Shown: piece by piece, positions 1-64,000 of the stretch
Layout: the number at the start of each line of letters is the position of its first letter
Numbering within the stretch: the stretch's first letter is position 1
DNA from: Cupriavidus respiraculi
Lineage (GTDB): Bacteria > Pseudomonadota > Gammaproteobacteria > Burkholderiales > Burkholderiaceae
Length of the DNA: 64,000 nt
Direction: 5' to 3'
Assembly (NCBI RefSeq): GCF_914271545.1
Contig: NZ_CAJZAH010000004.1
Coordinates: 354,179-418,178, forward strand
Program-made: the position numbers and the translations under genes
The notes under the pieces: generated by a model
Told to the model about the DNA's origin: nothing
Databases searched by the model: none
What the model saw: the letters and a program-made list of their open reading frames with translations, nothing else

Positions 1-1175
1 GCCGCAACATCACGCTGGACCAGGGCAAGCCGCTCGCCGAGGCGGTGGCCGAAGTGATGGTCTGCGCCGAACATGCCGAATGGCATGCCGAGGAAGGGCG
101 CCGCATCTATGGCCGCGTGATTCCGCCGCGCCAGCCCAATGTGCGCCAGATCGTCGTGCGCGAGCCCATCGGCGTCTGCGCCGCCTTCACCCCGTGGAAC
201 TTCCCGTTCAATCAGGCCATCCGCAAGATCGTCGCGGCGCTGGGCGCCGGCTGCACGCTGATCCTCAAGGGTCCGGAAGATTCGCCCAGCGCCGTGGTCG
301 CCCTGGCGCAGCTGTTCCACGATGCAGGCCTGCCGCCCGGCGTGCTCAATATCGTGTGGGGCGTGCCGAGCGAGGTATCGACCTACCTGATCGAGTCGCC
401 AATCGTGCGCAAGATCTCGTTTACCGGCTCGGTGCCGGTGGGCAAGCAGCTGGCCGCGCTGGCGGGCGCGCACATGAAGCGCGTGACGATGGAGCTGGGC
501 GGGCATTCGCCGGTGCTGGTATTCGACGATGCCGATATCGAGCCGGCCGCGGAGATGCTGGCCCGCTTCAAGATCCGCAACGCGGGCCAGGTGTGCGTAT
601 CGCCGACCCGCTTCTACGTCCAGGAAAAGGCCTACGACAAGTTCCTGGCCCGCTTTACCGAAGTGATGGGTTCGATCAAGGTCGGCGACGGCCTGCAGGA
701 CAGCACGCAGATGGGCCCGCTGGCGCATGAGCGGCGCATTGCCTCGATGGAGCAGTTCCTGGACGATGCCAGCCATCGCGGCGGCAAGGTCGTGGCCGGC
801 GGCGGGCGCATCGGCGACCGCGGCTATTTCTTCGCCCCCACGGTCATCACGGACCTGCCGGACGATGCCAAGCTGATGGTCGACGAGCCCTTCGGACCGG
901 TGGCGCCGGTGGTGCGCTTCAAGGACGCCGAGGACGCACTGCGCCGGGCCAACAGCCTGCCGTTCGGCCTTGCCTCCTATGTCTTCACCAACTCGCTGAA
1001 GACGGCCACGCTGGTGTCCAACGGGCTGGAGGCCGGCATGGTCAACATCAACCACTTCGGCATGGCGCTGTCGGAAACGCCGTTCGGCGGCATCAAGGAC
1101 TCCGGCATCGGCAGCGAGGGCGGCACGGAGACGTTCGACGGCTACCTGGTGACGAAGTTTATTACCCAGGTCTGA
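1..1175 (+). CDS. NAD(P)-dependent aldehyde dehydrogenase, 5' end outside window
   Basis: The frame is open from base 3 with no start, so the gene begins left of the window; about 390 C-terminal residues remain of a family usually 470-500 long. It oxidises an aldehyde to the acid with NAD(P)+. The general-base Glu lies in the motif MELGGHSP (Glu codon near base 492) and the catalytic Cys in GQVCVSP (codon 594-596); the cofactor-fold motif FTGSVPVGK is also present. The sequence resembles the succinate-semialdehyde / alpha-ketoglutarate-semialdehyde dehydrogenase branch. Next to uxuA and a Bug receptor, a role in oxidising a semialdehyde from sugar-acid breakdown is plausible but inferred. It converges on the GntR regulator gene. 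Confidence 0.9.
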
Positions 1176-1190
1176 GACACCGCCGTTTTG

Positions 1191-1220
1191 CTTCCCTCTC
1201 CCGCCAGCGGGAGAGGGAAG
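1191..1220. repeat. Perfect inverted repeat between convergent genes
   Basis: Arms CTTCCCTCTCCCGC (1191-1204) and GCGGGAGAGGGAAG (1207-1220) are perfect complements with a 2-base loop. No T-tract follows on either strand. Similar CCCTCTCCCGC hairpins are, from general knowledge, common intergenic repeats in high-GC proteobacteria, and this one may also act as a bidirectional terminator. Confidence 0.6.
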
Positions 1221-1227
1221 AAACACC

Positions 1228-1968
1228 TCACCGCCACGCCTGCGTAAACTCCCCGATCACCCGCTCCAGATGGCCGCGCATCGCCGCGCGCGCCCCGTGG
1301 GCATCGCGCTCCATCACGGCGGCGAAGATCTTCTGGTGATCCTCCTGCGTGGCCTCGCGCAGCGACGTGGTGTGGAAGTGTTCCTCGATCTTCCTCCACA
1401 ACGGATCGCCGCGCGCGCTGTCCCATAGCGCCGCGACCATGTGCGACAGCACCTGGTTGCCGGTGGACTCCGCCAGGCACAGGTGGAACTGGCGGTCCGC
1501 CGCCTCGTTGGCCTGCTTGTCGTGCATGTGCTCGCGCATCCGGCTCAGGGCGACGAACATCCGATCCAGGTCCGCGTCCTTGCGCTCGGCCGCCGCGAGG
1601 CTGGCGACTTCGCCCTCGATCAGCACGCGGGCCCGCAGCGTTTCGATGGGTCCGGGCCGCCACGCCAGCGCGAACGGATCCGGGGCCGCGGCCGCGCCCG
1701 GGGCGGCGCATACATAGATCCCCGAACCCACCCGCACCTCCACCATTCCCTGCACTTCCAGCGCGATGATGGCCTCGCGCACCAGCGTGCGGCTGACGCC
1801 GAAGCGCTCGGCCAGCGTCCGCTCCGACGGCAGCCGCATGCCCGGCGAAAACTCGCCGGAGGCGATCAGCGCACGCACCTGCCCCGCCAGGCTCAGATAA
1901 GACCGGTCGGTGGCGGCGGACTCTTCTATTGTTGGAGGGGAAGTGGGGGCGCTGGTGGCTGGTCGCAT
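1228..1968 (-). CDS. GntR-family (FadR/FCD type) transcriptional regulator
   Basis: A protein of 246 residues, the usual size for the FadR subfamily. An N-terminal winged helix-turn-helix is clear (residues about 20-85, with LPSERTLAERFGVSRTLVREAI), followed by an all-helical FCD effector domain. The start at 1968 gives the sequence MRPATSAP; the open frame extends upstream, but that extension overlaps the palindromes and the uxuA leader and has no family similarity. It diverges from uxuA, and the shared region carries FadR-type palindromes, so it probably represses the uxuA/Bug operon until a sugar-acid ligand binds. The ligand is inferred from context, not visible. Confidence 0.85.
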   Translation of the reverse strand: MRPATSAPTSPPTIEESAATDRSYLSLAGQVRALIASGEFSPGMRLPSERTLAERFGVSRTLVREAIIALEVQGMVEVRVGSGIYVCAAPGAAAAPDPFALAWRPGPIETLRARVLIEGEVASLAAAERKDADLDRMFVALSRMREHMHDKQANEAADRQFHLCLAESTGNQVLSHMVAALWDSARGDPLWRKIEEHFHTTSLREATQEDHQKIFAAVMERDAHGARAAMRGHLERVIGEFTQAWR

Positions 1969-2040
1969 CGATATGAGGGCGTCGGACTGCTGAGTGGTGG
2001 ACCGGCCGCGCGGCAACGGGCGGTCCGACCCATGCGCACC

Positions 2041-2107
2041 ATGGTAAACCATGAGGGCAAAATTGGGCACCCAGTTCATAATTGGTGAACCACTATGGTT
2101 CACCAAT
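2041..2107. promoter_or_regulatory. Three stacked palindromes, probable operators of the GntR regulator
   Basis: Site 1 is ATGGTAAACCAT (2041-2052), the TGGT-N-ACCA form typical of FadR/UxuR proteins. Site 2 is the imperfect AATTGGGCACCCAGTT (2061-2076). Site 3 is a perfect 12-base inverted repeat: ATTGGTGAACCA (2081-2092) and TGGTTCACCAAT (2096-2107). All lie between the divergent regulator and uxuA. Confidence 0.7.
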
Positions 2108-2167
2108 ATGGGCGCTGGCTCGGCCGCTGTCCATCTTCGCCACAACCGCTCATCAAAGGCCGCATCC

Positions 2168-3208
2168 ATGAAGATGTCATTCCGCTGGTTCGGAACCTCC
2201 GACCCGGTCAGTCTCGAATACATCCGGCAGATCCCCGGCATGACGCATATCGTCTCGGCGATCTACGACGAGCCCGTCGGCGAGGTCTGGCCGATGGAAA
2301 AGATCCTCGCCCTCAAGGCCACCATCGAGGCCGCCGGGCTGCAGTTCACGCTGGTCGAATCGGTGCCCGTGCACGAGGACATCAAGCTGGGCAAGCCGAC
2401 CCGCGACCGGCTGATCGCGAACTACCAGCAGAACATCCGCAACCTGGCCGCGGCCGGGATCGAGGTGATCTGCTACAACTTCATGCCGGTGTTCGACTGG
2501 ACCCGCACGACGCTCTCGAAGAAGCTGGAGGACGGCTCGACGTGCCTCGCTTTCAGTACCAAAGAGGTCGAGGAGATCGATATCAGCAAGGGCATCTCGC
2601 TGCCCGGCTGGGATTCGAGCTACCGGCCCGAGGAACTGCAGGCGCTGCTGACGGAATATCGCGAGATCGACGAGGAAAAGCTGTGGGCGCATCTGGCCTA
2701 CTTCCTGCGCGCCATCATCCCGGTGGCCGAGGAATGCGGCGTGCGCATGGCCATCCATCCCGACGATCCGCCCCGCCCGATCTTCGGTCTGCCGCGCATC
2801 GTCAAGAACCGCGACGACCTGGCCCGCATCCTGAAGATCGCCGACACGCCGGCCAATGGCCTGACGCTGTGCTCGGGATCGCTGGGCGCCGGCCCGCAGA
2901 ACAACGTCGAGGCGCTGGTGCGCGAATTCGGCGGCATGGGGCGCATTCACTTCGCCCATCTGCGCAATATCAAGGTGACGCCGGAAGGCGATTTCGAGGA
3001 GACCGCGCATCTGTCCAGCTGCGGTTCGCTGGACATCGCGGCCATCGTCAAGGCGTATCACGACGTCGGCTTCGACGGCTATTTCCGTCCGGACCACGGC
3101 CGCATGATCTGGGGCGAGACCGGCAAACCCGGCTATGGCCTCTACGATCGGGCCCTCGGGGCGGTCTATATCAACGGCATGTGGGAAGCGCTGGACAAGG
3201 CGTCCTGA
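2168..3208 (+). CDS. uxuA: Mannonate dehydratase
   Basis: 346 residues, starting at ATG 2168 (MKMSFRWFG). UxuA removes water from D-mannonate to give 2-keto-3-deoxy-D-gluconate in hexuronate breakdown (EC 4.2.1.8), using a metal ion in a TIM-barrel fold of the xylose-isomerase-like superfamily. Conserved family stretches are visible: the N-terminal FRWFG, HPDDPP in the middle, LCSGSLG, and a C-terminal [11 protein letters not shown]. Length is close to the shorter bacterial forms. It is followed after 50 bases by a Bug receptor gene, so the two are probably one transcription unit under the divergent GntR-type regulator. Related enzymes dehydrate other sugar acids, so the exact substrate is less certain than the family. 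Confidence 0.88.
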
Positions 3209-3258
3209 CGGACGCGGCGCGTGTCGCCATCCCAAAGAAGAACAACTGGAGACGAGTC

Positions 3259-4278
3259 ATGGAAATCACCAAACACACTTTCGCGGCATCGCGCCGCCTC
3301 GCGCTGGCCGCGGGTATCGCCACGCTGGCCCTCGGGGCGATGGGTGCGACGAGCGCCTGGGCGCAGAACAGCTGGCCGACCAAGCCGGTCTCGCTGCTGG
3401 TCGGCTTCCCCCCGGGCGGACAGACCGACTTCGCCGGCCGCGTCCTGCTCAACGGGCTGCAGAACGCGCTGGGCCAGCCGTTCGTGATCGACAACAAGGC
3501 GGGGGTGAACGGCAATATCGCCTCCATCGAGGTCATGCGCGCGCCGCCCGACGGCAGCAAGCTGCTGGTGGGCAACGGCTCGATGACCATCATGCCGCAT
3601 GTGTACACCAAGCTGGGCATCGTCGATCCGCAGAAGCTGACGCCGATCGGCGTGCTGCTGCAATCGCCGCTGGTGCTGGTGGTGCCTTCGACGTCGCCGA
3701 TCAAGACCTATGCGCAGTTCGTCGAAGAGGTGAAGGCGCGCGACAAGGCGGGCAAGGCGATCGACTACGGCTCCGGCGGCAACGGCGCGCTGCCGCACGT
3801 CACGATGGAACTGCTGCGCGAACGGATGGGCGGGCCGAAGATGAACCACGTGCCCTACAAGGGCAGCAGCCCCGCGATGATGGACCTGATGGCCGGGCGC
3901 CTCGACGCGATGTTCGACGCGACGTCGGTCGTCGCGCCGTTCATCAAGTCCGGCCAGCTGCGGCCGCTGATGGTCACCGGCGCCAAGCGCGTCGGCATGA
4001 TCCCGGACGTGCCGACGGCCGCCGAGGCGGGGGTCAAGGACTTCACCATCATCTCGTTCATCGGCCTCTACGGGCCGCCGGGGCTTCCCGCCGACATCGT
4101 GAAGAAGGCCAACGCCGGGATGAACACCGCCCTCAAGGACCAGACCATCGTCAAGAACATCGTCGACCGTGGCGACGAGCCCGGCGGCGGTACGCCGGAA
4201 CAGCTCGGCACGCTGACGCAGACCCACTACAAGATGTGGGGCGATGTGGTGCGGGCCAACCGCATCACGGCGGACTGA
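3259..4278 (+). CDS. Bug/TctC-family periplasmic solute receptor (tripartite tricarboxylate transport type)
   Basis: 339 residues; ATG 3259 is preceded by the ribosome-binding site GGAGACGAG. An N-terminal signal peptide (hydrophobic core LALAAGIATLALGAMG, cleavage near SAWAQ) is followed by the family opening WPTKPVSLLVGFPPGG, an ADGSKLLVGN-like segment and the VPTAAEAG motif. Such receptors capture carboxylates in the periplasm and hand them to TctA/TctB-type membrane partners, which are absent from this window. Its position behind uxuA suggests an aldonate or uronate ligand; this is inferred. Confidence 0.88.
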   Translation: MEITKHTFAASRRLALAAGIATLALGAMGATSAWAQNSWPTKPVSLLVGFPPGGQTDFAGRVLLNGLQNALGQPFVIDNKAGVNGNIASIEVMRAPPDGSKLLVGNGSMTIMPHVYTKLGIVDPQKLTPIGVLLQSPLVLVVPSTSPIKTYAQFVEEVKARDKAGKAIDYGSGGNGALPHVTMELLRERMGGPKMNHVPYKGSSPAMMDLMAGRLDAMFDATSVVAPFIKSGQLRPLMVTGAKRVGMIPDVPTAAEAGVKDFTIISFIGLYGPPGLPADIVKKANAGMNTALKDQTIVKNIVDRGDEPGGGTPEQLGTLTQTHYKMWGDVVRANRITAD

Positions 4279-4281
4279 GGT

Positions 4282-4300
4282 GGCGCGGACGGACCGCGCC
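4282..4300. terminator. GC-rich hairpin between convergent genes
   Basis: Arms GGCGCGG (4282-4288) and CCGCGCC (4294-4300) lie directly after the Bug receptor stop. There is no T-run, so termination is only a possibility. Confidence 0.3.
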
Positions 4301-4315
4301 GCCCGGCCCGGTCCG

Positions 4316-4705
4316 TCAATACCCGTACGACGCCTGCCCCGGATAGTAGCCCCCGGGGGCCGCCTGGCAGGGGACATAGGCGCGGTCGTATTCCCGATAG
4401 CAATAGCCGGGCGGAATGGCCGGCTGGGCGTAGGTCACGGGCGCCGGGGCATAGCCGACCGGCGCGGGCGAGACGACCACGGGCGCAGGCGGCGGCGCCG
4501 CCGCGGCGCTCAATGCCACCGCGCCGAGCGCCAGGCCTACGATCGCCCCTACCGCCAGCGCCGCGCCGTTGTCGCCCCCACCCCCGCGGTAGGCGTGTCC
4601 ATGGCCGCGATGTCCGTGATAGTGGTCGCGCGCCATTGCCTGGCCCGAGGCCAGCGTCGTTGTGCAAAGCAATGCGACAGCAGCCAGCCGAAGGGCATTG
4701 CGCAT
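4316..4705 (-). CDS. Secreted Gly/Pro-rich small protein
   Basis: 129 residues. The start at 4705 is chosen because AGGAG lies just upstream (revcomp of 4711-4715) and because it places a signal peptide at the N-terminus (MRNALRLAAVALLCTTTLASGQAMA). After it come a His/Gly-rich patch (YHGHRGHGHAYRGGGG), an alanine/glycine-rich hydrophobic segment that could be membrane-associated, and a Pro/Tyr-rich C-terminus with two cysteines. Such proteins are common in Burkholderiales and usually annotated hypothetical; the histidine patch hints at metal binding but nothing proves it. Confidence 0.7.
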   Translation of the reverse strand: MRNALRLAAVALLCTTTLASGQAMARDHYHGHRGHGHAYRGGGGDNGAALAVGAIVGLALGAVALSAAAAPPPAPVVVSPAPVGYAPAPVTYAQPAIPPGYCYREYDRAYVPCQAAPGGYYPGQASYGY

Positions 4706-5047
4706 GATGGACTCCTGAAAGAAGCGAATGAGCCGCAAGCATGCCTCAATGCAACGCACGGCGGGTTGCGGCGTGGTGACGGAATCTTTGAACGTGTAAC
4801 CAGACATTGCCGCACCGCCGCGAGCCTGTGCCGGCCGGCCGCGCGTTCCGCGTTCGTTGCGGATTGCTGACCGGTGTATTCCAACCCGGGCATTTCTTCC
4901 GGGGCGGGTGCTTGCTACTCTGGTCTGCAGGGCCGGCAGGACGCGCATCGCCGGCCCTGCCATCTCTTCGTGGCGTTTCTTCATTTCGGGGCCGGCCCGG
5001 GCCGCGCCCCGCTCTTTCGCGGCAAACCTCTTTCAGGACACGCGATC
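4706..5047. other. Intergenic region, no gene seen
   Basis: This divergent spacer must hold the promoters of the secreted protein and of the DUF427 gene. Open frames across it have no family features. I see no convincing -35/-10 pair, RNA gene or operator. Confidence 0.5.
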
Positions 5048-5422
5048 ATGCCAGCCAAGCCAGTCCGCATACCGGGCCCGGACCACCCCATCGACATCGC
5101 GCCCCAGCCGGCGCGCGTGGTGGTAACGGTAGCCGGCCGCATCGTCGCCGATACGCGCGCCGCGCTGACGCTGCGCGAGGCCTCCTATCCGCCGGTGCAG
5201 TACATTCCGCGGGAGGACGTCGACATGACCCTGCTCGCGCGCACCGACCATGCCAGCCATTGCCCCTACAAGGGCGATGCTGCCTACTTCAGCATCCCGC
5301 ACGGCGGCGAGCGCGCCACCAATGCGGTCTGGACCTACGAGGCGCCGCACGCGGCGGTCGCCGCCATCGGCGGCTACCTCGCCTTCTACCCTGACCGCGT
5401 CGACGCCATCGACATCGGCTGA
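5048..5422 (+). CDS. DUF427 domain protein
   Basis: 124 residues from ATG 5048 (MPAKPVRIPG). The DUF427 pattern is clear: a conserved ADTRAALTLREASYPPVQY segment, then YIPREDVDM, the CPYKGDAAYFSI block and a C-terminal YLAFYPDRVDAI. DUF427 proteins are small beta-rich proteins of unknown biochemical role found widely in actinobacteria and proteobacteria. It is followed 43 bases later by a VOC-family gene in the same direction, suggesting co-transcription. Confidence 0.85.
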   Translation: MPAKPVRIPGPDHPIDIAPQPARVVVTVAGRIVADTRAALTLREASYPPVQYIPREDVDMTLLARTDHASHCPYKGDAAYFSIPHGGERATNAVWTYEAPHAAVAAIGGYLAFYPDRVDAIDIG

Positions 5423-5465
5423 AGCGGCCCGACCGGGGTCCGGACAGCTTTCACGGAAGACCACC

Positions 5466-5867
5466 ATGATCGACCACACCGGCATCACCGTCAGCGACTT
5501 CGGCAAGAGCAGGGCCTTCTACGAGGCCGCCCTGAAGCCGCTCGGCTACGCCATCCGCAAGGAACGCGACAAGTCAGCCGGATTCGGCACCGAGGCCGAC
5601 GCCCGCGAAGGCGACCCCAGCGGCGACTTCTGGCTGTTCGAAGGTCCGCCATCGACCCCGCGCATCCATCTGGCCTTCCGCGCCGCGAGCGCCCGCGAAG
5701 TCGATGCCTTCCACAGGGCGGCGCTGGCCGCCGGCGGCAAGGACAACGGCGCGCCCGGCTTGCGGCCGGTCTATCACGCCAACTACTACGGCGCGTTCGT
5801 GCTGGACCCCGACGGCTACAACATCGAGGCGGTCTTCCACGGCGGAGACCAGCGCGACGCCCGATAA
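5466..5867 (+). CDS. VOC-superfamily (glyoxalase/bleomycin-resistance fold) protein
   Basis: 133 residues starting MIDHTGITVSDF at 5466. The paired beta-alpha-beta-beta-beta fold is recognisable: His in the first strand (DHTG), a middle IHLAF strand, and C-terminal YHANYYGAFVLDPDGYNIEAVFH, where DPDGYNIE supplies the metal-binding Glu. Members are metal-dependent lyases, dioxygenases or thiol transferases; the substrate cannot be told from sequence. It sits between the DUF427 and GDSL genes. Confidence 0.85.
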   Translation: MIDHTGITVSDFGKSRAFYEAALKPLGYAIRKERDKSAGFGTEADAREGDPSGDFWLFEGPPSTPRIHLAFRAASAREVDAFHRAALAAGGKDNGAPGLRPVYHANYYGAFVLDPDGYNIEAVFHGGDQRDAR

Positions 5868-5963
5868 GGCGAGGGCTTGCTTACCTGTGCGCGGTAACAG
5901 ACAGAAGCGCGCCGCCGGCGTGCGCAAGCTGTGGGGACCGATGTCTTCCGCCGGAGCGCCGTC

Positions 5964-6713
5964 ATGCTGTCCCGCAAGGTTCTTATCGCGTCCCTCGCTT
6001 TGAATGTGGCGCTCGCCGGCGTGATCGGCATGGCGATCCATCGCCTGGGGGGCCTCGAATACCTCGCCTTCAAGATCCGCAATGGCGACGACGGCTCCGG
6101 ATACAGCGTGGGCCGGCTGGAACACCTGCAGGCGATGGACCAGCGCGGTGGCACCGGAAAGATCGTGTTCGTGGGGGACTCGATCACCGAGGCGGGCGAA
6201 TGGGGCGAATTCCTCGGCAACGCCAACGTGGTCAACCGCGGCATCGGCGGCGATTCGATCGCGCGCGTGCTCAACCGGATCGAATCCATCGCGAAGACCA
6301 GGCCGGCCAAGATCTTCCTGATGGCGGGCATCAACGACCTGGCCGTGCTAGACCACAGGCAGGTCTTTGCGCAGTATCAGCAGACCGTGGAGCGCATCCG
6401 CGCCATCTCCCCGGCCACGCGCATCTATGTCCAGAGCACGCTGCCGGTCAACCGCTCGGTGCGCGACACGGGGCGCGACAACCGCGAAGTGACGGCACTG
6501 AACCGGCTGCTCGCGGGCCTGCCGCAGAGCGATCCGCTGATCCGGTACATCGATGTGGGCAGCGGCCTGCTCGACAGCGACGGCGACCTCGGCCGCGAAT
6601 ACACGCATGACGGCGTGCATCTGAACGGCAAGGGCTATGCCCGCTGGCGCGCCGCGGTGCTGCCGCACGTGACGGAGCCGCTCGGCGACGCCACGGCCAC
6701 GGCCTCTCGCTAG
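5964..6713 (+). CDS. SGNH/GDSL-family hydrolase, membrane-anchored or secreted
   Basis: 249 residues from ATG 5964 (MLSRKVLIASLALNVAL); a further in-frame ATG exists at 5931. An N-terminal hydrophobic helix of about 20 residues acts as signal anchor. The SGNH blocks are in order: block I VFVGDSITEAG with the nucleophile Ser, block II GIGGDS with the oxyanion Gly, block III AGINDL with Asn, and block V DGVHLNGKGY with the catalytic Asp-His pair. Such enzymes hydrolyse esters of lipids or sugars. Its stop overlaps by bases the stop of the convergent oxidase subunit IV gene. Confidence 0.85.
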   Translation: MLSRKVLIASLALNVALAGVIGMAIHRLGGLEYLAFKIRNGDDGSGYSVGRLEHLQAMDQRGGTGKIVFVGDSITEAGEWGEFLGNANVVNRGIGGDSIARVLNRIESIAKTRPAKIFLMAGINDLAVLDHRQVFAQYQQTVERIRAISPATRIYVQSTLPVNRSVRDTGRDNREVTALNRLLAGLPQSDPLIRYIDVGSGLLDSDGDLGREYTHDGVHLNGKGYARWRAAVLPHVTEPLGDATATASR

Positions 6714-7093
6714 CGGAAGAACTCGCCGCGCAGCAGGAACGTGTAGTCGGCCTCGACGGCCATGAGCCACACCAGCACCAGCAGGCACAGCGGCGGCAGC
6801 AAGATGGCGTAGACCAGCGCCATCCGCTCCCATGCCATATGCATGAAGACCGCCACGATCAGCCCCGCCTTGAGCAGCATGAACAGGATGATCAGCGTCC
6901 AGCGCAGCATCCCTTGCACGTGGAAGTAGTCAACCGCGTACGAGAACGCGGACAGCACGAACAGCAGCGCCCATACCTTCAGGTACACCCCGATGGGATG
7001 CACGCGTCCGGGCGCGTGCGAGCCGGCCGCCGTGGCGGAGTCGGGCGGATGCGCGGCGGCGCCGGGCGGGGGGGTGGTGGCCGAATCTGCCAT
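6710..7093 (-). CDS. Cytochrome c oxidase subunit IV family protein
   Basis: 127 residues, start at 7093 (MADSATTPPPG). A disordered Pro/Ala-rich N-terminus leads into three predicted membrane helices (YLKVWALLFVLSAFSYAVDY, then a segment beginning LRWTLIILFML, then VYAILLPPLCLLVLVWLM). This is the layout of the small prokaryotic subunit IV of heme-copper oxidases, which stabilises the complex. It is last in the oxidase operon, nine bases after subunit III. Confidence 0.85.
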   Translation of the reverse strand: MADSATTPPPGAAAHPPDSATAAGSHAPGRVHPIGVYLKVWALLFVLSAFSYAVDYFHVQGMLRWTLIILFMLLKAGLIVAVFMHMAWERMALVYAILLPPLCLLVLVWLMAVEADYTFLLRGEFFR

Positions 7094-7101
7094 GGCATGC
7101 C

Positions 7102-7806
7102 TCACCACAGGTAGAAGAACGCAAAGATAAAGACCCATACCAGGTCGACGAAGTGCCAGTACAGGCCGGCGATCTCCACGATCTGATAGTCGCCCAGCCG
7201 CTCGTAGCGCCCGCGCAGCACGCGCAGGGCGACGACCAGCAGATAGATGACGCCGCAGGACACGTGCAAGCCGTGGAAGCCGGTGATCATGAAGAACGCC
7301 GAGCCAAACTGCGCGGCGCCCATCGGATTGCCCCAGGGCCGCACCCCTTCCGAAATCAGCTTGGTCCATTCGAAGGCTTGCATGCCGACGAAGGTCGCGC
7401 CGAACAGCACCGTCGCGAACATCAGCGCGGCGCAGCGCGCCCGATCGCGCCGGTAGGCGAAGTTGACCGCCATCGCCATGGTGCCGCTGCTGGTGATCAG
7501 CACGAACGTCATGATGGCGATCAGCACGAGCGGCACGTCCGCGCCGCCGATATGCAGCGCGAACACCTCGCTGGGATTGGGCCAGGGCACCGTGGTGGTC
7601 ATCCGCACGGTCATGTAGGCGATCAGGAAGCAGCTGAAGACGAAGGTGTCGGACAGCAGGAAGATCCACATCATCGCCTTGCCCCACGACACCTTGAACG
7701 CCGACTGGTCCGACGACCAGTCGGCGACGAGGCCCCGCAGGCCGGCGGGAAGATCCGGCGTGCCGGGCGCCGGCGGCGCGAGATGCGAGGGCATGGGCGT
7801 GGACAT
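7102..7806 (-). CDS. ctaE: Cytochrome c oxidase subunit III
   Basis: 234 residues; the ATG at 7806 follows the ribosome-binding site AGGAG. About six membrane helices are visible, with subunit-III hallmarks: KAMMWIFLLSDTFVFSCF near the start, the central FEWTKLISEG segment, and GFHGLHVSCGVIYL, ending WHFVDLVWVFIFAFFYLW. Subunit III stabilises subunit I and its proton-uptake path in the cytoplasmic membrane. A short proline-rich N-terminal extension precedes the first helix. Confidence 0.92.
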   Translation of the reverse strand: MSTPMPSHLAPPAPGTPDLPAGLRGLVADWSSDQSAFKVSWGKAMMWIFLLSDTFVFSCFLIAYMTVRMTTTVPWPNPSEVFALHIGGADVPLVLIAIMTFVLITSSGTMAMAVNFAYRRDRARCAALMFATVLFGATFVGMQAFEWTKLISEGVRPWGNPMGAAQFGSAFFMITGFHGLHVSCGVIYLLVVALRVLRGRYERLGDYQIVEIAGLYWHFVDLVWVFIFAFFYLW

Positions 7807-7856
7807 GGCGGCTCCTGTGTCGTGGTCGAAGGCGCAGGCGGTTGCGGCGGCGTGCG

Positions 7857-8504
7857 TCAGTCCGTGCCGCAGATGAAGCGGACGATCTCCGGCGTCAGCC
7901 AGCCCAGCGCGGCCAGCAGTACCAGCCAGACCGCGAACAGGAAGTGCCAGTAGCGCGCGCACAGCCGCATGCGCAGCACCGTGTCCACCTGGTGGCGCCG
8001 GCCGAAGCGCGCCATGCCCCAGCCGACGAGCCCGCCGACCACGTGCAGCGCGTGCATGCCGGTCAGCAGATAGAAGAACCCGGCGGCGGGATTGTTCGCT
8101 GGCAACACGTCGGCCGCTTGCAGCGCCTGCCAGGCCCACCATTGGCTCGCCACGAAGCCGGCGGCCGCCACACCGCCCCAGGTCATGGCAAGCCGCGCCC
8201 GCTCCGGCTCGCCGGCTTGCGCCGCGCGCACGGCCAGCGACATGGCGAGGCTGCCCGCGGCCAGCAGGGCCGTGGACAGCCACACCTGCCACGGCAACGC
8301 GACGGCGTGCCAATCCGGCGAATCCATGCGCAGCGCGAAGGCCACGACGAACAGCGAGAACAGCGAGGTGGCCACCCCCATGAAGGCCCACAGGCCGATG
8401 CTGTTTGGCTGCGCGCCGAAACCGCGGCCGGTCGCGCCATCCGGATCGGTCGGGGCCGGCCCGAAGTCGTCGCGAACGACTTTGTAGGTGGCATCGGGTG
8501 TCAT
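7857..8504 (-). CDS. Second subunit-III-like heme-copper oxidase protein
   Basis: 215 residues, start at 8504, overlapping the subunit I stop in an ATGA arrangement that suggests translational coupling. It has several membrane helices and subunit-III-like motifs (SIGLWAFMGVATSLFSLF, GMHALHVVGGLVGWG, YWHFLFAVWLVLL), but is more divergent than the neighbouring ctaE. It replaces the position where a single subunit III is usual, so the operon codes for two subunit-III-type proteins. It may be an extra structural subunit or an assembly factor. Confidence 0.8.
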   Translation of the reverse strand: MTPDATYKVVRDDFGPAPTDPDGATGRGFGAQPNSIGLWAFMGVATSLFSLFVVAFALRMDSPDWHAVALPWQVWLSTALLAAGSLAMSLAVRAAQAGEPERARLAMTWGGVAAAGFVASQWWAWQALQAADVLPANNPAAGFFYLLTGMHALHVVGGLVGWGMARFGRRHQVDTVLRMRLCARYWHFLFAVWLVLLAALGWLTPEIVRFICGTD

Positions 8505-10258
8505 GCGATAGCTCCCTTGCTGGCATGCGGCTCCGGTTCCGCCCCGCCCTCGTCGGGCGCGGCGTTCTGCGCGATGAAATCCTCGTTCGCGCCCGGCACG
8601 CTGTAGGCATAGGCCCAGCGATGGACCACCGGCAGATGCGGCCCCCAGTTGCCATGCCCCGGCGGTGTTTCGGGTGTCTGCCATTCGAGCGATGCCGCGC
8701 GCCATGGGTTGGCACCGGCGGGCTGGCCACGGCGCACGCTCCAGATCAGGTTGAATACGAACAGCAATTGCGCGGTGGCGACGACGAAGGCCGCCACCGA
8801 GATATAGGCGTTCAGCGTGTGCGCGGATTCGGGAATGAAGCTGTAGTTCTCGAAGGCGTAGTAGCGCCGCGGCATGCCCAGCACGCCGAGGTAGTGCATC
8901 GGAAAGAAGATCGCGTACGTGCCGACGAAGGTCACCCAGAAATGGATACGGCCCATCGTGTCGTTCAGCATCCGCCCGGTCACCTTGGGATACCAGTGAT
9001 AGATGCCGCCGAAGACCACCAGGATCGGCGACACGCCCATCACCATATGGAAGTGCGCCACCACGAAATAGGTGTTGGACAACGGGATGTCGACGCTGAC
9101 GTTGCCGAGGAACAGCCCGGTCAGACCGCCGATGACGAACGTGCTGATGAAGGCGATGGCGAACAGCATCGGCACGGACAGGTGGATGTCGCCGCGCCAT
9201 AGCGTCAGCACCCAGTTGTAGACCTTGATCGCGGTGGGGACGGCGATGATCAGCGTGGTGGTGGCGAAGAAGAATCCGAAGTACGGATTCATGCCGCTGA
9301 CGAACATGTGGTGGGCCCACACCACGACCGACAGCAGCCCGATCGCGAGGATGGCCCACACCATCATCCGATAGCCGAAGATGCTCTTGCGCGCATGCAC
9401 GCTGATCAGGTCGGACACGATGCCAAAGGCGGGCAGCGCGACGATATAGACCTCGGGATGGCCGAAGAACCAGAACAGGTGCTGGAACAGCAGCGGGCTG
9501 CCGCCCTTGTAGTCCAGTTGCTGGCCCATCGACACCATGGCCGGCATGAAGAAGCTGGTGCCGATCACCTTGTCCAGCAGCATCATCACGCCCGAGACGA
9601 ACAGCGCCGGAAACGCGAGCAGCGCCAGAATGGTCGCCATGAAGATGCCCCATACCGACAGCGGCATCCGCATCAGCGTCATGCCCTGCGTGCGCGCCTG
9701 CAGCACGGTGGTGACGTAGTTCAACCCGCCCATCGTGGCCGCCACGATAAAGATCAGCAGCGACACCAGCATCAGGATGATGCCCCAGTCGTAGCCGGGC
9801 GTGCCGGGCAGGATGGCCTGCGGCGGGTACAGCGTCCAGCCCGCGCCGGTGGGGCCGCCCGGCACGAAAAAGCTGGCGAGCAGCACGATCACCGACAGCA
9901 GGTAGACCCAGAAGCTGAGCATGTTCAGGAAGGGGAACACCATGTCGCGCGCCCCCACCATCAGCGGGATCAGGTAGTTGCCGAAGCCGCCAAGAAAGAG
10001 CGCAGTCAGCAGGTAGATCACCATGATCATGCCGTGCATGGTCACGTACTGGTAATAGCGGTTGGCGTCGATGAACTCGAAGCGGCCGGGAAAGCCCAGC
10101 TGCATGCGCATCAGGTTCGACAGCGCCACGCCCACCAGACCGACGATGATCGCGACGATGGTGTACTGCACCGCGATGACCTTGTGGTCCTGGCTCCAGA
10201 CATAGCGCGTCCAGAAGCTGCCGTGGGCGTGATGGGCGGCATCGTCGGCGTATGCCAT
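8501..10258 (-). CDS. ctaD: Cytochrome c oxidase subunit I (A1-type heme-copper oxidase)
   Basis: 585 residues; the ATG at 10258 is preceded by a strong AGGAGGGA site. This is the catalytic subunit reducing O2 to water while pumping protons. Twelve helices are expected; visible landmarks are the heme a ligand His in MHGMIMVIY, the CuB His and cross-linked Tyr in FGHPEVYIVALP, the His pair in WAHHMF, and the heme ligands in VVAHFHMVM. The Glu in GHPEVY and the Asp in GARDM point to an A1-type enzyme with a D-channel. Upstream is subunit II, downstream the subunit-III-like gene. Confidence 0.96.
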   Translation of the reverse strand: MAYADDAAHHAHGSFWTRYVWSQDHKVIAVQYTIVAIIVGLVGVALSNLMRMQLGFPGRFEFIDANRYYQYVTMHGMIMVIYLLTALFLGGFGNYLIPLMVGARDMVFPFLNMLSFWVYLLSVIVLLASFFVPGGPTGAGWTLYPPQAILPGTPGYDWGIILMLVSLLIFIVAATMGGLNYVTTVLQARTQGMTLMRMPLSVWGIFMATILALLAFPALFVSGVMMLLDKVIGTSFFMPAMVSMGQQLDYKGGSPLLFQHLFWFFGHPEVYIVALPAFGIVSDLISVHARKSIFGYRMMVWAILAIGLLSVVVWAHHMFVSGMNPYFGFFFATTTLIIAVPTAIKVYNWVLTLWRGDIHLSVPMLFAIAFISTFVIGGLTGLFLGNVSVDIPLSNTYFVVAHFHMVMGVSPILVVFGGIYHWYPKVTGRMLNDTMGRIHFWVTFVGTYAIFFPMHYLGVLGMPRRYYAFENYSFIPESAHTLNAYISVAAFVVATAQLLFVFNLIWSVRRGQPAGANPWRAASLEWQTPETPPGHGNWGPHLPVVHRWAYAYSVPGANEDFIAQNAAPDEGGAEPEPHASKGAIA

Positions 10259-10355
10259 GGTGTCCCTCCTGTGTGCCCGGGGCCCGTACGCGGTGGCCGG
10301 GCTCCGTCTTCGCCTGCTGCGTCGTCCCGCGGCTTCGCGGCCCGCGGTACCGCGG

Positions 10356-11552
10356 CTACTTGCCGGCCGCCTCGGCCTTGCCGTCCCCCGCCTGCGAGCG
10401 GATATAGGCCACCAGCGCCTCGACCTCGTCCTCGCGCAGCGGCATCTTGGGCATGATGGGCTGGAAGCCCTTCACCACGCGCGCCTGCGGATCGACGATT
10501 TCGCGGCGCAGATAGGCATCGTCGACCTTTGCGCTGCTGCCGTCGGCGAACGTGCTGGTGTGTCCGTACAAGCCTTTCCACGTCGGTCCCACGCCCGGGG
10601 CGCCGTCCACGCTGTGGCATCCCACGCAGCCCTTGCTCTGGGCCAGCGCCCTGCCCTGCTCGATCAGCGTGGCGGGCGTGGCCGCGCCCGGCTTCTGCGC
10701 CGGGCTGCCCGCGCCTTCGCCGGCGGGCTGCGGCGCGCGCGCGGCCGCCACGGGCGGGGCCGCCACCTGCATCGCCGCGAAGTTCTGCTGGCGCTGCAGC
10801 CAGCCCGCGAACGCGGCCTGGTCCTCGACCACCACGTTGCCGCGCATGTTGTAGTGGCCCACGCCGCAAAGCTGCGCGCACAGGATGTCGAAGCGTCCCG
10901 CCTGCGTGGGCGTGAACCAGAACGAGGTGACCATGCCGGGCACCATGTTCATCCGCGCGCGAAAGGGCGGCACGTAGAAGTCGTGCAGCACGTCCTTGGA
11001 GCGCAGCAGGACCTTGATCGGGCGGTGCAGCGGCAGATGCAGCTCGGGGCTGGTGATGATGATGTCGTCCTGCCCGTTGGGGTCCTGCGGATTGAGGCCG
11101 AGGGGATTGCCTGGCCCGACGAAGCGCGTATCCGTGGTGCCCAGTTCGCCGTTGGGACCGGGAAAGCGAAAGCCCCAGGACCACTGCTGGCCGACCACCT
11201 CGACCACCATCGCGTCGCGCGGCGGACGCACATAGTCGGCATAGACGAACAGGCCCGGCGCCAGCAACGCGATCACGCCGATCGTCGTGCCGCCGATCAG
11301 CCAGAGTTCGAGCTTGCGGTTTTCCGGCTGGTAGGCGGCGCGCTGGCCGTCGCGATGGCGGTAGCGCCAGAGCATGTAGCCGAGAAAGAGGTTGATGCCG
11401 ATGAAGAAGGCGCCGGTGATGAGGAGCGTGATGGTCAGCGTGTCGTCCATCTGCTGCCAGTTGGACGCAAGCGGCGTCGCCCGCCACGGGCTCAGGACAT
11501 GGAAGAGCACCGAGGCAAGCACCATGACGACCAGAACGATGGCCATTGCCAT
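10356..11552 (-). CDS. ctaC: Cytochrome c oxidase subunit II fused to a cytochrome c domain
   Basis: 398 residues; ATG 11552 is chosen because GGAGGGGG lies five bases upstream. Two N-terminal membrane helices are followed by the periplasmic cupredoxin domain with CuA ligands in CAQLCGVGHYNM and the electron-entry Trp region QQWSWGF. After an Ala/Pro-rich linker, a C-terminal cytochrome c domain carries one heme motif, CVGCH, with a likely Met ligand in IMPKMP, so this is a caa3-type oxidase. The CuA loop has Gln where Glu is common (CAQLC, not CAELC); Gln is known in some caa3-type relatives. It is the first gene of the operon. Confidence 0.95.
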   Translation of the reverse strand: MAMAIVLVVMVLASVLFHVLSPWRATPLASNWQQMDDTLTITLLITGAFFIGINLFLGYMLWRYRHRDGQRAAYQPENRKLELWLIGGTTIGVIALLAPGLFVYADYVRPPRDAMVVEVVGQQWSWGFRFPGPNGELGTTDTRFVGPGNPLGLNPQDPNGQDDIIITSPELHLPLHRPIKVLLRSKDVLHDFYVPPFRARMNMVPGMVTSFWFTPTQAGRFDILCAQLCGVGHYNMRGNVVVEDQAAFAGWLQRQQNFAAMQVAAPPVAAARAPQPAGEGAGSPAQKPGAATPATLIEQGRALAQSKGCVGCHSVDGAPGVGPTWKGLYGHTSTFADGSSAKVDDAYLRREIVDPQARVVKGFQPIMPKMPLREDEVEALVAYIRSQAGDGKAEAAGK

Positions 11553-11741
11553 ATCAACCCCCTCCAATGCCCGGACACGGCATGAGGCTGCGGAAAGACC
11601 CGCAGGGTTGAGCTAAGACTAGTGCATGCGCTCAGGCCATCGCAAGGCGACATCCGGATGTTTGGATGGCGCGCCGCGGCAAAAGAAAAAGGCGGCCCGT
11701 GATGGGCCGCCCGTCGTAGCCGCCGCGCGCTCCGGAACCGC

Positions 11742-12245
11742 TCAGTGCAGGACGTCCTTGCTCTCGAGCTTCCAGTACGCGATGGCCGCGCACGCGCCGA
11801 ACAGCAGGTGGCCGAACAGCGTATGCCAGCCGCGCGCATCCACGAACCACGGGAAGAAGCGCGTCATGACATAGAAGTTCAGCAGGTAGATCACCAGCCC
11901 GAACACCGCGCCGGTCAGCATGGCCATGCCGATGCTCGAGTCCAGCGTGAAGGGCGCCATGATGGCGCCGAGGATCATGCCGAGCACGGCGCCGAGCACG
12001 AAGTGGATCACCAGGGCGGCGACCGTCGTGCCGAGACTGAACATGGAGCTCTGCAACACCTCCGGTCCCATGACGATGCCCGCGATCATGCGCGTGGTGG
12101 GCCAGGGATTGGTGCCGACCATCATGGTCGACCAGAACAATTCGGCCACCAGCAGCAGCGCGCCAGCCGCCAGCCCGGACACCGCCGCCGCGCTCCAGTC
12201 CGGGGTACGGCGCACATAGTGGTGCGAGTGCATGTGCAATTCCAT
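11742..12245 (-). CDS. Small multi-pass membrane protein of unknown function
   Basis: 167 residues from ATG 12245, with a GGAGGTGG ribosome-binding site upstream. The N-terminus is His-rich (MELHMHSHHYVRR), followed by four likely membrane helices, the first two containing AAAVSGLAAGALLLVAELFW and the glycine-rich VIHFVLGAVLGMILGAIMAP. I do not recognise a named family. Its position upstream of the oxidase operon (189-base gap, same strand) and the histidine-rich tail make a respiratory or metal-related role possible but unproven. Confidence 0.75.
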   Translation of the reverse strand: MELHMHSHHYVRRTPDWSAAAVSGLAAGALLLVAELFWSTMMVGTNPWPTTRMIAGIVMGPEVLQSSMFSLGTTVAALVIHFVLGAVLGMILGAIMAPFTLDSSIGMAMLTGAVFGLVIYLLNFYVMTRFFPWFVDARGWHTLFGHLLFGACAAIAYWKLESKDVLH

Positions 12246-12432
12246 ATCCACCTCCACACGTTGTGACGAGACAGAACCTACTGCACAGGATAGGACACGC
12301 GCGCGAGAAACATACCGCTGTGCAAGGCGCTGTGGCGCCATTGCCAACGCCCCCGGGCGAGAGAGACGCGCATGCCATGACATTGCGGCGGCACACGACG
12401 TGCGAAGCCGGGCATGACGGATCACAGCGACA

Positions 12433-12476
12433 CTAGGGAGAACCCTAGGTTTGCTTCGTTCTCGCCTCCCTATACT
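12433..12476 (+). promoter_or_regulatory. Palindrome and -10 element upstream of a 59-residue gene
   Basis: The palindrome CTAGGG (12433-12438) - AGAA - CCCTAG (12443-12448) is followed by TATACT (12471-12476), a good -10 box. The ATG is 43 bases beyond it. No matching -35 box at the ideal distance is clear, so an activator bound at the palindrome is possible. Confidence 0.5.
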
Positions 12477-12518
12477 GAAAACACAACAGAACACCACTGA
12501 GAGAGACAGGAGACGGCC

Positions 12519-12698
12519 ATGTCATTCCATCTGCACGATCTCGTGTTCCTGATCCCCATGGCGCTGGTCGGCATGATCCTCATGGGACTGGTGCCGGTGG
12601 CGGCGCGGGCGCTGAAGATCAGCTGCCGGACCATCGGCGTCGTGGCGGGGGTGCTGTTCGGGGTGTTGGTGCTGGAGGCGATACCGCTGCTGATCTAG
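12519..12698 (+). CDS. 59-residue membrane protein
   Basis: Reads ATG 12519 to TAG 12698. It starts MSFHLHDLVFLIPMALVGM and ends ALEAIPLLI-like (VLEAIPLLI). A ribosome-binding site (ACAGGAGA) lies eight bases upstream, with a -10 box and palindrome before it. Two hydrophobic helices are separated by a short basic loop (ARALKISCRT), an arrangement typical of small inner-membrane proteins. The family is not recognised. It diverges from the His-rich membrane protein gene. Confidence 0.65.
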   Translation: MSFHLHDLVFLIPMALVGMILMGLVPVAARALKISCRTIGVVAGVLFGVLVLEAIPLLI

Positions 12699-12792
12699 CG
12701 GCGGCGCCATCCGGGTGGTCCGCCCGGTGCGCAGCGGTGTGGCGCGCAACGCCGGGCGGCGTGCGCGCGTGCAACCGCGCGCTATCGGATCA

Positions 12793-12978
12793 TCAGATCT
12801 CGATCATGGCGAACTCGGCCTTGCCGACGTCGCATTCGGGGCAGCGCCAGTCTTCGGGGATGTCTTCCCAACGCGTGCCCGCGGCGATCCCGTCCTCGGG
12901 CCAGCCCTGTTCCTCGTCATAGACCCATCCGCAAATCACGCAAACCCACGTCTTGTAGGCGACGGCTTCCTGTTGCAA
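12793..12978 (-). CDS. Rubredoxin
   Basis: 61 residues. The four iron-binding cysteines are present as CVICG and CPECD, with the typical aromatic core between them (WVYDEEQGWPEDGIAAGTRW) and the acidic WEDIPEDW segment. No in-frame ATG exists; TTG at 12978 is the probable start, because AGGAG lies seven bases upstream. Rubredoxins carry single electrons, for example to alkane hydroxylases or in peroxide defence. No partner reductase is adjacent. Confidence 0.93.
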   Translation of the reverse strand: MQQEAVAYKTWVCVICGWVYDEEQGWPEDGIAAGTRWEDIPEDWRCPECDVGKAEFAMIEI

Positions 12979-13127
12979 AGCAAAACTCCTGTATGACCTC
13001 GATCGATTCCGGGCGGAATCATACGCGGATTTGCGTCGCAACATTCCCGCACCCGCCATAGCGGCGCGCAGCCCACTTGCCCCGGCGCAAGCTGCCGCAC
13101 AATGGGGCCCGCCCGCCACACGCTCGT

Positions 13128-16100
13128 CTACTGCCTGACCATGAAGTCCACACGGTTGGGCATCCCCTTGTCCTTGATGCCCTCCGGCGTCAGCTTCGGT
13201 GCGGTCAGGAACAGGCGAGCCTCGGGCACCTTGCCCTCGCGCTCGAGCGTCTGCTTGACCAGCAGCGCCCGGCGCTCGGCCAGCTCCCGCAACCCCGCAT
13301 CGGTCACGGGTGCGTTCTCCAGCAGCAGCTTCTCCATCTCGGCCGTGGGCAGCGATTTGGTCAGCCCGATCACGTTGCGCGGCTTCTTGAAGTCCGCACG
13401 GTCGTACACCTGCGCGAGGTACTTCGGATATTCCTGCGCCGTCACGGTGACCTTGGCGCCCTGTTCGCCGCCGTCGCCGTCGGCCTCCTCGGCGGCGCTC
13501 TGGCCACGTGCGCGCTGGCGCTGGTCGCGCACTTTCTGCTCGAGCACCTGGGCGTCGAGCCATGCCTTGCGCGCGCCCTCAGCGTCGGTGGCCGGATCGA
13601 TGCGGCCAGTAATCTCCAGCCGCAGCGCCGGGCGATCGTTCATCGCCCTGGCGAGCGTGGCGAGCTTCTCGCGCTCCTGCTTGCCCAGGGTCGCGGTGCC
13701 GGGCGCGAACTCGACATAGCCCAGCTCGTCGCCGCCGCCGAACGCGGACGCGATCAGCGAGAACGGCGACGTGATCGCCTTGGTGAGCAGGTTGACGATG
13801 ACCCGTGCGATCACGCCGCCAATGCTGAATTCCGGGTCGGACAGCGAGCCGGACACGGGCAGGTTGACGTCGATCACGCCGTTGCGGTCCTTGAGCAGCG
13901 ACACGGCCAGCAGCACGGGCAGCTTGGTGGCGTCGGGACTGTCCACGCGATCGCCGAAGGTGAGCTGATCGAGGAACAGATGGTTGCGCGCGTCGAGCCT
14001 GCCATTCTCGATCTTGTACCCCACATCCACCGTCATCTTGCCCTTGGTGATCGGATAGCCCGCGTACTTGGCAGCGTAAGGCGTGAGGCGCGTCAGCTCG
14101 ACGCCGGCCGCCTTGGCCGCGATATCCAGGTAGAGCTGCTCGCCGAGCGGATTGAGCTTGCCGCTGATCGTGACCGGCGCATCGTCGTCCAGCCGGCCCT
14201 CCAGCACCAGGTCCGCCGGCGCGGGATCGCCGGTGGCCACCTTCGACACCGAGCCCTTCATGCCCGTCAGGTTGGCGGTGTAGTTGGGCCGCACGAAGAA
14301 GTCGGAGAAGTTGATATTGCCCTTCTCGACCTTTACGCCCCCGATGCGGATCTCCGGCTTCGGACCCGCCGGCGTCTCGGCCACCGGTGCGCTGGCCGCG
14401 CCGGGCGACGCCTGCGTGAGGCTCCTGGTGGGCGCGCTCTCTCCCTTGTCCGCGCCGCCCGACATCACATCCTGCAGGTTGAGCCGGCCATTGGCGTTCA
14501 GGATCACGCGCGCATAGAAGTCCGACAGCACGATGTTGTCCAGGCCCAGCTTCAGCGGACCTTTGGCCTCGTCCATGCGGAAATCGATGCCGGCCACCGC
14601 GACGCTGCGCCAGCGCAGGAAGTCCTCGCCGCTGATGCGGTCGACGGTCCGCACATTGGCCAGCCGGGCATTGCCGGCATAGCTCACGGCGAGCGGTTTT
14701 CCCGGCGCCGCGACCAGCGCCAGCTTGCCCTTGGCGGATGCGGTGCCGCCGCGCAGCGCGGCGTTGAAGCGATCGGCCAGGTAGGGCTGCAGCGGGGCGA
14801 TGTCGAGGTCGTTCAGATCGAGCTGCAGTTGCATGGCCGGTGTGGCGGGTGCCACCGTGCCATCGATCGCCAGGGCCCCGCGCCGCCCCGATTCGGCCTT
14901 GAAGCTCAGCGGGATCGCGGCCGGCGTCATCGGCCAGCGGATGGGACCCGTGGTGAGCGCGACGTTGCGCAGCTGGTGGACCACCGGGCGGTTGCGGTTC
15001 GCGGCGGCCGGCGCGTAGTCGGACAGGCGCACGGCGCCGCCCTCCACGGCCACCTTGCCGACCAGCACGTTCCATGGCGCCGGCTGCGCGGGGCGTGCGG
15101 CGGATGCCGCGGCGGACGCCGTGGCATCCGCGCGGGACCGAGGCGGCGCGGTGGCCGCGCGGCTCTGCGCCGCGCGCGATTCGACGGCCCAGATCCGCGC
15201 CGTCTCGAGCAGTTCGCCGCGATGGTCGCGCGTCACGGCGAACTGCGGCCTGGCGAGCCGCACCTCGTCCAGTTGCACCGATTGCCGGGCCAGATCGAAG
15301 GTCAGGCCCTCGACGGCCACCTTGTCGGCGCGCATCAGCGGCAGCTTGTCTCCCACCAGATCGCCGCGCTCGCGCGCGATGCGCTCGCGCCGCTCGCGCC
15401 GCGCCTGCTGCTGCGCATCGGCGGCGCCATTGCGGGTGCCGGTATCCGCGCCCGTCGGCACGCCGACGGCATTGCGCAGCGTCGCCTGCAGCGGACTGAC
15501 TTCGATACGGGACTTGTCGAGCACGAACTGGAACACCGGCTCCGCCCATGACATGCGGTAGTTCAGCTCGGCCTGCACGGCCGACTCGCCAAGCTGCAAC
15601 TGCAGCGCGGTGGGCCACCAGGCGGCGAACCCCTGCGGGCGGACGCCGTCCAGCCGCACCGTGCCGGCAAGCGAGCGGTCGCGCAGCGACAGCGCGCCGT
15701 TGTGCCGGACCGTCTGGCCCTTCGCGACCGCAAGCGTGGCATCGAGCGCGGCGGGCTTGTCGCTGTTGCCCGACAGGTTGTCCACGCGCACGTCGAGCGG
15801 CCCGATGGCCAGCGTGCCGGGGCCCGAAGGCGCGGCTTCGTCGCGCAGTGCGAGCCTGGCCTGGTTCACGGAGATGCGGTCGACGGCATAGGTCCAGGGC
15901 GCGGGATCGGTCGCGGGCGCGGCCGCCGTGCCCGAAGGCGCGGGCGCGCTGGCGGCATGGGGAGCGCTGGCCGCCGCGGCCGCGCTCGCGGGGGCGGGTG
16001 CGGAGGCGGGTGCGGCCGATGCCAGGGGTGCCGGCGCGGCCGCCGCCGGGGCAGGCTTGGCGGCGGGCGTCGGCACGAACGCCGTGGCGAGGTCCAGCGA

Positions 16101-17120
16101 GCCATCGGCGCGGCGCAGGGCCTGCACGTCGAGCCCGTCGAGCGCCACGGCCTTGACGTGCGCCTTGCGCGCCAGCGGTTCCAGCCGGCCGATGTCGACG
16201 GCCAGCGTGCCTGCCTTCAACAGCGGGGAACCATCGCGCTTGCGTACATCGGCGTCGCGCAGCGCCAGCGTGCCCGACAGGAAAATGTCCTGCCTGTCCT
16301 TGTCCTGGCGAAAGCCCACCGCCAGTCGCGTATCGAGCTTGCCGCCCTGGACCCGCGCGTCGGCAAGCGGAGGCGCGAAGACCATGTAGCGCGCCACGTC
16401 GAGGCCATCGACATGCAGGTTCAGATTGGCCTCGCGCGCGTCCGCGAACGGCAGCATGGTGCCGCTGAGCGCCAGCGGCGACCCGTTGACCTGCGCGCTG
16501 ACGGTGGGCTGCGTGACGATATTGACGTCGTGCGGCAGGTTGGACAGGAACGGCAGCGTGATCGTCAGGTGCTCGATGCGCTGGGTCTGGCCCAGCAGCC
16601 TGTCATCGAACACCACCGTGCCGCCGGTCAGCGCGATGTTGTTGATCGAAAACCGCGCCGGCTCCTTGGGCGAGGGCTCGGCCGGCCGCGCCGCCAGGCG
16701 TTCCTGGATGTCCGCGTAGCTCATGCGGCCGGCGGCATCGCGCGCCAGGTTGACGGTCAGCCCGTCGAGATGGACGGTGTCCACCACGGGCGCGAAGCGC
16801 CACAGCGATGCCGAGGCCGCATCCACGTCCGCCGAGCGCAGCGTCACCATCGGCGTCGTGCCGTCGGGCTGGTAGATGGTCACGTCGGAGACGGTCGCGG
16901 CCAGCGAGAACGGCCGCACGCGCGCGTCGCCGATCGTCACCTTGCGGCCGAGCGCCTCGCTGGCCTTGCTGGCGCCGAACGACTTGATCAGCACGGGTGC
17001 GCCGGCGTAGCCGGCCACTGCGAACAGCGCCACCGCGGCGACCACGCCGCCCGCGACGCGCAGGGCCAGTCGGCGACGCGGCGTGGCGGTCGCCGCCCCG
17101 AAGGAAAACTTGGATGCCAT
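13128..17120 (-). CDS. Giant DUF748 / AsmA-like envelope protein
   Basis: 1330 residues. One N-terminal membrane helix (RLALRVAGGVVAAVALFAVAG) anchors a very long periplasmic part built of repeated beta-rich segments with phrases such as LDGLTVNLARDAAGR, IDGTVAP and VTISGKLNPLG, the DUF748 pattern, and a C-terminal OmpA-like-flavoured region (FAPGTATLGKQEREKLATLARAM, LEITGRIDP). An Ala/Pro-rich low-complexity linker (residues about 335-400) interrupts it. DUF748 proteins are related to AsmA/YhdP/TamB, which bridge the inner and outer membranes and take part in phospholipid transport; that role is inferred. It diverges from the MFS gene. Confidence 0.85.
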   Translation of the reverse strand: MASKFSFGAATATPRRRLALRVAGGVVAAVALFAVAGYAGAPVLIKSFGASKASEALGRKVTIGDARVRPFSLAATVSDVTIYQPDGTTPMVTLRSADVDAASASLWRFAPVVDTVHLDGLTVNLARDAAGRMSYADIQERLAARPAEPSPKEPARFSINNIALTGGTVVFDDRLLGQTQRIEHLTITLPFLSNLPHDVNIVTQPTVSAQVNGSPLALSGTMLPFADAREANLNLHVDGLDVARYMVFAPPLADARVQGGKLDTRLAVGFRQDKDRQDIFLSGTLALRDADVRKRDGSPLLKAGTLAVDIGRLEPLARKAHVKAVALDGLDVQALRRADGSLDLATAFVPTPAAKPAPAAAAPAPLASAAPASAPAPASAAAAASAPHAASAPAPSGTAAAPATDPAPWTYAVDRISVNQARLALRDEAAPSGPGTLAIGPLDVRVDNLSGNSDKPAALDATLAVAKGQTVRHNGALSLRDRSLAGTVRLDGVRPQGFAAWWPTALQLQLGESAVQAELNYRMSWAEPVFQFVLDKSRIEVSPLQATLRNAVGVPTGADTGTRNGAADAQQQARRERRERIARERGDLVGDKLPLMRADKVAVEGLTFDLARQSVQLDEVRLARPQFAVTRDHRGELLETARIWAVESRAAQSRAATAPPRSRADATASAAASAARPAQPAPWNVLVGKVAVEGGAVRLSDYAPAAANRNRPVVHQLRNVALTTGPIRWPMTPAAIPLSFKAESGRRGALAIDGTVAPATPAMQLQLDLNDLDIAPLQPYLADRFNAALRGGTASAKGKLALVAAPGKPLAVSYAGNARLANVRTVDRISGEDFLRWRSVAVAGIDFRMDEAKGPLKLGLDNIVLSDFYARVILNANGRLNLQDVMSGGADKGESAPTRSLTQASPGAASAPVAETPAGPKPEIRIGGVKVEKGNINFSDFFVRPNYTANLTGMKGSVSKVATGDPAPADLVLEGRLDDDAPVTISGKLNPLGEQLYLDIAAKAAGVELTRLTPYAAKYAGYPITKGKMTVDVGYKIENGRLDARNHLFLDQLTFGDRVDSPDATKLPVLLAVSLLKDRNGVIDVNLPVSGSLSDPEFSIGGVIARVIVNLLTKAITSPFSLIASAFGGGDELGYVEFAPGTATLGKQEREKLATLARAMNDRPALRLEITGRIDPATDAEGARKAWLDAQVLEQKVRDQRQRARGQSAAEEADGDGGEQGAKVTVTAQEYPKYLAQVYDRADFKKPRNVIGLTKSLPTAEMEKLLLENAPVTDAGLRELAERRALLVKQTLEREGKVPEARLFLTAPKLTPEGIKDKGMPNRVDFMVRQ

Positions 17121-17483
17121 GTGATTCCAGAAGATGCGACCCCGCCCGGAAAAGGCGGCTCTTTGTCCGCTACGCCGGTCTTTGTGCCCCGAATTTCACT
17201 TTTTGCGCCGACATTATCGCAACGGATAGCGGCAAAGCAAAGGCAATTCGGGCAGGCGGGAAGGACCGGAAGGCGCCAAATGCCCGTGCCATTGTTGATA
17301 GGAACGAAAGGGTTTTGAAAGCGACCTCTGGTATCGTTTCGGCTTCGCGAAGCGTCTCCCCGCATGCCAGTGGCTTATCCGCCGTTGGCTTCGGCATTTC
17401 CCGCGCTGTACCCCTCGGCCATCCCCGTCACGTATTCCGTGCCAACGCTTCGCATGCGAGTGCCTTCTCATGCGAGTTTTTTC
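17121..17483. other. Divergent promoter region, no gene seen
   Basis: 363 bases between the DUF748 and MFS genes. Open frames cross it in both directions but show no family likeness. It must hold both promoters; I see no clear palindrome or RNA gene. Confidence 0.4.
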
Positions 17484-18797
17484 ATGTCCACCACCAGCAG
17501 TACCGTCGGCACGGCCGACGCGCAGCCCGGGCGCGGCGCGCGTCCCCTGACCGGCCAGGATTACAAGACCCTGTCCCTTGCCGCCCTCGGCGGCGCGCTC
17601 GAGTTCTACGACTTCATCATCTTCGTGTTCTTCGCGGCGGTCATCGGCCAACTCTTCTTCCCGCCCTCGATTCCCGAATGGCTGCGGCAACTGCAGACCT
17701 TCGGCATCTTCGCCGCCGGCTACCTGGCGCGTCCGCTGGGCGGCATCATCATGGCCCACTTCGGCGACCTGCTCGGCCGCAAGAAGATGTTCACGCTGTC
17801 CATCCTGCTGATGTCGGTGCCGACGCTGCTGATGGGCTTGCTGCCTACCTACCATGCGATCGGCCTGTTCGCGCCGGTGGCGCTGCTGCTGCTGCGCGTG
17901 ATGCAGGGCGCGGCCGTCGGCGGCGAAGTGCCGGGCGCCTGGGTGTTCGTCTCCGAGCACGTGCCGGCACGCCATGTCGGCTACGCCTGCGGCACGCTGA
18001 CCGCGGGCCTGACGGCGGGCATCCTGCTCGGTTCGCTGGTCGCAACCGGCATCAACACCATCTTCGATCCGGCCGAACTGGCGGACTGGGGCTGGCGCGT
18101 GCCGTTCCTGCTGGGCGGCGTGTTCGGTATCGCGTCGATGTATCTGCGCCGCTGGCTGCATGAAACGCCGGTATTCGCCGAGTTGCAGAAGAAGAAGGCC
18201 CTGGCCGCCGAAATGCCGCTCAAGGCCGTGGTGCGCGACCATCGCGCCGCCGTCGCGGTGTCGATGCTGCTGACCTGGATGCTGTCGGCGGGCATCGTGG
18301 TGGTGATCCTGATGACGCCCACCTTCCTGCAGAAGCTATACGGCTTCGATGCGCGCACCGCGCTGGTGGCCAACAGCGTCGCCACGCTGTGCCTGTCGAT
18401 CGGCTGCGTGGTGGCCGGCATCCTGGCCGACCGCATCGGCGCCCGCCGCACGCTGTTCTTCGGCGGCCTGCTGCTGGCGGCCAGTTCCTACGCGTTCTAC
18501 ACGACCATCGGCGCGCGGCCGGACCTGCTGGTGCCGCTGTACGCGCTGGCCGGCTTCGCCGTCGGCACCATCGGCGCGGTGCCCTATGTGCTGGTCAACG
18601 CCTTCCCTGCGCATGTGCGGTTCTCCGGCCTGTCGTTCTCGTACAACCTGTCGTATGCGATTTTCGGCGGCCTCACGCCGATGATCGTCACGCTGATGCT
18701 CAGGAACGATCCGCTGGCGCCGGCGCACTACGTCGTCGCCCTGTGCGCGCTCGGCATGGCGACCGCGCTGTTCGCCAACGTCGGCAAACGCGCCTGA
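17484..18797 (+). CDS. MFS transporter, metabolite:H+ symporter (MHS) family
   Basis: 437 residues from ATG 17484 (MSTTSSTVGTADAQ); the frame continues upstream to 17364, but that extension is not hydrophobic or family-like. Twelve helices are expected. The MHS signature is clear: GALEFYDFIIFVFFAAVIG in helix 1, the loop HFGDLLGRKKMF, RVMQGAAVGGEVPGA in helix 4, and ADRIGARRTL in the second half. Relatives (KgtP, ShiA, ProP, CitA) import organic acids or osmolytes with protons; the substrate is unknown here. A strong terminator follows. Confidence 0.9.
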   Translation: MSTTSSTVGTADAQPGRGARPLTGQDYKTLSLAALGGALEFYDFIIFVFFAAVIGQLFFPPSIPEWLRQLQTFGIFAAGYLARPLGGIIMAHFGDLLGRKKMFTLSILLMSVPTLLMGLLPTYHAIGLFAPVALLLLRVMQGAAVGGEVPGAWVFVSEHVPARHVGYACGTLTAGLTAGILLGSLVATGINTIFDPAELADWGWRVPFLLGGVFGIASMYLRRWLHETPVFAELQKKKALAAEMPLKAVVRDHRAAVAVSMLLTWMLSAGIVVVILMTPTFLQKLYGFDARTALVANSVATLCLSIGCVVAGILADRIGARRTLFFGGLLLAASSYAFYTTIGARPDLLVPLYALAGFAVGTIGAVPYVLVNAFPAHVRFSGLSFSYNLSYAIFGGLTPMIVTLMLRNDPLAPAHYVVALCALGMATALFANVGKRA

Positions 18798-18824
18798 GCA
18801 CCGGCTGCGCGGCTCGCAAGCAAG

Positions 18825-18855
18825 ACGGGAGAGCATGGCTCTCCCGTTTTTTTTT
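18825..18855 (+). terminator. Rho-independent terminator of the MFS gene
   Basis: Arms ACGGGAGAGC (18825-18834) and GCTCTCCCGT (18838-18847) form a perfect hairpin with a 3-base loop, followed by an unbroken T-run to 18855. Confidence 0.95.
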
Positions 18856-18865
18856 CGTCGCGAGT

Positions 18866-19963
18866 TCAGGCGCCCCGGCGATGCTGGCGGAAGAACTCCC
18901 ACATCAGCCGGGCGGCGTCGGGGCCGGTGGCCGAATGGAAGCGGAAGTTGTCGTCCCCGCCGCTCCAGGCGTGGCCCAGCCCGGCGATTTCGCACAGCTG
19001 CACGAGATCGCGCTGCTGCGTGCGAAAGCGCGCGTCGACATAGTGCCCCGGGGGCATGGCCGAGGCGGCCTCGCGCCCGTCGCGCGTGCCGTCGATCTGG
19101 TCGTCGAGCCGGTCGGGCAGGTTGTTGTAGGCGAGGAACTGGCGGGCCAGCAGCCGCGCGTTGACCGGATGCACCGCGTCGTCGTCCATGCCATGCAGGA
19201 TCAGCGCGGGCATCGGTTCCCAGCCCGGGCTGATGCCCGCCGCGTCGAGCAGCAGCGCGGGATCGCCCGCCGCGCCCTGCCGCATCACCTTCAGGCCCGC
19301 GCGCGGCGAATCGGCGGCGCCGATGACCACGCCGGAGTGCAGCGCCACCGCGGCGAACTTGCGCGGATACCGCAGCGCCAGCACCGCCGCCATGGCGGCG
19401 CCGGCCGACAGCCCGGCCAGATAGATACGGTCAGGGCGCACATCGGGGCGGGCCGCCAGCGCATCGACCAGCGTCGCCAGCGCCTGCACTTCGCGGCCGC
19501 CCTCGCCGGCGCGCAGGTCGAACCATTGCCAGCAGCGCTGCAACTGCCGGCGCAGCGGTTGCTCCGGATAGGCGACGAGAAAGCCCTCGCGCTCGGCCAG
19601 CGCGTTCATGCGCGTGCCGGCGGCGAAGTCCTCCGGCGTCTGCTTGCAGCCGTGCAGCATTACCACCAGCGGACGCGGCATGCCCGCGTCGCGCACAGGC
19701 TCGTACAGGCGGTATGACAGCTGGGGCAGCAACTCGCCGGGCAGCGGCGCCAGCCGACAGCGGTGCGAACTCCACCCGCCCGGCAAGGGGCCGCTCGGCG
19801 CTTCGCGCACCGGCCCGGGCGCGCGCGTTCTTGGCGTCGGTGCCGCGGGATGGAACCCTTCGAGACGCTCCAGCCACCGCTTCCAGTGCGAAGCCGCCTT
19901 GCGCGGACCACGGCCGATTTGCCGCAACTGCTCGTGCCACTCGGCAGAAAGGCTTTTGATCAT
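18866..19963 (-). CDS. PHB-depolymerase-family alpha/beta-hydrolase (esterase)
   Basis: 365 residues, start at ATG 19963 (MIKSLSAEWHEQ). The esterase-PHB family pattern is clear: the oxyanion region VVMLHGCKQTPEDFAAGTRM, the lipase box GLSAGAAM with Ser about residue 186, an Asp in LILHGMDDDAVHP, and the His region GLGHAWSGGDDN. An Arg-rich 60-residue N-terminal stretch without a signal peptide precedes the domain. Family members cleave poly-3-hydroxybutyrate oligomers, feruloyl esters or related polyesters. A cytoplasmic location is likely from the absent signal, but is not certain. Confidence 0.85.
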   Translation of the reverse strand: MIKSLSAEWHEQLRQIGRGPRKAASHWKRWLERLEGFHPAAPTPRTRAPGPVREAPSGPLPGGWSSHRCRLAPLPGELLPQLSYRLYEPVRDAGMPRPLVVMLHGCKQTPEDFAAGTRMNALAEREGFLVAYPEQPLRRQLQRCWQWFDLRAGEGGREVQALATLVDALAARPDVRPDRIYLAGLSAGAAMAAVLALRYPRKFAAVALHSGVVIGAADSPRAGLKVMRQGAAGDPALLLDAAGISPGWEPMPALILHGMDDDAVHPVNARLLARQFLAYNNLPDRLDDQIDGTRDGREAASAMPPGHYVDARFRTQQRDLVQLCEIAGLGHAWSGGDDNFRFHSATGPDAARLMWEFFRQHRRGA

Positions 19964-20291
19964 TGCTGTTCCCTGCTTGTCTGAAACCGCACTCCAACGG
20001 AATGCTGCATTGCAGCGTAGCACAGCCTCGAAGCCCTAACAGGCCGCTTTGCGCTTTAAAATGCACCTAAAGCCGGAAAAAATCCGGCCGTAGTTGTTTC
20101 TATGACAAAACATTAAGGGAAGTGGCAGCGTTGTCACAATGCTGACACCCGAAGTGCGGCCCTCCTTGTAGGACGATGCCGGACAGCGTAGCGAGGCCAA
20201 GCTGGTTATGGTCGCACTGTGCCGCTGGCCTGCATCGCGGCACAGGGAGGAATATCCCGCCACGAAGGGCGACGCTCATAACCTGATCTCA
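19964..20291. other. Divergent intergenic region with lower GC
   Basis: 328 bases, locally AT-richer than its surroundings. A small hairpin, GCCGGA (20072-20077) and TCCGGC (20083-20088), has an A5 loop. GGGAGG at 20245-20250 precedes no usable start codon at normal distance. No other gene seen. Confidence 0.4.
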
Positions 20292-20825
20292 ATGCGACAT
20301 TCGTCTCCCGGCCTCTGTTTCTCCCTCGCGACGCTGTCCGCGTTGCTCCCTCTCGCGGCCGCGGCGCAGCAGCAGCAAGTGGTCGCCGAGTCCGTGACTC
20401 CCCCGTCGTTCACGCCGCTGGCGCGGCTGCTGTTCGGCGTGGCCGAGGGCAAGCCGACCGGCATGACGGGCGTCACCCGCCTGACCAGCCCGGGCGCCGT
20501 CGATTCGGCCCTGGGTTCCGCCTGCCGGGAGCTGACCCGTGCCGGGCCCTTTCCGCTCGATACCGCCACCCGGCTCGATGGCTGCCACACCGGCACGGCC
20601 AAACGCGTGATCTTCCGCCTCAACCTGGTCACGTTCGACGCCACGCGCGAAGGGACCACCGCCTTCATGACCAGCGCCCGGCCCGCGCTCGTTCGTGGCA
20701 TCTGCCGCAATCCCGACGTGCCCGTGCTCGGGCGCCTGGGACTGACGCTCGTGTTCCAGTACACCGGCATCGGCAACCGTCCCGTCGGGGAAGTCGCCAT
20801 CGCGCCAGGCAGCTGCGATACCTGA
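20292..20825 (+). CDS. Secreted hypothetical protein
   Basis: 177 residues from ATG 20292. An N-terminal signal peptide (core LCFSLATLSALLPLAAAAQ) is followed by a mature part with four cysteines (CREL, DGCHT, GICRN, GSCDT), consistent with two disulphides in the periplasm. No family is recognised. A longer in-frame start at 20208 would bury the signal peptide and is not preferred. It stands alone between divergent and unrelated genes. Confidence 0.6.
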   Translation: MRHSSPGLCFSLATLSALLPLAAAAQQQQVVAESVTPPSFTPLARLLFGVAEGKPTGMTGVTRLTSPGAVDSALGSACRELTRAGPFPLDTATRLDGCHTGTAKRVIFRLNLVTFDATREGTTAFMTSARPALVRGICRNPDVPVLGRLGLTLVFQYTGIGNRPVGEVAIAPGSCDT

Positions 20826-21364
20826 GTTTTCGCGCGCCCGCGCGGACAGTCATGTCGCGCCACCACGCGACATTCGCAATCGTTCTCAATCAGAAAGTGG
20901 CGCGCCAACCCTAGGAAGTTGCAAAGCGGTGTATTAAGCTACTTCCGCAATGCGCCATATCGATTGCCCGCGAGCCGCGGCCAAACTCGCCGTTCAGCAA
21001 GGGCAGCATCGCAGAGCCGGAACGGCAGTTTGCCGCCGCTCCGGCATCCTGGCGCAGCATCGGGCCTGAGGATCCGGGGTCGCTTTACCTGTTTGTCGGA
21101 TGCACCGACAAGGGAGCCACCCTATGTCTGTTACCACCATCGCCAGAACCGGCACTGCCCGCGCCGCGTTCCTCGCTTTGCGCGCACCACCCGCCGCGCC
21201 GGGCGCCTCACCCACACCGCGCCGCCCCCCTTTCTCCTAGCGCCCCGCGCTCGCCACCAAGGCACGACACTGAACGACGCCCGGGCAATCTCCCGGGCGG
21301 CAAGGCCCGATGATGGCCAACGACATTGCGGCTGGACTGGACTTCACACACGAAAGGAAGACCT
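20826..21364. other. 539-base region with only a doubtful 38-codon ORF
   Basis: A longer open frame covers part of it but has arginine-rich, shadow-like composition. It contains a 38-codon ORF (21124-21240) and a GC hairpin: GCCCGGG (21279-21285) and CCCGGGC (21292-21298) with no T-run. Confidence 0.4.
21124..21240 (+). CDS. Possible 38-residue peptide
   Basis: ATG 21124 to TAG 21240, starting MSVTTIARTGTARAAFLAL and ending RRPPFS. GGGAG sits seven bases before the ATG, which is the main support. A GC hairpin follows at 21279-21298, upstream of the LysR-type gene. It could be a leader peptide or chance. Confidence 0.3.
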   Translation: MSVTTIARTGTARAAFLALRAPPAAPGASPTPRRPPFS

Positions 21365-21766
21365 ATGCGCCACGTCAGCACCAAACTTTTGGGCGTCTTT
21401 GTGTTGTTGATGGAATATCGCGACCTGCACGCCGTGGCGGTGCGCACGCAGGGGCGCGTGCCGACCGTTGCCTACGGCCTCGCACGGCTGCGCGAGATCA
21501 CGGGGGATCCCTTGTTCGTCAAGCGCAACGGCATGCTGGAGCCCACGCCGCACGCGTTGCGGATGGAGCCTACCGCGCGCCAGATCCTCGCCCAATGGGC
21601 CAACCTGACGCGCCCTGGCGGAGCGGCAGCGACCACCGAGGCCGCGCTCGACATCGACAGCATCGCCCTGCACCGCGCCAGCAAGTCCATCGCCGCCGAC
21701 GCGCCGCGTCCGCCGGGCGATAGCCTGGCCCACCGTGACAGACACCGTTTGGGCGAAGTTCGATAG
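21365..21766 (+). CDS. Stand-alone LysR-type helix-turn-helix protein
   Basis: 133 residues from ATG 21365, with AGGAAG upstream. Residues 5-75 match the LysR winged-helix domain: LLGVFVLLMEYRDLHAVAV, VPTVAYGLARLREITGDPLF, then VKRNGMLEPTPHAL. The remaining 55 residues are low-complexity and polar; the LysR effector-binding domain of about 200 residues is absent. The sequence after the domain ends shows no continuing LysR homology in other frames that I can see, so this looks like a short protein rather than a simple frameshift. It precedes the hybrid kinase gene in the same direction and may be functionally linked to it. Confidence 0.7.
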   Translation: MRHVSTKLLGVFVLLMEYRDLHAVAVRTQGRVPTVAYGLARLREITGDPLFVKRNGMLEPTPHALRMEPTARQILAQWANLTRPGGAAATTEAALDIDSIALHRASKSIAADAPRPPGDSLAHRDRHRLGEVR

Positions 21767-21835
21767 TTTCACATTCCGCAACCGGCTAGCTTTTCCCGGC
21801 AGCTCCATCCCGACGAGCTGACCGGAGAAACCTGT

Positions 21836-21961
21836 ATGCCGTTGCCACGCCGCATTCTCGCGGTCCGCCGTTGCGGGCCGCGGCCGCACCGCATTCGCCG
21901 CCCCGCCTGCTATTCGCCCTCTCCCCGTGCCCACCTTGCCGCATCGCCACGCCATGCATAG
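21836..21961 (+). CDS. Possible 41-codon leader ORF overlapping the kinase start
   Basis: ATG 21836 to TAG 21961, beginning MPLPRRILAVRRCG, Arg/Pro-rich. GGAG lies ten bases upstream. Its stop falls five bases past the kinase ATG (21954), so ribosomes finishing it could restart on the kinase, which has no clear ribosome-binding site of its own. Coding character alone is weak. Confidence 0.35.
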   Translation: MPLPRRILAVRRCGPRPHRIRRPACYSPSPRAHLAASPRHA

Positions 21962-24266
21962 CGAACAGCGGCGTTCCAGTGCGGCCGCCTGTTGCGCGGC
22001 GGCGGTGTGCGTGGCGTTGCTGCCGGGCCAGATGGCGCGGGCGGCCACGCGCGGCGGCCCGGCCCCGGCGCATGCGGCCCCTCCCCCGGCCATGACAACG
22101 ACCTCCGTGGCGTTGCGCTATGGGGACGACAAGGTGGTGATGCCGCTCAGGCGTGAAGCGTCCCTTGCCGGTGCGCGGATCGCGGCCCGGCAGGGCAACG
22201 GGGATGCGCTGCCGGCCTTGCCTGCCGCTGCGTTTCCCCGGCCCCCGGAGCTGCTCGCCGGCATGTCGCTGCGGGCGTGGCTGATGTGGGCCGTGCTGAT
22301 GCTGGCAGTGAGCGCGGTGGCGCTGCTGGCGGCGCTGTTCGCATTGCGGCGCCGCGGCCGGCATCTGACGCGGGCCACCCGCACGCTGCGCGTCTGCATG
22401 GCTTTCGATGCGGCCCTGTTCGAAGGCTTGCCCGACCCGATCTATCTCTGCGACGGTTCGGCCCGCCTGATCGGCTGCAACACGGCTTACGAGCGCTTCC
22501 TCGGCATCTGCCGCGACCAGTTGCTCGGCAAGACGCTGAATCAGGCGGACGCCCGGACGAGCGCCATCCCGGCGGAGGTGGCGATGGCAATACGGCAGGA
22601 AGACCAGCGAATGCTGGCCTCCCGGCGGCCGATCCGCTGCGGCCACAGCTGGCGCAGCGGGGATCGCGAGATTCGCGTGCGGCACTGGTCCCGCCCGCTG
22701 ATCGCCGCCGATGGCGGCGTGGCCGGAATGATGGGCGGCTTCGTCGACATCAGCCCTGCAGCGGACTGCGCGGATGCCGGCATCGCCCAGCCCTCCGCGC
22801 TGGCGATGGCGGGCCATGAGATACGCACGCCCCTGCAGGCGTTGATCGGCATCCTCGATATGCTGCTGCGCCAGCACGGCCTGCGTGGCGGTGTCCGGCG
22901 CCAGCTGGCCACCGCCCACGGCGCGGCGCGCGCCTTGCTCGGGCTGGTGGACGATATGCTGGCCATCGCCCGCACCGGCGAGCGCGGCCCCGCCATCCGG
23001 CCCGAGGCCGTCCATGTCGGCTCGCTGCTGTGGGAAGCGGTACGGATGTACCGGCCCATGGCCACGGACAAGGGGCTGCGGCTCAATGCGCATGCCGCGC
23101 CCATGCCGCACCGGCATCTGGCGGACCCGGCGCGGCTGCGGCAGATCCTTGCCAACCTGATCGGCAACGCCATCAAGTTCAGCGCGCAAGGCGAGATCTC
23201 GATCGCGCTGGAGCACTGCGGCGAAACCGCCCAGGGCGACCGCCTGCGCCTGACCGTTCGCGACCAGGGCATGGGGATCGACCGCACCGAACTGCCGCGC
23301 CTGTTCGAACCATTCTTCCGTGCCGCCACGGCGCGCGGCATCCCCGGCACCGGGCTCGGCCTGCCGATGGCGCGGCAACTGGCGCGGCAGATGGGCGGCG
23401 ACCTGGAGGTGGACAGCGAGCCGGGGGTCGGCACGGTGGCCACGCTGTCGCTGGTGCTGCCCCGCCATGCCGGGCCTTGCCAGCGCGCGCGCAGGCACGC
23501 GGCGCGGCGGCCGGCGCAGCGCGCGGTGCGCCTGCGCGTCATGGTGATCGACGACCATGACGTCTGCCGCCTGCTGCTGGCACGTCAGCTCCGGTACCTG
23601 GGGCACGAAGCCATCTTCGCCAGCGACGGGGCCCAGGCGCTCGGGCTGGCGCAGTCGCGGCGCGAGGAACTGGATGCGCTCGTGATCGACTGCAATATGC
23701 CCGTCGTGGACGGCTTCGAAGCGGTGCGGCGATGGCGCGCGCTGGAGCGGCGGCACCACTGGCCGCGCAAGCCCGTGATCGGCTATACGGCCGACCCGAG
23801 CCCGGAGAACGAGGCCAGCGCCCGGCAGGCCGGCATGGATGCGTGCCTGGTCAAGCCGGTGGATATCGAACAGCTCGGCAGGCTGCTGCTGCGTCTGGCG
23901 TCCGGCCGCGCATGCCACGCGCCATGTGCCACGCCCGTCGACCTCGGTGTGGCCCGTGCGCGCGGGCGCGACCGCCTGCGCGAGCTGCTGCAGTCGACCA
24001 ACGCCGCGGACCTGCGCTCGCTCCAGGAGGCCGTGCGCGATGCGGACTGGCATGCCTTCGGGTCCGCGCTGCACCGTATCAAGGGGGCCGCGCGGATGGC
24101 CGCTTGCGAGCGCGTGGCGCGCTGCTGCCACGCTCTGGAACTCGCGCTGCGCCGGCACGACACGGCGGCGCTGGCCAACGGCGTCGCGCAGCTGTCGCGC
24201 GCGCTGCGGGCCTGGACAGACGTCCCGTGCGGAACCGGCGCCGCCAATGCAACGAGCCGGCGCTAG
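21954..24266 (+). CDS. Hybrid sensor histidine kinase (PAS-HisKA-HATPase-REC-Hpt)
   Basis: 770 residues from ATG 21954; GTG 21927 is an alternative. A signal-type N-terminus and a short periplasmic part of about 75 residues lead to one membrane helix (residues about 107-131). Then come a PAS-like domain (about 150-270), HisKA with phospho-His 288 in MAGHEIRTPLQ, HATPase with N401 (NLIGNAIKF) and GTGLGL, a receiver (about 528-646, phospho-Asp 579 in VIDCNMPVVDG) and an Hpt domain with His 707 (ALHRIKGAAR). The cytoplasmic part is BvgS/EvgS-like, but the periplasmic Venus-flytrap sensor domains of that family are missing. No cognate response regulator is adjacent; the small LysR-type protein is the nearest DNA-binding partner. 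Confidence 0.88.
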   Translation: MHSEQRRSSAAACCAAAVCVALLPGQMARAATRGGPAPAHAAPPPAMTTTSVALRYGDDKVVMPLRREASLAGARIAARQGNGDALPALPAAAFPRPPELLAGMSLRAWLMWAVLMLAVSAVALLAALFALRRRGRHLTRATRTLRVCMAFDAALFEGLPDPIYLCDGSARLIGCNTAYERFLGICRDQLLGKTLNQADARTSAIPAEVAMAIRQEDQRMLASRRPIRCGHSWRSGDREIRVRHWSRPLIAADGGVAGMMGGFVDISPAADCADAGIAQPSALAMAGHEIRTPLQALIGILDMLLRQHGLRGGVRRQLATAHGAARALLGLVDDMLAIARTGERGPAIRPEAVHVGSLLWEAVRMYRPMATDKGLRLNAHAAPMPHRHLADPARLRQILANLIGNAIKFSAQGEISIALEHCGETAQGDRLRLTVRDQGMGIDRTELPRLFEPFFRAATARGIPGTGLGLPMARQLARQMGGDLEVDSEPGVGTVATLSLVLPRHAGPCQRARRHAARRPAQRAVRLRVMVIDDHDVCRLLLARQLRYLGHEAIFASDGAQALGLAQSRREELDALVIDCNMPVVDGFEAVRRWRALERRHHWPRKPVIGYTADPSPENEASARQAGMDACLVKPVDIEQLGRLLLRLASGRACHAPCATPVDLGVARARGRDRLRELLQSTNAADLRSLQEAVRDADWHAFGSALHRIKGAARMAACERVARCCHALELALRRHDTAALANGVAQLSRALRAWTDVPCGTGAANATSRR

Positions 24267-24277
24267 GCCGGCTCGTT
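24251..24277. terminator. Perfect hairpin across the kinase stop codon
   Basis: Arms AACGAGCCGGC (24251-24261) and GCCGGCTCGTT (24267-24277) flank a loop containing the kinase TAG. It lies between convergent genes and probably limits read-through both ways; there is no T-run. Confidence 0.5.
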
Positions 24278-24312
24278 GCGAACTGCGTGCTGCTTGCGAA
24301 GCGCGTTGGGGA

Positions 24313-25314
24313 TCAGTCCACCGTTGCGCCCGAAGCCTTCACCACCTTGGCCCACTTGGCGGTTTCCGCCTTCATGAAGGCCGCCAGTTGCGCGGGCTTC
24401 TCGGGATTCGGCTCGGCGCCCTGGCCGTCCATCTGCTTCTTGACTTCCGGCATGGCCAGGATCTTGACCACTTCGGCGTTCAGGCGATCGACGATGGCCT
24501 GCGGCGTGCCGCCGGTGGCGTACAGCGCGAACCAGGAGGTTGCCTCATAGCCCGGCACGCCGGCTTCGGCGACGGTCGGCACGTCCGGCAGCGCGGGCGA
24601 ACGCTTGCCCGAGGTCACGGCCAGCGCACGCAGCTTGCCGGCCTTCACGTGCTGGTACGACGACGGCAGGTTGTCGAACATCAGGCCGATCTGGTTGCCC
24701 AGCAGGTCGTTGACCGCCGGCGCGCTGCCCTTGTAGGGGATGTGCTGGATATTGAGGCCCGTCATCGAGTTGAACAGCTCGCCCGACAGGTGCATCGACG
24801 AGCCGCTGCCCGACGAACCGTACGACAGCTTGTCCGGATTCGCCTTCACGTAGGCGATCAGTTCCTTGATGTTCTTCGCCGGCACGGCGGGGTTCACCAC
24901 CACCACGTTCGGCACCATGGCCACGCGGGTGATCGGCGCGAAGTCCTTGACCGGGTCGTACGGCAGCTTCGAGTACAGCGACTGGTTGATCGCGTGCGTG
25001 CCGATGGTGCCCATGAACAGCGTATAACCGTCCGCCGGTGCCTTCGCGGCGAGCGACGCGCCGATATTGCCGCCTGCGCCCGGACGGTTGTCCACGACCA
25101 CCGGCTGGCCGAGCGCCTTGCCCAGTTGCAGGCTGACGATGCGGGCCAGGATGTCGGTGGTGCCACCGGCGGAGAACGGCACGATCATGGTGATCGGCTT
25201 GGTCGGGTACGTGCCTTGCGCGAAGGCCGAGCCGGACACGCCGGCAAAGCCGGCGGCCAGCGCCACACCGGCGGCCAGCAGGCGCCGGCGCGAGGGTTGG
25301 GTGTTGAACTTCAT
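24313..25314 (-). CDS. Bug/TctC-family periplasmic solute receptor
   Basis: 333 residues; ATG 25314. The N-terminus has a twin-Arg-like stretch (SRRRLLAAGVALAAG) and a hydrophobic signal core ending SAFAQ. The mature part starts YPTKPITMIVPFSAGGTTD and contains RPGAGGNIG, ADGYTLFMG, the IPYKG motif and LPDVPTVAEAGVPGYE, all standard for Bug receptors. It binds an unknown carboxylate in the periplasm. TctA/TctB are absent nearby. The SDR gene lies 57 bases upstream on the same strand, so the two are probably co-transcribed and may share a catabolic theme. Confidence 0.9.
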   Translation of the reverse strand: MKFNTQPSRRRLLAAGVALAAGFAGVSGSAFAQGTYPTKPITMIVPFSAGGTTDILARIVSLQLGKALGQPVVVDNRPGAGGNIGASLAAKAPADGYTLFMGTIGTHAINQSLYSKLPYDPVKDFAPITRVAMVPNVVVVNPAVPAKNIKELIAYVKANPDKLSYGSSGSGSSMHLSGELFNSMTGLNIQHIPYKGSAPAVNDLLGNQIGLMFDNLPSSYQHVKAGKLRALAVTSGKRSPALPDVPTVAEAGVPGYEATSWFALYATGGTPQAIVDRLNAEVVKILAMPEVKKQMDGQGAEPNPEKPAQLAAFMKAETAKWAKVVKASGATVD

Positions 25315-25371
25315 CGTGTGCTCCAGGGAGAGAGTGTGTCAGGCCGGCACGCCGCGGCGCGCCTTGACTTG

Positions 25372-26103
25372 TTATACGGGCGCAACGCCCAATGTGGTCC
25401 CGCCACAGACGTACAGCACTTGTCCGGTGACAAAACCGTTTTCAGGGGAAAGGAAGAAGAGCGTGGCACGTGCCACGTCCTCTGGCGTACCCATGCGTTT
25501 CACCGCGATGCTCGCGAGGATGCGACGGGTCTGTTCGCTGCCCTCGGGATTGCTGCGGCGGAACAGTTCGGTGGCGATGGGACCGGGCGCGACGGCGTTC
25601 ACAGTAATGCCATCGCCCCCAAGCTCCATCGCGAGTGTGCGGGTCATGCCGATCAGGCCGGCCTTGGTGGCGGAATACACAACGCGTTCCGGCTTGCCCA
25701 GCGCGGCGCGCGACGCCATGTTGACCACGCGGCCGAAGCCGGCCGCGCGCATCGCGGGCAGGCACGCCTGCGTCAGCAGCAGGGACGCCTGCAGGTGCAG
25801 ACCCACCACGTAGTCGAGGTCTTCCACCTTGGCGGTGTCGGCGGTGCCGGGACGCGTGGCGCCGGCATTGTTGACCAGCCGGGTCACGGCAAAGCGCGAG
25901 GTCACCTGCTGCGCCACCGCGCGCGTGGCGGCGGCATCGGTCAGGTCAGCCTGGAAAAACGTCATGTTGGGATGCGACCAGTCAGGCGCGACATAGTCGA
26001 CGTTGACGACCTGGGTCACACCATCGGCCAGCAGCATCTCGCTGATGGCACGGCCAATGCCGGAACTGGCGCCGGTCACCAGCGTGGCGACGGGAAGAGA
26101 CAT
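25372..26103 (-). CDS. Short-chain dehydrogenase/reductase
   Basis: 243 residues from ATG 26103, chosen for its six-base distance to GGAG; ATG 26106 is adjacent. The classical SDR motifs are in order: TGASSGIG for NAD(P) binding, NNAG, the catalytic Ser in VVNMASRAA, and YSATK (Tyr-x-x-x-Lys), then PGPIATE and a C-terminal FVTGQVLYVCGG. The Asp after the second strand (NVDYV) favours NAD(H) over NADP(H). The substrate is not predictable; co-transcription with the Bug receptor suggests a hydroxy acid or alcohol catabolic step. Confidence 0.88.
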   Translation of the reverse strand: MSLPVATLVTGASSGIGRAISEMLLADGVTQVVNVDYVAPDWSHPNMTFFQADLTDAAATRAVAQQVTSRFAVTRLVNNAGATRPGTADTAKVEDLDYVVGLHLQASLLLTQACLPAMRAAGFGRVVNMASRAALGKPERVVYSATKAGLIGMTRTLAMELGGDGITVNAVAPGPIATELFRRSNPEGSEQTRRILASIAVKRMGTPEDVARATLFFLSPENGFVTGQVLYVCGGTTLGVAPV

Positions 26104-26296
26104 CATTGACTCCACTCCGGCACGGTAACGTACCGGGCATGCGCAAAAAGGACGCGGCGGGACCGGCGAGCCAGTCGGCCCGGCCGCTAAGCTTTACTGC
26201 GTTGGGAAACCTGAGACGCCGCGACGGATGCCGCCGAGCCGTTTCCTGCTGGCTATAACGGCAGACCCCGCGGCCGACTTGAGGGCAAGAGGGTCA

Positions 26297-26316
26297 GGGC
26301 CGGCAGATGCCGGCCC
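26297..26316 (-). terminator. Hairpin downstream of pcaF
   Basis: Arms GGGCCGGCA (26297-26305) and TGCCGGCCC (26308-26316) are perfect complements, 13 bases after the pcaF stop. The following minus-strand bases are only moderately T-rich. Confidence 0.5.
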
Positions 26317-26328
26317 GAACGCGGGCGC

Positions 26329-27531
26329 TCAGACGCGCTCGATCACCATGGCGATGCCCTGGCCCACGCCGATGCACATCGTGCACAGGGCGAAGCGGCC
26401 GCCGGTACGGTGCAGCTGGTACATCGCGGTGGTCACCAGGCGCGCGCCGCTCATGCCGAGCGGGTGGCCCAGCGCGATGGCGCCGCCGTTGGGGTTCACG
26501 CGGGCGTCGTCATCGGCCACGCCAAGCTGGCGCAGCACCGCCAGGCCTTGGGCCGCGAACGCTTCGTTCAGCTCGATCACATCGATCTGGTCCATCGTCA
26601 TGCCGAGCTGCTTGAGCAGCTTCTGCGTGGCGGGCGCCGGGCCGATGCCCATCACGCGCGGCGCGACGCCGGCGGTGGCCATGCCGACGATGCGGGCCTT
26701 CGGCGTGAGGCCGTGCTGCTTCGCCGCGGCTTCGCTCGCCAGCAGCAGGGCGCACGCGCCGTCGTTGACGCCCGAGGCGTTGCCGGCGGTCACGGTGCCG
26801 TCCGGGCGGACCACGCCCTTGAGCCGGGCCAGCGCTTCCATGCTGGTGGCGCGCGGGTGCTCGTCGCGCTCGACCACGATGGCCTCGCCCTTCTTCTGCG
26901 GAATCGAGACCGCGGTGATCTCCTGCGCCAGCGTGCCGTCGGCCTGCGCGCGCGAGGCCTTCTCCTGGCTGCGCAGCGCCATCAGATCCTGGTCTTCGCG
27001 GCTTACCTTGTAGTCGGTGGCGACGTTCTCGGCCGTCTCCGGCATCGAATCGACGCCGTAGGCCGCCCGCATGGCGGGGTTGACGAAGCGCCAGCCGATG
27101 GTGGTGTCGAAGATCTGCGCATCGCGCGAGAAGGCCGTGGTGGCCTTGCCCATCACGAACGGGGCGCGGCTCATGCTCTCGACGCCGCCGGCGATCATCA
27201 GGCCCGCTTCACCGGCGCGGATGGCGCGCGCGGCCGTGCCCGTGGCATCCATGCCGGAGCCGCACAGGCGGTTGATGGTGGCGCCCGGCACGCTCTCGGG
27301 CAGGCCGGCCAGCAGCAGCGACATGCGCGCCACGTTGCGGTTGTCTTCGCCGGCCTGGTTGGCGTTGCCGTAGATCACGTCGTCGATCGCGGACCAGTCC
27401 AGGTTCGGGTTGCGCGCCATCAGCGCCTTCAGGGGCACCGCGCCCAGGTCGTCCGCGCGCACCGCGGACAGGCTGCCGCCGTAGCGGCCGATGGGGGTAC
27501 GGATGGCGTCGCAGATAAAGGCTTCGGTCAT
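26329..27531 (-). CDS. pcaF: Beta-ketoadipyl-CoA thiolase
   Basis: 400 residues, the family's normal length. It splits 3-oxoadipyl-CoA with CoA into succinyl-CoA and acetyl-CoA, the last step of the beta-ketoadipate pathway. Thiolase landmarks are present: the acyl-accepting Cys in NRLCGSGMDA, the His in GGAIALGHPLGMSGAR, and the second catalytic Cys in CTMCIGVGQG. The start MTEAFICDAIRTPIGRYGG matches the PcaF subgroup. It follows pcaJ by 49 bases, forming a pcaIJF operon. Confidence 0.95.
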   Translation of the reverse strand: MTEAFICDAIRTPIGRYGGSLSAVRADDLGAVPLKALMARNPNLDWSAIDDVIYGNANQAGEDNRNVARMSLLLAGLPESVPGATINRLCGSGMDATGTAARAIRAGEAGLMIAGGVESMSRAPFVMGKATTAFSRDAQIFDTTIGWRFVNPAMRAAYGVDSMPETAENVATDYKVSREDQDLMALRSQEKASRAQADGTLAQEITAVSIPQKKGEAIVVERDEHPRATSMEALARLKGVVRPDGTVTAGNASGVNDGACALLLASEAAAKQHGLTPKARIVGMATAGVAPRVMGIGPAPATQKLLKQLGMTMDQIDVIELNEAFAAQGLAVLRQLGVADDDARVNPNGGAIALGHPLGMSGARLVTTAMYQLHRTGGRFALCTMCIGVGQGIAMVIERV

Positions 27532-27580
27532 GGTTGTCTCGTCTGTCTCGTGTTTGTCGTGGATATCGGCGCGAACCCGT

Positions 27581-28228
27581 TCAGGCGGGTTGGGCCTGCT
27601 TGAGCGGCACGCCGGTCAGGCGCTGCAGTTCCTCGAAGGTCAGTCCCTCGACCAGGTCGCGCGCGACCAGGCCGTCGGGCGTCACGTCGATGGTGGCCAG
27701 ATCGGTATAGACGCGCGTCACGCAGCCGATGCCGGTCAGCGGATACGTGCACTCCGGCACGATTTTGCTCTCGCCCTGCTTGGTCAGGTGCTCCATCATG
27801 ACGAACACCTGCTTGGCCCCGATGGCCAGGTCCATCGCACCGCCCACCGCGGGGATCGCGCCAGCGGCGCCGGTGTGCCAGTTCGCGAGGTCACCGCCTT
27901 GCGAAACCTGGAACGCGCCGAGCACGCAGTAGTCCAGATGGCCGCCGCGCATCATGGCGAAGGAGTCGGCATGGTGGAAGTAGGAACCGCCGGCCTTGAT
28001 GGTCACGGGCTGCTTGCCGGCATTGATCAGGTCGCCGTCTTCCTCGCCGGGCGCGGGCGCCGGGCCCATGCCCAGCAGGCCGTTCTCGCTGTGCAGCAGG
28101 ATTTCCTTGTCGGCCGGCAAATGGTTGCCGACCAGCGTGGGCAGGCCGATGCCGAGGTTCACCACGGCACCGTCCGGAATGTCTTTGGCCACGCGCGCGG
28201 CCATCTGATCGCGTGTCAGGCGTTGCAT
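27581..28228 (-). CDS. pcaJ: 3-oxoadipate CoA-transferase subunit B
   Basis: 215 residues from ATG 28228, with AAAGGAG upstream. Together with PcaI it moves CoA from succinyl-CoA to 3-oxoadipate. The beta-subunit motif with the catalytic Glu is seen in LLHSENGLLGMGP; NLGIGLPTLV and the C-terminal GLVARDLVEGLTFEEL are also typical. The very similar 3-oxoacid (SCOT-type) CoA-transferases cannot be excluded from sequence alone, but pcaF next door supports 3-oxoadipate. It lies 19 bases after pcaI. Confidence 0.92.
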   Translation of the reverse strand: MQRLTRDQMAARVAKDIPDGAVVNLGIGLPTLVGNHLPADKEILLHSENGLLGMGPAPAPGEEDGDLINAGKQPVTIKAGGSYFHHADSFAMMRGGHLDYCVLGAFQVSQGGDLANWHTGAAGAIPAVGGAMDLAIGAKQVFVMMEHLTKQGESKIVPECTYPLTGIGCVTRVYTDLATIDVTPDGLVARDLVEGLTFEELQRLTGVPLKQAQPA

Positions 28229-28247
28229 ATCGTTTCTCCTTTGCGCT

Positions 28248-28946
28248 TCAGGCGGCGTTGGCGTTCTCGGCGGATGCGCCGGCGGCGCCCACCTTGACCA
28301 CGCGCTTGACGAACAGCCCCGGCGTGACGATGTGCTCGGGATCCATCTCGCCGAGTTCCACGACGCGGCTGACCTGCACGATGGCGCATTTGGCGGCCAT
28401 GGCCATGATCGGGCCGAAGTTGCGGGCGGTCTTGCGATAGGTCAGGTTGCCCCAGCGGTCGGCGGTGTCGGCCTTGATCAGCGCGAAGTCGGCATGGATC
28501 GGGGACTCGAAGACATAGCCCTGGCCGTCGATGATGCGCGTTTCCTTGCCCTCGGCCAGCGGCGTGCCGTAGGCGGTGCGGGTGAAGAAGCCACCGATGC
28601 CGGCGCCGGCGGCGCGGATGCGCTCCGCCAGGTTGCCCTGCGGCACCAGTTCCAGTTCGATCTCGCCCGCGTGATACAGGGAGTCGAACACATAGGAATC
28701 GACCTGGCGCGGGAACGAGCAGATGATCTTGCGCACGCGCTTGGCCTTGAGCAGGGCCGCCAGGCCCGTCTCGCCGTTGCCGGCATTGTTGTTGACGATG
28801 GTCAGATCGCGGGCACCGTGGGCGATCAGGGCGTCGATCAGTTCGGCCGGCATACCCGCCAGGCCAAAGCCGCCGATGAGAATGGTGGCGCCATCGTGGA
28901 TATCGGCCACCGCCGCTTCCACCGAGTCAAAAAGCTTGTTGATCAC
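28248..28946 (-). CDS. pcaI: 3-oxoadipate CoA-transferase subunit A
   Basis: 232 residues. The start is GTG at 28946 (MINKLFDSVEAAV), as no ATG sits at the conserved N-terminus; a GGAA element precedes it. Family motifs: GATILIGGFGLAGMP with the CoA-binding glycines, TIVNNNAG, GKETRIIDGQGYV, and RKTARNFGPIMAMAA. It forms the alpha part of the CoA-transferase with PcaJ. It is the first gene of the operon, about 250 bases below a pair of IclR-type palindromes. Confidence 0.92.
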   Translation of the reverse strand: MINKLFDSVEAAVADIHDGATILIGGFGLAGMPAELIDALIAHGARDLTIVNNNAGNGETGLAALLKAKRVRKIICSFPRQVDSYVFDSLYHAGEIELELVPQGNLAERIRAAGAGIGGFFTRTAYGTPLAEGKETRIIDGQGYVFESPIHADFALIKADTADRWGNLTYRKTARNFGPIMAMAAKCAIVQVSRVVELGEMDPEHIVTPGLFVKRVVKVGAAGASAENANAA

Positions 28947-29367
28947 GTGCGTTCCAGTTCGAAAGCCCGGTCCTGGTCGACCGGAGCTGCCGCAAGGCGC
29001 GGCGCGAACGTGCTGTCTCCGGAGGACTGGCCAGGCGAGGGGTCCGGCTCGGCACCGCAAAGGGCGGGCACGGCGGACGTGGCTAGCAGACCTGAATCTG
29101 GTTGGACTTCGTGCGGCTCTTGGGGGCCTGTTCGCTCTTTGCGGCGGTCCGTGCGATTGCGTCCGCGGTTCGACATCGGCAGCCCGGCCACCTGTTGTTC
29201 GAATTACGAACTTCAATTCGCTAATTGAACACGAGGTTACACCTGCGGCATCGGCAGGTCAAGGCGGCCCCAACGGACGCCGCCCGCCCCGCGCACCGTC
29301 CTGCGACGGCGTGCGGAAAGCGGGCGGCATGGAAGAAAGGGGCGGCCACGGCCGCCCCTTCCGGGCC
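28947..29367. other. Leader/promoter region of pcaIJF
   Basis: 421 bases between pcaI and the dodecin gene. An 82-codon open frame here lacks any family features and is not called. The notable content is the two palindromes at 29197-29229. A leader of roughly 200 bases before pcaI is implied if the palindromes mark the promoter. Confidence 0.5.
29197..29229. promoter_or_regulatory. Tandem palindromes, candidate PcaR/IclR operator
   Basis: Site 1: GTTCG (29197-29201) - AATTA - CGAAC (29207-29211), the GTTCG-N5-CGAAC form close to the PcaR-type box known from IclR-family aromatic regulators. Site 2: TTCAATT (29212-29218) - CGCT - AATTGAA (29223-29229). They abut each other in an AT-rich patch. 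Confidence 0.6.
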
Positions 29368-29574
29368 TCAGTTCACGCGGAAGCCGACCTTGATGGTGAC
29401 CTGGAAATGGGCCACCGCGCCGTCGACGATATGGCCGCGCGTCTCGACCACTTCGAACCACTCCATGTTCTGGATCGTCTCCGCGGCCTTGGACACGGCG
29501 CTGCGAATGGCCGCGTCCACGCCGTCCGGCGACGAGCCAACAATTTCGACAAGCTTGTAGGTATGGTTCGACAT
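29368..29574 (-). CDS. Dodecin (flavin-binding storage protein)
   Basis: 68 residues from ATG 29574, with AAGGAGAG upstream; an upstream in-frame extension is not family-like. Dodecins form hollow dodecamers that bind flavins in pairs, buffering free flavin. Diagnostic features are SNHTYKLVEIVGSSPDGVD, the AAIRSAVSKAAETI helix, the flavin-stacking Trp in NMEWFEVVETRG, and the C-terminal FQVTIKVGFRV strand. It stands at the left edge of the stress-type block and is monocistronic. Confidence 0.95.
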   Translation of the reverse strand: MSNHTYKLVEIVGSSPDGVDAAIRSAVSKAAETIQNMEWFEVVETRGHIVDGAVAHFQVTIKVGFRVN

Positions 29575-29712
29575 CTCACTCTCCTTGGCATCTGCCGGTT
29601 GATAAAGAAAAAAGACCGCGGTGCGCCTCGGCCCGCGACCGCACTGACCTTCATACGTCACGCCTTGTCACGCAACGCATAGGCTGCTAGCCTGCCGGCC
29701 CTTGCCGACATC

Positions 29713-30354
29713 GTGACTTCTGTGTTTCCGCGCCTACGCCCATTGACGTCCTGTCTCGCCCTGCTGGCGGGAATGCTTGCGGCCCATCCGGCCGCTTCCG
29801 CCACCGCCGCCGACGCCGTCGCGTCGCTTGCGCCCTCCGTGTCGGCCGCCTTCCAGCGCAGCCTGCAGCCGTTCACCGAGGAAAAGCCGCGCGCCTTCTC
29901 CGATGGCGCGACCTACACGCTGTGCTTCACCCCCGACGGCGCCAGCTGCCAGGACCTGCTGATCGACGCCATCGACCGCACCCGCCGCAGCCTGCTGGTC
30001 CAGGCGTATTCGTTTACCAGCAAGCCCATCGCGCAGGCCATCCTGCATGCGCGCAAGCGCGGTGTCGATGTGCGCGTGATCGTGGACAAGAGCCAGGTAT
30101 CCGAGCGCTATACCAGCGCGACCTTCCTGAAGAACCAGGGTATCGCGGTACTGATCGACCGCAAGCCGGCGATCGCCCACAACAAGGTGATGATTTTCGA
30201 CAAGGAGGCAGTTTTTACCGGCTCCTTCAATTTCACCAAGTCGGCCGAGGAGCGCAACACCGAGAACGGCATCCTGATCCGCGGCGATGCCCGCCTGGTC
30301 GATCGCTACGTCGAGAACTGGCGCACGCGCGAGCGCGTGTCGCAGCCCTACTAG
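29713..30354 (+). CDS. Secreted phospholipase D-family nuclease (Nuc-like)
   Basis: 213 residues; GTG 29713 is the longest start, with GTG 29722 in frame. A signal peptide (SCLALLAGMLAAHPAASA) is followed by a single PLD domain. The HKD signature is AHNKVMIFDKEAVFTGSFNF, with NTEN after it. A single HKD per chain is typical of the Nuc endonuclease, which dimerises to form its active site, so non-specific DNA cleavage in the periplasm is the likely activity. A transporter-borne plasmid context, usual for Nuc, is absent here. Confidence 0.88.
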   Translation: MTSVFPRLRPLTSCLALLAGMLAAHPAASATAADAVASLAPSVSAAFQRSLQPFTEEKPRAFSDGATYTLCFTPDGASCQDLLIDAIDRTRRSLLVQAYSFTSKPIAQAILHARKRGVDVRVIVDKSQVSERYTSATFLKNQGIAVLIDRKPAIAHNKVMIFDKEAVFTGSFNFTKSAEERNTENGILIRGDARLVDRYVENWRTRERVSQPY

Positions 30355-30375
30355 CATCGGGCAGGCGCTCGCGGC

Positions 30376-30696
30376 CTACTGCTTGCCGCCGTTGTCGGGA
30401 GGCGGCACCCGCTGACCGCGCGAGCCGTACAGGTCGGTTTCCTCGAGTCCGCGCTCCTTGTCGCTCGCGGCCTGCTCGACCACCGGACGCGGGCCGCTGT
30501 GCTGGCTCTGGTGAGTTTCGTCACGCTCGTGCGGCAGCCGGGGCATCGCGTCGGACTGGCCGTCCTGCGCGCGAGTGCCCGGCGGGTTCGCTTCCTTGTC
30601 GGGCACCGTGCCGTCCGGGCCTGCGGTCGCCTTGCCGGCTTCGCTCTTCTTGACGCCCGTGCGCGAGCCGTTCTTGTCGCCTGCGGTATCGCTCAT
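30376..30696 (-). CDS. Hydrophilic disordered small protein
   Basis: 106 residues from ATG 30696, with AGGAG upstream. The composition is strongly polar (Asp, Glu, Lys, Gly, Pro, Gln), with no hydrophobic core and no signal peptide: an intrinsically disordered, hydrophilin-like protein. Recognisable local phrases are SQHSGPRPVVEQ and EETDLYGSRGQ. No family is known to me. A weak sigma-54-type promoter candidate lies about 80 bases upstream. It converges on the nuclease gene. Confidence 0.65.
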   Translation of the reverse strand: MSDTAGDKNGSRTGVKKSEAGKATAGPDGTVPDKEANPPGTRAQDGQSDAMPRLPHERDETHQSQHSGPRPVVEQAASDKERGLEETDLYGSRGQRVPPPDNGGKQ

Positions 30697-30774
30697 CGCT
30701 TGCTCCTGTGGTCATCGTCGTTGTTATCGGTCGTGCCGCTGCCGCGGCAAGTCGACCGCTGTCCACCTCGAACA

Positions 30775-30790
30775 CGCAAACTCCGTTCCC
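30775..30790 (-). promoter_or_regulatory. Weak sigma-54 promoter candidate
   Basis: On the minus strand it reads GGGAACGGAGTTTGC, with GG-N10-GC spacing exact, a good -12 (TTTGC) and a poorer -24 (GGGAAC against TGGCAC). It would serve the disordered small protein with a leader of about 68 bases. Confidence 0.35.
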
Positions 30791-30974
30791 GCGCGATGGA
30801 TGTCGAACGGCGCCAGCGTTACCGATGTTGGCCTACAGCGGTCTGCGACTGCGCCGGACACTGCCGCGTTGCCGTGTGGGCTAAGTTGGATCGATTAGGG
30901 CAGGCGGCCGGCCGCTGCGCACATCGCGTGGGCGCTCCGCTCGCGGCCGCCGCCACTGCCATACGGAGACGAGC

Positions 30975-32276
30975 GTGTTCGCAACGTGGGCGTTGGTGAT
31001 CGGCGGACTGATGGTGACCATGGGACTGATCGGCTCGGTGGTCAGGCGCCTGCCCATCTCCGCATCGGCGCTGTACCTGGTGTTCGGCGTAGCGCTCGGT
31101 CCGGCCGGCGCCGGGCTGATCGTGCTGGACCTGCACGACCCGGATCACGTCCGCGCGCTCGAAGTGATCACCGAAGTGGCCGTGCTGATATCGCTGTTCG
31201 GCGTCGGCCTGCGCCTGCGCATCCGCATGTTGTACCCCGTCTGGCGCCTGCCGATCCGGCTCGCCACCGTGGCGATGGTACTCACCATCGCCGGTGTCGC
31301 TGCGCTCGGCATGGGATGGCTCGGCATGCCGCTCGGCATCGCGATACTGGCCGGTGCCATTCTCGCGCCGACGGATCCGGTGCTGGCTTCCGACGTGCAG
31401 ATGGCGACCACCGAGGACCGGGATCTGGTGCGCATGGGACTGACGGGCGAAGGCGGCCTGAACGACGGGACGGCGTTTCCGTTCATCATGCTGGGGCTTG
31501 GCCTGCTCGGCCATCATGAACTGGGCAGCGGTCTGACGCGCTGGATCGGCGTGGACCTGATCTGGGCCACCCTCGGCGGGCTGAGCATCGGCACGGTGCT
31601 GGGATGGCTCACGAGCAGGACGGTTCTCGCGTTGCGCATGCGCTTTCACGAAGCGGTCGGCCTGGAGAGCTTCTTTACGCTGGGGCTGATCGGACTTGCC
31701 TATGGTGCCGCGCTCGCGGCGAACACCTACGGCTTCCTGGCGGTGTTCGCCGCCGGCGTGGCGATGCGGCAGGTGGAGCGGCAGGAGAACCCGTCCACGC
31801 CGCCTGAGGACGTCATCGGGCCGATGCAGCACAAGGAGCTCGAACAGATCGCGACGCACAAGAACAAGGCCGCGGCCTATCTGGCGCAGACCGTCTCGGA
31901 ATTCTCGCTGGATGTGGAGCGCCTCGCGGAACTGTGCGTGACCCTGATCGTCGGCGCCATGCTGACGCGCGAAAGCTTCAGTGTGCAGAGCCTGGGCGTT
32001 GCGCTGCTGCTGATCATGCTGATCCGGCCGCTGTCCGTCTATGCGTCCACCGCAGGCATGCGACTGCGTCCCGCGCAGCGGCGCCTGACGGCGTGGTTCG
32101 GCATCCGGGGCATCGGATCGCTGTACTACCTTGCTTACGCGATGGCCCACGCGCCCGGGCTTCCCGCCGCCGACCTGCTTCTGCACATCACGCTATGCAC
32201 GGTCGTGGTCTCCATCGTGCTGCATGGCTCGACGGCCACGCCGCTGATGCAGATGTATCAGCGCATGCGGCGCTAG
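30975..32276 (+). CDS. CPA1-type Na+(K+)/H+ antiporter
   Basis: 433 residues. GTG 30975 is chosen because GGAG lies 7 bases upstream. Twelve or so helices are expected. The cation-site pair is visible in ILAPTDPVLASDVQ, with the nearby GEGGLNDGTAFPF and the later FGIRGIGSLYYLAYA segment that carries the conserved Arg of the CPA1/NhaP group. It exchanges cytoplasmic Na+ or K+ for protons across the inner membrane. It precedes the Gln-rich gene in the same direction, but that gene has its own promoter candidate. Confidence 0.9.
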   Translation: MFATWALVIGGLMVTMGLIGSVVRRLPISASALYLVFGVALGPAGAGLIVLDLHDPDHVRALEVITEVAVLISLFGVGLRLRIRMLYPVWRLPIRLATVAMVLTIAGVAALGMGWLGMPLGIAILAGAILAPTDPVLASDVQMATTEDRDLVRMGLTGEGGLNDGTAFPFIMLGLGLLGHHELGSGLTRWIGVDLIWATLGGLSIGTVLGWLTSRTVLALRMRFHEAVGLESFFTLGLIGLAYGAALAANTYGFLAVFAAGVAMRQVERQENPSTPPEDVIGPMQHKELEQIATHKNKAAAYLAQTVSEFSLDVERLAELCVTLIVGAMLTRESFSVQSLGVALLLIMLIRPLSVYASTAGMRLRPAQRRLTAWFGIRGIGSLYYLAYAMAHAPGLPAADLLLHITLCTVVVSIVLHGSTATPLMQMYQRMRR

Positions 32277-32334
32277 GCGCCAGTGCGGCGCGGTCGTCAT
32301 GCCGTGAGCCATCCTTGGATCGCCCGTCACGCCG

Positions 32335-32351
32335 TTGGCATATCCCTTGCA
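32335..32351 (+). promoter_or_regulatory. Sigma-54 promoter candidate for the Gln-rich gene
   Basis: TTGGCATATCCCTTGCA: GG (32337-32338) and GC (32349-32350) are exactly ten bases apart. The boxes match TGGCAY and TTGCA. A start near 32362 gives a 32-base leader carrying GGAG. Confidence 0.65.
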
Positions 32352-32393
32352 CCTTTCCGGTTGCGGCAGTTCCGCCGCGACATGGAGACAGTG

Positions 32394-32639
32394 ATGAAAC
32401 AGCAACAGCCAGGTCAATCCTCCGGTGGTCAGCAGCAGCAACAGCAACCGCAGCAGCAATCCGGCATGGGCGGCCAGCAAGGCCAGAACCAGGGCAACCA
32501 GTCAGGCCAGTCGGGCACGCAAGACCAACGCAGCGGCCAGCCGCAGCAAGGTCAGCAGGGACAGCAGGGCCAGCAAGGTCAGCAAGGCCAGCAAGGCCAG
32601 CAAGGCAGCCAGGGGGGCGGCCAGGGCCAACGCAAGTAA
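32394..32639 (+). CDS. Gln/Gly-rich low-complexity (prion-like) protein
   Basis: 81 residues from ATG 32394, chosen because GGAG sits six bases upstream; starts further upstream are possible but less good. By my count 39 of 81 residues are Gln, the rest mostly Gly, Ser and Pro. Residues 51-71 are seven uninterrupted Gln-Gln-Gly triplets coded by a 9-base tandem repeat. There is no signal peptide, no membrane segment and no hydrophobic residue beyond a few Met/Pro. This is an intrinsically disordered, prion-like composition. Function unknown. It has a sigma-54 promoter candidate upstream and a strong terminator about 100 bases downstream, so it is an independent unit. Confidence 0.75.
   Translation: MKQQQPGQSSGGQQQQQQPQQQSGMGGQQGQNQGNQSGQSGTQDQRSGQPQQGQQGQQGQQGQQGQQGQQGSQGGGQGQRK
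32544..32606 (+). repeat. Seven 9-base tandem repeats coding Gln-Gln-Gly
   Basis: Units of consensus CAGCARGGY run head to tail from 32544 to 32606, in frame. Variation is confined to third codon positions and a single base, so copy number may vary by slippage. Confidence 0.9.
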
Positions 32640-32741
32640 GGCCCACGACACCTGATGCTGAAATAATGCGCTGACACGCTGCCTGCCGCAGCGCCGCCCC
32701 GTTCGCGGGGCGCGGACAGTGTCGAGGCTCAGGCCTCGGAT

Positions 32742-32779
32742 GCCGGGTTGGAAAACCAGATCCAACCCGGCTTTTCTTT
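32742..32779 (+). terminator. Rho-independent terminator of the Gln-rich gene
   Basis: Arms GCCGGGTTGGA (32742-32752) and TCCAACCCGGC (32761-32771) are followed by TTTTCTTT. Confidence 0.92.
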
Positions 32780-32942
32780 GCCATCCGTGCGTCCAATCCG
32801 TGCGCGGTCGGCCCCCGCGGTTGTGGTCTTTCGCTGACAAGGAAATCGGCCGGCCTGCCGCGGCCATGTCGGCCGCGCCGACGGCCAGCGGCACGCTGCC
32901 GTCCTAGGCTACAGGCATGGACCGCGCGCACGCGCGCCGCGT

Positions 32943-32961
32943 CCGGACCAGCCTGGTCCGG
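32943..32961. promoter_or_regulatory. Palindrome just upstream of a small gene
   Basis: CCGGACCA (32943-32950) - GCC - TGGTCCGG (32954-32961), 23 bases before the ATG at 32985. It could be an operator or a 5' hairpin controlling translation. Confidence 0.4.
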
Positions 32962-32984
32962 CTTCGTGAACGGGAGATCGGTGC

Positions 32985-33218
32985 ATGAGGATACGAGAGG
33001 AATCCGGGAAGCGTTCCAGCGAGCGCTCGCTGCGTCCCATGGTGCGCAAGTGGCTACCGGTGGCCGAAGGACCCGCCCGCGTCACCGCTTTCGGCCGCAC
33101 GGGTGCCGGACGCGTGCCCTACGTCAGCGTCGCCGTCGAGCGTGCCGGGGAGTTGCTGTCGATCATCTTCTTCCGGCACCGCGACGGATCGTGGTGCGTG
33201 TTTCCGCCGTGCCGCTGA
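32985..33218 (+). CDS. Small basic protein of unknown function
   Basis: 77 residues from ATG 32985, with GGGAG 9 bases upstream. The first 25 residues are strongly charged (MRIREESGKRSSERSLRP). The rest forms alternating hydrophobic strands (VPYVSVAVERAG, LLSIIFFRHRDGSWCVF), suggesting a small beta-sheet. No family is recognised. It converges on the secreted YTxGA-type protein, with a shared terminator between. Confidence 0.6.
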   Translation: MRIREESGKRSSERSLRPMVRKWLPVAEGPARVTAFGRTGAGRVPYVSVAVERAGELLSIIFFRHRDGSWCVFPPCR

Positions 33219-33230
33219 GACAGCACGGAT

Positions 33231-33270
33231 AAAAGCAACACGGCCCGGCGCACATCTTGCCGCCGGGCCG
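33231..33270 (-). terminator. Rho-independent terminator (minus strand)
   Basis: Arms CGGCCCGGC (33241-33249) and GCCGGGCCG (33262-33270), followed on the minus strand by TGTTGCTTTT. It serves the secreted protein gene ending at 33300. Confidence 0.75.
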
Positions 33271-33299
33271 CCGCTCAGTTGGCGGGTTCCATTAGCGGC

Positions 33300-33665
33300 T
33301 CAATTGCCGCCGTCGAGGAACTGGCTGCGCCGGCCGACGCGCGAGCCGAGCGTGTAAAGGTCGTGATAGTGCGTGTCGTCGCTGCCCATGTACCCATGCG
33401 CCCCATACGTGCCCGACATCGACTCGGCGCCCGTCGGCGCAAGCGATTGGCGCGTGGACTGGTTCGCGCCCTGGGTGTAAGGATCGAAGCGGTCGGTACG
33501 CGCGCCGCTCGTATACGGGTCGCGGGTGCCCCCTGGCGCCGGATCGCCTGCGGGGCTGTACTGCGTCGTCGGCGCAGTGCTGGTCTGTGCCTGGGCCACC
33601 GTGATGCACGAGCCCGCCAGAACCATGGCTACGAGCGCGGATTTGGAGAGGCTTTGCAATGTCAT
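33300..33665 (-). CDS. Secreted small protein with DPYT-x-GA motifs
   Basis: 121 residues from ATG 33665; AGGAG lies 12 bases upstream. A signal peptide (SALVAMVLAGSCITVAQAQ) is followed by a Gly/Ser/Thr/Tyr-rich, probably disordered mature part. It contains RDPYTSGAR and FDPYTQGAN, and later HDLYTLGSR, a repeated Asp-Pro-Tyr-Thr-x-Gly-Ala motif. The same motif recurs in the unlinked secreted protein at 51607-51891. The function of this motif is not known to me. Confidence 0.75.
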   Translation of the reverse strand: MTLQSLSKSALVAMVLAGSCITVAQAQTSTAPTTQYSPAGDPAPGGTRDPYTSGARTDRFDPYTQGANQSTRQSLAPTGAESMSGTYGAHGYMGSDDTHYHDLYTLGSRVGRRSQFLDGGN

Positions 33666-34152
33666 TGAATCACTCCTGCTATGCCTGCGAGACGCTGGCC
33701 GCGGCAAGCCGCGGCAAACCCCTGCGCAGGACGGTGAATAAGCAGTCCGCACCGCTGGGCGTTGACGGACAAGACTACGTGTTGCCGGCATCGCTCTAGG
33801 TTGTCGGGCGATGCGCAACCAAGGGGAAACGACGCGAAACCCATGCCAACATGCGCTGCGCCGTGCACGTTGCCGCGTTCGCGCTTCGCGTGGGCAAGCG
33901 CATTTGCGCCCGGCAACCCGTCACCGCAAGCGCGCGGTGTGCCGCGTGCTCGACATCGGGGACCGCTTCTGTTTCGTACTTTTTACCAGCGGCTGCATAA
34001 AGTTCATGGCGCGAGTCGCGCGCCTCGAGGACTGTAGGACGTGGCCCGATGGTTCCCCTTCACCGCTGTGTCTTATAAGCACACTTAGAACCCGCACATA
34101 GCGTCGCGCGTTGCAGCGCGTGGCATCAACGACGTCTTAACGGAGCGTTCAT
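33666..34152. other. Upstream region of ligD, no gene seen
   Basis: 487 bases. Frames here lack family features. It holds the 12-mer at 33976-33987. At 34042 the string TGGCCCGATGGTTCC resembles a sigma-54 promoter but has CC where the -12 GC should be. AACGGAG precedes the ligD ATG. No RNA gene seen. Confidence 0.5.
33976..33987. promoter_or_regulatory. 12-mer shared with the 42.8 kb promoter region
   Basis: GTACTTTTTACC, identical in reverse complement to GGTAAAAAGTAC at 42809-42820. It lies 166 bases before the ligD start. It is a candidate activator binding site. Confidence 0.5.
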
Positions 34153-37086
34153 ATGGCCAGGAGCCCAACCGCCTCGACACCGCGCGCCGCCACGAAGTCT
34201 GCGAAGGCCGCGAAGACGGCGACGCCTGCAAAGAAAGCGAAGACATCGAAGACAGCGAGGACATCAAAGACAGCGAAGGATCCGAAGCCTCGGAAGACGG
34301 CGCCGGCAAAGCATGACGTGGCGGCGGACCCGCTCGCGCGATATCGCGGCATGCGGGACTTCGGCACGACCAGCGAGCCCAGCGGCGCGGCGGGCGAGCC
34401 GGCGCGCAAGAGCGCGACACGCGCGAAAAAAACGCCCGCGCTGTCCTTCGTGATTCAGAAGCACGCCGCGCGCCGTCTGCACTACGACTTCCGGCTGGAA
34501 CTCGACGGCACGCTGAAAAGCTGGGCCATCCCGAAGGGGCCGAGCCTGGACCCCGCGGACAAACGCATGGGCGTGCATGTCGAAGACCACCCCCTCGAAT
34601 ACGCGAGCTTCGAAGGCGTGATACCGGAAAAGCAGTATGGGGCTGGCACCGTGATCGTCTGGGACCGAGGCACCTGGGTGCCGGTCGGTGATCCGCACGA
34701 AGGCTATCGCAGCGGCAAGCTGAAGTTCGAGCTGCAGGGCGAGAAGTTGCACGGCGGCTGGACCCTGGTGAAGATGAAGAACCGCGCCGACGCGCGCCAG
34801 GAGCCCTGGCTGCTGATCAAGGAGCGCGACGACTGGGCGCGTCCGGCCGCGGAGTTCGACATCACGCAGGCGCTGCCGGACAGCGTGCTGTCCGGCGTCA
34901 TGCCGGCCGCCGGCGCCACGAAGGCGAAGAAGACAGCGGCCGGCGCGGCGGGCGCCAAGGCGTCGCGCGTCGCCGCGGCCGTCGAGGAACTCGAGCAGGA
35001 CGAGGATGTGGACGAGGGCGAGAGGGACGACGCCCCGCGTCCCGCGAAGCGCGGCGCACGCGGCAAGCGCGACGACGCGGCGCTGCCCGAAGGGGCGCGC
35101 CCCGGCCCGCTGCCGCTGACGCTCGCGCCGCAACTGGCCACGCTGGTGAGCGAAGCCCCGGCCCATCCGGACCAATGGGTCTACGAGGTCAAGTTCGACG
35201 GCTATCGCATCCTGGCGCGCGTCGACGGCGGCAAGGTGACGCTGTTCACCCGCAACGGCCACGACTGGACCGCGAAGCTCAAATCGCTGGCGCAGCAGGT
35301 CGCAGCGCTCGGCCTGCCGTCGGGCTGGCTGGACGGCGAGATCGTGGTCGTCGGCGAGGATGGCAACACCGATTTCCAGGCGCTGCAGAACGCGTTTGAC
35401 AGCGCGCGCACCGACAGCATCCAGTACTTCGTGTTCGATCTGCCCTTCTACGCGGGACACGATCTGCGCAAGGTACCCCTGGTGGAACGGCGCGCGCTGC
35501 TGCGGCGCCTGTTCCAGTCCGATGCTCCGCCGCACCGCGTGCGCTTCTCCGAAAGCTTCGAGGTGGGCGCGGGCGAGATCCTGACGGCGGCGTGCCGGCT
35601 GCGGCTCGAGGGCGTCATCGGCAAACGGCTCGACGCGCCGTACGTGTCCCGCCGCTCGGACAGCTGGATCAAGCTCAAATGCAGCGAGCGCCAGGAGTTT
35701 GTCATCGGCGGCTTCACCGAGCCGCAGGGCAGCCGCACCGGCATCGGGGCGCTGCTGCTCGGCATCCATGACGAACAGGGACGGCTCGTGTACGCGGGCA
35801 AGGTCGGAACCGGCTTCGATACCGATACGCTGCAGGACATCCGCAGGAAACTGGACGCCGTGCGCGCCGAGGCAGCGCCCTTCCACCACGTGCCCACGGG
35901 CGTCAAGGGACTATGGGTGCGGCCCAAGCTCGTGGCCGAGGTCTCGTTCGGCGCCTGGACCAAGGACGGCCTGATCCGGCACTCCGTGTTCCATGGGTTG
36001 CGCACCGACAAGAGCGCGGGCGCGATCGGCCGGGAGAAGGCGGTGCCACCGCCCGACAGCGATAGCGGCGGCTCGCCGCCGCGCGGGGCCAGGGCCGCCG
36101 CCAAAGCCGGGCCCGCCGCGGGCAAGGCCGGCCGCCCCGCCCCGGGGGGGACCACGGGCGCTGCCGCGGCCCGCTCTGGCGGCAAGGGCGGCGCCGGCAC
36201 GATCGGCGGCATCAAGGTAAGCCATGCCGACCGCGTGATCGACCCGTCGACGGGACTGACCAAGGGCGACCTGGTCCGCTACTACGAGGCCGTCGGACCG
36301 GTCATGCTGCCGCACCTGGCCGGGCGCCCGGTGGCGCTGGTGCGCGGCCCCACGGGCGTGGGCGGCGAGCTGTTCTTCCAGAAGCATGGCGACACGCTGC
36401 GCATGCCCGGCATCCGGCAGCTGGACCCCAGCCTCTGGCCGGAGCACCCGCCGCTGCTGGAGGTCGCGACCGAGACCGGGCTGGTGGCCGCCGCGCAGCT
36501 CAACGTCATCGAATTCCACACGTGGAATGCGGACAAGCGCAGCATCGAGAAGCCGGACCGCATCGTCTTCGACCTGGACCCCGGCGAGGGCGTACCCTGG
36601 CAGCACGTCACCGAGGCGGCCGCCCTCACGCGAGCCATGCTGGAGGAGCTGGGTCTGGTGCCGTTCCTGAAAACGAGCGGCGGCAAGGGGCTGCACGTGG
36701 TCGTGCCGCTGCAGCGCAAGCTGGAGTGGGACGAGGTGAAAGCGTTCTCGCAGGACGTGGTGGTCCATATGGCCCGGACCATCCCCCAACGCTTCGTGGC
36801 CAAGAGCGGGCCGCGCAACCGCGTCGGCAAGATCTTCATTGACTACCTGCGCAACGGCCGAGGCGCCACCACGGCGGCCGCCTTCTCGGCGCGGGCCCGC
36901 CCGGGGCTGGGCGTCTCCATGCCGATCCATTGGGAAGAACTCAAATCGCTGCGCTCGGGCGCGCAATGGACCATCGACGACGCCATCGCGCGGGTGAACG
37001 AGATGGCGGACGACGATCCCTGGGCCGGCTACGCGTCCACGCGCCAAACCCTCGCCGCTGCCATCAAGCGCATCCGCGCCGACTGA
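34153..37086 (+). CDS. ligD: Multifunctional ATP-dependent DNA ligase D (NHEJ)
   Basis: 977 residues from ATG 34153. Domain order is phosphoesterase - ligase - polymerase. A Lys/Ala/Thr-rich N-terminal tail (residues 14-55) precedes the 3'-phosphoesterase domain (about 98-250, with KHAARRLHYDFRLELDG). The adenylating Lys is about residue 347 in YEVKFDGYR, and the OB fold follows. After an Ala/Gly/Lys-rich linker, the primase-like polymerase domain runs from about 685 to the end, with the metal-binding Asp pair in FDLDPGEG near 807. With Ku it repairs double-strand breaks by end joining. Ku lies 3 kb downstream in the same direction, separated by two other genes. Confidence 0.96.
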   Translation: MARSPTASTPRAATKSAKAAKTATPAKKAKTSKTARTSKTAKDPKPRKTAPAKHDVAADPLARYRGMRDFGTTSEPSGAAGEPARKSATRAKKTPALSFVIQKHAARRLHYDFRLELDGTLKSWAIPKGPSLDPADKRMGVHVEDHPLEYASFEGVIPEKQYGAGTVIVWDRGTWVPVGDPHEGYRSGKLKFELQGEKLHGGWTLVKMKNRADARQEPWLLIKERDDWARPAAEFDITQALPDSVLSGVMPAAGATKAKKTAAGAAGAKASRVAAAVEELEQDEDVDEGERDDAPRPAKRGARGKRDDAALPEGARPGPLPLTLAPQLATLVSEAPAHPDQWVYEVKFDGYRILARVDGGKVTLFTRNGHDWTAKLKSLAQQVAALGLPSGWLDGEIVVVGEDGNTDFQALQNAFDSARTDSIQYFVFDLPFYAGHDLRKVPLVERRALLRRLFQSDAPPHRVRFSESFEVGAGEILTAACRLRLEGVIGKRLDAPYVSRRSDSWIKLKCSERQEFVIGGFTEPQGSRTGIGALLLGIHDEQGRLVYAGKVGTGFDTDTLQDIRRKLDAVRAEAAPFHHVPTGVKGLWVRPKLVAEVSFGAWTKDGLIRHSVFHGLRTDKSAGAIGREKAVPPPDSDSGGSPPRGARAAAKAGPAAGKAGRPAPGGTTGAAAARSGGKGGAGTIGGIKVSHADRVIDPSTGLTKGDLVRYYEAVGPVMLPHLAGRPVALVRGPTGVGGELFFQKHGDTLRMPGIRQLDPSLWPEHPPLLEVATETGLVAAAQLNVIEFHTWNADKRSIEKPDRIVFDLDPGEGVPWQHVTEAAALTRAMLEELGLVPFLKTSGGKGLHVVVPLQRKLEWDEVKAFSQDVVVHMARTIPQRFVAKSGPRNRVGKIFIDYLRNGRGATTAAAFSARARPGLGVSMPIHWEELKSLRSGAQWTIDDAIARVNEMADDDPWAGYASTRQTLAAAIKRIRAD

Positions 37087-37128
37087 ACTGAAGGGCCCCG
37101 ACGCGGCGGGTGCAGCCGGCACCGCGGA

Positions 37129-37143
37129 GGGCACGGTTCTTGC
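37129..37143 (+). promoter_or_regulatory. Sigma-54 promoter candidate for a secreted small protein
   Basis: GGGCACGGTTCTTGC: GG (37130-37131) and GC (37142-37143) ten bases apart. Apart from the first base it matches TGGCACG-N4-TTGC fully. The leader to ATG 37221 would be about 66 bases. Confidence 0.6.
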
Positions 37144-37220
37144 CACTCTGTGCGCATGGAAACGCTCGCCGGCCTGCCCGGCCGCGGGCGCATCACGACC
37201 GTTCGCCGCAGGGAGGCCCT

Positions 37221-37607
37221 ATGAACCGTTCTCCGTTTGCCAACTTCGCGACCTCCGTCGCCCGCGCCCTTGCCCCTCGACCGTGGCTGGCCGCAGCCGC
37301 CTTTGCCGCCGCGCTGGGCGCCCTGCCCGCGCATGCGAAGCTGCCCCCGCCAACACCGGAGCAGCAGCAGGCGGCCGACGCCAAGAAGGCTCGCGAAGCC
37401 GAGGAAGCCAAGCGCCAGGCGGAGGCGCTGGGCAAGGTGCAGGACACCATTGCCGCCCGTTTCGGCAAGGGCCCCAGCACCCCCACCTCGCAGACCGCTC
37501 CCGGCGACTTGCCCCAGAAGGCAGTCGAAGCGCCCGGCACCAGCGGCCCGCGCGGGGGCACCGCACCTAGCGCGGAGGCTCACTCTGGCGAAGCGCAACG
37601 CCGTTGA
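37221..37607 (+). CDS. Secreted Ala/Lys/Glu-rich small protein
   Basis: 128 residues from ATG 37221; GGGAGG lies five bases upstream. A signal peptide (WLAAAAFAAALGALPAHA) is followed by a charged helical region (PEQQQAADAKKAREAEEAKRQ...) likely to form a coiled coil or single helix, then a Pro/Gly/Ser-rich tail. It sits between ligD and the hybrid kinase gene. No known family; an upstream sigma-54-type promoter is the only clue to its regulation. Confidence 0.7.
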   Translation: MNRSPFANFATSVARALAPRPWLAAAAFAAALGALPAHAKLPPPTPEQQQAADAKKAREAEEAKRQAEALGKVQDTIAARFGKGPSTPTSQTAPGDLPQKAVEAPGTSGPRGGTAPSAEAHSGEAQRR

Positions 37608-37808
37608 GGCGCCCGGACCACTGGAGGGTCAGACCTTCCCGGCGGGTAACGCCGGGATCTGCGGAGCCACGCATTCTTTACAACACGTCTTTCGGCACGC
37701 TGGTAATTCCTACAACACACCATGCGTAGACCGGCGGTCCGTGCCCGGGAGCCCGGACCTCGCCGAATGCAACAGGCTGATTTGAAAAACGATATCCCTG
37801 AACACGCC

Positions 37809-39959
37809 ATGAATAGTCAACCCCCTCCGTCCACGCCCGGTCCCGCTGACGCGACGCGCCCTTTGCTGCTGGTGGTGGATGACAACGATGGGTCCCGCTA
37901 TGTGAAGAGCCGCATCCTGCGCCGCGCCGGCTACGCCGTGCTGGAAGCGAGCACAGGCGAGTCGGCGCTTGCGCTGGTGCGCCGCTATGGTCCCGACCTG
38001 GTGCTGCTGGACATGCGGCTACCCGACATCGACGGCCTGCGGGTGTGTCAGTTGATCAAGGACGACCCCGAGAGCGGCCGCACGCTGATCCTGCATACCT
38101 CGGGCAACACCAGCAATCCCCGCTACCGCGCCGAGGCGCTGGATCACGGCGCCGACAGCTATCTGGTCGAGCCGGTCGAGCCGGAGGAACTGGTGGCCAG
38201 CGTCAAGGCGCTGCTGCGGCTGCGCCAGGCCGAGGAGGCGTATCACCGGACGTCGCAGGCCCTGCGCGACAATGAACTGCTGTTCCGGCAGCTGGCCGAC
38301 AACCTCTCCGATGTGCTGTGGATCTTCGATCCGGCCGAACGGCGTTTCCTGTTCGTCAGTCCGGCGTTTTTCGCGCTGAGCGGGCGTCCCCCCGAGGCGC
38401 TGCAGAACGGCGGGAGCCGCAGCTTCGAGTGGATCGACCCCAGGGACCGCGAGCGCGTTCGCACCGCGTGCGACTCCATGCTGCGCGATGGCCGCCTGGA
38501 CATCGAGTTCTCGCTGCTGCGCCCCGACGGCGAGGCGCGCCAGGTGCGCGCGCGCGCGTTCCCGGTGACCAACGTCAAGGGCGAGCTTTATCGCGTGGCC
38601 GGCGTCTGCGAGGACGTCACCGAGCAGAAGCGCGCCGAGAAGATGCTGGTCGAGGAGGAGCGCCGCAAGGACGATTTCCTCGCGATGCTGGTTCACGAAC
38701 TGCGCAACCCGCTCGCGCCGATGCGCAGCGCCGCGGATCTGATGATGCATCTGGCGCCGTCGCGCGAAGACAACTTCAAGGCGCGCGACATCATCGCGCG
38801 CCAGCTCTATCACCTGACCCGGCTGGTGGACGACCTGCTCGACATCTCCCGCTTCACGCAGGGCCGCATCGTGCTGCGGCACGACCTGGTCGAGCTGCGC
38901 AACGCCTTGAGCACCGCCGTGGAGACGGTCAAGCCGCTGATCGAATCGCGCAACCACACGCTGCGGCTGTCGGTGCCCGAGGGACCGATGCCGGTGCGCG
39001 GCGATCTGGTCCGCCTTACGCAGATCTTCGGCAACCTGCTGAACAACGCTGCCAAGTACACCCCGCCCGACGGATTGCTGACGCTGGATGTCACCGCCGA
39101 TCAGGGCATGGTGACGGTGCGGATCACCGACAACGGCACGGGCCTGTCGCCCGAACGCGTGCGCGCGATGCGGGACAGCTTCGCCACCACGGACTCCGGG
39201 GCGGTCGCCGTCTCGGGCGGCGATGGCCCGGGCATCGGCCTGTCGCTGGTACACAAGCTGGTCAGCCTGCACGGCGGCCGGCTCTCGGTCGAAAGTGCGG
39301 GCCCCGGCCACGGCAGCACCTTTATCGTGTCGCTGCCGGTGGAGCCGTGGCGCAGCTGGAAGCCGTCAACGCGCTCGCTGCACCAACCCGCCGGCCGTCC
39401 CCGCAACGTGCTGGTGGTCGACGACAACGTCGATGCGCTCGAAGCGATGGCGATGACGCTGGAGGCCCTGGGCCACACCGTGATCACCGCGCTCGACGGC
39501 GGTGCCGCCATGGTCCGCGCGCTCAAGTACAAGCCGGACGTGGTCCTGCTGGATTTGGGAATGCCGGGCATGGATGGCTTCGAGATCGCGCAGCGGCTGC
39601 GCGCCATCCCGGACCTCGCCCACATGCGCATCATCGCCCTGACCGGCTACAGCCAGCCGGCCGACCGGGTGCGCACCAAGGCGGCGGGGTTCGACCATCA
39701 CCTGACCAAGCCGGTCGACCTGGAAGAGCTGTCGCGGGTGCTGAACGCCGATGGCGGCGCTTCCGGCGACGGCGCCGCTTCCGCACCTGCCGACAAGACA
39801 GACAAGGAGACCACCATGCATACCACGCCCGAACCCGACACCACGCCGGATACCCCGCCGGTGCCGCCCGGCCCCGAGGTGCCCGATCCCGATCCGCACG
39901 AGCCCGTCATGGATCCGCCGCCGGGCGACATTCCCCCGCCCCCGCCGCAGCGCGCCTGA
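37809..39959 (+). CDS. Hybrid histidine kinase (REC-PAS-HisKA-HATPase-REC)
   Basis: 716 residues from ATG 37809; ATGs at 37767 and 37722 are in frame, and none has a strong ribosome-binding site. No membrane helix, so it is cytoplasmic. Order: receiver 1 (about 19-137, Asp 68 in LLDMRLPD), PAS (about 160-275), HisKA with His 296 (MLVHELRNPLAP), HATPase (NLLNNAAKY, GIGLSL), receiver 2 (DVVLLDLGMPG). In receiver 1 the usual Lys is Glu (YLVEPVEP). The last 47 residues are a Pro/Asp-rich tail behind an internal ATG with a perfect ribosome-binding site. It lies between the ligD region and Ku. Confidence 0.88.
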   Translation: MNSQPPPSTPGPADATRPLLLVVDDNDGSRYVKSRILRRAGYAVLEASTGESALALVRRYGPDLVLLDMRLPDIDGLRVCQLIKDDPESGRTLILHTSGNTSNPRYRAEALDHGADSYLVEPVEPEELVASVKALLRLRQAEEAYHRTSQALRDNELLFRQLADNLSDVLWIFDPAERRFLFVSPAFFALSGRPPEALQNGGSRSFEWIDPRDRERVRTACDSMLRDGRLDIEFSLLRPDGEARQVRARAFPVTNVKGELYRVAGVCEDVTEQKRAEKMLVEEERRKDDFLAMLVHELRNPLAPMRSAADLMMHLAPSREDNFKARDIIARQLYHLTRLVDDLLDISRFTQGRIVLRHDLVELRNALSTAVETVKPLIESRNHTLRLSVPEGPMPVRGDLVRLTQIFGNLLNNAAKYTPPDGLLTLDVTADQGMVTVRITDNGTGLSPERVRAMRDSFATTDSGAVAVSGGDGPGIGLSLVHKLVSLHGGRLSVESAGPGHGSTFIVSLPVEPWRSWKPSTRSLHQPAGRPRNVLVVDDNVDALEAMAMTLEALGHTVITALDGGAAMVRALKYKPDVVLLDLGMPGMDGFEIAQRLRAIPDLAHMRIIALTGYSQPADRVRTKAAGFDHHLTKPVDLEELSRVLNADGGASGDGAASAPADKTDKETTMHTTPEPDTTPDTPPVPPGPEVPDPDPHEPVMDPPPGDIPPPPPQRA
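39816..39959 (+). CDS. Possible separate Pro-rich 47-residue peptide inside the kinase 3' end
   Basis: ATG 39816 is in frame with the kinase and is preceded by AAGGAGACCACC, a near-ideal ribosome-binding site and spacing. The peptide starts MHTTPEPDTTPDTPPVPPG and ends PPPPPQRA, and is almost entirely Pro, Asp, Glu and Thr. It could be made independently as well as as a tail. Confidence 0.45.
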   Translation: MHTTPEPDTTPDTPPVPPGPEVPDPDPHEPVMDPPPGDIPPPPPQRA

Positions 39960-40035
39960 GCGATGACGGCGCAACGCACCAGATCGCGCCGGGCGGCGCG
40001 CTTCGCCTACGGGCGCCACTAGCGGGAGAACTGCC

Positions 40036-41019
40036 ATGCCACGCGTCATCTGGAAGGGCGCCATCTCGTTCGGCCTGGTCAATATCCCCGTGGTGCTGAA
40101 GGCGGCCGCGCGCGACAACGCGCTGGACTTCGACTGGCTGGACGAGCGTGACATGTCGCCGGTCGGCTATCAGCGGGTGAACAAGCGCACCGGCAAGACG
40201 GTCGACAAGGACCACATCGTCAAGGGCTACCAGTACGAGAAAGGCGAGTACGTGCTGCTGTCGCCGGAAGACTTCCGCCAGGCCAACGTGGAGGCCACGC
40301 AGACGGTCGACATCGTCAGCTTCGTCGAGGCGGACCGGATTCCGCCGTACTACTTCGAGACGCCCTACTACCTGGAGCCGGACAAGCGCGGCGACAAGGG
40401 CTACGCGCTGCTGCGCGAGACCCTGCGCCAGACCGGCCGCGCGGCGCTTGCGCTGGTGGTGATCCACAACCGGCAGCATCTGGCCGCGGTGCTGGTGCTG
40501 GACCAGGCGCTGGTGCTCAACACGATGCGCTGGGCCGAGGAAGTGCTGCCGATGGACGACCTGCGCCTGCCTGCTGGCGGCACCAAGAGTGCCGGCGTCA
40601 GTCCGCGCGAGATCGAGATGGCGGCGAGACTGGTCGAGGACATGCAGGAAGACTGGTCCCCCGAGGCCTACCGCGATACCTACCGCGACGATCTGCTCAA
40701 GCGCATCGAGGAAAAGATCTCGGCCGGCAAGACCCATGTGCTCACGCCCGCGGACGCGGGCGACACCGGCACGCGCAAGTCCGCCGACGTCATCGACATG
40801 ATGGCGCTGCTCAAGCAGAGCATTGCCCAGCGCGGCGGCGACGGCAAGGCGGCGGGCAAATCGGCGAAGGCCGAGAAGCCGGAGAAAGCGGAGAAAGCGG
40901 AGAAGCCTGCCGCGAAGAAAAGCACGAAGGCCAGCACCAAGCGGGCACCGGCGAAAAAGAAAACGGCCGCTTCAGCGAAGCGGCCGGCGACCAAGGCGGC
41001 TCAGCGCAAGACAGCCTGA
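40036..41019 (+). CDS. ku: Ku DNA-end-binding protein (NHEJ)
   Basis: 327 residues from ATG 40036, with CGGGAG upstream. Opens MPRVIWKGAISFGLVNIPV, the hallmark of bacterial Ku. The central core includes YEKGEYVLLSPEDF and the ETPYYLEPD segment. Bacterial Ku homodimers ring the broken DNA end and recruit LigD. A Lys/Ala-rich C-terminal tail of about 60 residues (KAEKPEKAEKAEKPAAKKST...) is typical of proteobacterial Ku and contributes to DNA binding. It follows the hybrid kinase by 76 bases. Confidence 0.96.
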   Translation: MPRVIWKGAISFGLVNIPVVLKAAARDNALDFDWLDERDMSPVGYQRVNKRTGKTVDKDHIVKGYQYEKGEYVLLSPEDFRQANVEATQTVDIVSFVEADRIPPYYFETPYYLEPDKRGDKGYALLRETLRQTGRAALALVVIHNRQHLAAVLVLDQALVLNTMRWAEEVLPMDDLRLPAGGTKSAGVSPREIEMAARLVEDMQEDWSPEAYRDTYRDDLLKRIEEKISAGKTHVLTPADAGDTGTRKSADVIDMMALLKQSIAQRGGDGKAAGKSAKAEKPEKAEKAEKPAAKKSTKASTKRAPAKKKTAASAKRPATKAAQRKTA

Positions 41020-41069
41020 GCCGGGCGCCCGCGCCGGGGGCGGCTTGACCACCGGCGCGGCATCGACGC

Positions 41070-41528
41070 TCAGGCCCACGGATCGTAGCGATCTTCCTTC
41101 CAGTACGGCGAAGCGCCGTAGTAATCATGGATGCTGGTGGCCCACTGCGAATCGGCCATGGTCGGCCAGTGCTCCTTGTCGAAGCCGGGCGCCGCCTGCA
41201 GCTTTTCCTTGTCCACGCCGAGCACGAAACATTTACGGCGGGTATCCAGTGTCAGCGCGGACCACGGCACCGCGAACAGCTTCTCGCCGATGCCGAGGAA
41301 GCCGCCGAACGACAGCACGGCGTAGGCCACGCGGCCGCCGCGCACATCGAGCATGATGTGGTCGATGGTGCCGAGGTCCTCGCCGCCGGGGCCGATCACG
41401 TTGTTGCCTTCCAGCGTATCGGCGGCCATCACGAAGGGGCCAGGACCGCTGCGGTTCTCGTCGATGTCGCCGACGATGGCGGCGCCGCCGGTGGGAAGAT
41501 CGCCGGTGGGGGGTTCAACTGGATTCAT
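41070..41528 (-). CDS. PRC-barrel domain protein
   Basis: 152 residues; ATG 41528 is preferred over 41534 because AGGAGG is then eight bases upstream. The PRC-barrel is clear: MAADTLEGNNVIGPGGEDLGTIDHIMLDVRGGRVAYAVLSFGG, then KLFAVPWSALTLDT. Single PRC-barrel proteins are often stress-associated in proteobacteria; the name comes from photosynthetic reaction centre H subunits. The C-terminus (WATSIHDYYGASPYW) is a recognisable tail. It is the last of a minus-strand run with the glycine-zipper and Lys/Ala-rich genes, and converges on ku. Confidence 0.85.
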   Translation of the reverse strand: MNPVEPPTGDLPTGGAAIVGDIDENRSGPGPFVMAADTLEGNNVIGPGGEDLGTIDHIMLDVRGGRVAYAVLSFGGFLGIGEKLFAVPWSALTLDTRRKCFVLGVDKEKLQAAPGFDKEHWPTMADSQWATSIHDYYGASPYWKEDRYDPWA

Positions 41529-41611
41529 CTGCATTACCTCCTGCTCGGTGGTGAACCTGGTACGCGACCGGCGGCAACGGCCGCGCGATCAACGGGTGAA
41601 GCGGGGTGAAT

Positions 41612-42202
41612 TCACGGCCGGCTGGCCGGCACGGGCGGCACCAGCGGATCGAAGTCCACCCATCGTCCCTCGCTCCAGCGGCCATAGGCGCGTTCCAGAT
41701 CCATCGCGCCAGCCTCGCGCAGCACGTCGGCCGCGGTCTGCCGGTTGTTCTCGTCGACGCGCACGGCCAGCAGCACGCCCGCATCGCGTTCCGTCTTGCC
41801 GTCGATGGTGTTGGTCGCCGGCAGGTTTTCCTCGCGCGGCGCATTGGAGGCGCCATCGCGCGTCATGGCCAGCGCGCCGACCAGCGAACCGAGATAGGCG
41901 CCCAGGCCCGTGGCCAACGCCATGACGAGCACCGACGCCTGCATCAGCGCGAGCGCCACCGCGCCCAGCACGGCACCGGCGATCGCACCGATCACGATGC
42001 CGCGGCCAGCACCCGCGCCGGCCTTCTTGGCGCCGGCATCGACCTTCACATCGCCGCCGATCGGAAAGCGGCCGTGCTGGCCGGCCGGATTGACAAAGAA
42101 GAGGGTGACGTCGTCTTCCTGAAAGCCGCGCGAAAAAAGCTGGCCGGCGGCAGCTTCCGCGGCGACGAATGTGTCGAAGCGACCGGCAATGATGAGCGAC
42201 AT
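41612..42202 (-). CDS. Glycine-zipper membrane protein
   Basis: 196 residues from ATG 42202, with AGGAG upstream. The N-terminus (MSLIIAGRFDTFVAAEAAAGQLFSRGF) is a ferredoxin-like fold found in general-stress proteins. The centre carries two Gly/Ala-rich membrane helices (IVIGAIAGAVLGAVALALM and VLVMALATGLGAYLGSLVGAL), a glycine zipper. A second ferredoxin-like half (GVLLAVRVDENNRQTAADVLREAGA) follows. This resembles DUF1269-like/YflT-flavoured stress membrane proteins. It probably belongs to the same transcript as the Lys/Ala-rich gene upstream (89-base gap). Confidence 0.75.
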   Translation of the reverse strand: MSLIIAGRFDTFVAAEAAAGQLFSRGFQEDDVTLFFVNPAGQHGRFPIGGDVKVDAGAKKAGAGAGRGIVIGAIAGAVLGAVALALMQASVLVMALATGLGAYLGSLVGALAMTRDGASNAPREENLPATNTIDGKTERDAGVLLAVRVDENNRQTAADVLREAGAMDLERAYGRWSEGRWVDFDPLVPPVPASRP

Positions 42203-42291
42203 GGCTTCTCCTGCGGATCAAGCGAACGCAGCGCCGGCGGCGCTGCGCGGGGGTCTTGGGTGGTTGGGGTCCCGGACGCCCGGCGCGCGGT

Positions 42292-43705
<1,414 letters not shown>

Positions 43706-43766
43706 GGGCACTCAGGTTGTGATGAACCACCATCGCGGGCGGAAAGGTTTGTGGTTGCCGGATGCC

Positions 43767-43784
43767 AAGCATACCTTGGGCCAA
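43767..43784 (-). promoter_or_regulatory. Sigma-54 promoter candidate for the sensor-less kinase
   Basis: Minus strand TTGGCCCAAGGTATGCTT with GG-N10-GC spacing exact (plus strand 43781-43782 and 43769-43770). The -24 box TGGCCC is the same as that at 42720-42736; the -12 is ATGC rather than TTGC. Leader about 52 bases. Confidence 0.55.
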
Positions 43785-43896
43785 GGAGCGTCCCTCGGAT
43801 GGTCGTGCCCGGTCGGGATGCGGGTGCAACGGGCGGTGCGGGACATCATGCCCGGGAGCGGTGTCGCGGCGTGCCGTGCTTGTGGGCCGCGCCACC

Positions 43897-45306
<1,410 letters not shown>

Positions 45307-45592
45307 AGGCTTGAAGTAGCTGCGGCCGGCGCGCCGCGCCGGCTTGGCATGGATTACACGGAAGCCGGCGGGCAATGGTGGCGCCGGGAGCCGGCTTCCT
45401 TCGAAAAGGCGGCCGGGGCGGAACGCCCTGAGCATGAAGCCGGAACGGGTCCAGCCTGCGTGCCCGCTATTGCGCTCGTGCGGGAGATAGATTCCATTCT
45501 ATGCAAGGCTGGCAGCGCAACATACCAGTGTTCGTCTGACATGAAAACGGCGCTGCCCGTGGTAAAAAAAACAATTGGTCGCGCCCCCACCC

Positions 45593-45609
45593 AGGCGCTA
45601 GCATTGCTT
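45593..45609 (+). promoter_or_regulatory. Sigma-54 promoter candidate for the orphan activator
   Basis: AGGCGCTAGCATTGCTT with GG (45594-45595) and GC (45606-45607) exactly ten apart; -12 box perfect (TTGCTT), -24 box partial (AGGCGC). Leader about 64 bases. Confidence 0.45.
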
Positions 45610-45625
45610 ACAACCGTTCACCATC

Positions 45626-45659
45626 ACGTTGCCGCCCGGCCGCAGGCCTGCGGCAACGT
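45626..45659 (+). promoter_or_regulatory. Hairpin in the orphan activator leader
   Basis: ACGTTGCCGC (45626-45635) and GCGGCAACGT (45650-45659) form a perfect 10-base stem around a GC-rich 14-base loop, ending 23 bases before the ATG. It may act as an attenuator, mRNA stabiliser or weak terminator. Confidence 0.45.
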
Positions 45660-45682
45660 GTGTTTATAGCCAGCCAACGTCC

Positions 45683-46699
45683 ATGTCCAGCAGCGTAGTG
45701 TCCGACTCCCCCGCTTCATCGACGCCCCATCGCCTGCATCCGCGCGACGCGCAGATCGGTCAGATGTCCATGTTCTGGCAGAGCACGTCGCCGGCCATGC
45801 AGGGCCTGCTGGCCCAGATCCCGCGCGTGGCGGCAACCGATGTGCCCATGCTGGCGGTCGGCGAAAGCGGCACCGGCAAGGAACTGGTGGCCCGGGCGGT
45901 ACACGAGCGCAGCAACCGCCAGGGCAAGCCTTTCATTGCCGTGAACTGCGGCGCGATTCCGGCCACGCTGATCGAGTCGGAACTGTTCGGCCACGAAAAG
46001 GGCGGTTTCACCGGTGCCGTGCAGCAGAAGGCGGGCTACTTCGAGCAGGCCCACGGCGGCACGCTGTTCCTGGACGAGGTGACCGAGATGGCGCTCGACA
46101 TGCAGATCAAGCTGCTGCGGGTGCTGGAGACGCGCACCTTCCATCGCGTCGGCGGCGACACCCAGGTCGTGTGCGACGTGCGCATCGTGTCGGCCACCAA
46201 CCGCGATCCCATGGAGGCCGTGCGCAGCGGCCAGCTGCGCGAGGACCTGCTGTACCGGCTCGCCGTGTTTCCGCTGCATATCCCGCCGCTGCGGGACCGC
46301 CGCGAGGACATCGTCCCGATGGCCAAGCATTTCCTGGCCGAACTGAACGCGGCCGAAGGCACCGACAAGGTGTTCTCCAACAGCGCGCTGGAGCGGATGT
46401 GCCAGTACGGCTGGCCGGGCAATGTGCGCGAACTGAAGAACACGATCCACCGCGCCTTTATCCTGGCCGATCGCGTGATCGAGGTACCCAATCCCAATAT
46501 CGCCTCGCAGCCGCCGGTGCCCATCGCCGCGGACGGCATCCTCAACGTGCGGATCGGCACCTCGCTGGCGGACGCCCAGCGCGGGCTGATCCTGGCCACG
46601 CTGGCGCGCTTCGACGGCGACAAGCGGCGCGCCGCCCATGCGCTGGGCATCAGCCTGAAGACCCTGTACAACCGGCTCGATACCTACCGCGACGGCTGA
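45683..46699 (+). CDS. Orphan sigma-54 activator (AAA+-Fis HTH, no receiver)
   Basis: 338 residues from ATG 45683. It lacks a receiver or sensor domain; only about 30 unstructured residues precede the AAA+ domain, with Walker A GESGTGKE (60-67), the loop GGFTGA (107-112, Gly where Ala is usual), Walker B GGTLFLDE (125-132) and a Fis-type C-terminus containing LGISLKTLYNRL. This recognition helix is identical to that of the divergent NtrC-type regulator, so they probably bind the same sites. Without an input domain it may be constitutively active or controlled by amount, as with PspF. Confidence 0.92.
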   Translation: MSSSVVSDSPASSTPHRLHPRDAQIGQMSMFWQSTSPAMQGLLAQIPRVAATDVPMLAVGESGTGKELVARAVHERSNRQGKPFIAVNCGAIPATLIESELFGHEKGGFTGAVQQKAGYFEQAHGGTLFLDEVTEMALDMQIKLLRVLETRTFHRVGGDTQVVCDVRIVSATNRDPMEAVRSGQLREDLLYRLAVFPLHIPPLRDRREDIVPMAKHFLAELNAAEGTDKVFSNSALERMCQYGWPGNVRELKNTIHRAFILADRVIEVPNPNIASQPPVPIAADGILNVRIGTSLADAQRGLILATLARFDGDKRRAAHALGISLKTLYNRLDTYRDG

Positions 46700-46749
46700 C
46701 GCGCCGGCCGCGGAAACCCCCGGCGAACGGCCGGGCGAAGGATGGGACG

Positions 46750-47601
46750 CTAGCCGGGAAACAGCCGCAGCCGCGAAACCAGCGGCAGGTGGTCCGAGGC
46801 GCAGCGCGCCAGCTCCGAACGATGGCTAGCAACGGAGACCAGCACCGCGCGCGGCGAGCTCCAGATCCGGTCCAGCGCGAACACCGGCAGCCGGGACGGA
46901 AAGGTCGCCACATGCGGCGCACGCTCGAAATACGCATGCAGCCAGCGCAGCGGGCGCCCCCACAGGAACCACTCGTTGACATCCCCCAGCAGCACCGTCG
47001 GCACGCCCGGCTGCTCGCGCAGCGAGGAAAGCAGACGCTTGACCTGGAGCCGGCGCTCCTTGGGCCACAGCCCCAGATGGGTGGCGATGACCCGCAGCGG
47101 GAAATGCTCCCCTTCGGACACCGTGCAGGCGAGCATCGCATCGATCGCCCCGCGCGGTTCCCGCCGCGGCACGCTCAGGTCCAGGCGGCGCGTCGACAGG
47201 GGCGCAAAGCGGGTCAGCAGCGCGTTGCCGTACTCGCCATCCGGGCGCACCAGCGTGGGTCCCGGAATCGCGTGATAGCCAGTGTGCTCGGCGAGAAAGC
47301 GCAGCATGTCGAAGCCCGTGGTGCGCGACTCCACCTCCTGCAGCGCGATGATGTCGGCGGCGATCTCGTTGAGCACGCCGGCCACGCGCTTGGGCATGAA
47401 CCGCCCGTCGGTGCCCACGCCGCCATGCACGTTGTAGCTCGCAACCTCGATGGTGGTGGGCAGGGCCACGGCGCCCGCCGTGTCGACCGTGCCCGCCGTG
47501 CCGGACCTATCGCCCGCAACCAGCGCCTCGACCGCCGTCGCTACGTCGGCGGCCCCGTCCAGGTCCGCGACGTCGTTGGTGTTTTCGTAACCTGTCTTCA
47601 C
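46750..47601 (-). CDS. Endonuclease/exonuclease/phosphatase (EEP) family protein
   Basis: 283 residues. The start is GTG 47601, GTGA-overlapping the stop of the PLD gene upstream, with GGAGG nine bases before. EEP motifs: VASYNVHGG, ALQEVES with the metal-binding Glu, ATHLGLWPKERRLQ, LLGDVNEWF with Asp and Asn, and the C-terminal ASDHLPLVSRL with the catalytic His. Substrates in this superfamily range from DNA to phospholipid head groups. Coupling to a phospholipase D gene favours phosphodiesters of lipids, but the DNA-repair context nearby leaves nucleic acid possible. Confidence 0.87.
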   Translation of the reverse strand: MKTGYENTNDVADLDGAADVATAVEALVAGDRSGTAGTVDTAGAVALPTTIEVASYNVHGGVGTDGRFMPKRVAGVLNEIAADIIALQEVESRTTGFDMLRFLAEHTGYHAIPGPTLVRPDGEYGNALLTRFAPLSTRRLDLSVPRREPRGAIDAMLACTVSEGEHFPLRVIATHLGLWPKERRLQVKRLLSSLREQPGVPTVLLGDVNEWFLWGRPLRWLHAYFERAPHVATFPSRLPVFALDRIWSSPRAVLVSVASHRSELARCASDHLPLVSRLRLFPG

Positions 47602-49916
47602 GTTGGATGTCCTCCATGCGCGCCGCGCGGCGCGGGACCATGCGCCAGCGGCTCCTGCGCGGCCGCCGCGGCCTGTCGCTTGCGCTTGCGCCGCAGGATC
47701 AGCAACGCACTGATCGGGATCAGCAGCACCAGCAGCAGCAGGGCGAAGGTCAGCGGGCCGGGGTTGCGCGCCGCCGCCGCGATGCGGTCCACCAGCGAGG
47801 CCGAGATGACGATGCCGGGCGTCATGCCGAGCGCCGTGCCCAGCAGGCAGTCGCGGAAGCTGATGCGCGACGCCCCCACCACCAGGTTGACCAGCGTGAA
47901 CGGCGCCACCGGCACCAACCGCAATACCACCATGGCCAGGACCCCGTGCTGCCCCACCTGCTTGCTCAGCGCATTGAGCCGCTTGCCGCCGAATCGCCGC
48001 ACCGCGTCGCGCCCAGCCACCCGTCCCAGCCCGTAGCCGGTCGCCGCGCTCAGCACCACGCCCGCCAGCGCATACAGCGCGCCCAGCACCGGGCCGAACA
48101 CGATGATGGTGACGACGATCAGCACGGTCACGGGCACGAGGACCAGACCGCCCGCGACAAACGCGCCGATCATGGCGAGCGGCGCGAACGGCAGCGTGTC
48201 GAACTGCTCGACCAGATCGAGCACGCGGCGGAAATCGGCCCACTCGCGCAGCGGCGTATAGCGCCACGCGAAGGCCAGCGTGCCGAGCAACAGCAGCAGC
48301 GCGATCAGAATGCCGACGCGGCCGACCACGCGCGGCCGCGCCTCGTGGGTCAGGAATTCGTCGACCAGGTTGTCCGGCTCGATCGGCTCGATCGGATCCA
48401 GCAACGCGGCGTCCGGCAGCATGGCGTCGATCTCGGGCAGCAGCGGCGGATCGAAGGCGTGCAGGGTGCGCTCGCCCGGTCGGTGGTAGCGCGCGATGGT
48501 GTCGTGCAGCGCTTCGCCGCGCTCCTGCGCGGCGACCAGTTCCTGCGGCGGCACGTCCAGATGCTCCCCGATCAACCGCGCGCGCATGGCGCGGATGGCC
48601 GCGGCGATACGCGGGTCGCCGTTGGACTCGATGACCAGGTTGCATTCGGTATCGAGCCCCATCGAGCGGTTGTTCAGGTTCGCCGAACCGATGGTCAGCA
48701 GCTTGTCGTCGACCACCATCACCTTGCTGTGCACGTTGACCCCGGGCTTGCCGGCCGCGGTGTCGGTGTCGTCGTCTTCGCCCGGCACGCGCGGGCAATA
48801 CAGCCGGTAGCGGTGATGTTCGTCGACCGTGCGCAGCTTGCGGTGCGCCCGCGCCCGCAGCGCGCCCATGCTGTGCTCCTCCAGCCAGCCGCTTTCGCTG
48901 CGGCGCGAGACGATGGCCACCTCGGGGCCGTCCGCCTCGGGCAGCCGCTCGGCGAGCGCATCGGCGACCAGCGCCGAGCTGAAGTACTGGTTCTCCATGT
49001 AGAGCGTGCGTTCGGCCGCGGCAATGGCGTCCAGATGCAGCGCCCGGATCTCACCGATGCCCGGTTCGTCCTCGAACCGCGGCGCGGTGCGCGCGATGGC
49101 CACCGGCACGTCGGTCAGATCCGGCGTCACCCCCGCCGGCCACAGCCGGCGCCTGACCTTGTCGGGCGGCCGCGGCCAGCGGCCAGTGGCGCGGTGCCAG
49201 CGCTCGGCGGCCATTTCGCCGAGCGCGCGCGCCGCCGCGCCGTCGACGGCCGCCTGCACGTCGTGGAACGGGCCGTAGGGCTTGCCATCGGGATCCACGC
49301 GCATGGGGTCGTCCAACGCATGGCGCGCGGTATCCCAGCGGCAGCGGGTCAGGTCCAGGCCACCGGCAAACCCCAGGCAGTTATCGATCACCACCACCTT
49401 CTGGTGATGCGAGGCACCGACCGGGTGGCGTCCGTCGAGCCGGAAGGTGAGGCGGCGATGTGTCTGCCAGTCGAGCTTGACCGCCGGCAGCCACTCGCGC
49501 TCCATCGCGTAGACCATGGCGAAGTCCCAGCTCAGGACGTAGATGCGCAGCCGCCGCCGGCGCCGCACCAGGGCATTGAGAAAATCGCGCAGGCCTTCGG
49601 GAAAGCCATCGTTGGCGCCGCCGGGGACGAGCTGGAAGCGGCTGTCGATATCCCAGCCCAGGATGAATACGGTGTGCTCGGCCTCGATCAGGGCGGCACG
49701 CAGCGCGCGGAAATACGCCTCGCCATCGACCAGCATGGCGAAGCGCTCGGCCGGCTCGATGCGCCAGCAGTTGCGGCCGGGCTGCAGGATGGCGGAGCCT
49801 GGTCGGCGCGGCGGCGGCTCGGGCGTCAGCATGGCGGCCGACTGGCCGGCGGCCGTGCGCGCGTCGGCGCCGGTCGTGCCAGCGAAAGCGGCGAAAGGTG
49901 GTTTCTGGTCGGTCAT
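47598..49916 (-). CDS. Phospholipase D fused to a VTT (DedA-like) membrane domain
   Basis: 772 residues from ATG 49916 (MTDQKPPFAAF). The first two-thirds is a two-HKD phospholipase D: motif 1 in SHHQKVVVIDNCLGFAGGLDL, motif 2 in VHSKVMVVDDKLLTIGSANLNNRS, as in eukaryotic-type PLDs and cardiolipin synthases. After a linker comes a membrane anchor helix (IALLLLLGTLAFAW) and a VTT/DedA domain with VFGPVLGALYALAGVVLSAATGYGLG and APFTLVNLVVGAS, ending in a Lys/Arg-rich tail. The fusion joins lipid cutting or transfer to a lipid-scramblase-like domain. A sigma-54 promoter candidate lies about 140 bases upstream. Confidence 0.9.
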   Translation of the reverse strand: MTDQKPPFAAFAGTTGADARTAAGQSAAMLTPEPPPRRPGSAILQPGRNCWRIEPAERFAMLVDGEAYFRALRAALIEAEHTVFILGWDIDSRFQLVPGGANDGFPEGLRDFLNALVRRRRRLRIYVLSWDFAMVYAMEREWLPAVKLDWQTHRRLTFRLDGRHPVGASHHQKVVVIDNCLGFAGGLDLTRCRWDTARHALDDPMRVDPDGKPYGPFHDVQAAVDGAAARALGEMAAERWHRATGRWPRPPDKVRRRLWPAGVTPDLTDVPVAIARTAPRFEDEPGIGEIRALHLDAIAAAERTLYMENQYFSSALVADALAERLPEADGPEVAIVSRRSESGWLEEHSMGALRARAHRKLRTVDEHHRYRLYCPRVPGEDDDTDTAAGKPGVNVHSKVMVVDDKLLTIGSANLNNRSMGLDTECNLVIESNGDPRIAAAIRAMRARLIGEHLDVPPQELVAAQERGEALHDTIARYHRPGERTLHAFDPPLLPEIDAMLPDAALLDPIEPIEPDNLVDEFLTHEARPRVVGRVGILIALLLLLGTLAFAWRYTPLREWADFRRVLDLVEQFDTLPFAPLAMIGAFVAGGLVLVPVTVLIVVTIIVFGPVLGALYALAGVVLSAATGYGLGRVAGRDAVRRFGGKRLNALSKQVGQHGVLAMVVLRLVPVAPFTLVNLVVGASRISFRDCLLGTALGMTPGIVISASLVDRIAAAARNPGPLTFALLLLVLLIPISALLILRRKRKRQAAAAAQEPLAHGPAPRGAHGGHPT

Positions 49917-50052
49917 GACGGCCTGTGAGCACAGCGACGCGCCAGGGTCCGGGCGCGCGCGCCGCGATTGCAATGTCGACCTGTGCCGCGCGTCAGCCGC
50001 TGCCATGCCGTGGATCGGCCCAGCGGCGCGGCGGCAAGGGAACAGGAACGGG

Positions 50053-50068
50053 CGCAAGCTCCATGCCA
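50053..50068 (-). promoter_or_regulatory. Sigma-54 promoter candidate for the PLD-EEP operon
   Basis: Minus strand TGGCATGGAGCTTGC with GG-N10-GC exact (plus strand 50066-50067 and 50054-50055). Matches TGGCAY-N5-TTGC fully. Leader about 126 bases. Confidence 0.65.
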
Positions 50069-50149
50069 GCGGTGGCAGCCCGCAAAGCCGCAAAGGCTCG
50101 TCCCGCCGCCAGGCGTCGCTGAAAAAAGTGCCGGCTACGATTCCCGCCT

Positions 50150-50162
50150 TGCAGTTTTTACA
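50150..50162. promoter_or_regulatory. A/T-rich box upstream of the PLD promoter
   Basis: TGCAGTTTTTACA, similar to the 12-mers at 33976 and 42809 (common core TTTTTAC preceded by a TG-A half). It lies about 85 bases upstream of the -24 box. Confidence 0.4.
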
Positions 50163-50191
50163 ATCGCCAGCGGCGGCACGCCGCAGGGGGA

Positions 50192-50644
50192 TCAGCCGCG
50201 CTCGCCGCCGTCGTCGTTGAACGCCGTCAGACGCGCGATGCGGAAGGTATTGCGCAGGGACTGGAGTTCGGCCCGATGGAGCACCGCCAGGCGGTTCAGG
50301 CAGCGTTCTCCCTTGGCGAGCAGATGGACCTCGACGATGCGGCGATCGTCGGCGTTGACCCGCCGGCGCACCAGCCCTGCGGCTTCGCAACGGTTGACCA
50401 GCGCCACCACCCCGTGCTGCTTCGCCTGCAGCCGCTCGGCCAGTTCGCCGATGGACGCCCAGTCCTTGCCCGGACAGCCCCGGATATGCAGCATCAGCAA
50501 ATACTGCTGGACCGTCACGCCCTCCGCGCGCACCGCGTCCTCCGAGAAACGGAAGAAGCGGCGAAGCTGATAGCGGAAATCGGACAGGGCCTCGAAATCC
50601 TGCTTCTCTAGCTGGGGCTGGTCGGGGACGGACTTTCGGGTCAT
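50192..50644 (-). CDS. MarR-family transcriptional regulator
   Basis: 150 residues from ATG 50644. The MarR winged helix is clear: ALSDFRYQLRRFFRFSEDAVRAEGVTVQQYLLMLHI, then ASIGELAERLQAKQHGVVALVNRCEAAGLVRR and the wing NADDRRIVEVHLLAKG. MarR dimers usually repress efflux or stress genes until a phenolic or oxidant ligand binds. Its target is unknown; it is not next to an exporter. It lies upstream of, and in the same direction as, the PLD operon. Confidence 0.9.
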   Translation of the reverse strand: MTRKSVPDQPQLEKQDFEALSDFRYQLRRFFRFSEDAVRAEGVTVQQYLLMLHIRGCPGKDWASIGELAERLQAKQHGVVALVNRCEAAGLVRRRVNADDRRIVEVHLLAKGERCLNRLAVLHRAELQSLRNTFRIARLTAFNDDGGERG

Positions 50645-50875
50645 GGGGAACGCGGCGGCGGGGCGCCGCCAGATTGGGCTGGAAGCACATTATATGGCCG
50701 CCCTCCGCGCCGCCGGCCCCGTGGCGGGCGGCGCGCTGTGCGGGCCCGCACACGCCTGTGGCGCCCGGGTGGGAAACCCAATGGTGTTGCACGGCCGATG
50801 CACCGTCCGCCGGGGGCGGTATGGCAGAATCTGTGCGTTCGCGGACACCTGCGCCAATCCACCAACGGAACCACG

Positions 50876-51445
50876 ATGTTCACGGAAATCGCCATCTTTC
50901 TGATCGACACCATCTTTACGCTGTTCGCCATGGCGCTGCTGCTGCGGCTATGGATGCAACTCACCCGCCTGCCGACGCGCAATCCCGTCTCGCAGGGCGT
51001 GTTCCAGGTCACCGACTGGCTGGTGCGGCCGCTGCGCCGGATCATCCCGGGCCTGGGCGGCATCGACTGGGCCACGGTCATCGCCGCGTGGCTGACCGCC
51101 GTGGTGTTCCTGCTGCTGGTGCTGGCGCTGTCCGGGGGCGACCCGCTGGGCTATCTGCCGCTGGTGCTAGTCATCGCGGTCCTGAACGTGCTCAAGTGGG
51201 GCATCAGCCTGGTCATGTGGGTCACCCTGCTGATGGCCATCCTGTCCTGGGTCAATCCTCATTCGCCGATCACCCCGGCCATCCAGCACCTGACCGAGCC
51301 GCTGCTGCGCCCGATCCAGCGCGTGATGCCGCGCCTGGGCGGCTTCGATATCTCTCCGCTGGTGCTGTTCGTGATCGCGCAGATCCTGCTGATGGTGCTG
51401 GCGGCGATGAGCGCGGAGCTGTTCGGCGCGCGCTTCCGGCTCTGA
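50876..51445 (+). CDS. YggT-family membrane protein
   Basis: 189 residues from ATG 50876 (MFTEIAIFLIDTIFTLFAMALLLRLW). Two copies of the YggT unit are visible, each with a helix pair and the motif of the type N-P-[VI]-[ST] followed by a bottom helix: TRNPVSQGVFQVTDWLVRPLRRIIPG and VNPHSPITPAIQHLTEPLLRPIQRVMP. YggT proteins are inner-membrane proteins linked in other bacteria to osmotic-stress tolerance and cell-division site placement. The ribosome-binding site (CGGAA) is weak. It stands alone. Confidence 0.88.
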   Translation: MFTEIAIFLIDTIFTLFAMALLLRLWMQLTRLPTRNPVSQGVFQVTDWLVRPLRRIIPGLGGIDWATVIAAWLTAVVFLLLVLALSGGDPLGYLPLVLVIAVLNVLKWGISLVMWVTLLMAILSWVNPHSPITPAIQHLTEPLLRPIQRVMPRLGGFDISPLVLFVIAQILLMVLAAMSAELFGARFRL

Positions 51446-51606
51446 TCCCGTCCCCGGTTTCCGCTGCCCCCGCTTGCCGCGGCGGCGCATTGTTCGCGTG
51501 GGCGAACGGTGTGTCGCCGCCATCGGCTTTTTCCGGTTCCTGCTCCTGACTAGAGTGTCAGGGACGTGGCAAACGCCACGGTCCTGAAACCATAAGGAAA
51601 AAAGCC

Positions 51607-51891
51607 ATGAAGACTCTTGCACACTCCCGCCGCTTCGCCCTGACCCTGCTGTGCGCCGCCGGCCTGTCTGCGGCCGCTTCGCTCGCCCATGCCGGCGAAC
51701 TGCACGACAGCACGCTGCGCCTGGACGGCTCCGCAGCCCGCGTCGGTGCGGCCGATCCTTACACTGACGGCGCCTCCGCCGTCGGCGCGCGGGATGTCTA
51801 CACCGATGGCGCGCGGGCGCTGAACCGGCATGAAGCGGGAGCAAGCTCGCATGTCGCCGACCAGCGCGACGCGTTCAGCCAGGGCGCCTGA
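51607..51891 (+). CDS. Secreted small protein with PYTDGA-type repeats
   Basis: 94 residues from ATG 51607, with AAGGAA upstream. A signal peptide (FALTLLCAAGLSAAASLAHA) is followed by a short mature part with ADPYTDGAS and RDVYTDGAR, the same Asp-x-Tyr-Thr-x-Gly-Ala motif as in the protein at 33300-33665. It ends SQGA. Its own strong terminator follows 30 bases later. Function unknown; a surface or periplasmic stress role is only a guess. Confidence 0.75.
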   Translation: MKTLAHSRRFALTLLCAAGLSAAASLAHAGELHDSTLRLDGSAARVGAADPYTDGASAVGARDVYTDGARALNRHEAGASSHVADQRDAFSQGA

Positions 51892-51920
51892 TTCTTCCGA
51901 CCGAAAAATCGCGCCAGCCA

Positions 51921-51947
51921 GCCGCCCCTGTGGGCGGCTTTTGTTTT
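51921..51947 (+). terminator. Rho-independent terminator
   Basis: GCCGCCC (51921-51927) and GGGCGGC (51932-51938) with a CTGT loop, followed by TTTTGTTTT. Confidence 0.93.
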
Positions 51948-51970
51948 GAGCCATGCCGCCGCGACGGCGG

Positions 51971-51994
51971 CATTGTCCGCGACCACGGACAATG
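51971..51994. promoter_or_regulatory. Perfect palindrome upstream of an MFS exporter gene
   Basis: CATTGTCCG (51971-51979) and CGGACAATG (51986-51994) with a 6-base spacer, 51 bases before the exporter ATG. A dimeric repressor of IclR, TetR or MarR type could bind here. Confidence 0.6.
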
Positions 51995-52045
51995 TATCCA
52001 GCGGACGCGGTTTTTCAATGCGGCACGGCCGGCTAAGCTGCCGTC

Positions 52046-53605
52046 ATGCCGCAAGTCACTTCGACCGCTCCCAGCGTTTCGCCTCCTCCCCGCCCGGGTC
52101 TCGCGCTCGCCTCGCATCCCGAGATGAGCCATGCCCGCGTGTCGGGATTCGGCCTGACGCTGGGGCTGGTCACCGGCATCGATTTCTCCGCCGCGCTGAT
52201 GATGGGCGTGGCAAGCCAGCACATCCAGGGCGGCGTGGGCGCGGCTCCCTCGGACTATCTGTATGCGGTCAGCGCGTACGCCGCCAGCGCGGTGCTGATG
52301 AACATGGTGCTGGACCAGTTCGCCCGCCGCATCTCGTACCGGCGCTTCACGCTGGCTTCGCTGCTGGTCTTCGTCGTGGGCGCGCTGATCTGCGCGGAGG
52401 CGACGAGCCCCGCCGGCCTGATCGGCGGCAAGGCGGTGCAGGGCCTTGGCGCGGGCGGCCTGTTCGCGGCCTCGCGGATCCTCGCGCAACTGGTGTCGAC
52501 ACCGGCCGAGCGCGGTCCGCTGATGCTGCGCTTCGGCATCGGCGCATTCGGCCTGCTGGCGGTCACGCCATGGCTGACCGGCGTGTTTCTCGACGACATC
52601 GGCTGGCGCGCGGTATTTCTGTTTCAGGCCGGCATCGCGCTGCCGGTGATGCTGGCGGTGGCCCTCACCTATCCGCGCCGCGCCCCGCGCGACCCGCATC
52701 CGCCGGTCTCCACGCTGGACTGGCCCGCCGCGCTGGCCGGTGCCGGCGGCGCGCTGGTGCTGCTGCATACCCTGCAGGAGATGCGCTACACCCGCTTTTT
52801 CAGCGGCCCGGAAATGCCGCTGATGGCGGCGCTGGGCGTCGCGCTGATCGCACTGTGCGGCTGGCGCCTGCACCGGCATCCGGACCCGTGGATCGACCTG
52901 TCCCGGCTGGCCGGGCGGCGCTATCTGTTTGGGCTTGGCTTCTACGCCCTCTACTATCTGCTGTCGGCGATCTGGAGCTTCCTGCTGCCCACGCTGACGC
53001 AAAGCGGACTGGGCCTGACGTTCCGCACCACCAGCATGCTGCTGTCGGCCAGCGGCACGGTGGCGGCCATCGCGGCGATCGTCCTCACGCTCGCCATGTC
53101 GCTGGTCTTCCGCAAGCGGCGCATCATCGCCGCCGGCTTCGTGGTCTACGCCTGCGCCGCAATGCTGCTGTCCCAGCGGCTGATGTCCGGCGCACCGGAC
53201 TATGCGCTCGTGCCGGTCGTGCTGCTGGAGGGACTGACCCCGGCGCTGCTGATGGTGCAGGTGGCGTCGATGACGTACCTGGACGTGCCGGTGGAGGACT
53301 TCTCGCACGCCTATCAGTTCAAGAACGTCTGCAAGCAGATCGCCACGGCCGTCGGCACCGGGCTGGCCAGCATGTTCATGCAGGACGGCGTCGCCACCCA
53401 CCGGACCCATCTCGTCGAGCACGTGACACGGTTCGAGCCGGCGCTGCAGCAGCCCGGCGCGCTGACCGCCGAGGCGCTGGCCCGGCTGTCCGCGGAAATC
53501 GACCGGCAGGCCAACCTGCTGGCAGGCGTCGACGTGCTGCACGGCTTCGCGCTGGCTTGCGTGCTGGGGGCCGTGTTCGTGGTGCTGCAAAAGAGCTTCC
53601 GGTAG
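52046..53605 (+). CDS. MFS drug/metabolite exporter, DHA2 (14-helix) type
   Basis: 519 residues from ATG 52046. Length and the helix pattern fit the 14-helix EmrB/QacA group. Visible landmarks: the first helix region GLTLGLVTGIDFSAALMMG, the motif-A-like RRISYRRF, helix 4 GLGAGGLFAASRILAQ, motif C-like FGLLAVTPWLTGVFLDDIGWR, and helix 14 ALACVLGAVFVVLQ. It exports a toxic or waste organic compound with protons; the compound is unknown. The IclR gene lies 137 bases downstream in the same direction. Confidence 0.88.
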   Translation: MPQVTSTAPSVSPPPRPGLALASHPEMSHARVSGFGLTLGLVTGIDFSAALMMGVASQHIQGGVGAAPSDYLYAVSAYAASAVLMNMVLDQFARRISYRRFTLASLLVFVVGALICAEATSPAGLIGGKAVQGLGAGGLFAASRILAQLVSTPAERGPLMLRFGIGAFGLLAVTPWLTGVFLDDIGWRAVFLFQAGIALPVMLAVALTYPRRAPRDPHPPVSTLDWPAALAGAGGALVLLHTLQEMRYTRFFSGPEMPLMAALGVALIALCGWRLHRHPDPWIDLSRLAGRRYLFGLGFYALYYLLSAIWSFLLPTLTQSGLGLTFRTTSMLLSASGTVAAIAAIVLTLAMSLVFRKRRIIAAGFVVYACAAMLLSQRLMSGAPDYALVPVVLLEGLTPALLMVQVASMTYLDVPVEDFSHAYQFKNVCKQIATAVGTGLASMFMQDGVATHRTHLVEHVTRFEPALQQPGALTAEALARLSAEIDRQANLLAGVDVLHGFALACVLGAVFVVLQKSFR

Positions 53606-53742
53606 GCGCGCCCGGGTCCGCAGCGCCCCCGACGGGGACCGATGGCCAAGGATCGCGGGCACGCCCGCTCACTGGCGGATTGCCCGCATTTCCTCTACTC
53701 TTTCGGCCTTTCCACGCGCATTCGGCGTTTTGCCGTTTCCAG

Positions 53743-54576
53743 ATGGCCAGCCCCGCCTCTCAAGAACCGCCCGCAGACCATCCAGACCAGCCGCCGGGCA
53801 CCCCGGCCGAAAAGCCGAGCGACACCTATGTGCAGTCCTTCGCCCGCGGGCTGTCGGTCATTCGCGCCTTCAACGCGCAGCGGCCGGCACAGACGCTGAC
53901 CGAGATCGCGCAGGCCAGCGGCCTCACGCGCGCAGGCGCCCGCCGCATCCTGCTGACGCTGGTGGGACTGGGCTATGTCCAGGCCGACGGCCGGCTGTTT
54001 CGCCTGACGCCGAAGATCCTAGACCTGGGCTTTGCCTACCTCACGTCGATGCCGTTCTGGAACCTGGCCGAGCCCATCATGGAGGCGCTGTCGCAGCAGG
54101 TGCACGAGAGCTGTTCGATCTCCGTGCTCGATGGCACGGAGATCGTGTATGTGCTGCGGGTGCCCGCGCGCAAGATCATGACCATCAACCTGTCGATCGG
54201 CAGCCGGCTGCCCGCGTATTGCTCCTCGATGGGCCGCGTGCTGCTGGCCGGCCTGCCCGACGACGAGCTGGACCGCACGCTGCGCGCGAGCGACTTGCGC
54301 CAGCGCACCCAGCGCACCGTCACCGATATCGACGCACTCAAGGCCATCATCGCCGAGATCCGCGTGCGCGGCTGGGCGCAGAACGATCAGGAACTGGAAG
54401 AAGGACTGGTGTCGCTGTCCGCGCCGATACGCAACCGCTCGGGACAGGTCATCGCCGCGATGAACATCAGCGGCCAGGCCAACCGCACCAGCGCCGAGGA
54501 AATGGTCCGGCGCTTCCTGCCGCCGCTGCTCGACGCCTCCGACAAGATCACCAACCTGGTCAGCCTGCGCAGCTAG
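53743..54576 (+). CDS. IclR-family regulator, PcaR/PcaU-like
   Basis: 277 residues from ATG 53743. A disordered Pro-rich N-terminus of 25 residues precedes the winged helix (VQSFARGLSVIRAF, LTEIAQASGLTRAGARRILLTLVGLGYV). The effector domain has the PcaR-type signature: FRLTPKILDLGFAYLTSMPF, HESCSISVLDGTEIVYVLRVPARKIM, INLSIGSRLPAYCSSMGRVLLAGLP. PcaR/PcaU proteins sense protocatechuate or beta-ketoadipate and control pca genes. No pca gene is adjacent, but pcaIJF and an IclR-type palindrome lie 25 kb away; regulation of that operon is inferred. Confidence 0.87.
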   Translation: MASPASQEPPADHPDQPPGTPAEKPSDTYVQSFARGLSVIRAFNAQRPAQTLTEIAQASGLTRAGARRILLTLVGLGYVQADGRLFRLTPKILDLGFAYLTSMPFWNLAEPIMEALSQQVHESCSISVLDGTEIVYVLRVPARKIMTINLSIGSRLPAYCSSMGRVLLAGLPDDELDRTLRASDLRQRTQRTVTDIDALKAIIAEIRVRGWAQNDQELEEGLVSLSAPIRNRSGQVIAAMNISGQANRTSAEEMVRRFLPPLLDASDKITNLVSLRS

Positions 54577-54600
54577 CGCGTGCCTATCCGGCCAGCGCGC

Positions 54601-55452
54601 CTACTCCATCGGCGCGGCGCCCACGTCGACGCTACCGAACTGCGCCGAACGCGAGCCGGGCACCGGCTGATTGCTGCGGCCATGGTAGGCAAAGGCGACC
54701 GACAGCTTGACCGTGTCGGACAGGTTCTGGCCGGCGCTGTGGAACAGGCGGCTGTCGAAGAACAGCACGTCCCCGCGCCGCAACGGCACCGAGGTCGTGC
54801 CGGCCAGCAGCGCCGCGCTGGCCGGGTGCGACTCGATCAGGAATTCCGCGGCATCGAGCTGGCCCGGCTCCAGCGCCGCATGGTGCGAGCCCGGTATCAC
54901 GCGCAACGCACCGTTGCGCTCGTCCTCGTGGCCCAGCGCCAGCCAGACCGTAACCAGGCGCGGGCTGGTGAACGACCAATAGCGCGTGTCGCGATGCCAG
55001 CCGGTCTGGCTCCCATAGGCGGGGTGCTTCGTCATGACGCAGTTGTGGTGCGCCAGTGTGAGCCGCGCCGGCTCGCCGAGCAGCGCGGCAACCACGCCGG
55101 CCAGCGCCTCGCCGGTGGCCCATTGCCGCAGCGCCGGATCGCGGTCGTAGGCTTGGCGCAGGCGCCGCACGGTGCCGCCGCCGGCGGCATCGCGGCTCGC
55201 TGGCGCGCCTGGGTAGCCCAGCTCCGCCTCGTATTCGACCGGCGCGACGGCGTGCGCCAGCTGTTCGCGGGCGACGCGTTCCAGCACGTCGCAGGCCCGC
55301 TGCGAGGCGAATCCGCGCAACACGATGAAGCCTTCGGTGTCGAACCGGGCCGCCAGCGCCGCCATCTCGGCGGGCTCGGGCGGGGTGGCGAACGGCTGCG
55401 GCAAGGACTGCGTGGAAGGGGAATCCGGGCGGGTGGCAGGAGGCAACGTCAT
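54601..55452 (-). CDS. Phytanoyl-CoA dioxygenase (PhyH)-family protein
   Basis: 283 residues. The double-stranded beta-helix Fe(II)/2-oxoglutarate dioxygenase signature is visible: the first His-x-Asp in GWHRDTRYWS, the distal His in SRLFHSAGQN and the nearby 2-oxoglutarate-binding Lys region (TVKLSVAFAYHG). DTEGFIVLRGFAS opens the domain. PhyH relatives hydroxylate lipids, ectoine (EctD) or other small molecules; the substrate is unknown. It converges on the IclR gene and has about 230 bases of upstream DNA before the moxR operon. Confidence 0.85.
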   Translation of the reverse strand: MTLPPATRPDSPSTQSLPQPFATPPEPAEMAALAARFDTEGFIVLRGFASQRACDVLERVAREQLAHAVAPVEYEAELGYPGAPASRDAAGGGTVRRLRQAYDRDPALRQWATGEALAGVVAALLGEPARLTLAHHNCVMTKHPAYGSQTGWHRDTRYWSFTSPRLVTVWLALGHEDERNGALRVIPGSHHAALEPGQLDAAEFLIESHPASAALLAGTTSVPLRRGDVLFFDSRLFHSAGQNLSDTVKLSVAFAYHGRSNQPVPGSRSAQFGSVDVGAAPME

Positions 55453-55683
55453 CGCGGCTGATCGCGGCTAGGGGCAAGGGGAAGGTAAGGCCCGCGCTGC
55501 GGCGGGTCCGTCAATTACGATGATGCCAGAAGGCGACGCGGCGCGTCTTTGCGCCAGCGCAATCGGTGCGCCAGCAGACGGTCGGCGCGCGCACGCGTGC
55601 CGCTACAATGGCCGCACCCGGATGCCGCCAGCAGGGGGCAGATCCGCGCAACCGGACATCAGGCTACCGTGACCGCACGCCCC

Positions 55684-56601
55684 ATGATCGCCGCGCCGCT
55701 TACCCAGGCCCACGACCAGCTTGGCCGCATCCTGCTTGGCAAGTCCGGTCAGATCCGCCTGGCACTGGCCTGCCTGCTGGCGCGGGGTCACCTGCTGCTC
55801 GAAGACCTGCCGGGCGTGGGCAAGACCACGCTGGCCCATGCGCTGGCCCGCACGCTCGGCCTGCAGTATCAGCGCGTGCAGTTCACCAGCGACCTGCTGC
55901 CCGCCGACCTGATCGGCGTATCGGTGTTCTCGCAGGAAGCCGGCCAATTCCGCTTTCACCGTGGGCCGGTGTTCGCCCAGGTCGTGCTGGCCGACGAGAT
56001 CAACCGCGCCACCCCCAAGGCGCAGAGCGCGCTGCTGGAGGCCATGGCCGAGGGCCAGGTCACGCACGACGGCGTCACCCATGCGCTGCCCGTGCCGTTC
56101 TTCGTCATCGCCACGCAGAATCCCCTGGACCAGCTCGGCACCCACGCGCTGCCGGAATCGCAGCTCGACCGCTTCGCGATGCGCCTGTCGCTCGGCTACC
56201 CCGACCCGGCCTTCGAGCGGGCGCTCTACCTCGGCGGCGCCACCGCCCCCGATGTCGCGCCGCTGATGGGGCCGGAAGACGTGCTGGCCCTGCAGCAAGC
56301 CGCGGCGCGGGTCCATGCCAGCGCGGCGCTGGTGGACTATGTGCTGGCGCTGGTGCAAGCCACGCGCGGCCATCCGCGCTTTGCCGCCGGCCTGTCGCCG
56401 CGCGCCGGGCTGTGCCTGCTGGCATGTGCGCGCGCATGGGCCATGCTGGCCGCGCGCGAACACGTGGTGCCGGAGGACGTGCAGGCCGTGTTCGCCGCCG
56501 TCGCCGCGCATCGCCTGCAATCGGCAAGCGCGGGCAGCGCCGGTGCGGCCGACACCGCCGATGCGCTGGACCGGCTGCTGGCGGAAGTCGCCATCCCCTA
56601 G
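55684..56601 (+). CDS. MoxR-family AAA+ ATPase
   Basis: 305 residues from ATG 55684; GTG 55669 with AGG upstream is an alternative. Walker A in EDLPGVGKTTLAHAL, Walker B in VVLADEINRATPKAQ, sensor I in FFVIATQNPLDQ, and the Arg finger/sensor II region PESQLDRFAMRLSLGYPD. MoxR ATPases act as chaperones that insert cofactors or mature partner proteins, often with von Willebrand-type proteins. It is four bases before the DUF58 gene and starts a three-gene operon with a transglutaminase. Confidence 0.95.
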   Translation: MIAAPLTQAHDQLGRILLGKSGQIRLALACLLARGHLLLEDLPGVGKTTLAHALARTLGLQYQRVQFTSDLLPADLIGVSVFSQEAGQFRFHRGPVFAQVVLADEINRATPKAQSALLEAMAEGQVTHDGVTHALPVPFFVIATQNPLDQLGTHALPESQLDRFAMRLSLGYPDPAFERALYLGGATAPDVAPLMGPEDVLALQQAAARVHASAALVDYVLALVQATRGHPRFAAGLSPRAGLCLLACARAWAMLAAREHVVPEDVQAVFAAVAAHRLQSASAGSAGAADTADALDRLLAEVAIP

Positions 56602-56605
56602 CGCG

Positions 56606-57652
56606 ATGCCGCGCGGCCGCCCCGGGTTCGCCAGCGCCCCGCCGGCCGGGCGTTTTGTCCGGGCCTGGCGTTCGCGCCCCCGCGCGCCGGTGCAGGGCCG
56701 CGTGACACTGGACCGCCGTCATCTCTATATCCTTCCCACCCGCGGCGGCCTGGGCTTCGGCGTGCTGCTGCTGGCCATGCTGCTGACGGCGCTGAACTAC
56801 AACGTCAGCCTCGGCTTCGCGCTGACGTTCCTGCTCGCGGGCGTTGGCATGGCCTGCATGTGGCAGGCCTATCGCAACATGCTGGACGTGGCGGTGGCCG
56901 CCGGCGACGGGGCCCCGATCTTCGCCGGCGCCACCGCCGTCTTCCCGCTGCGGCTGTACAACGGCGATCCGCATGTCCGCATCGGCATCCAGTGCAGCCT
57001 TGAAGGAGAGGTTGACCTGCCGCCCGTCGACGCATCGGTCGATGGCAACGGCGAGGCCGCGCTGTCCCTTCGCCTGCCCGCGCCCGTGCGCGGCCGGCTC
57101 GCCTTGCCGCGCGTGACGCTGTCCAGCCGCTTTCCTCTTGGCCTCTTTCACGTCTGGAGCCACGCCGACTTCGCCGCCGGCGCACTGGTCTACCCCGCGC
57201 CGGAGCGCGCGGCGCCCCCGCTTCCCCTCGCGCTTCGCCATCACCAGCACGGACACGCCGCGGCGTCGGCGTCCGACGAGATGGACGACGCCCTGCGCCG
57301 CTATCGCGCGGGCGACCCGCTGCATCGGATCGCGTGGAAGCACAGCGCGCGCACCGGCCACCTGCTGTCGCGCACCGGCGAAGCCGGCAAGCCGCCGGCC
57401 CTGTGGCTGGACTGGGACGCCCTGCCGCAGCACATGGACGCGGAGCGGCGGCTGTCCCGCCTGTGCGCCTGGATGCTGGCCGCGGGCGACGAGATGGAGT
57501 TCGGCCTGCGCCTGCCGGGCGTTGCGCTGGCACCCGCGCGGGGCGCGCCGCACCGGCGGGCGTGTCTGGAGACGCTCGCGCTGTGGCGGGCCCCGGCCGC
57601 ACCCTCCGCCGCGCCACCGCCACCCTCCAGACCAGCGGGCGGCGCCACATGA
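56606..57652 (+). CDS. DUF58 domain protein (MoxR partner)
   Basis: 348 residues from ATG 56606, four bases after moxR. Two N-terminal membrane helices (GLGFGVLLLAMLLTALNYNVSLGFALTFLLAGVGMACMW). The DUF58 core is the soluble part ending in YRAGDPLHRIAWKHSARTGHLLSRT, where DPLHRIAWKHSA is the family signature. A degenerate von Willebrand-like fold is typical. The gene overlaps the transglutaminase start by ATGA, so translation is coupled. Confidence 0.9.
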   Translation: MPRGRPGFASAPPAGRFVRAWRSRPRAPVQGRVTLDRRHLYILPTRGGLGFGVLLLAMLLTALNYNVSLGFALTFLLAGVGMACMWQAYRNMLDVAVAAGDGAPIFAGATAVFPLRLYNGDPHVRIGIQCSLEGEVDLPPVDASVDGNGEAALSLRLPAPVRGRLALPRVTLSSRFPLGLFHVWSHADFAAGALVYPAPERAAPPLPLALRHHQHGHAAASASDEMDDALRRYRAGDPLHRIAWKHSARTGHLLSRTGEAGKPPALWLDWDALPQHMDAERRLSRLCAWMLAAGDEMEFGLRLPGVALAPARGAPHRRACLETLALWRAPAAPSAAPPPPSRPAGGAT

Positions 57653-59682
57653 ACGCCCAGGCGCGCGCGCTCGACCATGCCGAACACGGCATGCTGCTGG
57701 CGCAACTGGCGCTGGTGCTGGCCCCGCTGGCCCGCGCGCTGCCCTACACCTTCAGCCTGCTGCTGGCGATGCTGATGCTGTGGCGCTGGCTGCTATGGCG
57801 GCAGCACGCCGCGCTGCCATCGCGCGCCATGCTGGGCGTGGTCGCTACCATGGTGCTGGCGGTGGCCGGTCTGCTGGTGTGGCAGGCCGGCGGACAGATC
57901 GGGCGCGAGCTGTCGGTGGCGCTGCTGGGCGCCTTCGTCATTCTGAAGCTGCTGGAATGCCGCGCCCTGGCCGACGCGACGCTCGTCACGCAGCTGTGTT
58001 TCTATCTGCTGCTCGGCCTCTATCTGTTCGACCAGCCCTTCTGGCTGGCGATCCATACGGTCGCGGCCGCAGCCTGGATACTGCGCAACTGGCTGTTCCT
58101 GCAGCATCCGCAGGCGCGCGGCCGCATCGCGCCATGGCCGCTGCTGGGCCGCATGGTAGCGGGCGCGCTGCCTTGGGCGCTGGTGCTGTTCCTGCTGTTT
58201 CCCCGGCTGGAGCGCCCGCTGTGGCGCTTGCCGCAAAGCGCACCGAGCGCCAGTACCGGCATCGGCGACACCATGAGCCCCGGCAGCGTGGGCCGGCTTA
58301 CGCCCTCCACGCAGATCGCGCTGCGCGCCGACACCGGCGGCCGCGCGCTCCCTCGCGGCGAACTCTATTGGCGCGCACTCGTGCTGTGGCAGTTCGATGG
58401 CGGCACCTGGCGCACCGTGCCTGCCCGGCAAGCCCGCATGCGACCCGCTCCGGCAGTCCCGGACGAGACGGCAGGCGGCGCAGCGGCAGGCATCGACTAC
58501 ACCATCACGCTGGAACCGACCCAACGCCAGTGGTTGTTTCTGCTCGACCGCGGCCAGGCCATCGGGCAACAGGCCGATGCCATGGTCTCGCCCGATGGAG
58601 AATTTCTCGCCCGCACTCCCGTCGGTCAACGGCTGTTGTACCGGGCCCGCTCCGCGCCCGCGGCGGCCGAGGCGGTGGAGCCGTTGGACCCGCAGACCCG
58701 CCAGCTCGCCTTGCGCCTGCCCGCCGGCAACCCCCGGGCCCGCGCCCTGGCCGCGCAATGGGCCGAACGCCATCCCGAGCCCGCCGACCGGGCGCGGGCC
58801 GCGCTGGCCCTGTTCGCCGCGGCACCCTTCGCCTACACGCTGTCGCCACCGCCGCTGGGCAGCGAGCAGATCGACGGGTTCCTGTTCGGCACGCGCCGCG
58901 GCTTCTGCGAGCACTACGCGGGCAGCTTCGTTTTCCTGATGCGGGCCGCCGGCGTGCCCGCGCGCGCGGTCATCGGCTACCAGGGCGGCGAATTCAATCC
59001 GGTCGGCGGCCACTACATCGTGCGGCAGGCCGACGCGCATGCATGGGCCGAGATCTGGCTGGAGAACAGGGGATGGGTGCGCGTCGATCCGACGCATGCC
59101 GTGGCGCCCGGCCGGATCGAGCGCGGCATCGATGCGCTGCACGACGGCGAGATCGCGGCGCTGCGCGAAGCGCGGCGACCGGGCTGGCTGCGCGACGTGC
59201 GCTGGGGCATGGACGGCATGGTGCATCACTGGCACCGCTGGGTATTGCAGTACGACCACCGCATGCAGCTTCAATTGCTGCGGCAAGCCGGTCTGGGCGG
59301 CAATCTGCTGCCGGTCATGCTGGCCAGCATGGCCCTGCTGGCGGCACTGGCGATGCTGCCGCTGCTGCTGCGGCGGCGCGCGCGCGGCGGCGACCCGGTA
59401 CGAGCGGTTTACGCAAGCTTCGCGCAAATGCTGGCGCGGCACGGCTGCGTGCGGGCGCCCGGCGAGGGACCGTGCGACTTCGCCAGACGCGCGGCAGCGA
59501 TGTACCCGGCCGCCGCGGACGCCGTGCAGGCCTTCACGGAACAGTACATCGCGCTGCGCTATGGCAACCGTTCGGCGCACGCCGACAAGGCCGGCGCGTC
59601 GGGGCTGCGCCGGTCTCTCGCGCGCGTGCGCGGCGCGCTGCGCCGCGGCGCGCCACGCGCGGACGGGAACGAGTCCCGATAG
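57649..59682 (+). CDS. Membrane-anchored transglutaminase-like protein (DUF3488/TgpA type)
   Basis: 677 residues from ATG 57649. The N-terminal third has six to seven membrane helices (DUF3488). The periplasmic transglutaminase domain carries the triad Cys 420 in RRGFCEHYAGSF, His 464 in ADAHAWAEIWL and Asp 480 in WVRVDPTHA. A last membrane helix (MLASMALLAALAMLPLLL) and a DUF4129-like cytoplasmic tail follow. TgpA of Pseudomonas aeruginosa, the best-known relative, is essential and acts at the envelope. Here it ends a moxR-DUF58-tgpA operon. Confidence 0.92.
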   Translation: MNAQARALDHAEHGMLLAQLALVLAPLARALPYTFSLLLAMLMLWRWLLWRQHAALPSRAMLGVVATMVLAVAGLLVWQAGGQIGRELSVALLGAFVILKLLECRALADATLVTQLCFYLLLGLYLFDQPFWLAIHTVAAAAWILRNWLFLQHPQARGRIAPWPLLGRMVAGALPWALVLFLLFPRLERPLWRLPQSAPSASTGIGDTMSPGSVGRLTPSTQIALRADTGGRALPRGELYWRALVLWQFDGGTWRTVPARQARMRPAPAVPDETAGGAAAGIDYTITLEPTQRQWLFLLDRGQAIGQQADAMVSPDGEFLARTPVGQRLLYRARSAPAAAEAVEPLDPQTRQLALRLPAGNPRARALAAQWAERHPEPADRARAALALFAAAPFAYTLSPPPLGSEQIDGFLFGTRRGFCEHYAGSFVFLMRAAGVPARAVIGYQGGEFNPVGGHYIVRQADAHAWAEIWLENRGWVRVDPTHAVAPGRIERGIDALHDGEIAALREARRPGWLRDVRWGMDGMVHHWHRWVLQYDHRMQLQLLRQAGLGGNLLPVMLASMALLAALAMLPLLLRRRARGGDPVRAVYASFAQMLARHGCVRAPGEGPCDFARRAAAMYPAAADAVQAFTEQYIALRYGNRSAHADKAGASGLRRSLARVRGALRRGAPRADGNESR

Positions 59683-59828
59683 GGCGCAGGCATTTTCACA
59701 AAGGCCGTCCGGACCCCGCACCTACATTGGCGGCTCGGCGTGCACGGCCAGCCGGGTCCTTCATGCGGCGCGGCCTACGGCGGCAATCGGGCACGCCATC
59801 TCAACCCAGAAACTTCATGGAGATGCCT

Positions 59829-61181
59829 ATGCTGTCGTTGATCGTCAACCGCTTCAGCGCGCGCGCGGAACATCTGGACACCAGCGTGGCTCGACTGGCG
59901 GCCCAGCGCGATACGGAGATCGGCCCGTTCGAGGAAGAGGAGCAATGGTTGCGGCGGCGCCTGCGCGTACTGGACGCGCAGATCGCCCTGCTGCGCGAGC
60001 ACCCGCGCCCAGGACCGGAGACCTGCCAGGACCGCTACCAGGCGACCCTGAACACGCTGGCTCATGAGTTCGTCAGCGGACATCGTCAGCGGCTGGACAG
60101 CCGGCTGTCGGACATCGTTTCGAGGACGCCGGCGCGAGGTCCTGGCGGCGAATTGGCAAGGCACCAGCGCAGCCTCCAGCAGTTCGAAGAGCGTGTGGCC
60201 GCGGAAATGGCATGCCACCGCCAGTTCTGCATCGAGCGCCCGGAGCCGCGGCCGCAGTCCCTGGTGAGTGACCTGGAGCACGAGAAGGAATCGATCGAAA
60301 CGATCCTGCATGCGCTGCGGGACAACATCGCGACGATGAGCGCCGCCGTCGAACGCACCGCGTGCGACCTGAGTGGAAGGCTTACCGACCTGCGGCGCGA
60401 GCGCGAGTCCGCGCTTGCCGATGCGCAGCGCCACGAGCAGTGGCTGAGCGCCTGCGCGAAGGCCGATCTGGTCAATGTCATCGCAGGAATGCGCAGGGTT
60501 GCTTTGGAGGAGCGAGCGGCGTTCATCAATCGGCTCGGCGATGGCGGCCGCAACGCATTGCATCTGGCCTGCGAGACCACGGATGTGGTCATTGCGAACC
60601 TGCTGCTGTCCGGCGGCGGCTCGCTCGAGGTTCCGACGGACCGGGGACGCCTGCCGATCCATATGGCCTGTCGCAGGGACTGTGGCGCCCAGACCGGAAC
60701 GTTTCTGTCCTGGCTCAAGGGGAGCGGGGCAGACGTCAATGCGTGCGATGGCGATGGGCGCGGCCCGCTGAACGAGGCGGCTTATTACGGCAACGTATCC
60801 GCTGTGCGCTGGCTGGTCCAGAACGGCTGCCAGCTAACGGCATGCGACCGCCAGGGGCGCACCGCGCTGCATGTCGCCGCGGCGGCGGGCCAGGCCGCCA
60901 TGGTGGAAGAACTGCTGGCCCTCGGCGTGGATCCGACGAGCGCCAATCGTGCTGGCGAGCGGCCGCTGGTGGAAGCCTTGCGCAACGGCCATGCAACCGT
61001 CGCAATCGCGTTCTTCGATCGGGGGCTATGGCTGCCCGCCTCGGAAATCGCTGCCTTGCAAGGCAGCGCGGCGTGGCAAGTCGCGGCGGTCAGGCACGCC
61101 TTCTGGGCGCCGGTGGAGCAGCAGCTCGCGAAGCGTCGCGATGAGGCGCTGCGGGCCGGAATCAGCGGCACGAGCGCATAG
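59829..61181 (+). CDS. Coiled-coil protein with C-terminal ankyrin repeats
   Basis: 450 residues from ATG 59829, chosen for GGAG six bases upstream; ATGs at 59817 and 59823 are in frame. The first 230 residues are charged and helical with heptad-like stretches (RRLRVLDAQIALLREH, LVSDLEHEKESIETILHALRDNI), likely coiled coil. About four ankyrin repeats follow, roughly residues 235-400: GRNALHLACETTDVVIANLLL, GRLPIHMACRRD, GRGPLNEAAYYGNVSAVRWLV, GRTALHVAAAAGQAAMVEELL. No signal peptide. Ankyrin repeats bind proteins; the partner is unknown. It stands alone after the tgpA operon. Confidence 0.85.
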   Translation: MLSLIVNRFSARAEHLDTSVARLAAQRDTEIGPFEEEEQWLRRRLRVLDAQIALLREHPRPGPETCQDRYQATLNTLAHEFVSGHRQRLDSRLSDIVSRTPARGPGGELARHQRSLQQFEERVAAEMACHRQFCIERPEPRPQSLVSDLEHEKESIETILHALRDNIATMSAAVERTACDLSGRLTDLRRERESALADAQRHEQWLSACAKADLVNVIAGMRRVALEERAAFINRLGDGGRNALHLACETTDVVIANLLLSGGGSLEVPTDRGRLPIHMACRRDCGAQTGTFLSWLKGSGADVNACDGDGRGPLNEAAYYGNVSAVRWLVQNGCQLTACDRQGRTALHVAAAAGQAAMVEELLALGVDPTSANRAGERPLVEALRNGHATVAIAFFDRGLWLPASEIAALQGSAAWQVAAVRHAFWAPVEQQLAKRRDEALRAGISGTSA

Positions 61182-61338
61182 CGCGCGGGTGATGTCGTGG
61201 GGTACTGACTAGCGGGGAGCCGGCGTTCGTGCCGGCCGGGTGCAGCGGTCGTGCGCTGGAGACGGGTCATCATCGGCGGCGCTGCCGATGTGGGTCAGGC
61301 GGATATCGGGAGAAACAGGAGCGTCGTAGGCTGCGGGC

Positions 61339-61656
61339 TTAGAACAAGGCAAGCTGGCGCATGCCGAACCCCACCGTCTCTTCGACGCGCATGCGGGCAT
61401 GCATCAACGAACCCTCTGCGCCGGAGTAGTTGCCGGCGGCCCAGCGATACACGACCGGAATCTCGCCGCGGTCCGACAGTCGCACTTCGCCCAGCTTGTC
61501 GCCGCGCTCGTTGCGATAGAAGTGCGAACGATAGCCGCGCTCCCAGTGGGGAGGTTCGGCCTTCTTGCGTCGGCGGGGTGCCGGCGCAGTGCGCGGCAGG
61601 CGCCGCACTCGTTCGGTACCCGCCGTCGATGTTGCGCGGGTCAAATCCAACTGCAT
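61339..61656 (-). CDS. Small basic hypothetical protein
   Basis: 105 residues from ATG 61656; GAGG lies upstream at a workable distance. A very basic N-terminus (RRLPRTAPAPRRRKKAEP) leads to WERGYRSHFYRNERGDKLGEVRLSDRGEIPVVYRWAAGNY, a compact beta-type segment. No family is known to me, but the composition and ribosome-binding site support a real gene. It lies between the ankyrin gene and HtrA. Confidence 0.6.
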   Translation of the reverse strand: MQLDLTRATSTAGTERVRRLPRTAPAPRRRKKAEPPHWERGYRSHFYRNERGDKLGEVRLSDRGEIPVVYRWAAGNYSGAEGSLMHARMRVEETVGFGMRQLALF

Positions 61657-61792
61657 AGACGTCCTCGTTCGTCGAGTCCGCAAGACGATCCCTGTCTTGC
61701 ATCGCAGTCGTGATGATACCCCTTACCGACACTTCTGTGAGCGTCTTGGTGACAATTGACTACCTTGAAAGCCGCGCCGGCCAAGGCTTGCA

Positions 61793-61826
61793 GGGTCGGC
61801 GACGCCGTGTCGGACGGCGCCGACCC
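61793..61826. terminator. Long hairpin after htrA
   Basis: GGGTCGGCG (61793-61801) and CGCCGACCC (61818-61826), with inner complementary bases extending the stem. It lies 14 bases beyond the htrA stop; no T-run. Confidence 0.5.
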
Positions 61827-61840
61827 GCTTGCCATCCCGA

Positions 61841-63307
61841 TCAGCCCAGTTCGAGCGGCACGAACAGACGGGTGTCTTCACGCTGGACGAGCAGCGCTAC
61901 CTCCTTGCCCGACTTGCCCACCAGCGAGCGCAACTGCTCGACCGAAGTAATCGGCGTGCCGTTGAACGCGAGAATCACGTCCCCCGGCTGGATGCCGACG
62001 CGCGCGGCCGGTCCGCCGACATCCTCCACCACCAGTCCGCCCTCGATACCGCTTTGGCGTTGCTCGGCCGGGCTCAACGGCCGCACCGCCAGTCCGAGCT
62101 TGCCACCGGCCTGCGCCTCGCCCGCCTTCTGCGCAACGTTGTCTTCGCCGGCGGTGCCCACCCGCGCGGTCAACGTCAGCGTCTCGCCCTTGCGGATGAC
62201 CTTCAGCGGAGTGTCCGTGCCGGGTTTGATATCGGCCACGCGCTCGGGCAGTTCGCCGGAATGATCCACCACGTTGTTGCCGATCTGCACGATCACGTCG
62301 CCCGGCTTCAGGCCCGCCTTCGCGGCGGGACTGTCGGGCTCCACCGTGTTCACCAGCGCGCCCGTCGGCTTAGGCAATCCGAACGACTGCGCCAGCGCCT
62401 GGTTGACTTCCTGTACCCCGATGCCCAGACGCCCACGCGTGACCTTGCCGTGCGCCACCAGCTGCTGCTGGACCTTGGTAGCCACGTCGATCGGAATCGC
62501 GAACGACAGGCCCTGGTAACCCCCGGTGCGGCTGTAGATCTGCGAATTGATGCCGATCACTTCGCCATTGCGGTTGAACAGCGGGCCGCCCGAATTGCCC
62601 GGGTTCACCGCGACGTCGGTCTGCAGGAACGGCACATAGGTGTCGTCGGGCAGCGACCGCGACTTGGCGCTGACGATACCGGCGGTCACGGTGTTCTCGA
62701 AACCGTACGGCGATCCAATCGCCAGCACCGGCTCGCCGACCTGCACGTTCGACGGATCGCCCAGGCGCACCGTGGGCAGGTCCTTGGCGTCGATCTTGAG
62801 CACGGCGATATCGGTCTGCTTGTCCGCGCCGAGGACCTTCGCCTTGAATTCACGGCGGTCGGTCAGCTTGACCGTGACCTCCTGCGCGCCCGCCACCACG
62901 TGGGCGTTGGTCAGAATCACCCCGTCGGCGCTGACGATAAAGCCGGACCCGAGTCCGCGCGCGAGCTGCGGTCGCTCGTCCTGCTGCGGCCCCTGGAACT
63001 GCGGGCCAAAGCGCTTGAAGAACTGGAACAACGGATCGTCCGGGTCCATGCCCGGCGGCATCTCGGCCGAAGTACGCTGGGTGCGTGCGGTAACGCTGAT
63101 GTTGACCACGGCCGGGCCGTACTTTGCGACGACACCGGAGAAGTCGGCAGGCGCGGCAACTGCCGTGCCCTGTACGGGCGCCGCGACCGGCGTGGGCGCC
63201 GCGTAGCTAGGCGCGATCGCGTTGTTCTGAAGGAGTGCATAGCCGCCGACCAACGCCGCAACGGCTGCAGCGCCAATGGCCGATCGAGCAAGGGTCTTGC
63301 GAATCAT
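61841..63307 (-). CDS. HtrA/DegP/MucD-type periplasmic serine protease
   Basis: 488 residues from ATG 63307. An N-terminal signal/anchor (IGAAAVAALVGGYALL) and Ala/Pro-rich linker precede the trypsin-like domain: His 136 in LTNAHVV, Asp 166 in TDIAVLKI, Ser 239 in GNSGGPLF. Two PDZ domains follow (RGRLGIGVQEVNQALAQSFG, and the second with RVGIQPGDVILAFNG). It degrades or refolds damaged envelope proteins. Immediately upstream is a perfect PmrA/QseB-type box with a -10 element, so an OmpR-family regulator probably drives it. Gene name (degP, mucD, htrA) cannot be fixed from sequence. Confidence 0.94.
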   Translation of the reverse strand: MIRKTLARSAIGAAAVAALVGGYALLQNNAIAPSYAAPTPVAAPVQGTAVAAPADFSGVVAKYGPAVVNISVTARTQRTSAEMPPGMDPDDPLFQFFKRFGPQFQGPQQDERPQLARGLGSGFIVSADGVILTNAHVVAGAQEVTVKLTDRREFKAKVLGADKQTDIAVLKIDAKDLPTVRLGDPSNVQVGEPVLAIGSPYGFENTVTAGIVSAKSRSLPDDTYVPFLQTDVAVNPGNSGGPLFNRNGEVIGINSQIYSRTGGYQGLSFAIPIDVATKVQQQLVAHGKVTRGRLGIGVQEVNQALAQSFGLPKPTGALVNTVEPDSPAAKAGLKPGDVIVQIGNNVVDHSGELPERVADIKPGTDTPLKVIRKGETLTLTARVGTAGEDNVAQKAGEAQAGGKLGLAVRPLSPAEQRQSGIEGGLVVEDVGGPAARVGIQPGDVILAFNGTPITSVEQLRSLVGKSGKEVALLVQREDTRLFVPLELG

Positions 63308-63360
63308 GATGTGTCCTCTCGGTGTGATTCCCTGCGCCGACTTTCCGGCGCGACAGGGGA

Positions 63361-63393
63361 ATGCTAGCCATGAAGACTTAAGCCAGCCTTAAG
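63361..63393 (-). promoter_or_regulatory. PmrA/QseB-type box and -10 of htrA
   Basis: CTTAAG (63377-63382) and CTTAAG (63388-63393) are separated by exactly five bases, the known half-site-N5-half-site form of PmrA and QseB boxes (YTTAAK-N5-YTTAAK). Ten bases further on the minus strand is TAGCAT (63361-63366), a fair -10; no -35 box is visible, as expected for an activated promoter. Confidence 0.7.
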
Positions 63394-63441
63394 AGAGGAA
63401 ATCCGAATGCAAAATCGCGTTGCTGGGAGTCTGAAGCGCGC

Positions 63442-63762
63442 TCAAGCCATTGGCTTTGCGGCCCGCTGCGGCACCAGGTCGGCCACTCCCAGCACGGCGC
63501 CCTGCGTGAGCCGCAGGCAAATGGCGCGCTTGTCGGTAGCGCTCAGCCGCTTCATGGCCGCCTCGGCTCGCGATGCCTCCGAGCGGCCTTCGAACGACAT
63601 TGTCCCGAGAATAAGCAGTGGCCTGCGCGAGCGCGTGTATTTGGCCCCGCTGCCGGCCTGATGCTCGGCAAAGCGGCGCTGCACGTCCGTAGTGATGCCC
63701 GTATAGATGCTTCCCCCCTCGCATTCGAGCAAGTACAGAAACCACGGGACAGCTTGCGACAT
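63442..63762 (-). CDS. GIY-YIG domain protein (UPF0213 type)
   Basis: 106 residues from ATG 63762. The domain signature reads FLYLLECEGGSIYTGITTDVQRRFAEH, with the GIY equivalent as LYLLEC and YIG as YTGIT, then the conserved Arg and the Glu in the GTMSFEGRSEASRAEAAMKRLS helix. Stand-alone small GIY-YIG proteins are widespread nuclease-like proteins, with possible roles in DNA repair. It lies between htrA and the 5S rRNA gene, on the same strand. Confidence 0.9.
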   Translation of the reverse strand: MSQAVPWFLYLLECEGGSIYTGITTDVQRRFAEHQAGSGAKYTRSRRPLLILGTMSFEGRSEASRAEAAMKRLSATDKRAICLRLTQGAVLGVADLVPQRAAKPMA

Positions 63763-63863
63763 GGCAATCGACGACGAGTCTTGAACAGACGGCAGCGTAA
63801 CAAAAAGGGCGCCGGGTGTAGCGCCCGGCGCGTCGAAATCGGCGGCGTATTAACACGCGCGCC

Positions 63864-63900
63864 CAAAGCAAAACACCCCAGCTTTGAGGGCTGGGGTGTT
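63864..63900 (-). terminator. Terminator of the rRNA operon
   Basis: AACACCCCAGC (63872-63882) and GCTGGGGTGTT (63890-63900) form a perfect stem. The minus-strand RNA ends in a U-rich but broken tract (TTTTGCTTT). It sits 12 bases after the 5S 3' end. Confidence 0.85.
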
Positions 63901-63912
63901 CTGGGAATAAGA

Positions 63913-64000
63913 GCCTGGCGATGACCTACTTTCACACGGGTAGTCCGCACTATCATCGGCGCGAAGTCGTTTCACGGTCCTGTTCGGGATGGGAAGGGGT
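63913..64000 (-). rRNA. rrf: 5S ribosomal RNA, 5' part outside window
   Basis: The minus strand contains the 5S signatures CCCATCCCGAACAGG, GTGAAACGACTTCGCGCCGA and the 3' end GTAGGTCATCGCCAGGC. About 88 of an expected 113-120 bases are present; the gene starts beyond the right edge. It is the last gene of an rRNA operon reading into the window from the right. Confidence 0.97.

Follow-up and report, generated by a model that had tools for sequence, protein, structure and literature searches.

A gene cluster of Cupriavidus respiraculi probably governs stress survival through a sigma-54 switch, in which the operator-bound activators are most likely the pair of enhancer-binding proteins (EBPs) encoded by the cluster itself. 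The cluster lies in a 64-kb stretch of DNA (the window), from which promoters, operators, spacing, conservation and co-occurrence were read. These features give good support to a predicted sigma-54 regulon that takes in trehalose/glucan synthesis, a PLD, proteins of the KGG-like, BON and SDR kinds, and probably the hybrid-kinase-Ku unit. The theme of the initial annotation, DNA-end repair and membrane lipid, fits less well than stress or desiccation survival.

In the proposed mechanism, RNA polymerase with RpoN would wait at the -24/-12 promoters of the targets. An AAA+ activator bound to a palindromic operator resembling TGTAnTTnTTACA, mostly 85-155 bp upstream, would loop over and open the promoter in an ATP-driven step. 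The likeliest activators are a response regulator (43897-45306) and an orphan EBP (45650-46699), which probably act jointly. Input would come from a soluble kinase (42860-43711) and perhaps also from a hybrid kinase (37806-39959). The predicted targets in the cluster are the genes for the KGG-like, Gln-rich and small secreted proteins, the hybrid kinase (with Ku by read-through) and, in C. respiraculi, PLD-EEP. Further predicted targets lie beyond the window, namely glgE-treS-glgB, glgA and one gene each for an SDR and a BON-domain protein.

The activator pair and the genes of the cluster

RpoN is represented once in the genome (PF04552, E 1.4e-68), in an open frame of 515 aa, and the two sigma-54 activators described by the initial annotation are both present. 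The response-regulator EBP (43897..45306, minus strand) has a REC domain, an AAA+ domain and a Fis-type HTH. The orphan EBP (45650..46699, plus strand) is without a receiver. PF00158, the AAA+ sigma-54 interaction domain, and PF02954, the Fis-type HTH (HTH_8), are found in both, and the translations read GSFTGA in the response regulator and GGFTGA in the orphan. Their recognition helices read alike over 10 residues. The best NCBIfam resemblances are AtoC, NtrC, NifA, FlbD and RtcR, each under its curated cut-off, and neither EBP is assigned at cut-off among the best 25 matches. The pair is found in 26 of the 30 genomes.

On the plus strand is a Gln-rich low-complexity small protein (32355..32639), which has no Pfam match. 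DNA ligase D, ligD, follows at 34153..37086, and divergent from it on the minus strand is a small protein, secreted by eye (33300..33668), with 50-58% identity in the related loci L241 and L242. Downstream of ligD are a second small protein judged secreted by eye (37197..37607, no Pfam match), a REC-PAS-HisKA-HATPase-REC hybrid histidine kinase (37806..39959) and the NHEJ protein Ku (40036..41019), the latter two identified by domain matches. On the minus strand, a PRC-barrel protein (41070..41534) and a Gly-rich membrane-like protein (41612..42202) are syntenic in the genus. The adjoining Lys/Ala-rich, disordered-looking protein (42292..42684), which we call KGG-like, has no Pfam or NCBIfam match. 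Domain matches also identify a soluble histidine kinase in which no sensor domain was recognised (42860..43711, minus) and, beyond the activators, an endonuclease/exonuclease/phosphatase family protein (EEP; 46750..47586, minus). Next to it is a PLD-domain protein with a VTT domain (47598..49859, minus), cardiolipin-synthase-like but below the NCBIfam cut-off.

The -24/-12 promoters

The initial annotation had placed sigma-54 boxes before six genes. All six 16-mers were found, at most one base from the positions given. Boxes were scored against TGGCACG-N4-TTGCW (12 scored bases); the sigma-54 matrix weights were hand-set from the known consensus, and the gene starts were our own choice. The box at 42720 matches at 11 bases, those at 50053, 37129 and 32336 at 10, and those at 43768 and 45593 at 9. 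The earlier statement that four boxes miss no more than one key base was generous on this count: one site misses one base and three miss two.

Chance matches in GC-rich DNA would be one explanation of such boxes, and the whole-window counts equal Markov expectation: under an order-2 model, the 64 kb has 10 matches at 10/12 or better (about 8.9 expected), and no excess is seen at 9/12 (44 observed, 53 expected). One of the six boxes also fails conservation. The boxes are significant because of their position upstream of genes, not because of the whole-window count. Among 20 upstream regions of 220 bp, six have a best sense score of at least 10 and none an antisense one, whereas 400 shuffles gave a mean of 0.63 and a maximum of 3 and never reached six. 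At a threshold of at least 9, the sense count is 8/20, with 45593 and a site before YggT added, against two antisense and a shuffled mean of 1.03. The positional comparison with shuffled sequence, proposed by the initial annotation, is thus passed. Since the shuffle test, conservation and operator pairing contradict a chance origin for most boxes, we consider it highly improbable. Across the genome, a strict -24/-12 pattern occurs 59 times and its reversed form 17 times, an excess that is not specific to the cluster.

Conservation in other Cupriavidus genomes backs the site at 42720 very strongly, those at 32336 and 37129 well and that at 43768 moderately. The promoter of the KGG-like gene (TGGCCCGTGCCTTGCA, 42720..42735, minus) is present in 19 of 19 genomes, namely the window and the 18 relatives having the gene. 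The protein itself has 50-75% identity; the -24/-12 cores stay, and the sequence on either side of them and in the coding region has diverged. Before the Gln-rich protein gene, the core of TGGCATATCCCTTGCA (32336..32351, plus) is kept in all three closest species, L241 and L242 included. The window has no operator scoring at least 10 within 300 bp upstream of it, and L241 has one at 221 bp. The site before the small secreted gene (GGGCACGGTTCTTGCC, 37129..37144, plus) is likewise kept in three of three, and also in L034. Ku would at best be read through from this promoter, which precedes first the small secreted gene and then the hybrid kinase, and such co-transcription is probable. The -24/-12-like site before the soluble histidine kinase (TGGCCCAAGGTATGCT, 43768..43783, minus) is kept in the same number of closest species; by eye, the first G of its GG is gone in L035-L050. 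Like the Gln-rich promoter, the 37129 and histidine kinase promoters have in the window no operator scoring at least 10 within 300 bp upstream, a point against the model. A further promoter, overlooked by the initial annotation, is TGGCATGGGTTTCGCG (33833..33848, minus), which would drive 33300-33668. It reads TGGCATGnGTTTCGCG in 3/3 species, with an operator 140-186 bp upstream.

The remaining two boxes fare differently. That for PLD-EEP (TGGCATGGAGCTTGCG, 50053..50068, minus) shows no conservation in L032 and L033, the two closest species, but has an operator in the window. The box before the orphan EBP (AGGCGCTAGCATTGCT, 45593..45608, plus) was rejected as a sigma-54 site: L032 keeps the stretch, and L033 is by eye two bases short between GG and GC. 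The orphan activator's own box is probably not sigma-54 and, judged by eye, more likely belongs to a sigma-70-type promoter. Sense-oriented -24/-12 sites above chance and conserved are otherwise found before the targets, except at ligD.

The palindromic operator

Both within the cluster and at genes unlinked to it, the palindromic operator mostly precedes -24/-12 sites by 85-155 bp. For the KGG-like gene it is TGTACTTTTTACC (42809..42821, minus), 86 bp upstream of the promoter, and its word TTTTTACC is exact in 15 of 19 genomes and a variant in four. The PLD promoter has TGCAGTTTTTACA (50150..50162, plus) 94 bp upstream and a weaker second copy at 50120. Two tandem operators with starts 32 bp apart (37670-37682 and 37702-37714 within 37670..37714, plus) precede the hybrid kinase. 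They sit downstream of its promoter, which counts against the model. In the divergent region between the two activator genes, the operator-like TGTTTTTTTTACC (45561..45573, minus) may be chance; no operator of at least 13 was seen in that region of L032 or L033.

Between ligD and its divergent neighbour is CGTACTTTTTACC (33975..33987, plus). An operator stands upstream of ligD in all ten segments examined, and in all ten a credible -24/-12 site between it and the ligD start is absent. Sigma-54 control of ligD was rejected, and an operator standing there without a -24/-12 site counts against the model.

On the 418-kb contig that holds the window (C4), each of the six operators of at least 20 is followed, 86-117 bp downstream, by a -24/-12-like site, of which five score at least 14 and one 8.1; the matrix was trained partly on those same sites. 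Another test built its operator matrix from the KGG sites alone. With it, 5 of the 11 non-KGG operators of at least 15 on C4 have a sigma-54 site of at least 14 lying 40-160 bp downstream, against none in the upstream control and an expected fraction of 0.004. The five amount to four promoters, since two operators share one. In the 20-kb loci of 19 relatives, the same matrix pairs 18 of 27 operators with a site of at least 10 and 5 of 27 at 14 or more (upstream control 1; expected fraction 0.067). On a control contig (C1), 400 kb contain no operator of at least 16, and 3 of 11 weak ones (at least 12) also have a sigma-54 site of at least 11 nearby, so either such weak pairs are poor evidence by themselves or the regulon extends to C1. 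In most of 30 Cupriavidus genomes, counts of the bare operator pattern did not improve on those of its reversed control, and operator-promoter pairs were used instead.

The proposal of one regulon is much stronger than from boxes alone because the operator is common to the promoters; its binding by the two activators we infer.

Predicted unlinked targets and known systems

Elsewhere on the same contig, operator-promoter pairs stand at glgE-treS-glgB (presumably an operon that includes treS and glgB), glgA, an SDR gene and a BON-domain gene. The regulon is centred on the cluster, as first described, but is not solely local. At glgE the operator and promoter recur across the genus, 92-134 bp apart, in 24 of 24 genomes that encode both EBPs and whose glgE start is readable; this count leaves out L310 (G023, whose locus does not reach the start) and a second piece of G044 (L311). 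The glgA pair is found in 12 of 13 genomes with the EBPs and a glgA match. In one study, the trehalose/glucan genes of C. necator H16 rise jointly in diauxic batch culture (PMC4377017).

The co-occurrence of activators and sites suggests that the two EBPs bind the operator, with G023 as a counterexample. This genome is 97% complete and lacks both EBPs at E<=1e-90, and its glgA is preceded by an operator and promoter 65 bp apart. With regulon and operator real, another regulator, either an unlinked EBP or a non-EBP factor, could bind the operator while the local pair has different targets. The C. respiraculi genome has 11 matches to the EBP at E<=1e-40, and the ligD operator without a -24/-12 site points the same way. 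However, the operator is concentrated on the contig encoding the activator pair, and EBPs and glgE sites go together in the 24 genomes and are missing together in G005, which has no EBP pair, no operator of at least 12 within 1.5 kb of glgE and no sigma-54 site of at least 9 within 1 kb. We regard another regulator as unlikely and the local pair as the better candidate.

Sigma-54 is mostly linked to nitrogen, motility and specialised catabolism, and the general-stress role normally falls to RpoS or ECF sigma factors. Pseudomonas has RpoS-type stress islands that carry ligD, ku, glgE/treS, Con-10-like and PLD genes, a kind of gene set that is RpoS-dependent there. This cargo appears very similar, whereas the Cupriavidus promoters are of sigma-54 type with an upstream operator. 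Targets driven mainly by sigma-70 or RpoS promoters, with minor or vestigial -24/-12 sites, would agree with that precedent and with the sigma-70-like look, by eye, of the regions upstream of ligD and the EBP gene. RpoS is also listed for C. metallidurans (PMC9045368). Such control is very unlikely in view of the -24/-12 cores kept at the KGG-like gene and the near-fixed operator spacing at glgE, which favour the sigma-54 switch.

The wider reading, put forward tentatively, is that the general response of Cupriavidus to stress (desiccation/starvation) is based on sigma-54. A two-component EBP module with two activators, acting at a palindromic enhancer dedicated to it, would bring NHEJ (Ku) under RpoN together with the disordered protectants, the SDR/BON proteins and the synthesis of trehalose/alpha-glucan. 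If so, an EBP module that is conserved and has an operator to itself would govern trehalose/glucan synthesis and probably end-joining, and stress survival would be tied to a signal-switched activator; because the activator needs a signal, the survival genes would stay silent until called. Likely regulators can be named for glgE-treS, and promoters and operators are precise enough for testing in a biotechnology genus (C. necator). No published description of the regulon was found by title and abstract opening among top-ranked results, which mostly leave subscription literature uncovered.

Sigma-54 regulons of NtrC-family activators (NtrC, ZraR, RtcR) share the AAA+ core, Fis-type HTH, upstream enhancer and -24/-12 promoter, and differ in operator sequence and in target set, which here is one for stress survival. 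HrpR and HrpS are two adjoining EBPs whose DNA-binding helices are very similar, and at least one of them has no receiver. The Cupriavidus EBPs likewise adjoin, have very similar helices and include one without a receiver, but the other has a receiver, the genes are divergent, the targets are stress genes and the heteromer is putative.

Three stress-gene islands on Burkholderia megaplasmids (L268, L313 and L314) also encode a divergent response regulator and orphan EBP, at about 53-54% identity. Operators of at least 10 are paired there in 3/6, 0/5 and 0/4 cases, respectively, and in 0/9 and 2/10 in L315 and L316. Given this low pairing, the claim of an operator common to Burkholderia or Paraburkholderia was dropped. 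Identity of the Burkholderia locus with the low-oxygen-activated (lxa) locus was not established and was likewise dropped. BON, SDR, PRC or Hsp20 genes are found near the activators of the three islands.

Predicted sigma-54 promoters in the window

The initial annotation proposed a local sigma-54 regulon around LigD/Ku and two activators. The core of this idea holds and extends beyond the window, but it was wrong on two details, the box at 45593 and ligD. All six proposed -24/-12 boxes (32336, 37129, 42720 minus, 43768 minus, 45593, and 50053 minus) are present, at most one base off. Over the whole 64 kb and both strands, 10 matches at ≥10 of 12 bases occur versus ~8.9 expected under a Markov-2 model, and this count is at chance level. 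Position was evaluated in the 220 bp preceding each of 20 genes (29.7 to 53.6 kb), read in the sense direction, with matrix weights hand-set from the sigma-54 consensus; PMC3224663 gives TGGCACG-N4-TTGC. In this intergenic-versus-shuffled comparison, which the annotation had suggested and which favors it, six of 20 sense regions score ≥10, versus a mean of 0.63 and a maximum of 3 in 400 dinucleotide shuffles. None of the 20 antisense regions does. The six regions precede the Gln-rich gene, 33300-33668, the gene at 37197, the Lys/Ala-rich gene (42292-42684 minus), the kinase (42860-43711 minus), and PLD (47598-49859 minus).

To assess conservation, the 20 kb surrounding the activator was compared across 19 genomes of the genus that carry the activator pair, plus one genome from another family. 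The gene order PRC-barrel, Gly-rich, Lys/Ala-rich, kinase, and response regulator (RR) is complete in 16 of the 19. The Lys/Ala-rich protein, here called KGG-like, has no Pfam or NCBIfam match and only ~50-75% identity among relatives. TGGC[CG]C[GA]-N4-TTGCA lies upstream of its gene in 19/19 cases (the window and 18 relatives with the gene). The Gln-rich promoter core is found again in both close relatives with differing flanks (TGGCATGTCCGTTGCA, TGGCACGCCCATTGCA), and GGGCAYGG[TC]TCTTGCC is the form that the 37129 promoter takes in L032, L033, and L034. The three closest genomes retain the kinase promoter; by eye, L035-L050 have a similar site with GCAYG-N4-TTGC that has lost the first G of GG, e.g., CAGCACGTTTCTTGCT. 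The PLD box (50053) was not found in L032 or L033. A seventh site, at 33833 minus, points toward the small gene transcribed divergently from ligD, and 3/3 species have it as TGGCATGnGTTTCGCG.

The box at 45593, before the orphan activator, is kept in L032. It is rejected as a sigma-54 box because L033 lacks two bases between GG and GC, and what stays constant in the window, L032, and L033 is a TAGCAT core, sigma-70-like by eye. Separately, a -24/-12-like site scoring 9.8 (TTGCACGGCCGATGCA; 50799-50850) lies upstream of YggT (50870), where the best site differs in two relatives.

A palindromic operator paired with the promoters

Ahead of the -24 element, aligned KGG upstream regions share another conserved block, GTAnTTTTTACC. 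Within it, TTTTTACC is exact in 15/19 regions and variant in L033, L045, L049, and L050. Genome-wide, this word occurs 20 times (four in the window) versus 45 for the reversed word. The refined pattern KGYANTTNTTACM has eight matches in the 5.59 Mb genome (18 contigs) versus two for its reverse, and seven lie on C4, the 418 kb contig that holds the window. Two matches look like chance: one on contig C3, seemingly inside a coding frame by eye, and one within the window's PLD-like gene (29.7-30.4 kb). The remaining six are associated with the KGG gene, PLD, glgE, glgA, an SDR gene, and a BON-domain gene. The last four lie outside the window on C4; GlgE was identified by PF11896 and is followed by TreS-maltokinase and GlgB.

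These six are the only operators on C4 to score ≥20, with a matrix trained partly on those same sites. Following each of them (6/6) in the direction of its gene, a -24/-12-like site appears after 86-117 bp; the BON gene's site scores 8.1, and the other five reach ≥14. A 400 kb control stretch of contig C1 has no operator ≥16 and 11 operators ≥12, three of which lie 76-97 bp from a sigma-54 site ≥11. For an independent test, only KGG operators went into the operator matrix, and KGG sites were left out of the count. On C4, a site ≥14 follows 5/11 operators ≥15 at a distance of 40-160 bp, and no operator has one on its upstream side (expected fraction 0.004); the C1 stretch has no operator ≥15. 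In 19 relatives' loci, 18/27 operators have a site ≥10 downstream and one upstream (expected 0.067), or five and zero at ≥14. These counts are partly dependent, as the SDR promoter is counted for two operators and the relatives have common ancestry.

Two further operators, C4:49438 and C4:49532, precede a frame resembling a histidine kinase (47177-49348 minus) and have no -24/-12 partner. Two weaker operator-promoter pairs at C1:253138-254760, before CBS-domain-like and SDR-like genes (named by eye), are possible regulon members on another contig.

ligD, the hybrid kinase, and Ku

Upstream of ligD, 10/10 segments examined have an operator, and no ligD-facing -24/-12 site between the two scores above 7.3 in these segments. 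In the window, the operator's -24/-12 partner lies on its opposite side and faces the divergent small gene. Ku (40036-41019) begins 77 bp after the hybrid kinase (37806-39959). Ku is probably transcribed by read-through, because 7/7 genomes examined have a -24/-12 site ≥10.8 before either the hybrid kinase or the small secreted gene next to it (37197-37607 in the window). The operators near the hybrid kinase (37670-37714 and in relatives) lie downstream of the sigma-54 promoter, not upstream, which is an unusual geometry; the window, L049, and L050 have two copies ~32 bp apart. Translations of two small proteins (33300-33668 and 51607-51891), secreted by eye, have DPYTxGA-like repeats in common.

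The activators and their probable targets across the genus

The RR (43897-45306 minus) is composed of a receiver, a sigma-54 AAA+ domain, and HTH_8. The divergent orphan activator (45650-46699 plus) has AAA+ and HTH_8 without a receiver and is nearest to C. gilardii (82-83% identity). Their translations contain GAFTGA-type loops (GSFTGA and GGFTGA, respectively), and their HTHs share one identical 10-letter stretch. Neither meets an NCBIfam cut-off among its best 25 models. One copy of RpoN is encoded in the genome.

The pair is present in 26/30 Cupriavidus genomes and absent in G005, G022, G023, and G011 (54% complete). glgE is detected in 26/30. Among genomes that have both the pair and a legible glgE start, 24/24 carry operator and promoter before glgE; the spacing is 92-134 bp, and in 18 of them it is 100-104 bp. 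In G005, which lacks the pair, the region upstream of glgE shows no operator ≥12 over 1.5 kb and no sigma-54 site ≥9 over 1 kb. For glgA, both elements occur in 12/13 genomes with the pair and a glgA match; the exception, G041, has a distant homologue (50%). G011 has the operator only. G023 (97% complete) lacks the pair and has operator and promoter 65 bp apart before glgA, which counts against the activator pair as the binding factor. The local activators are accordingly candidate operator-binding proteins, if the most likely ones.

No paper on this regulon was found among the matches listed, with coverage mostly outside subscription journals. PMC9045368 states that its algorithm did not identify RpoN motifs in C. 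metallidurans, and it lists RpoS among the sigma factors of that species. In diauxic batch culture of C. necator H16, seven starch/sucrose-pathway genes, including trehalose synthase, are overexpressed among the top 50 changed genes; the same study reports up-regulated sigma-54-dependent hydrogenases (PMC4377017). Predicted sigma-54 targets in Ralstonia are catalogued in PMC4371752. Passages on the Burkholderia lxa locus in PMC6127331 and PMC9104464 settle nothing for this regulon.

Burkholderia pyrrocinia pBPJTT (L313, 1549-2988) carries a homologous activator pair; a plasmid-borne copy of rpoN lies ~10 kb off, and CBS and PRC-barrel genes are nearby. This rpoN has its own -24/-12 site at 3038 minus, TGGCACGAAAGCTGCA. 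A Paraburkholderia sp. PGU19 plasmid (L315) carries a related activator and, at 6268-6283 minus, a near-perfect -24/-12 site, TGGCACGTGCCTTGCA, in the gap that follows ligD, immediately ahead of Ku (5294-6229 minus).
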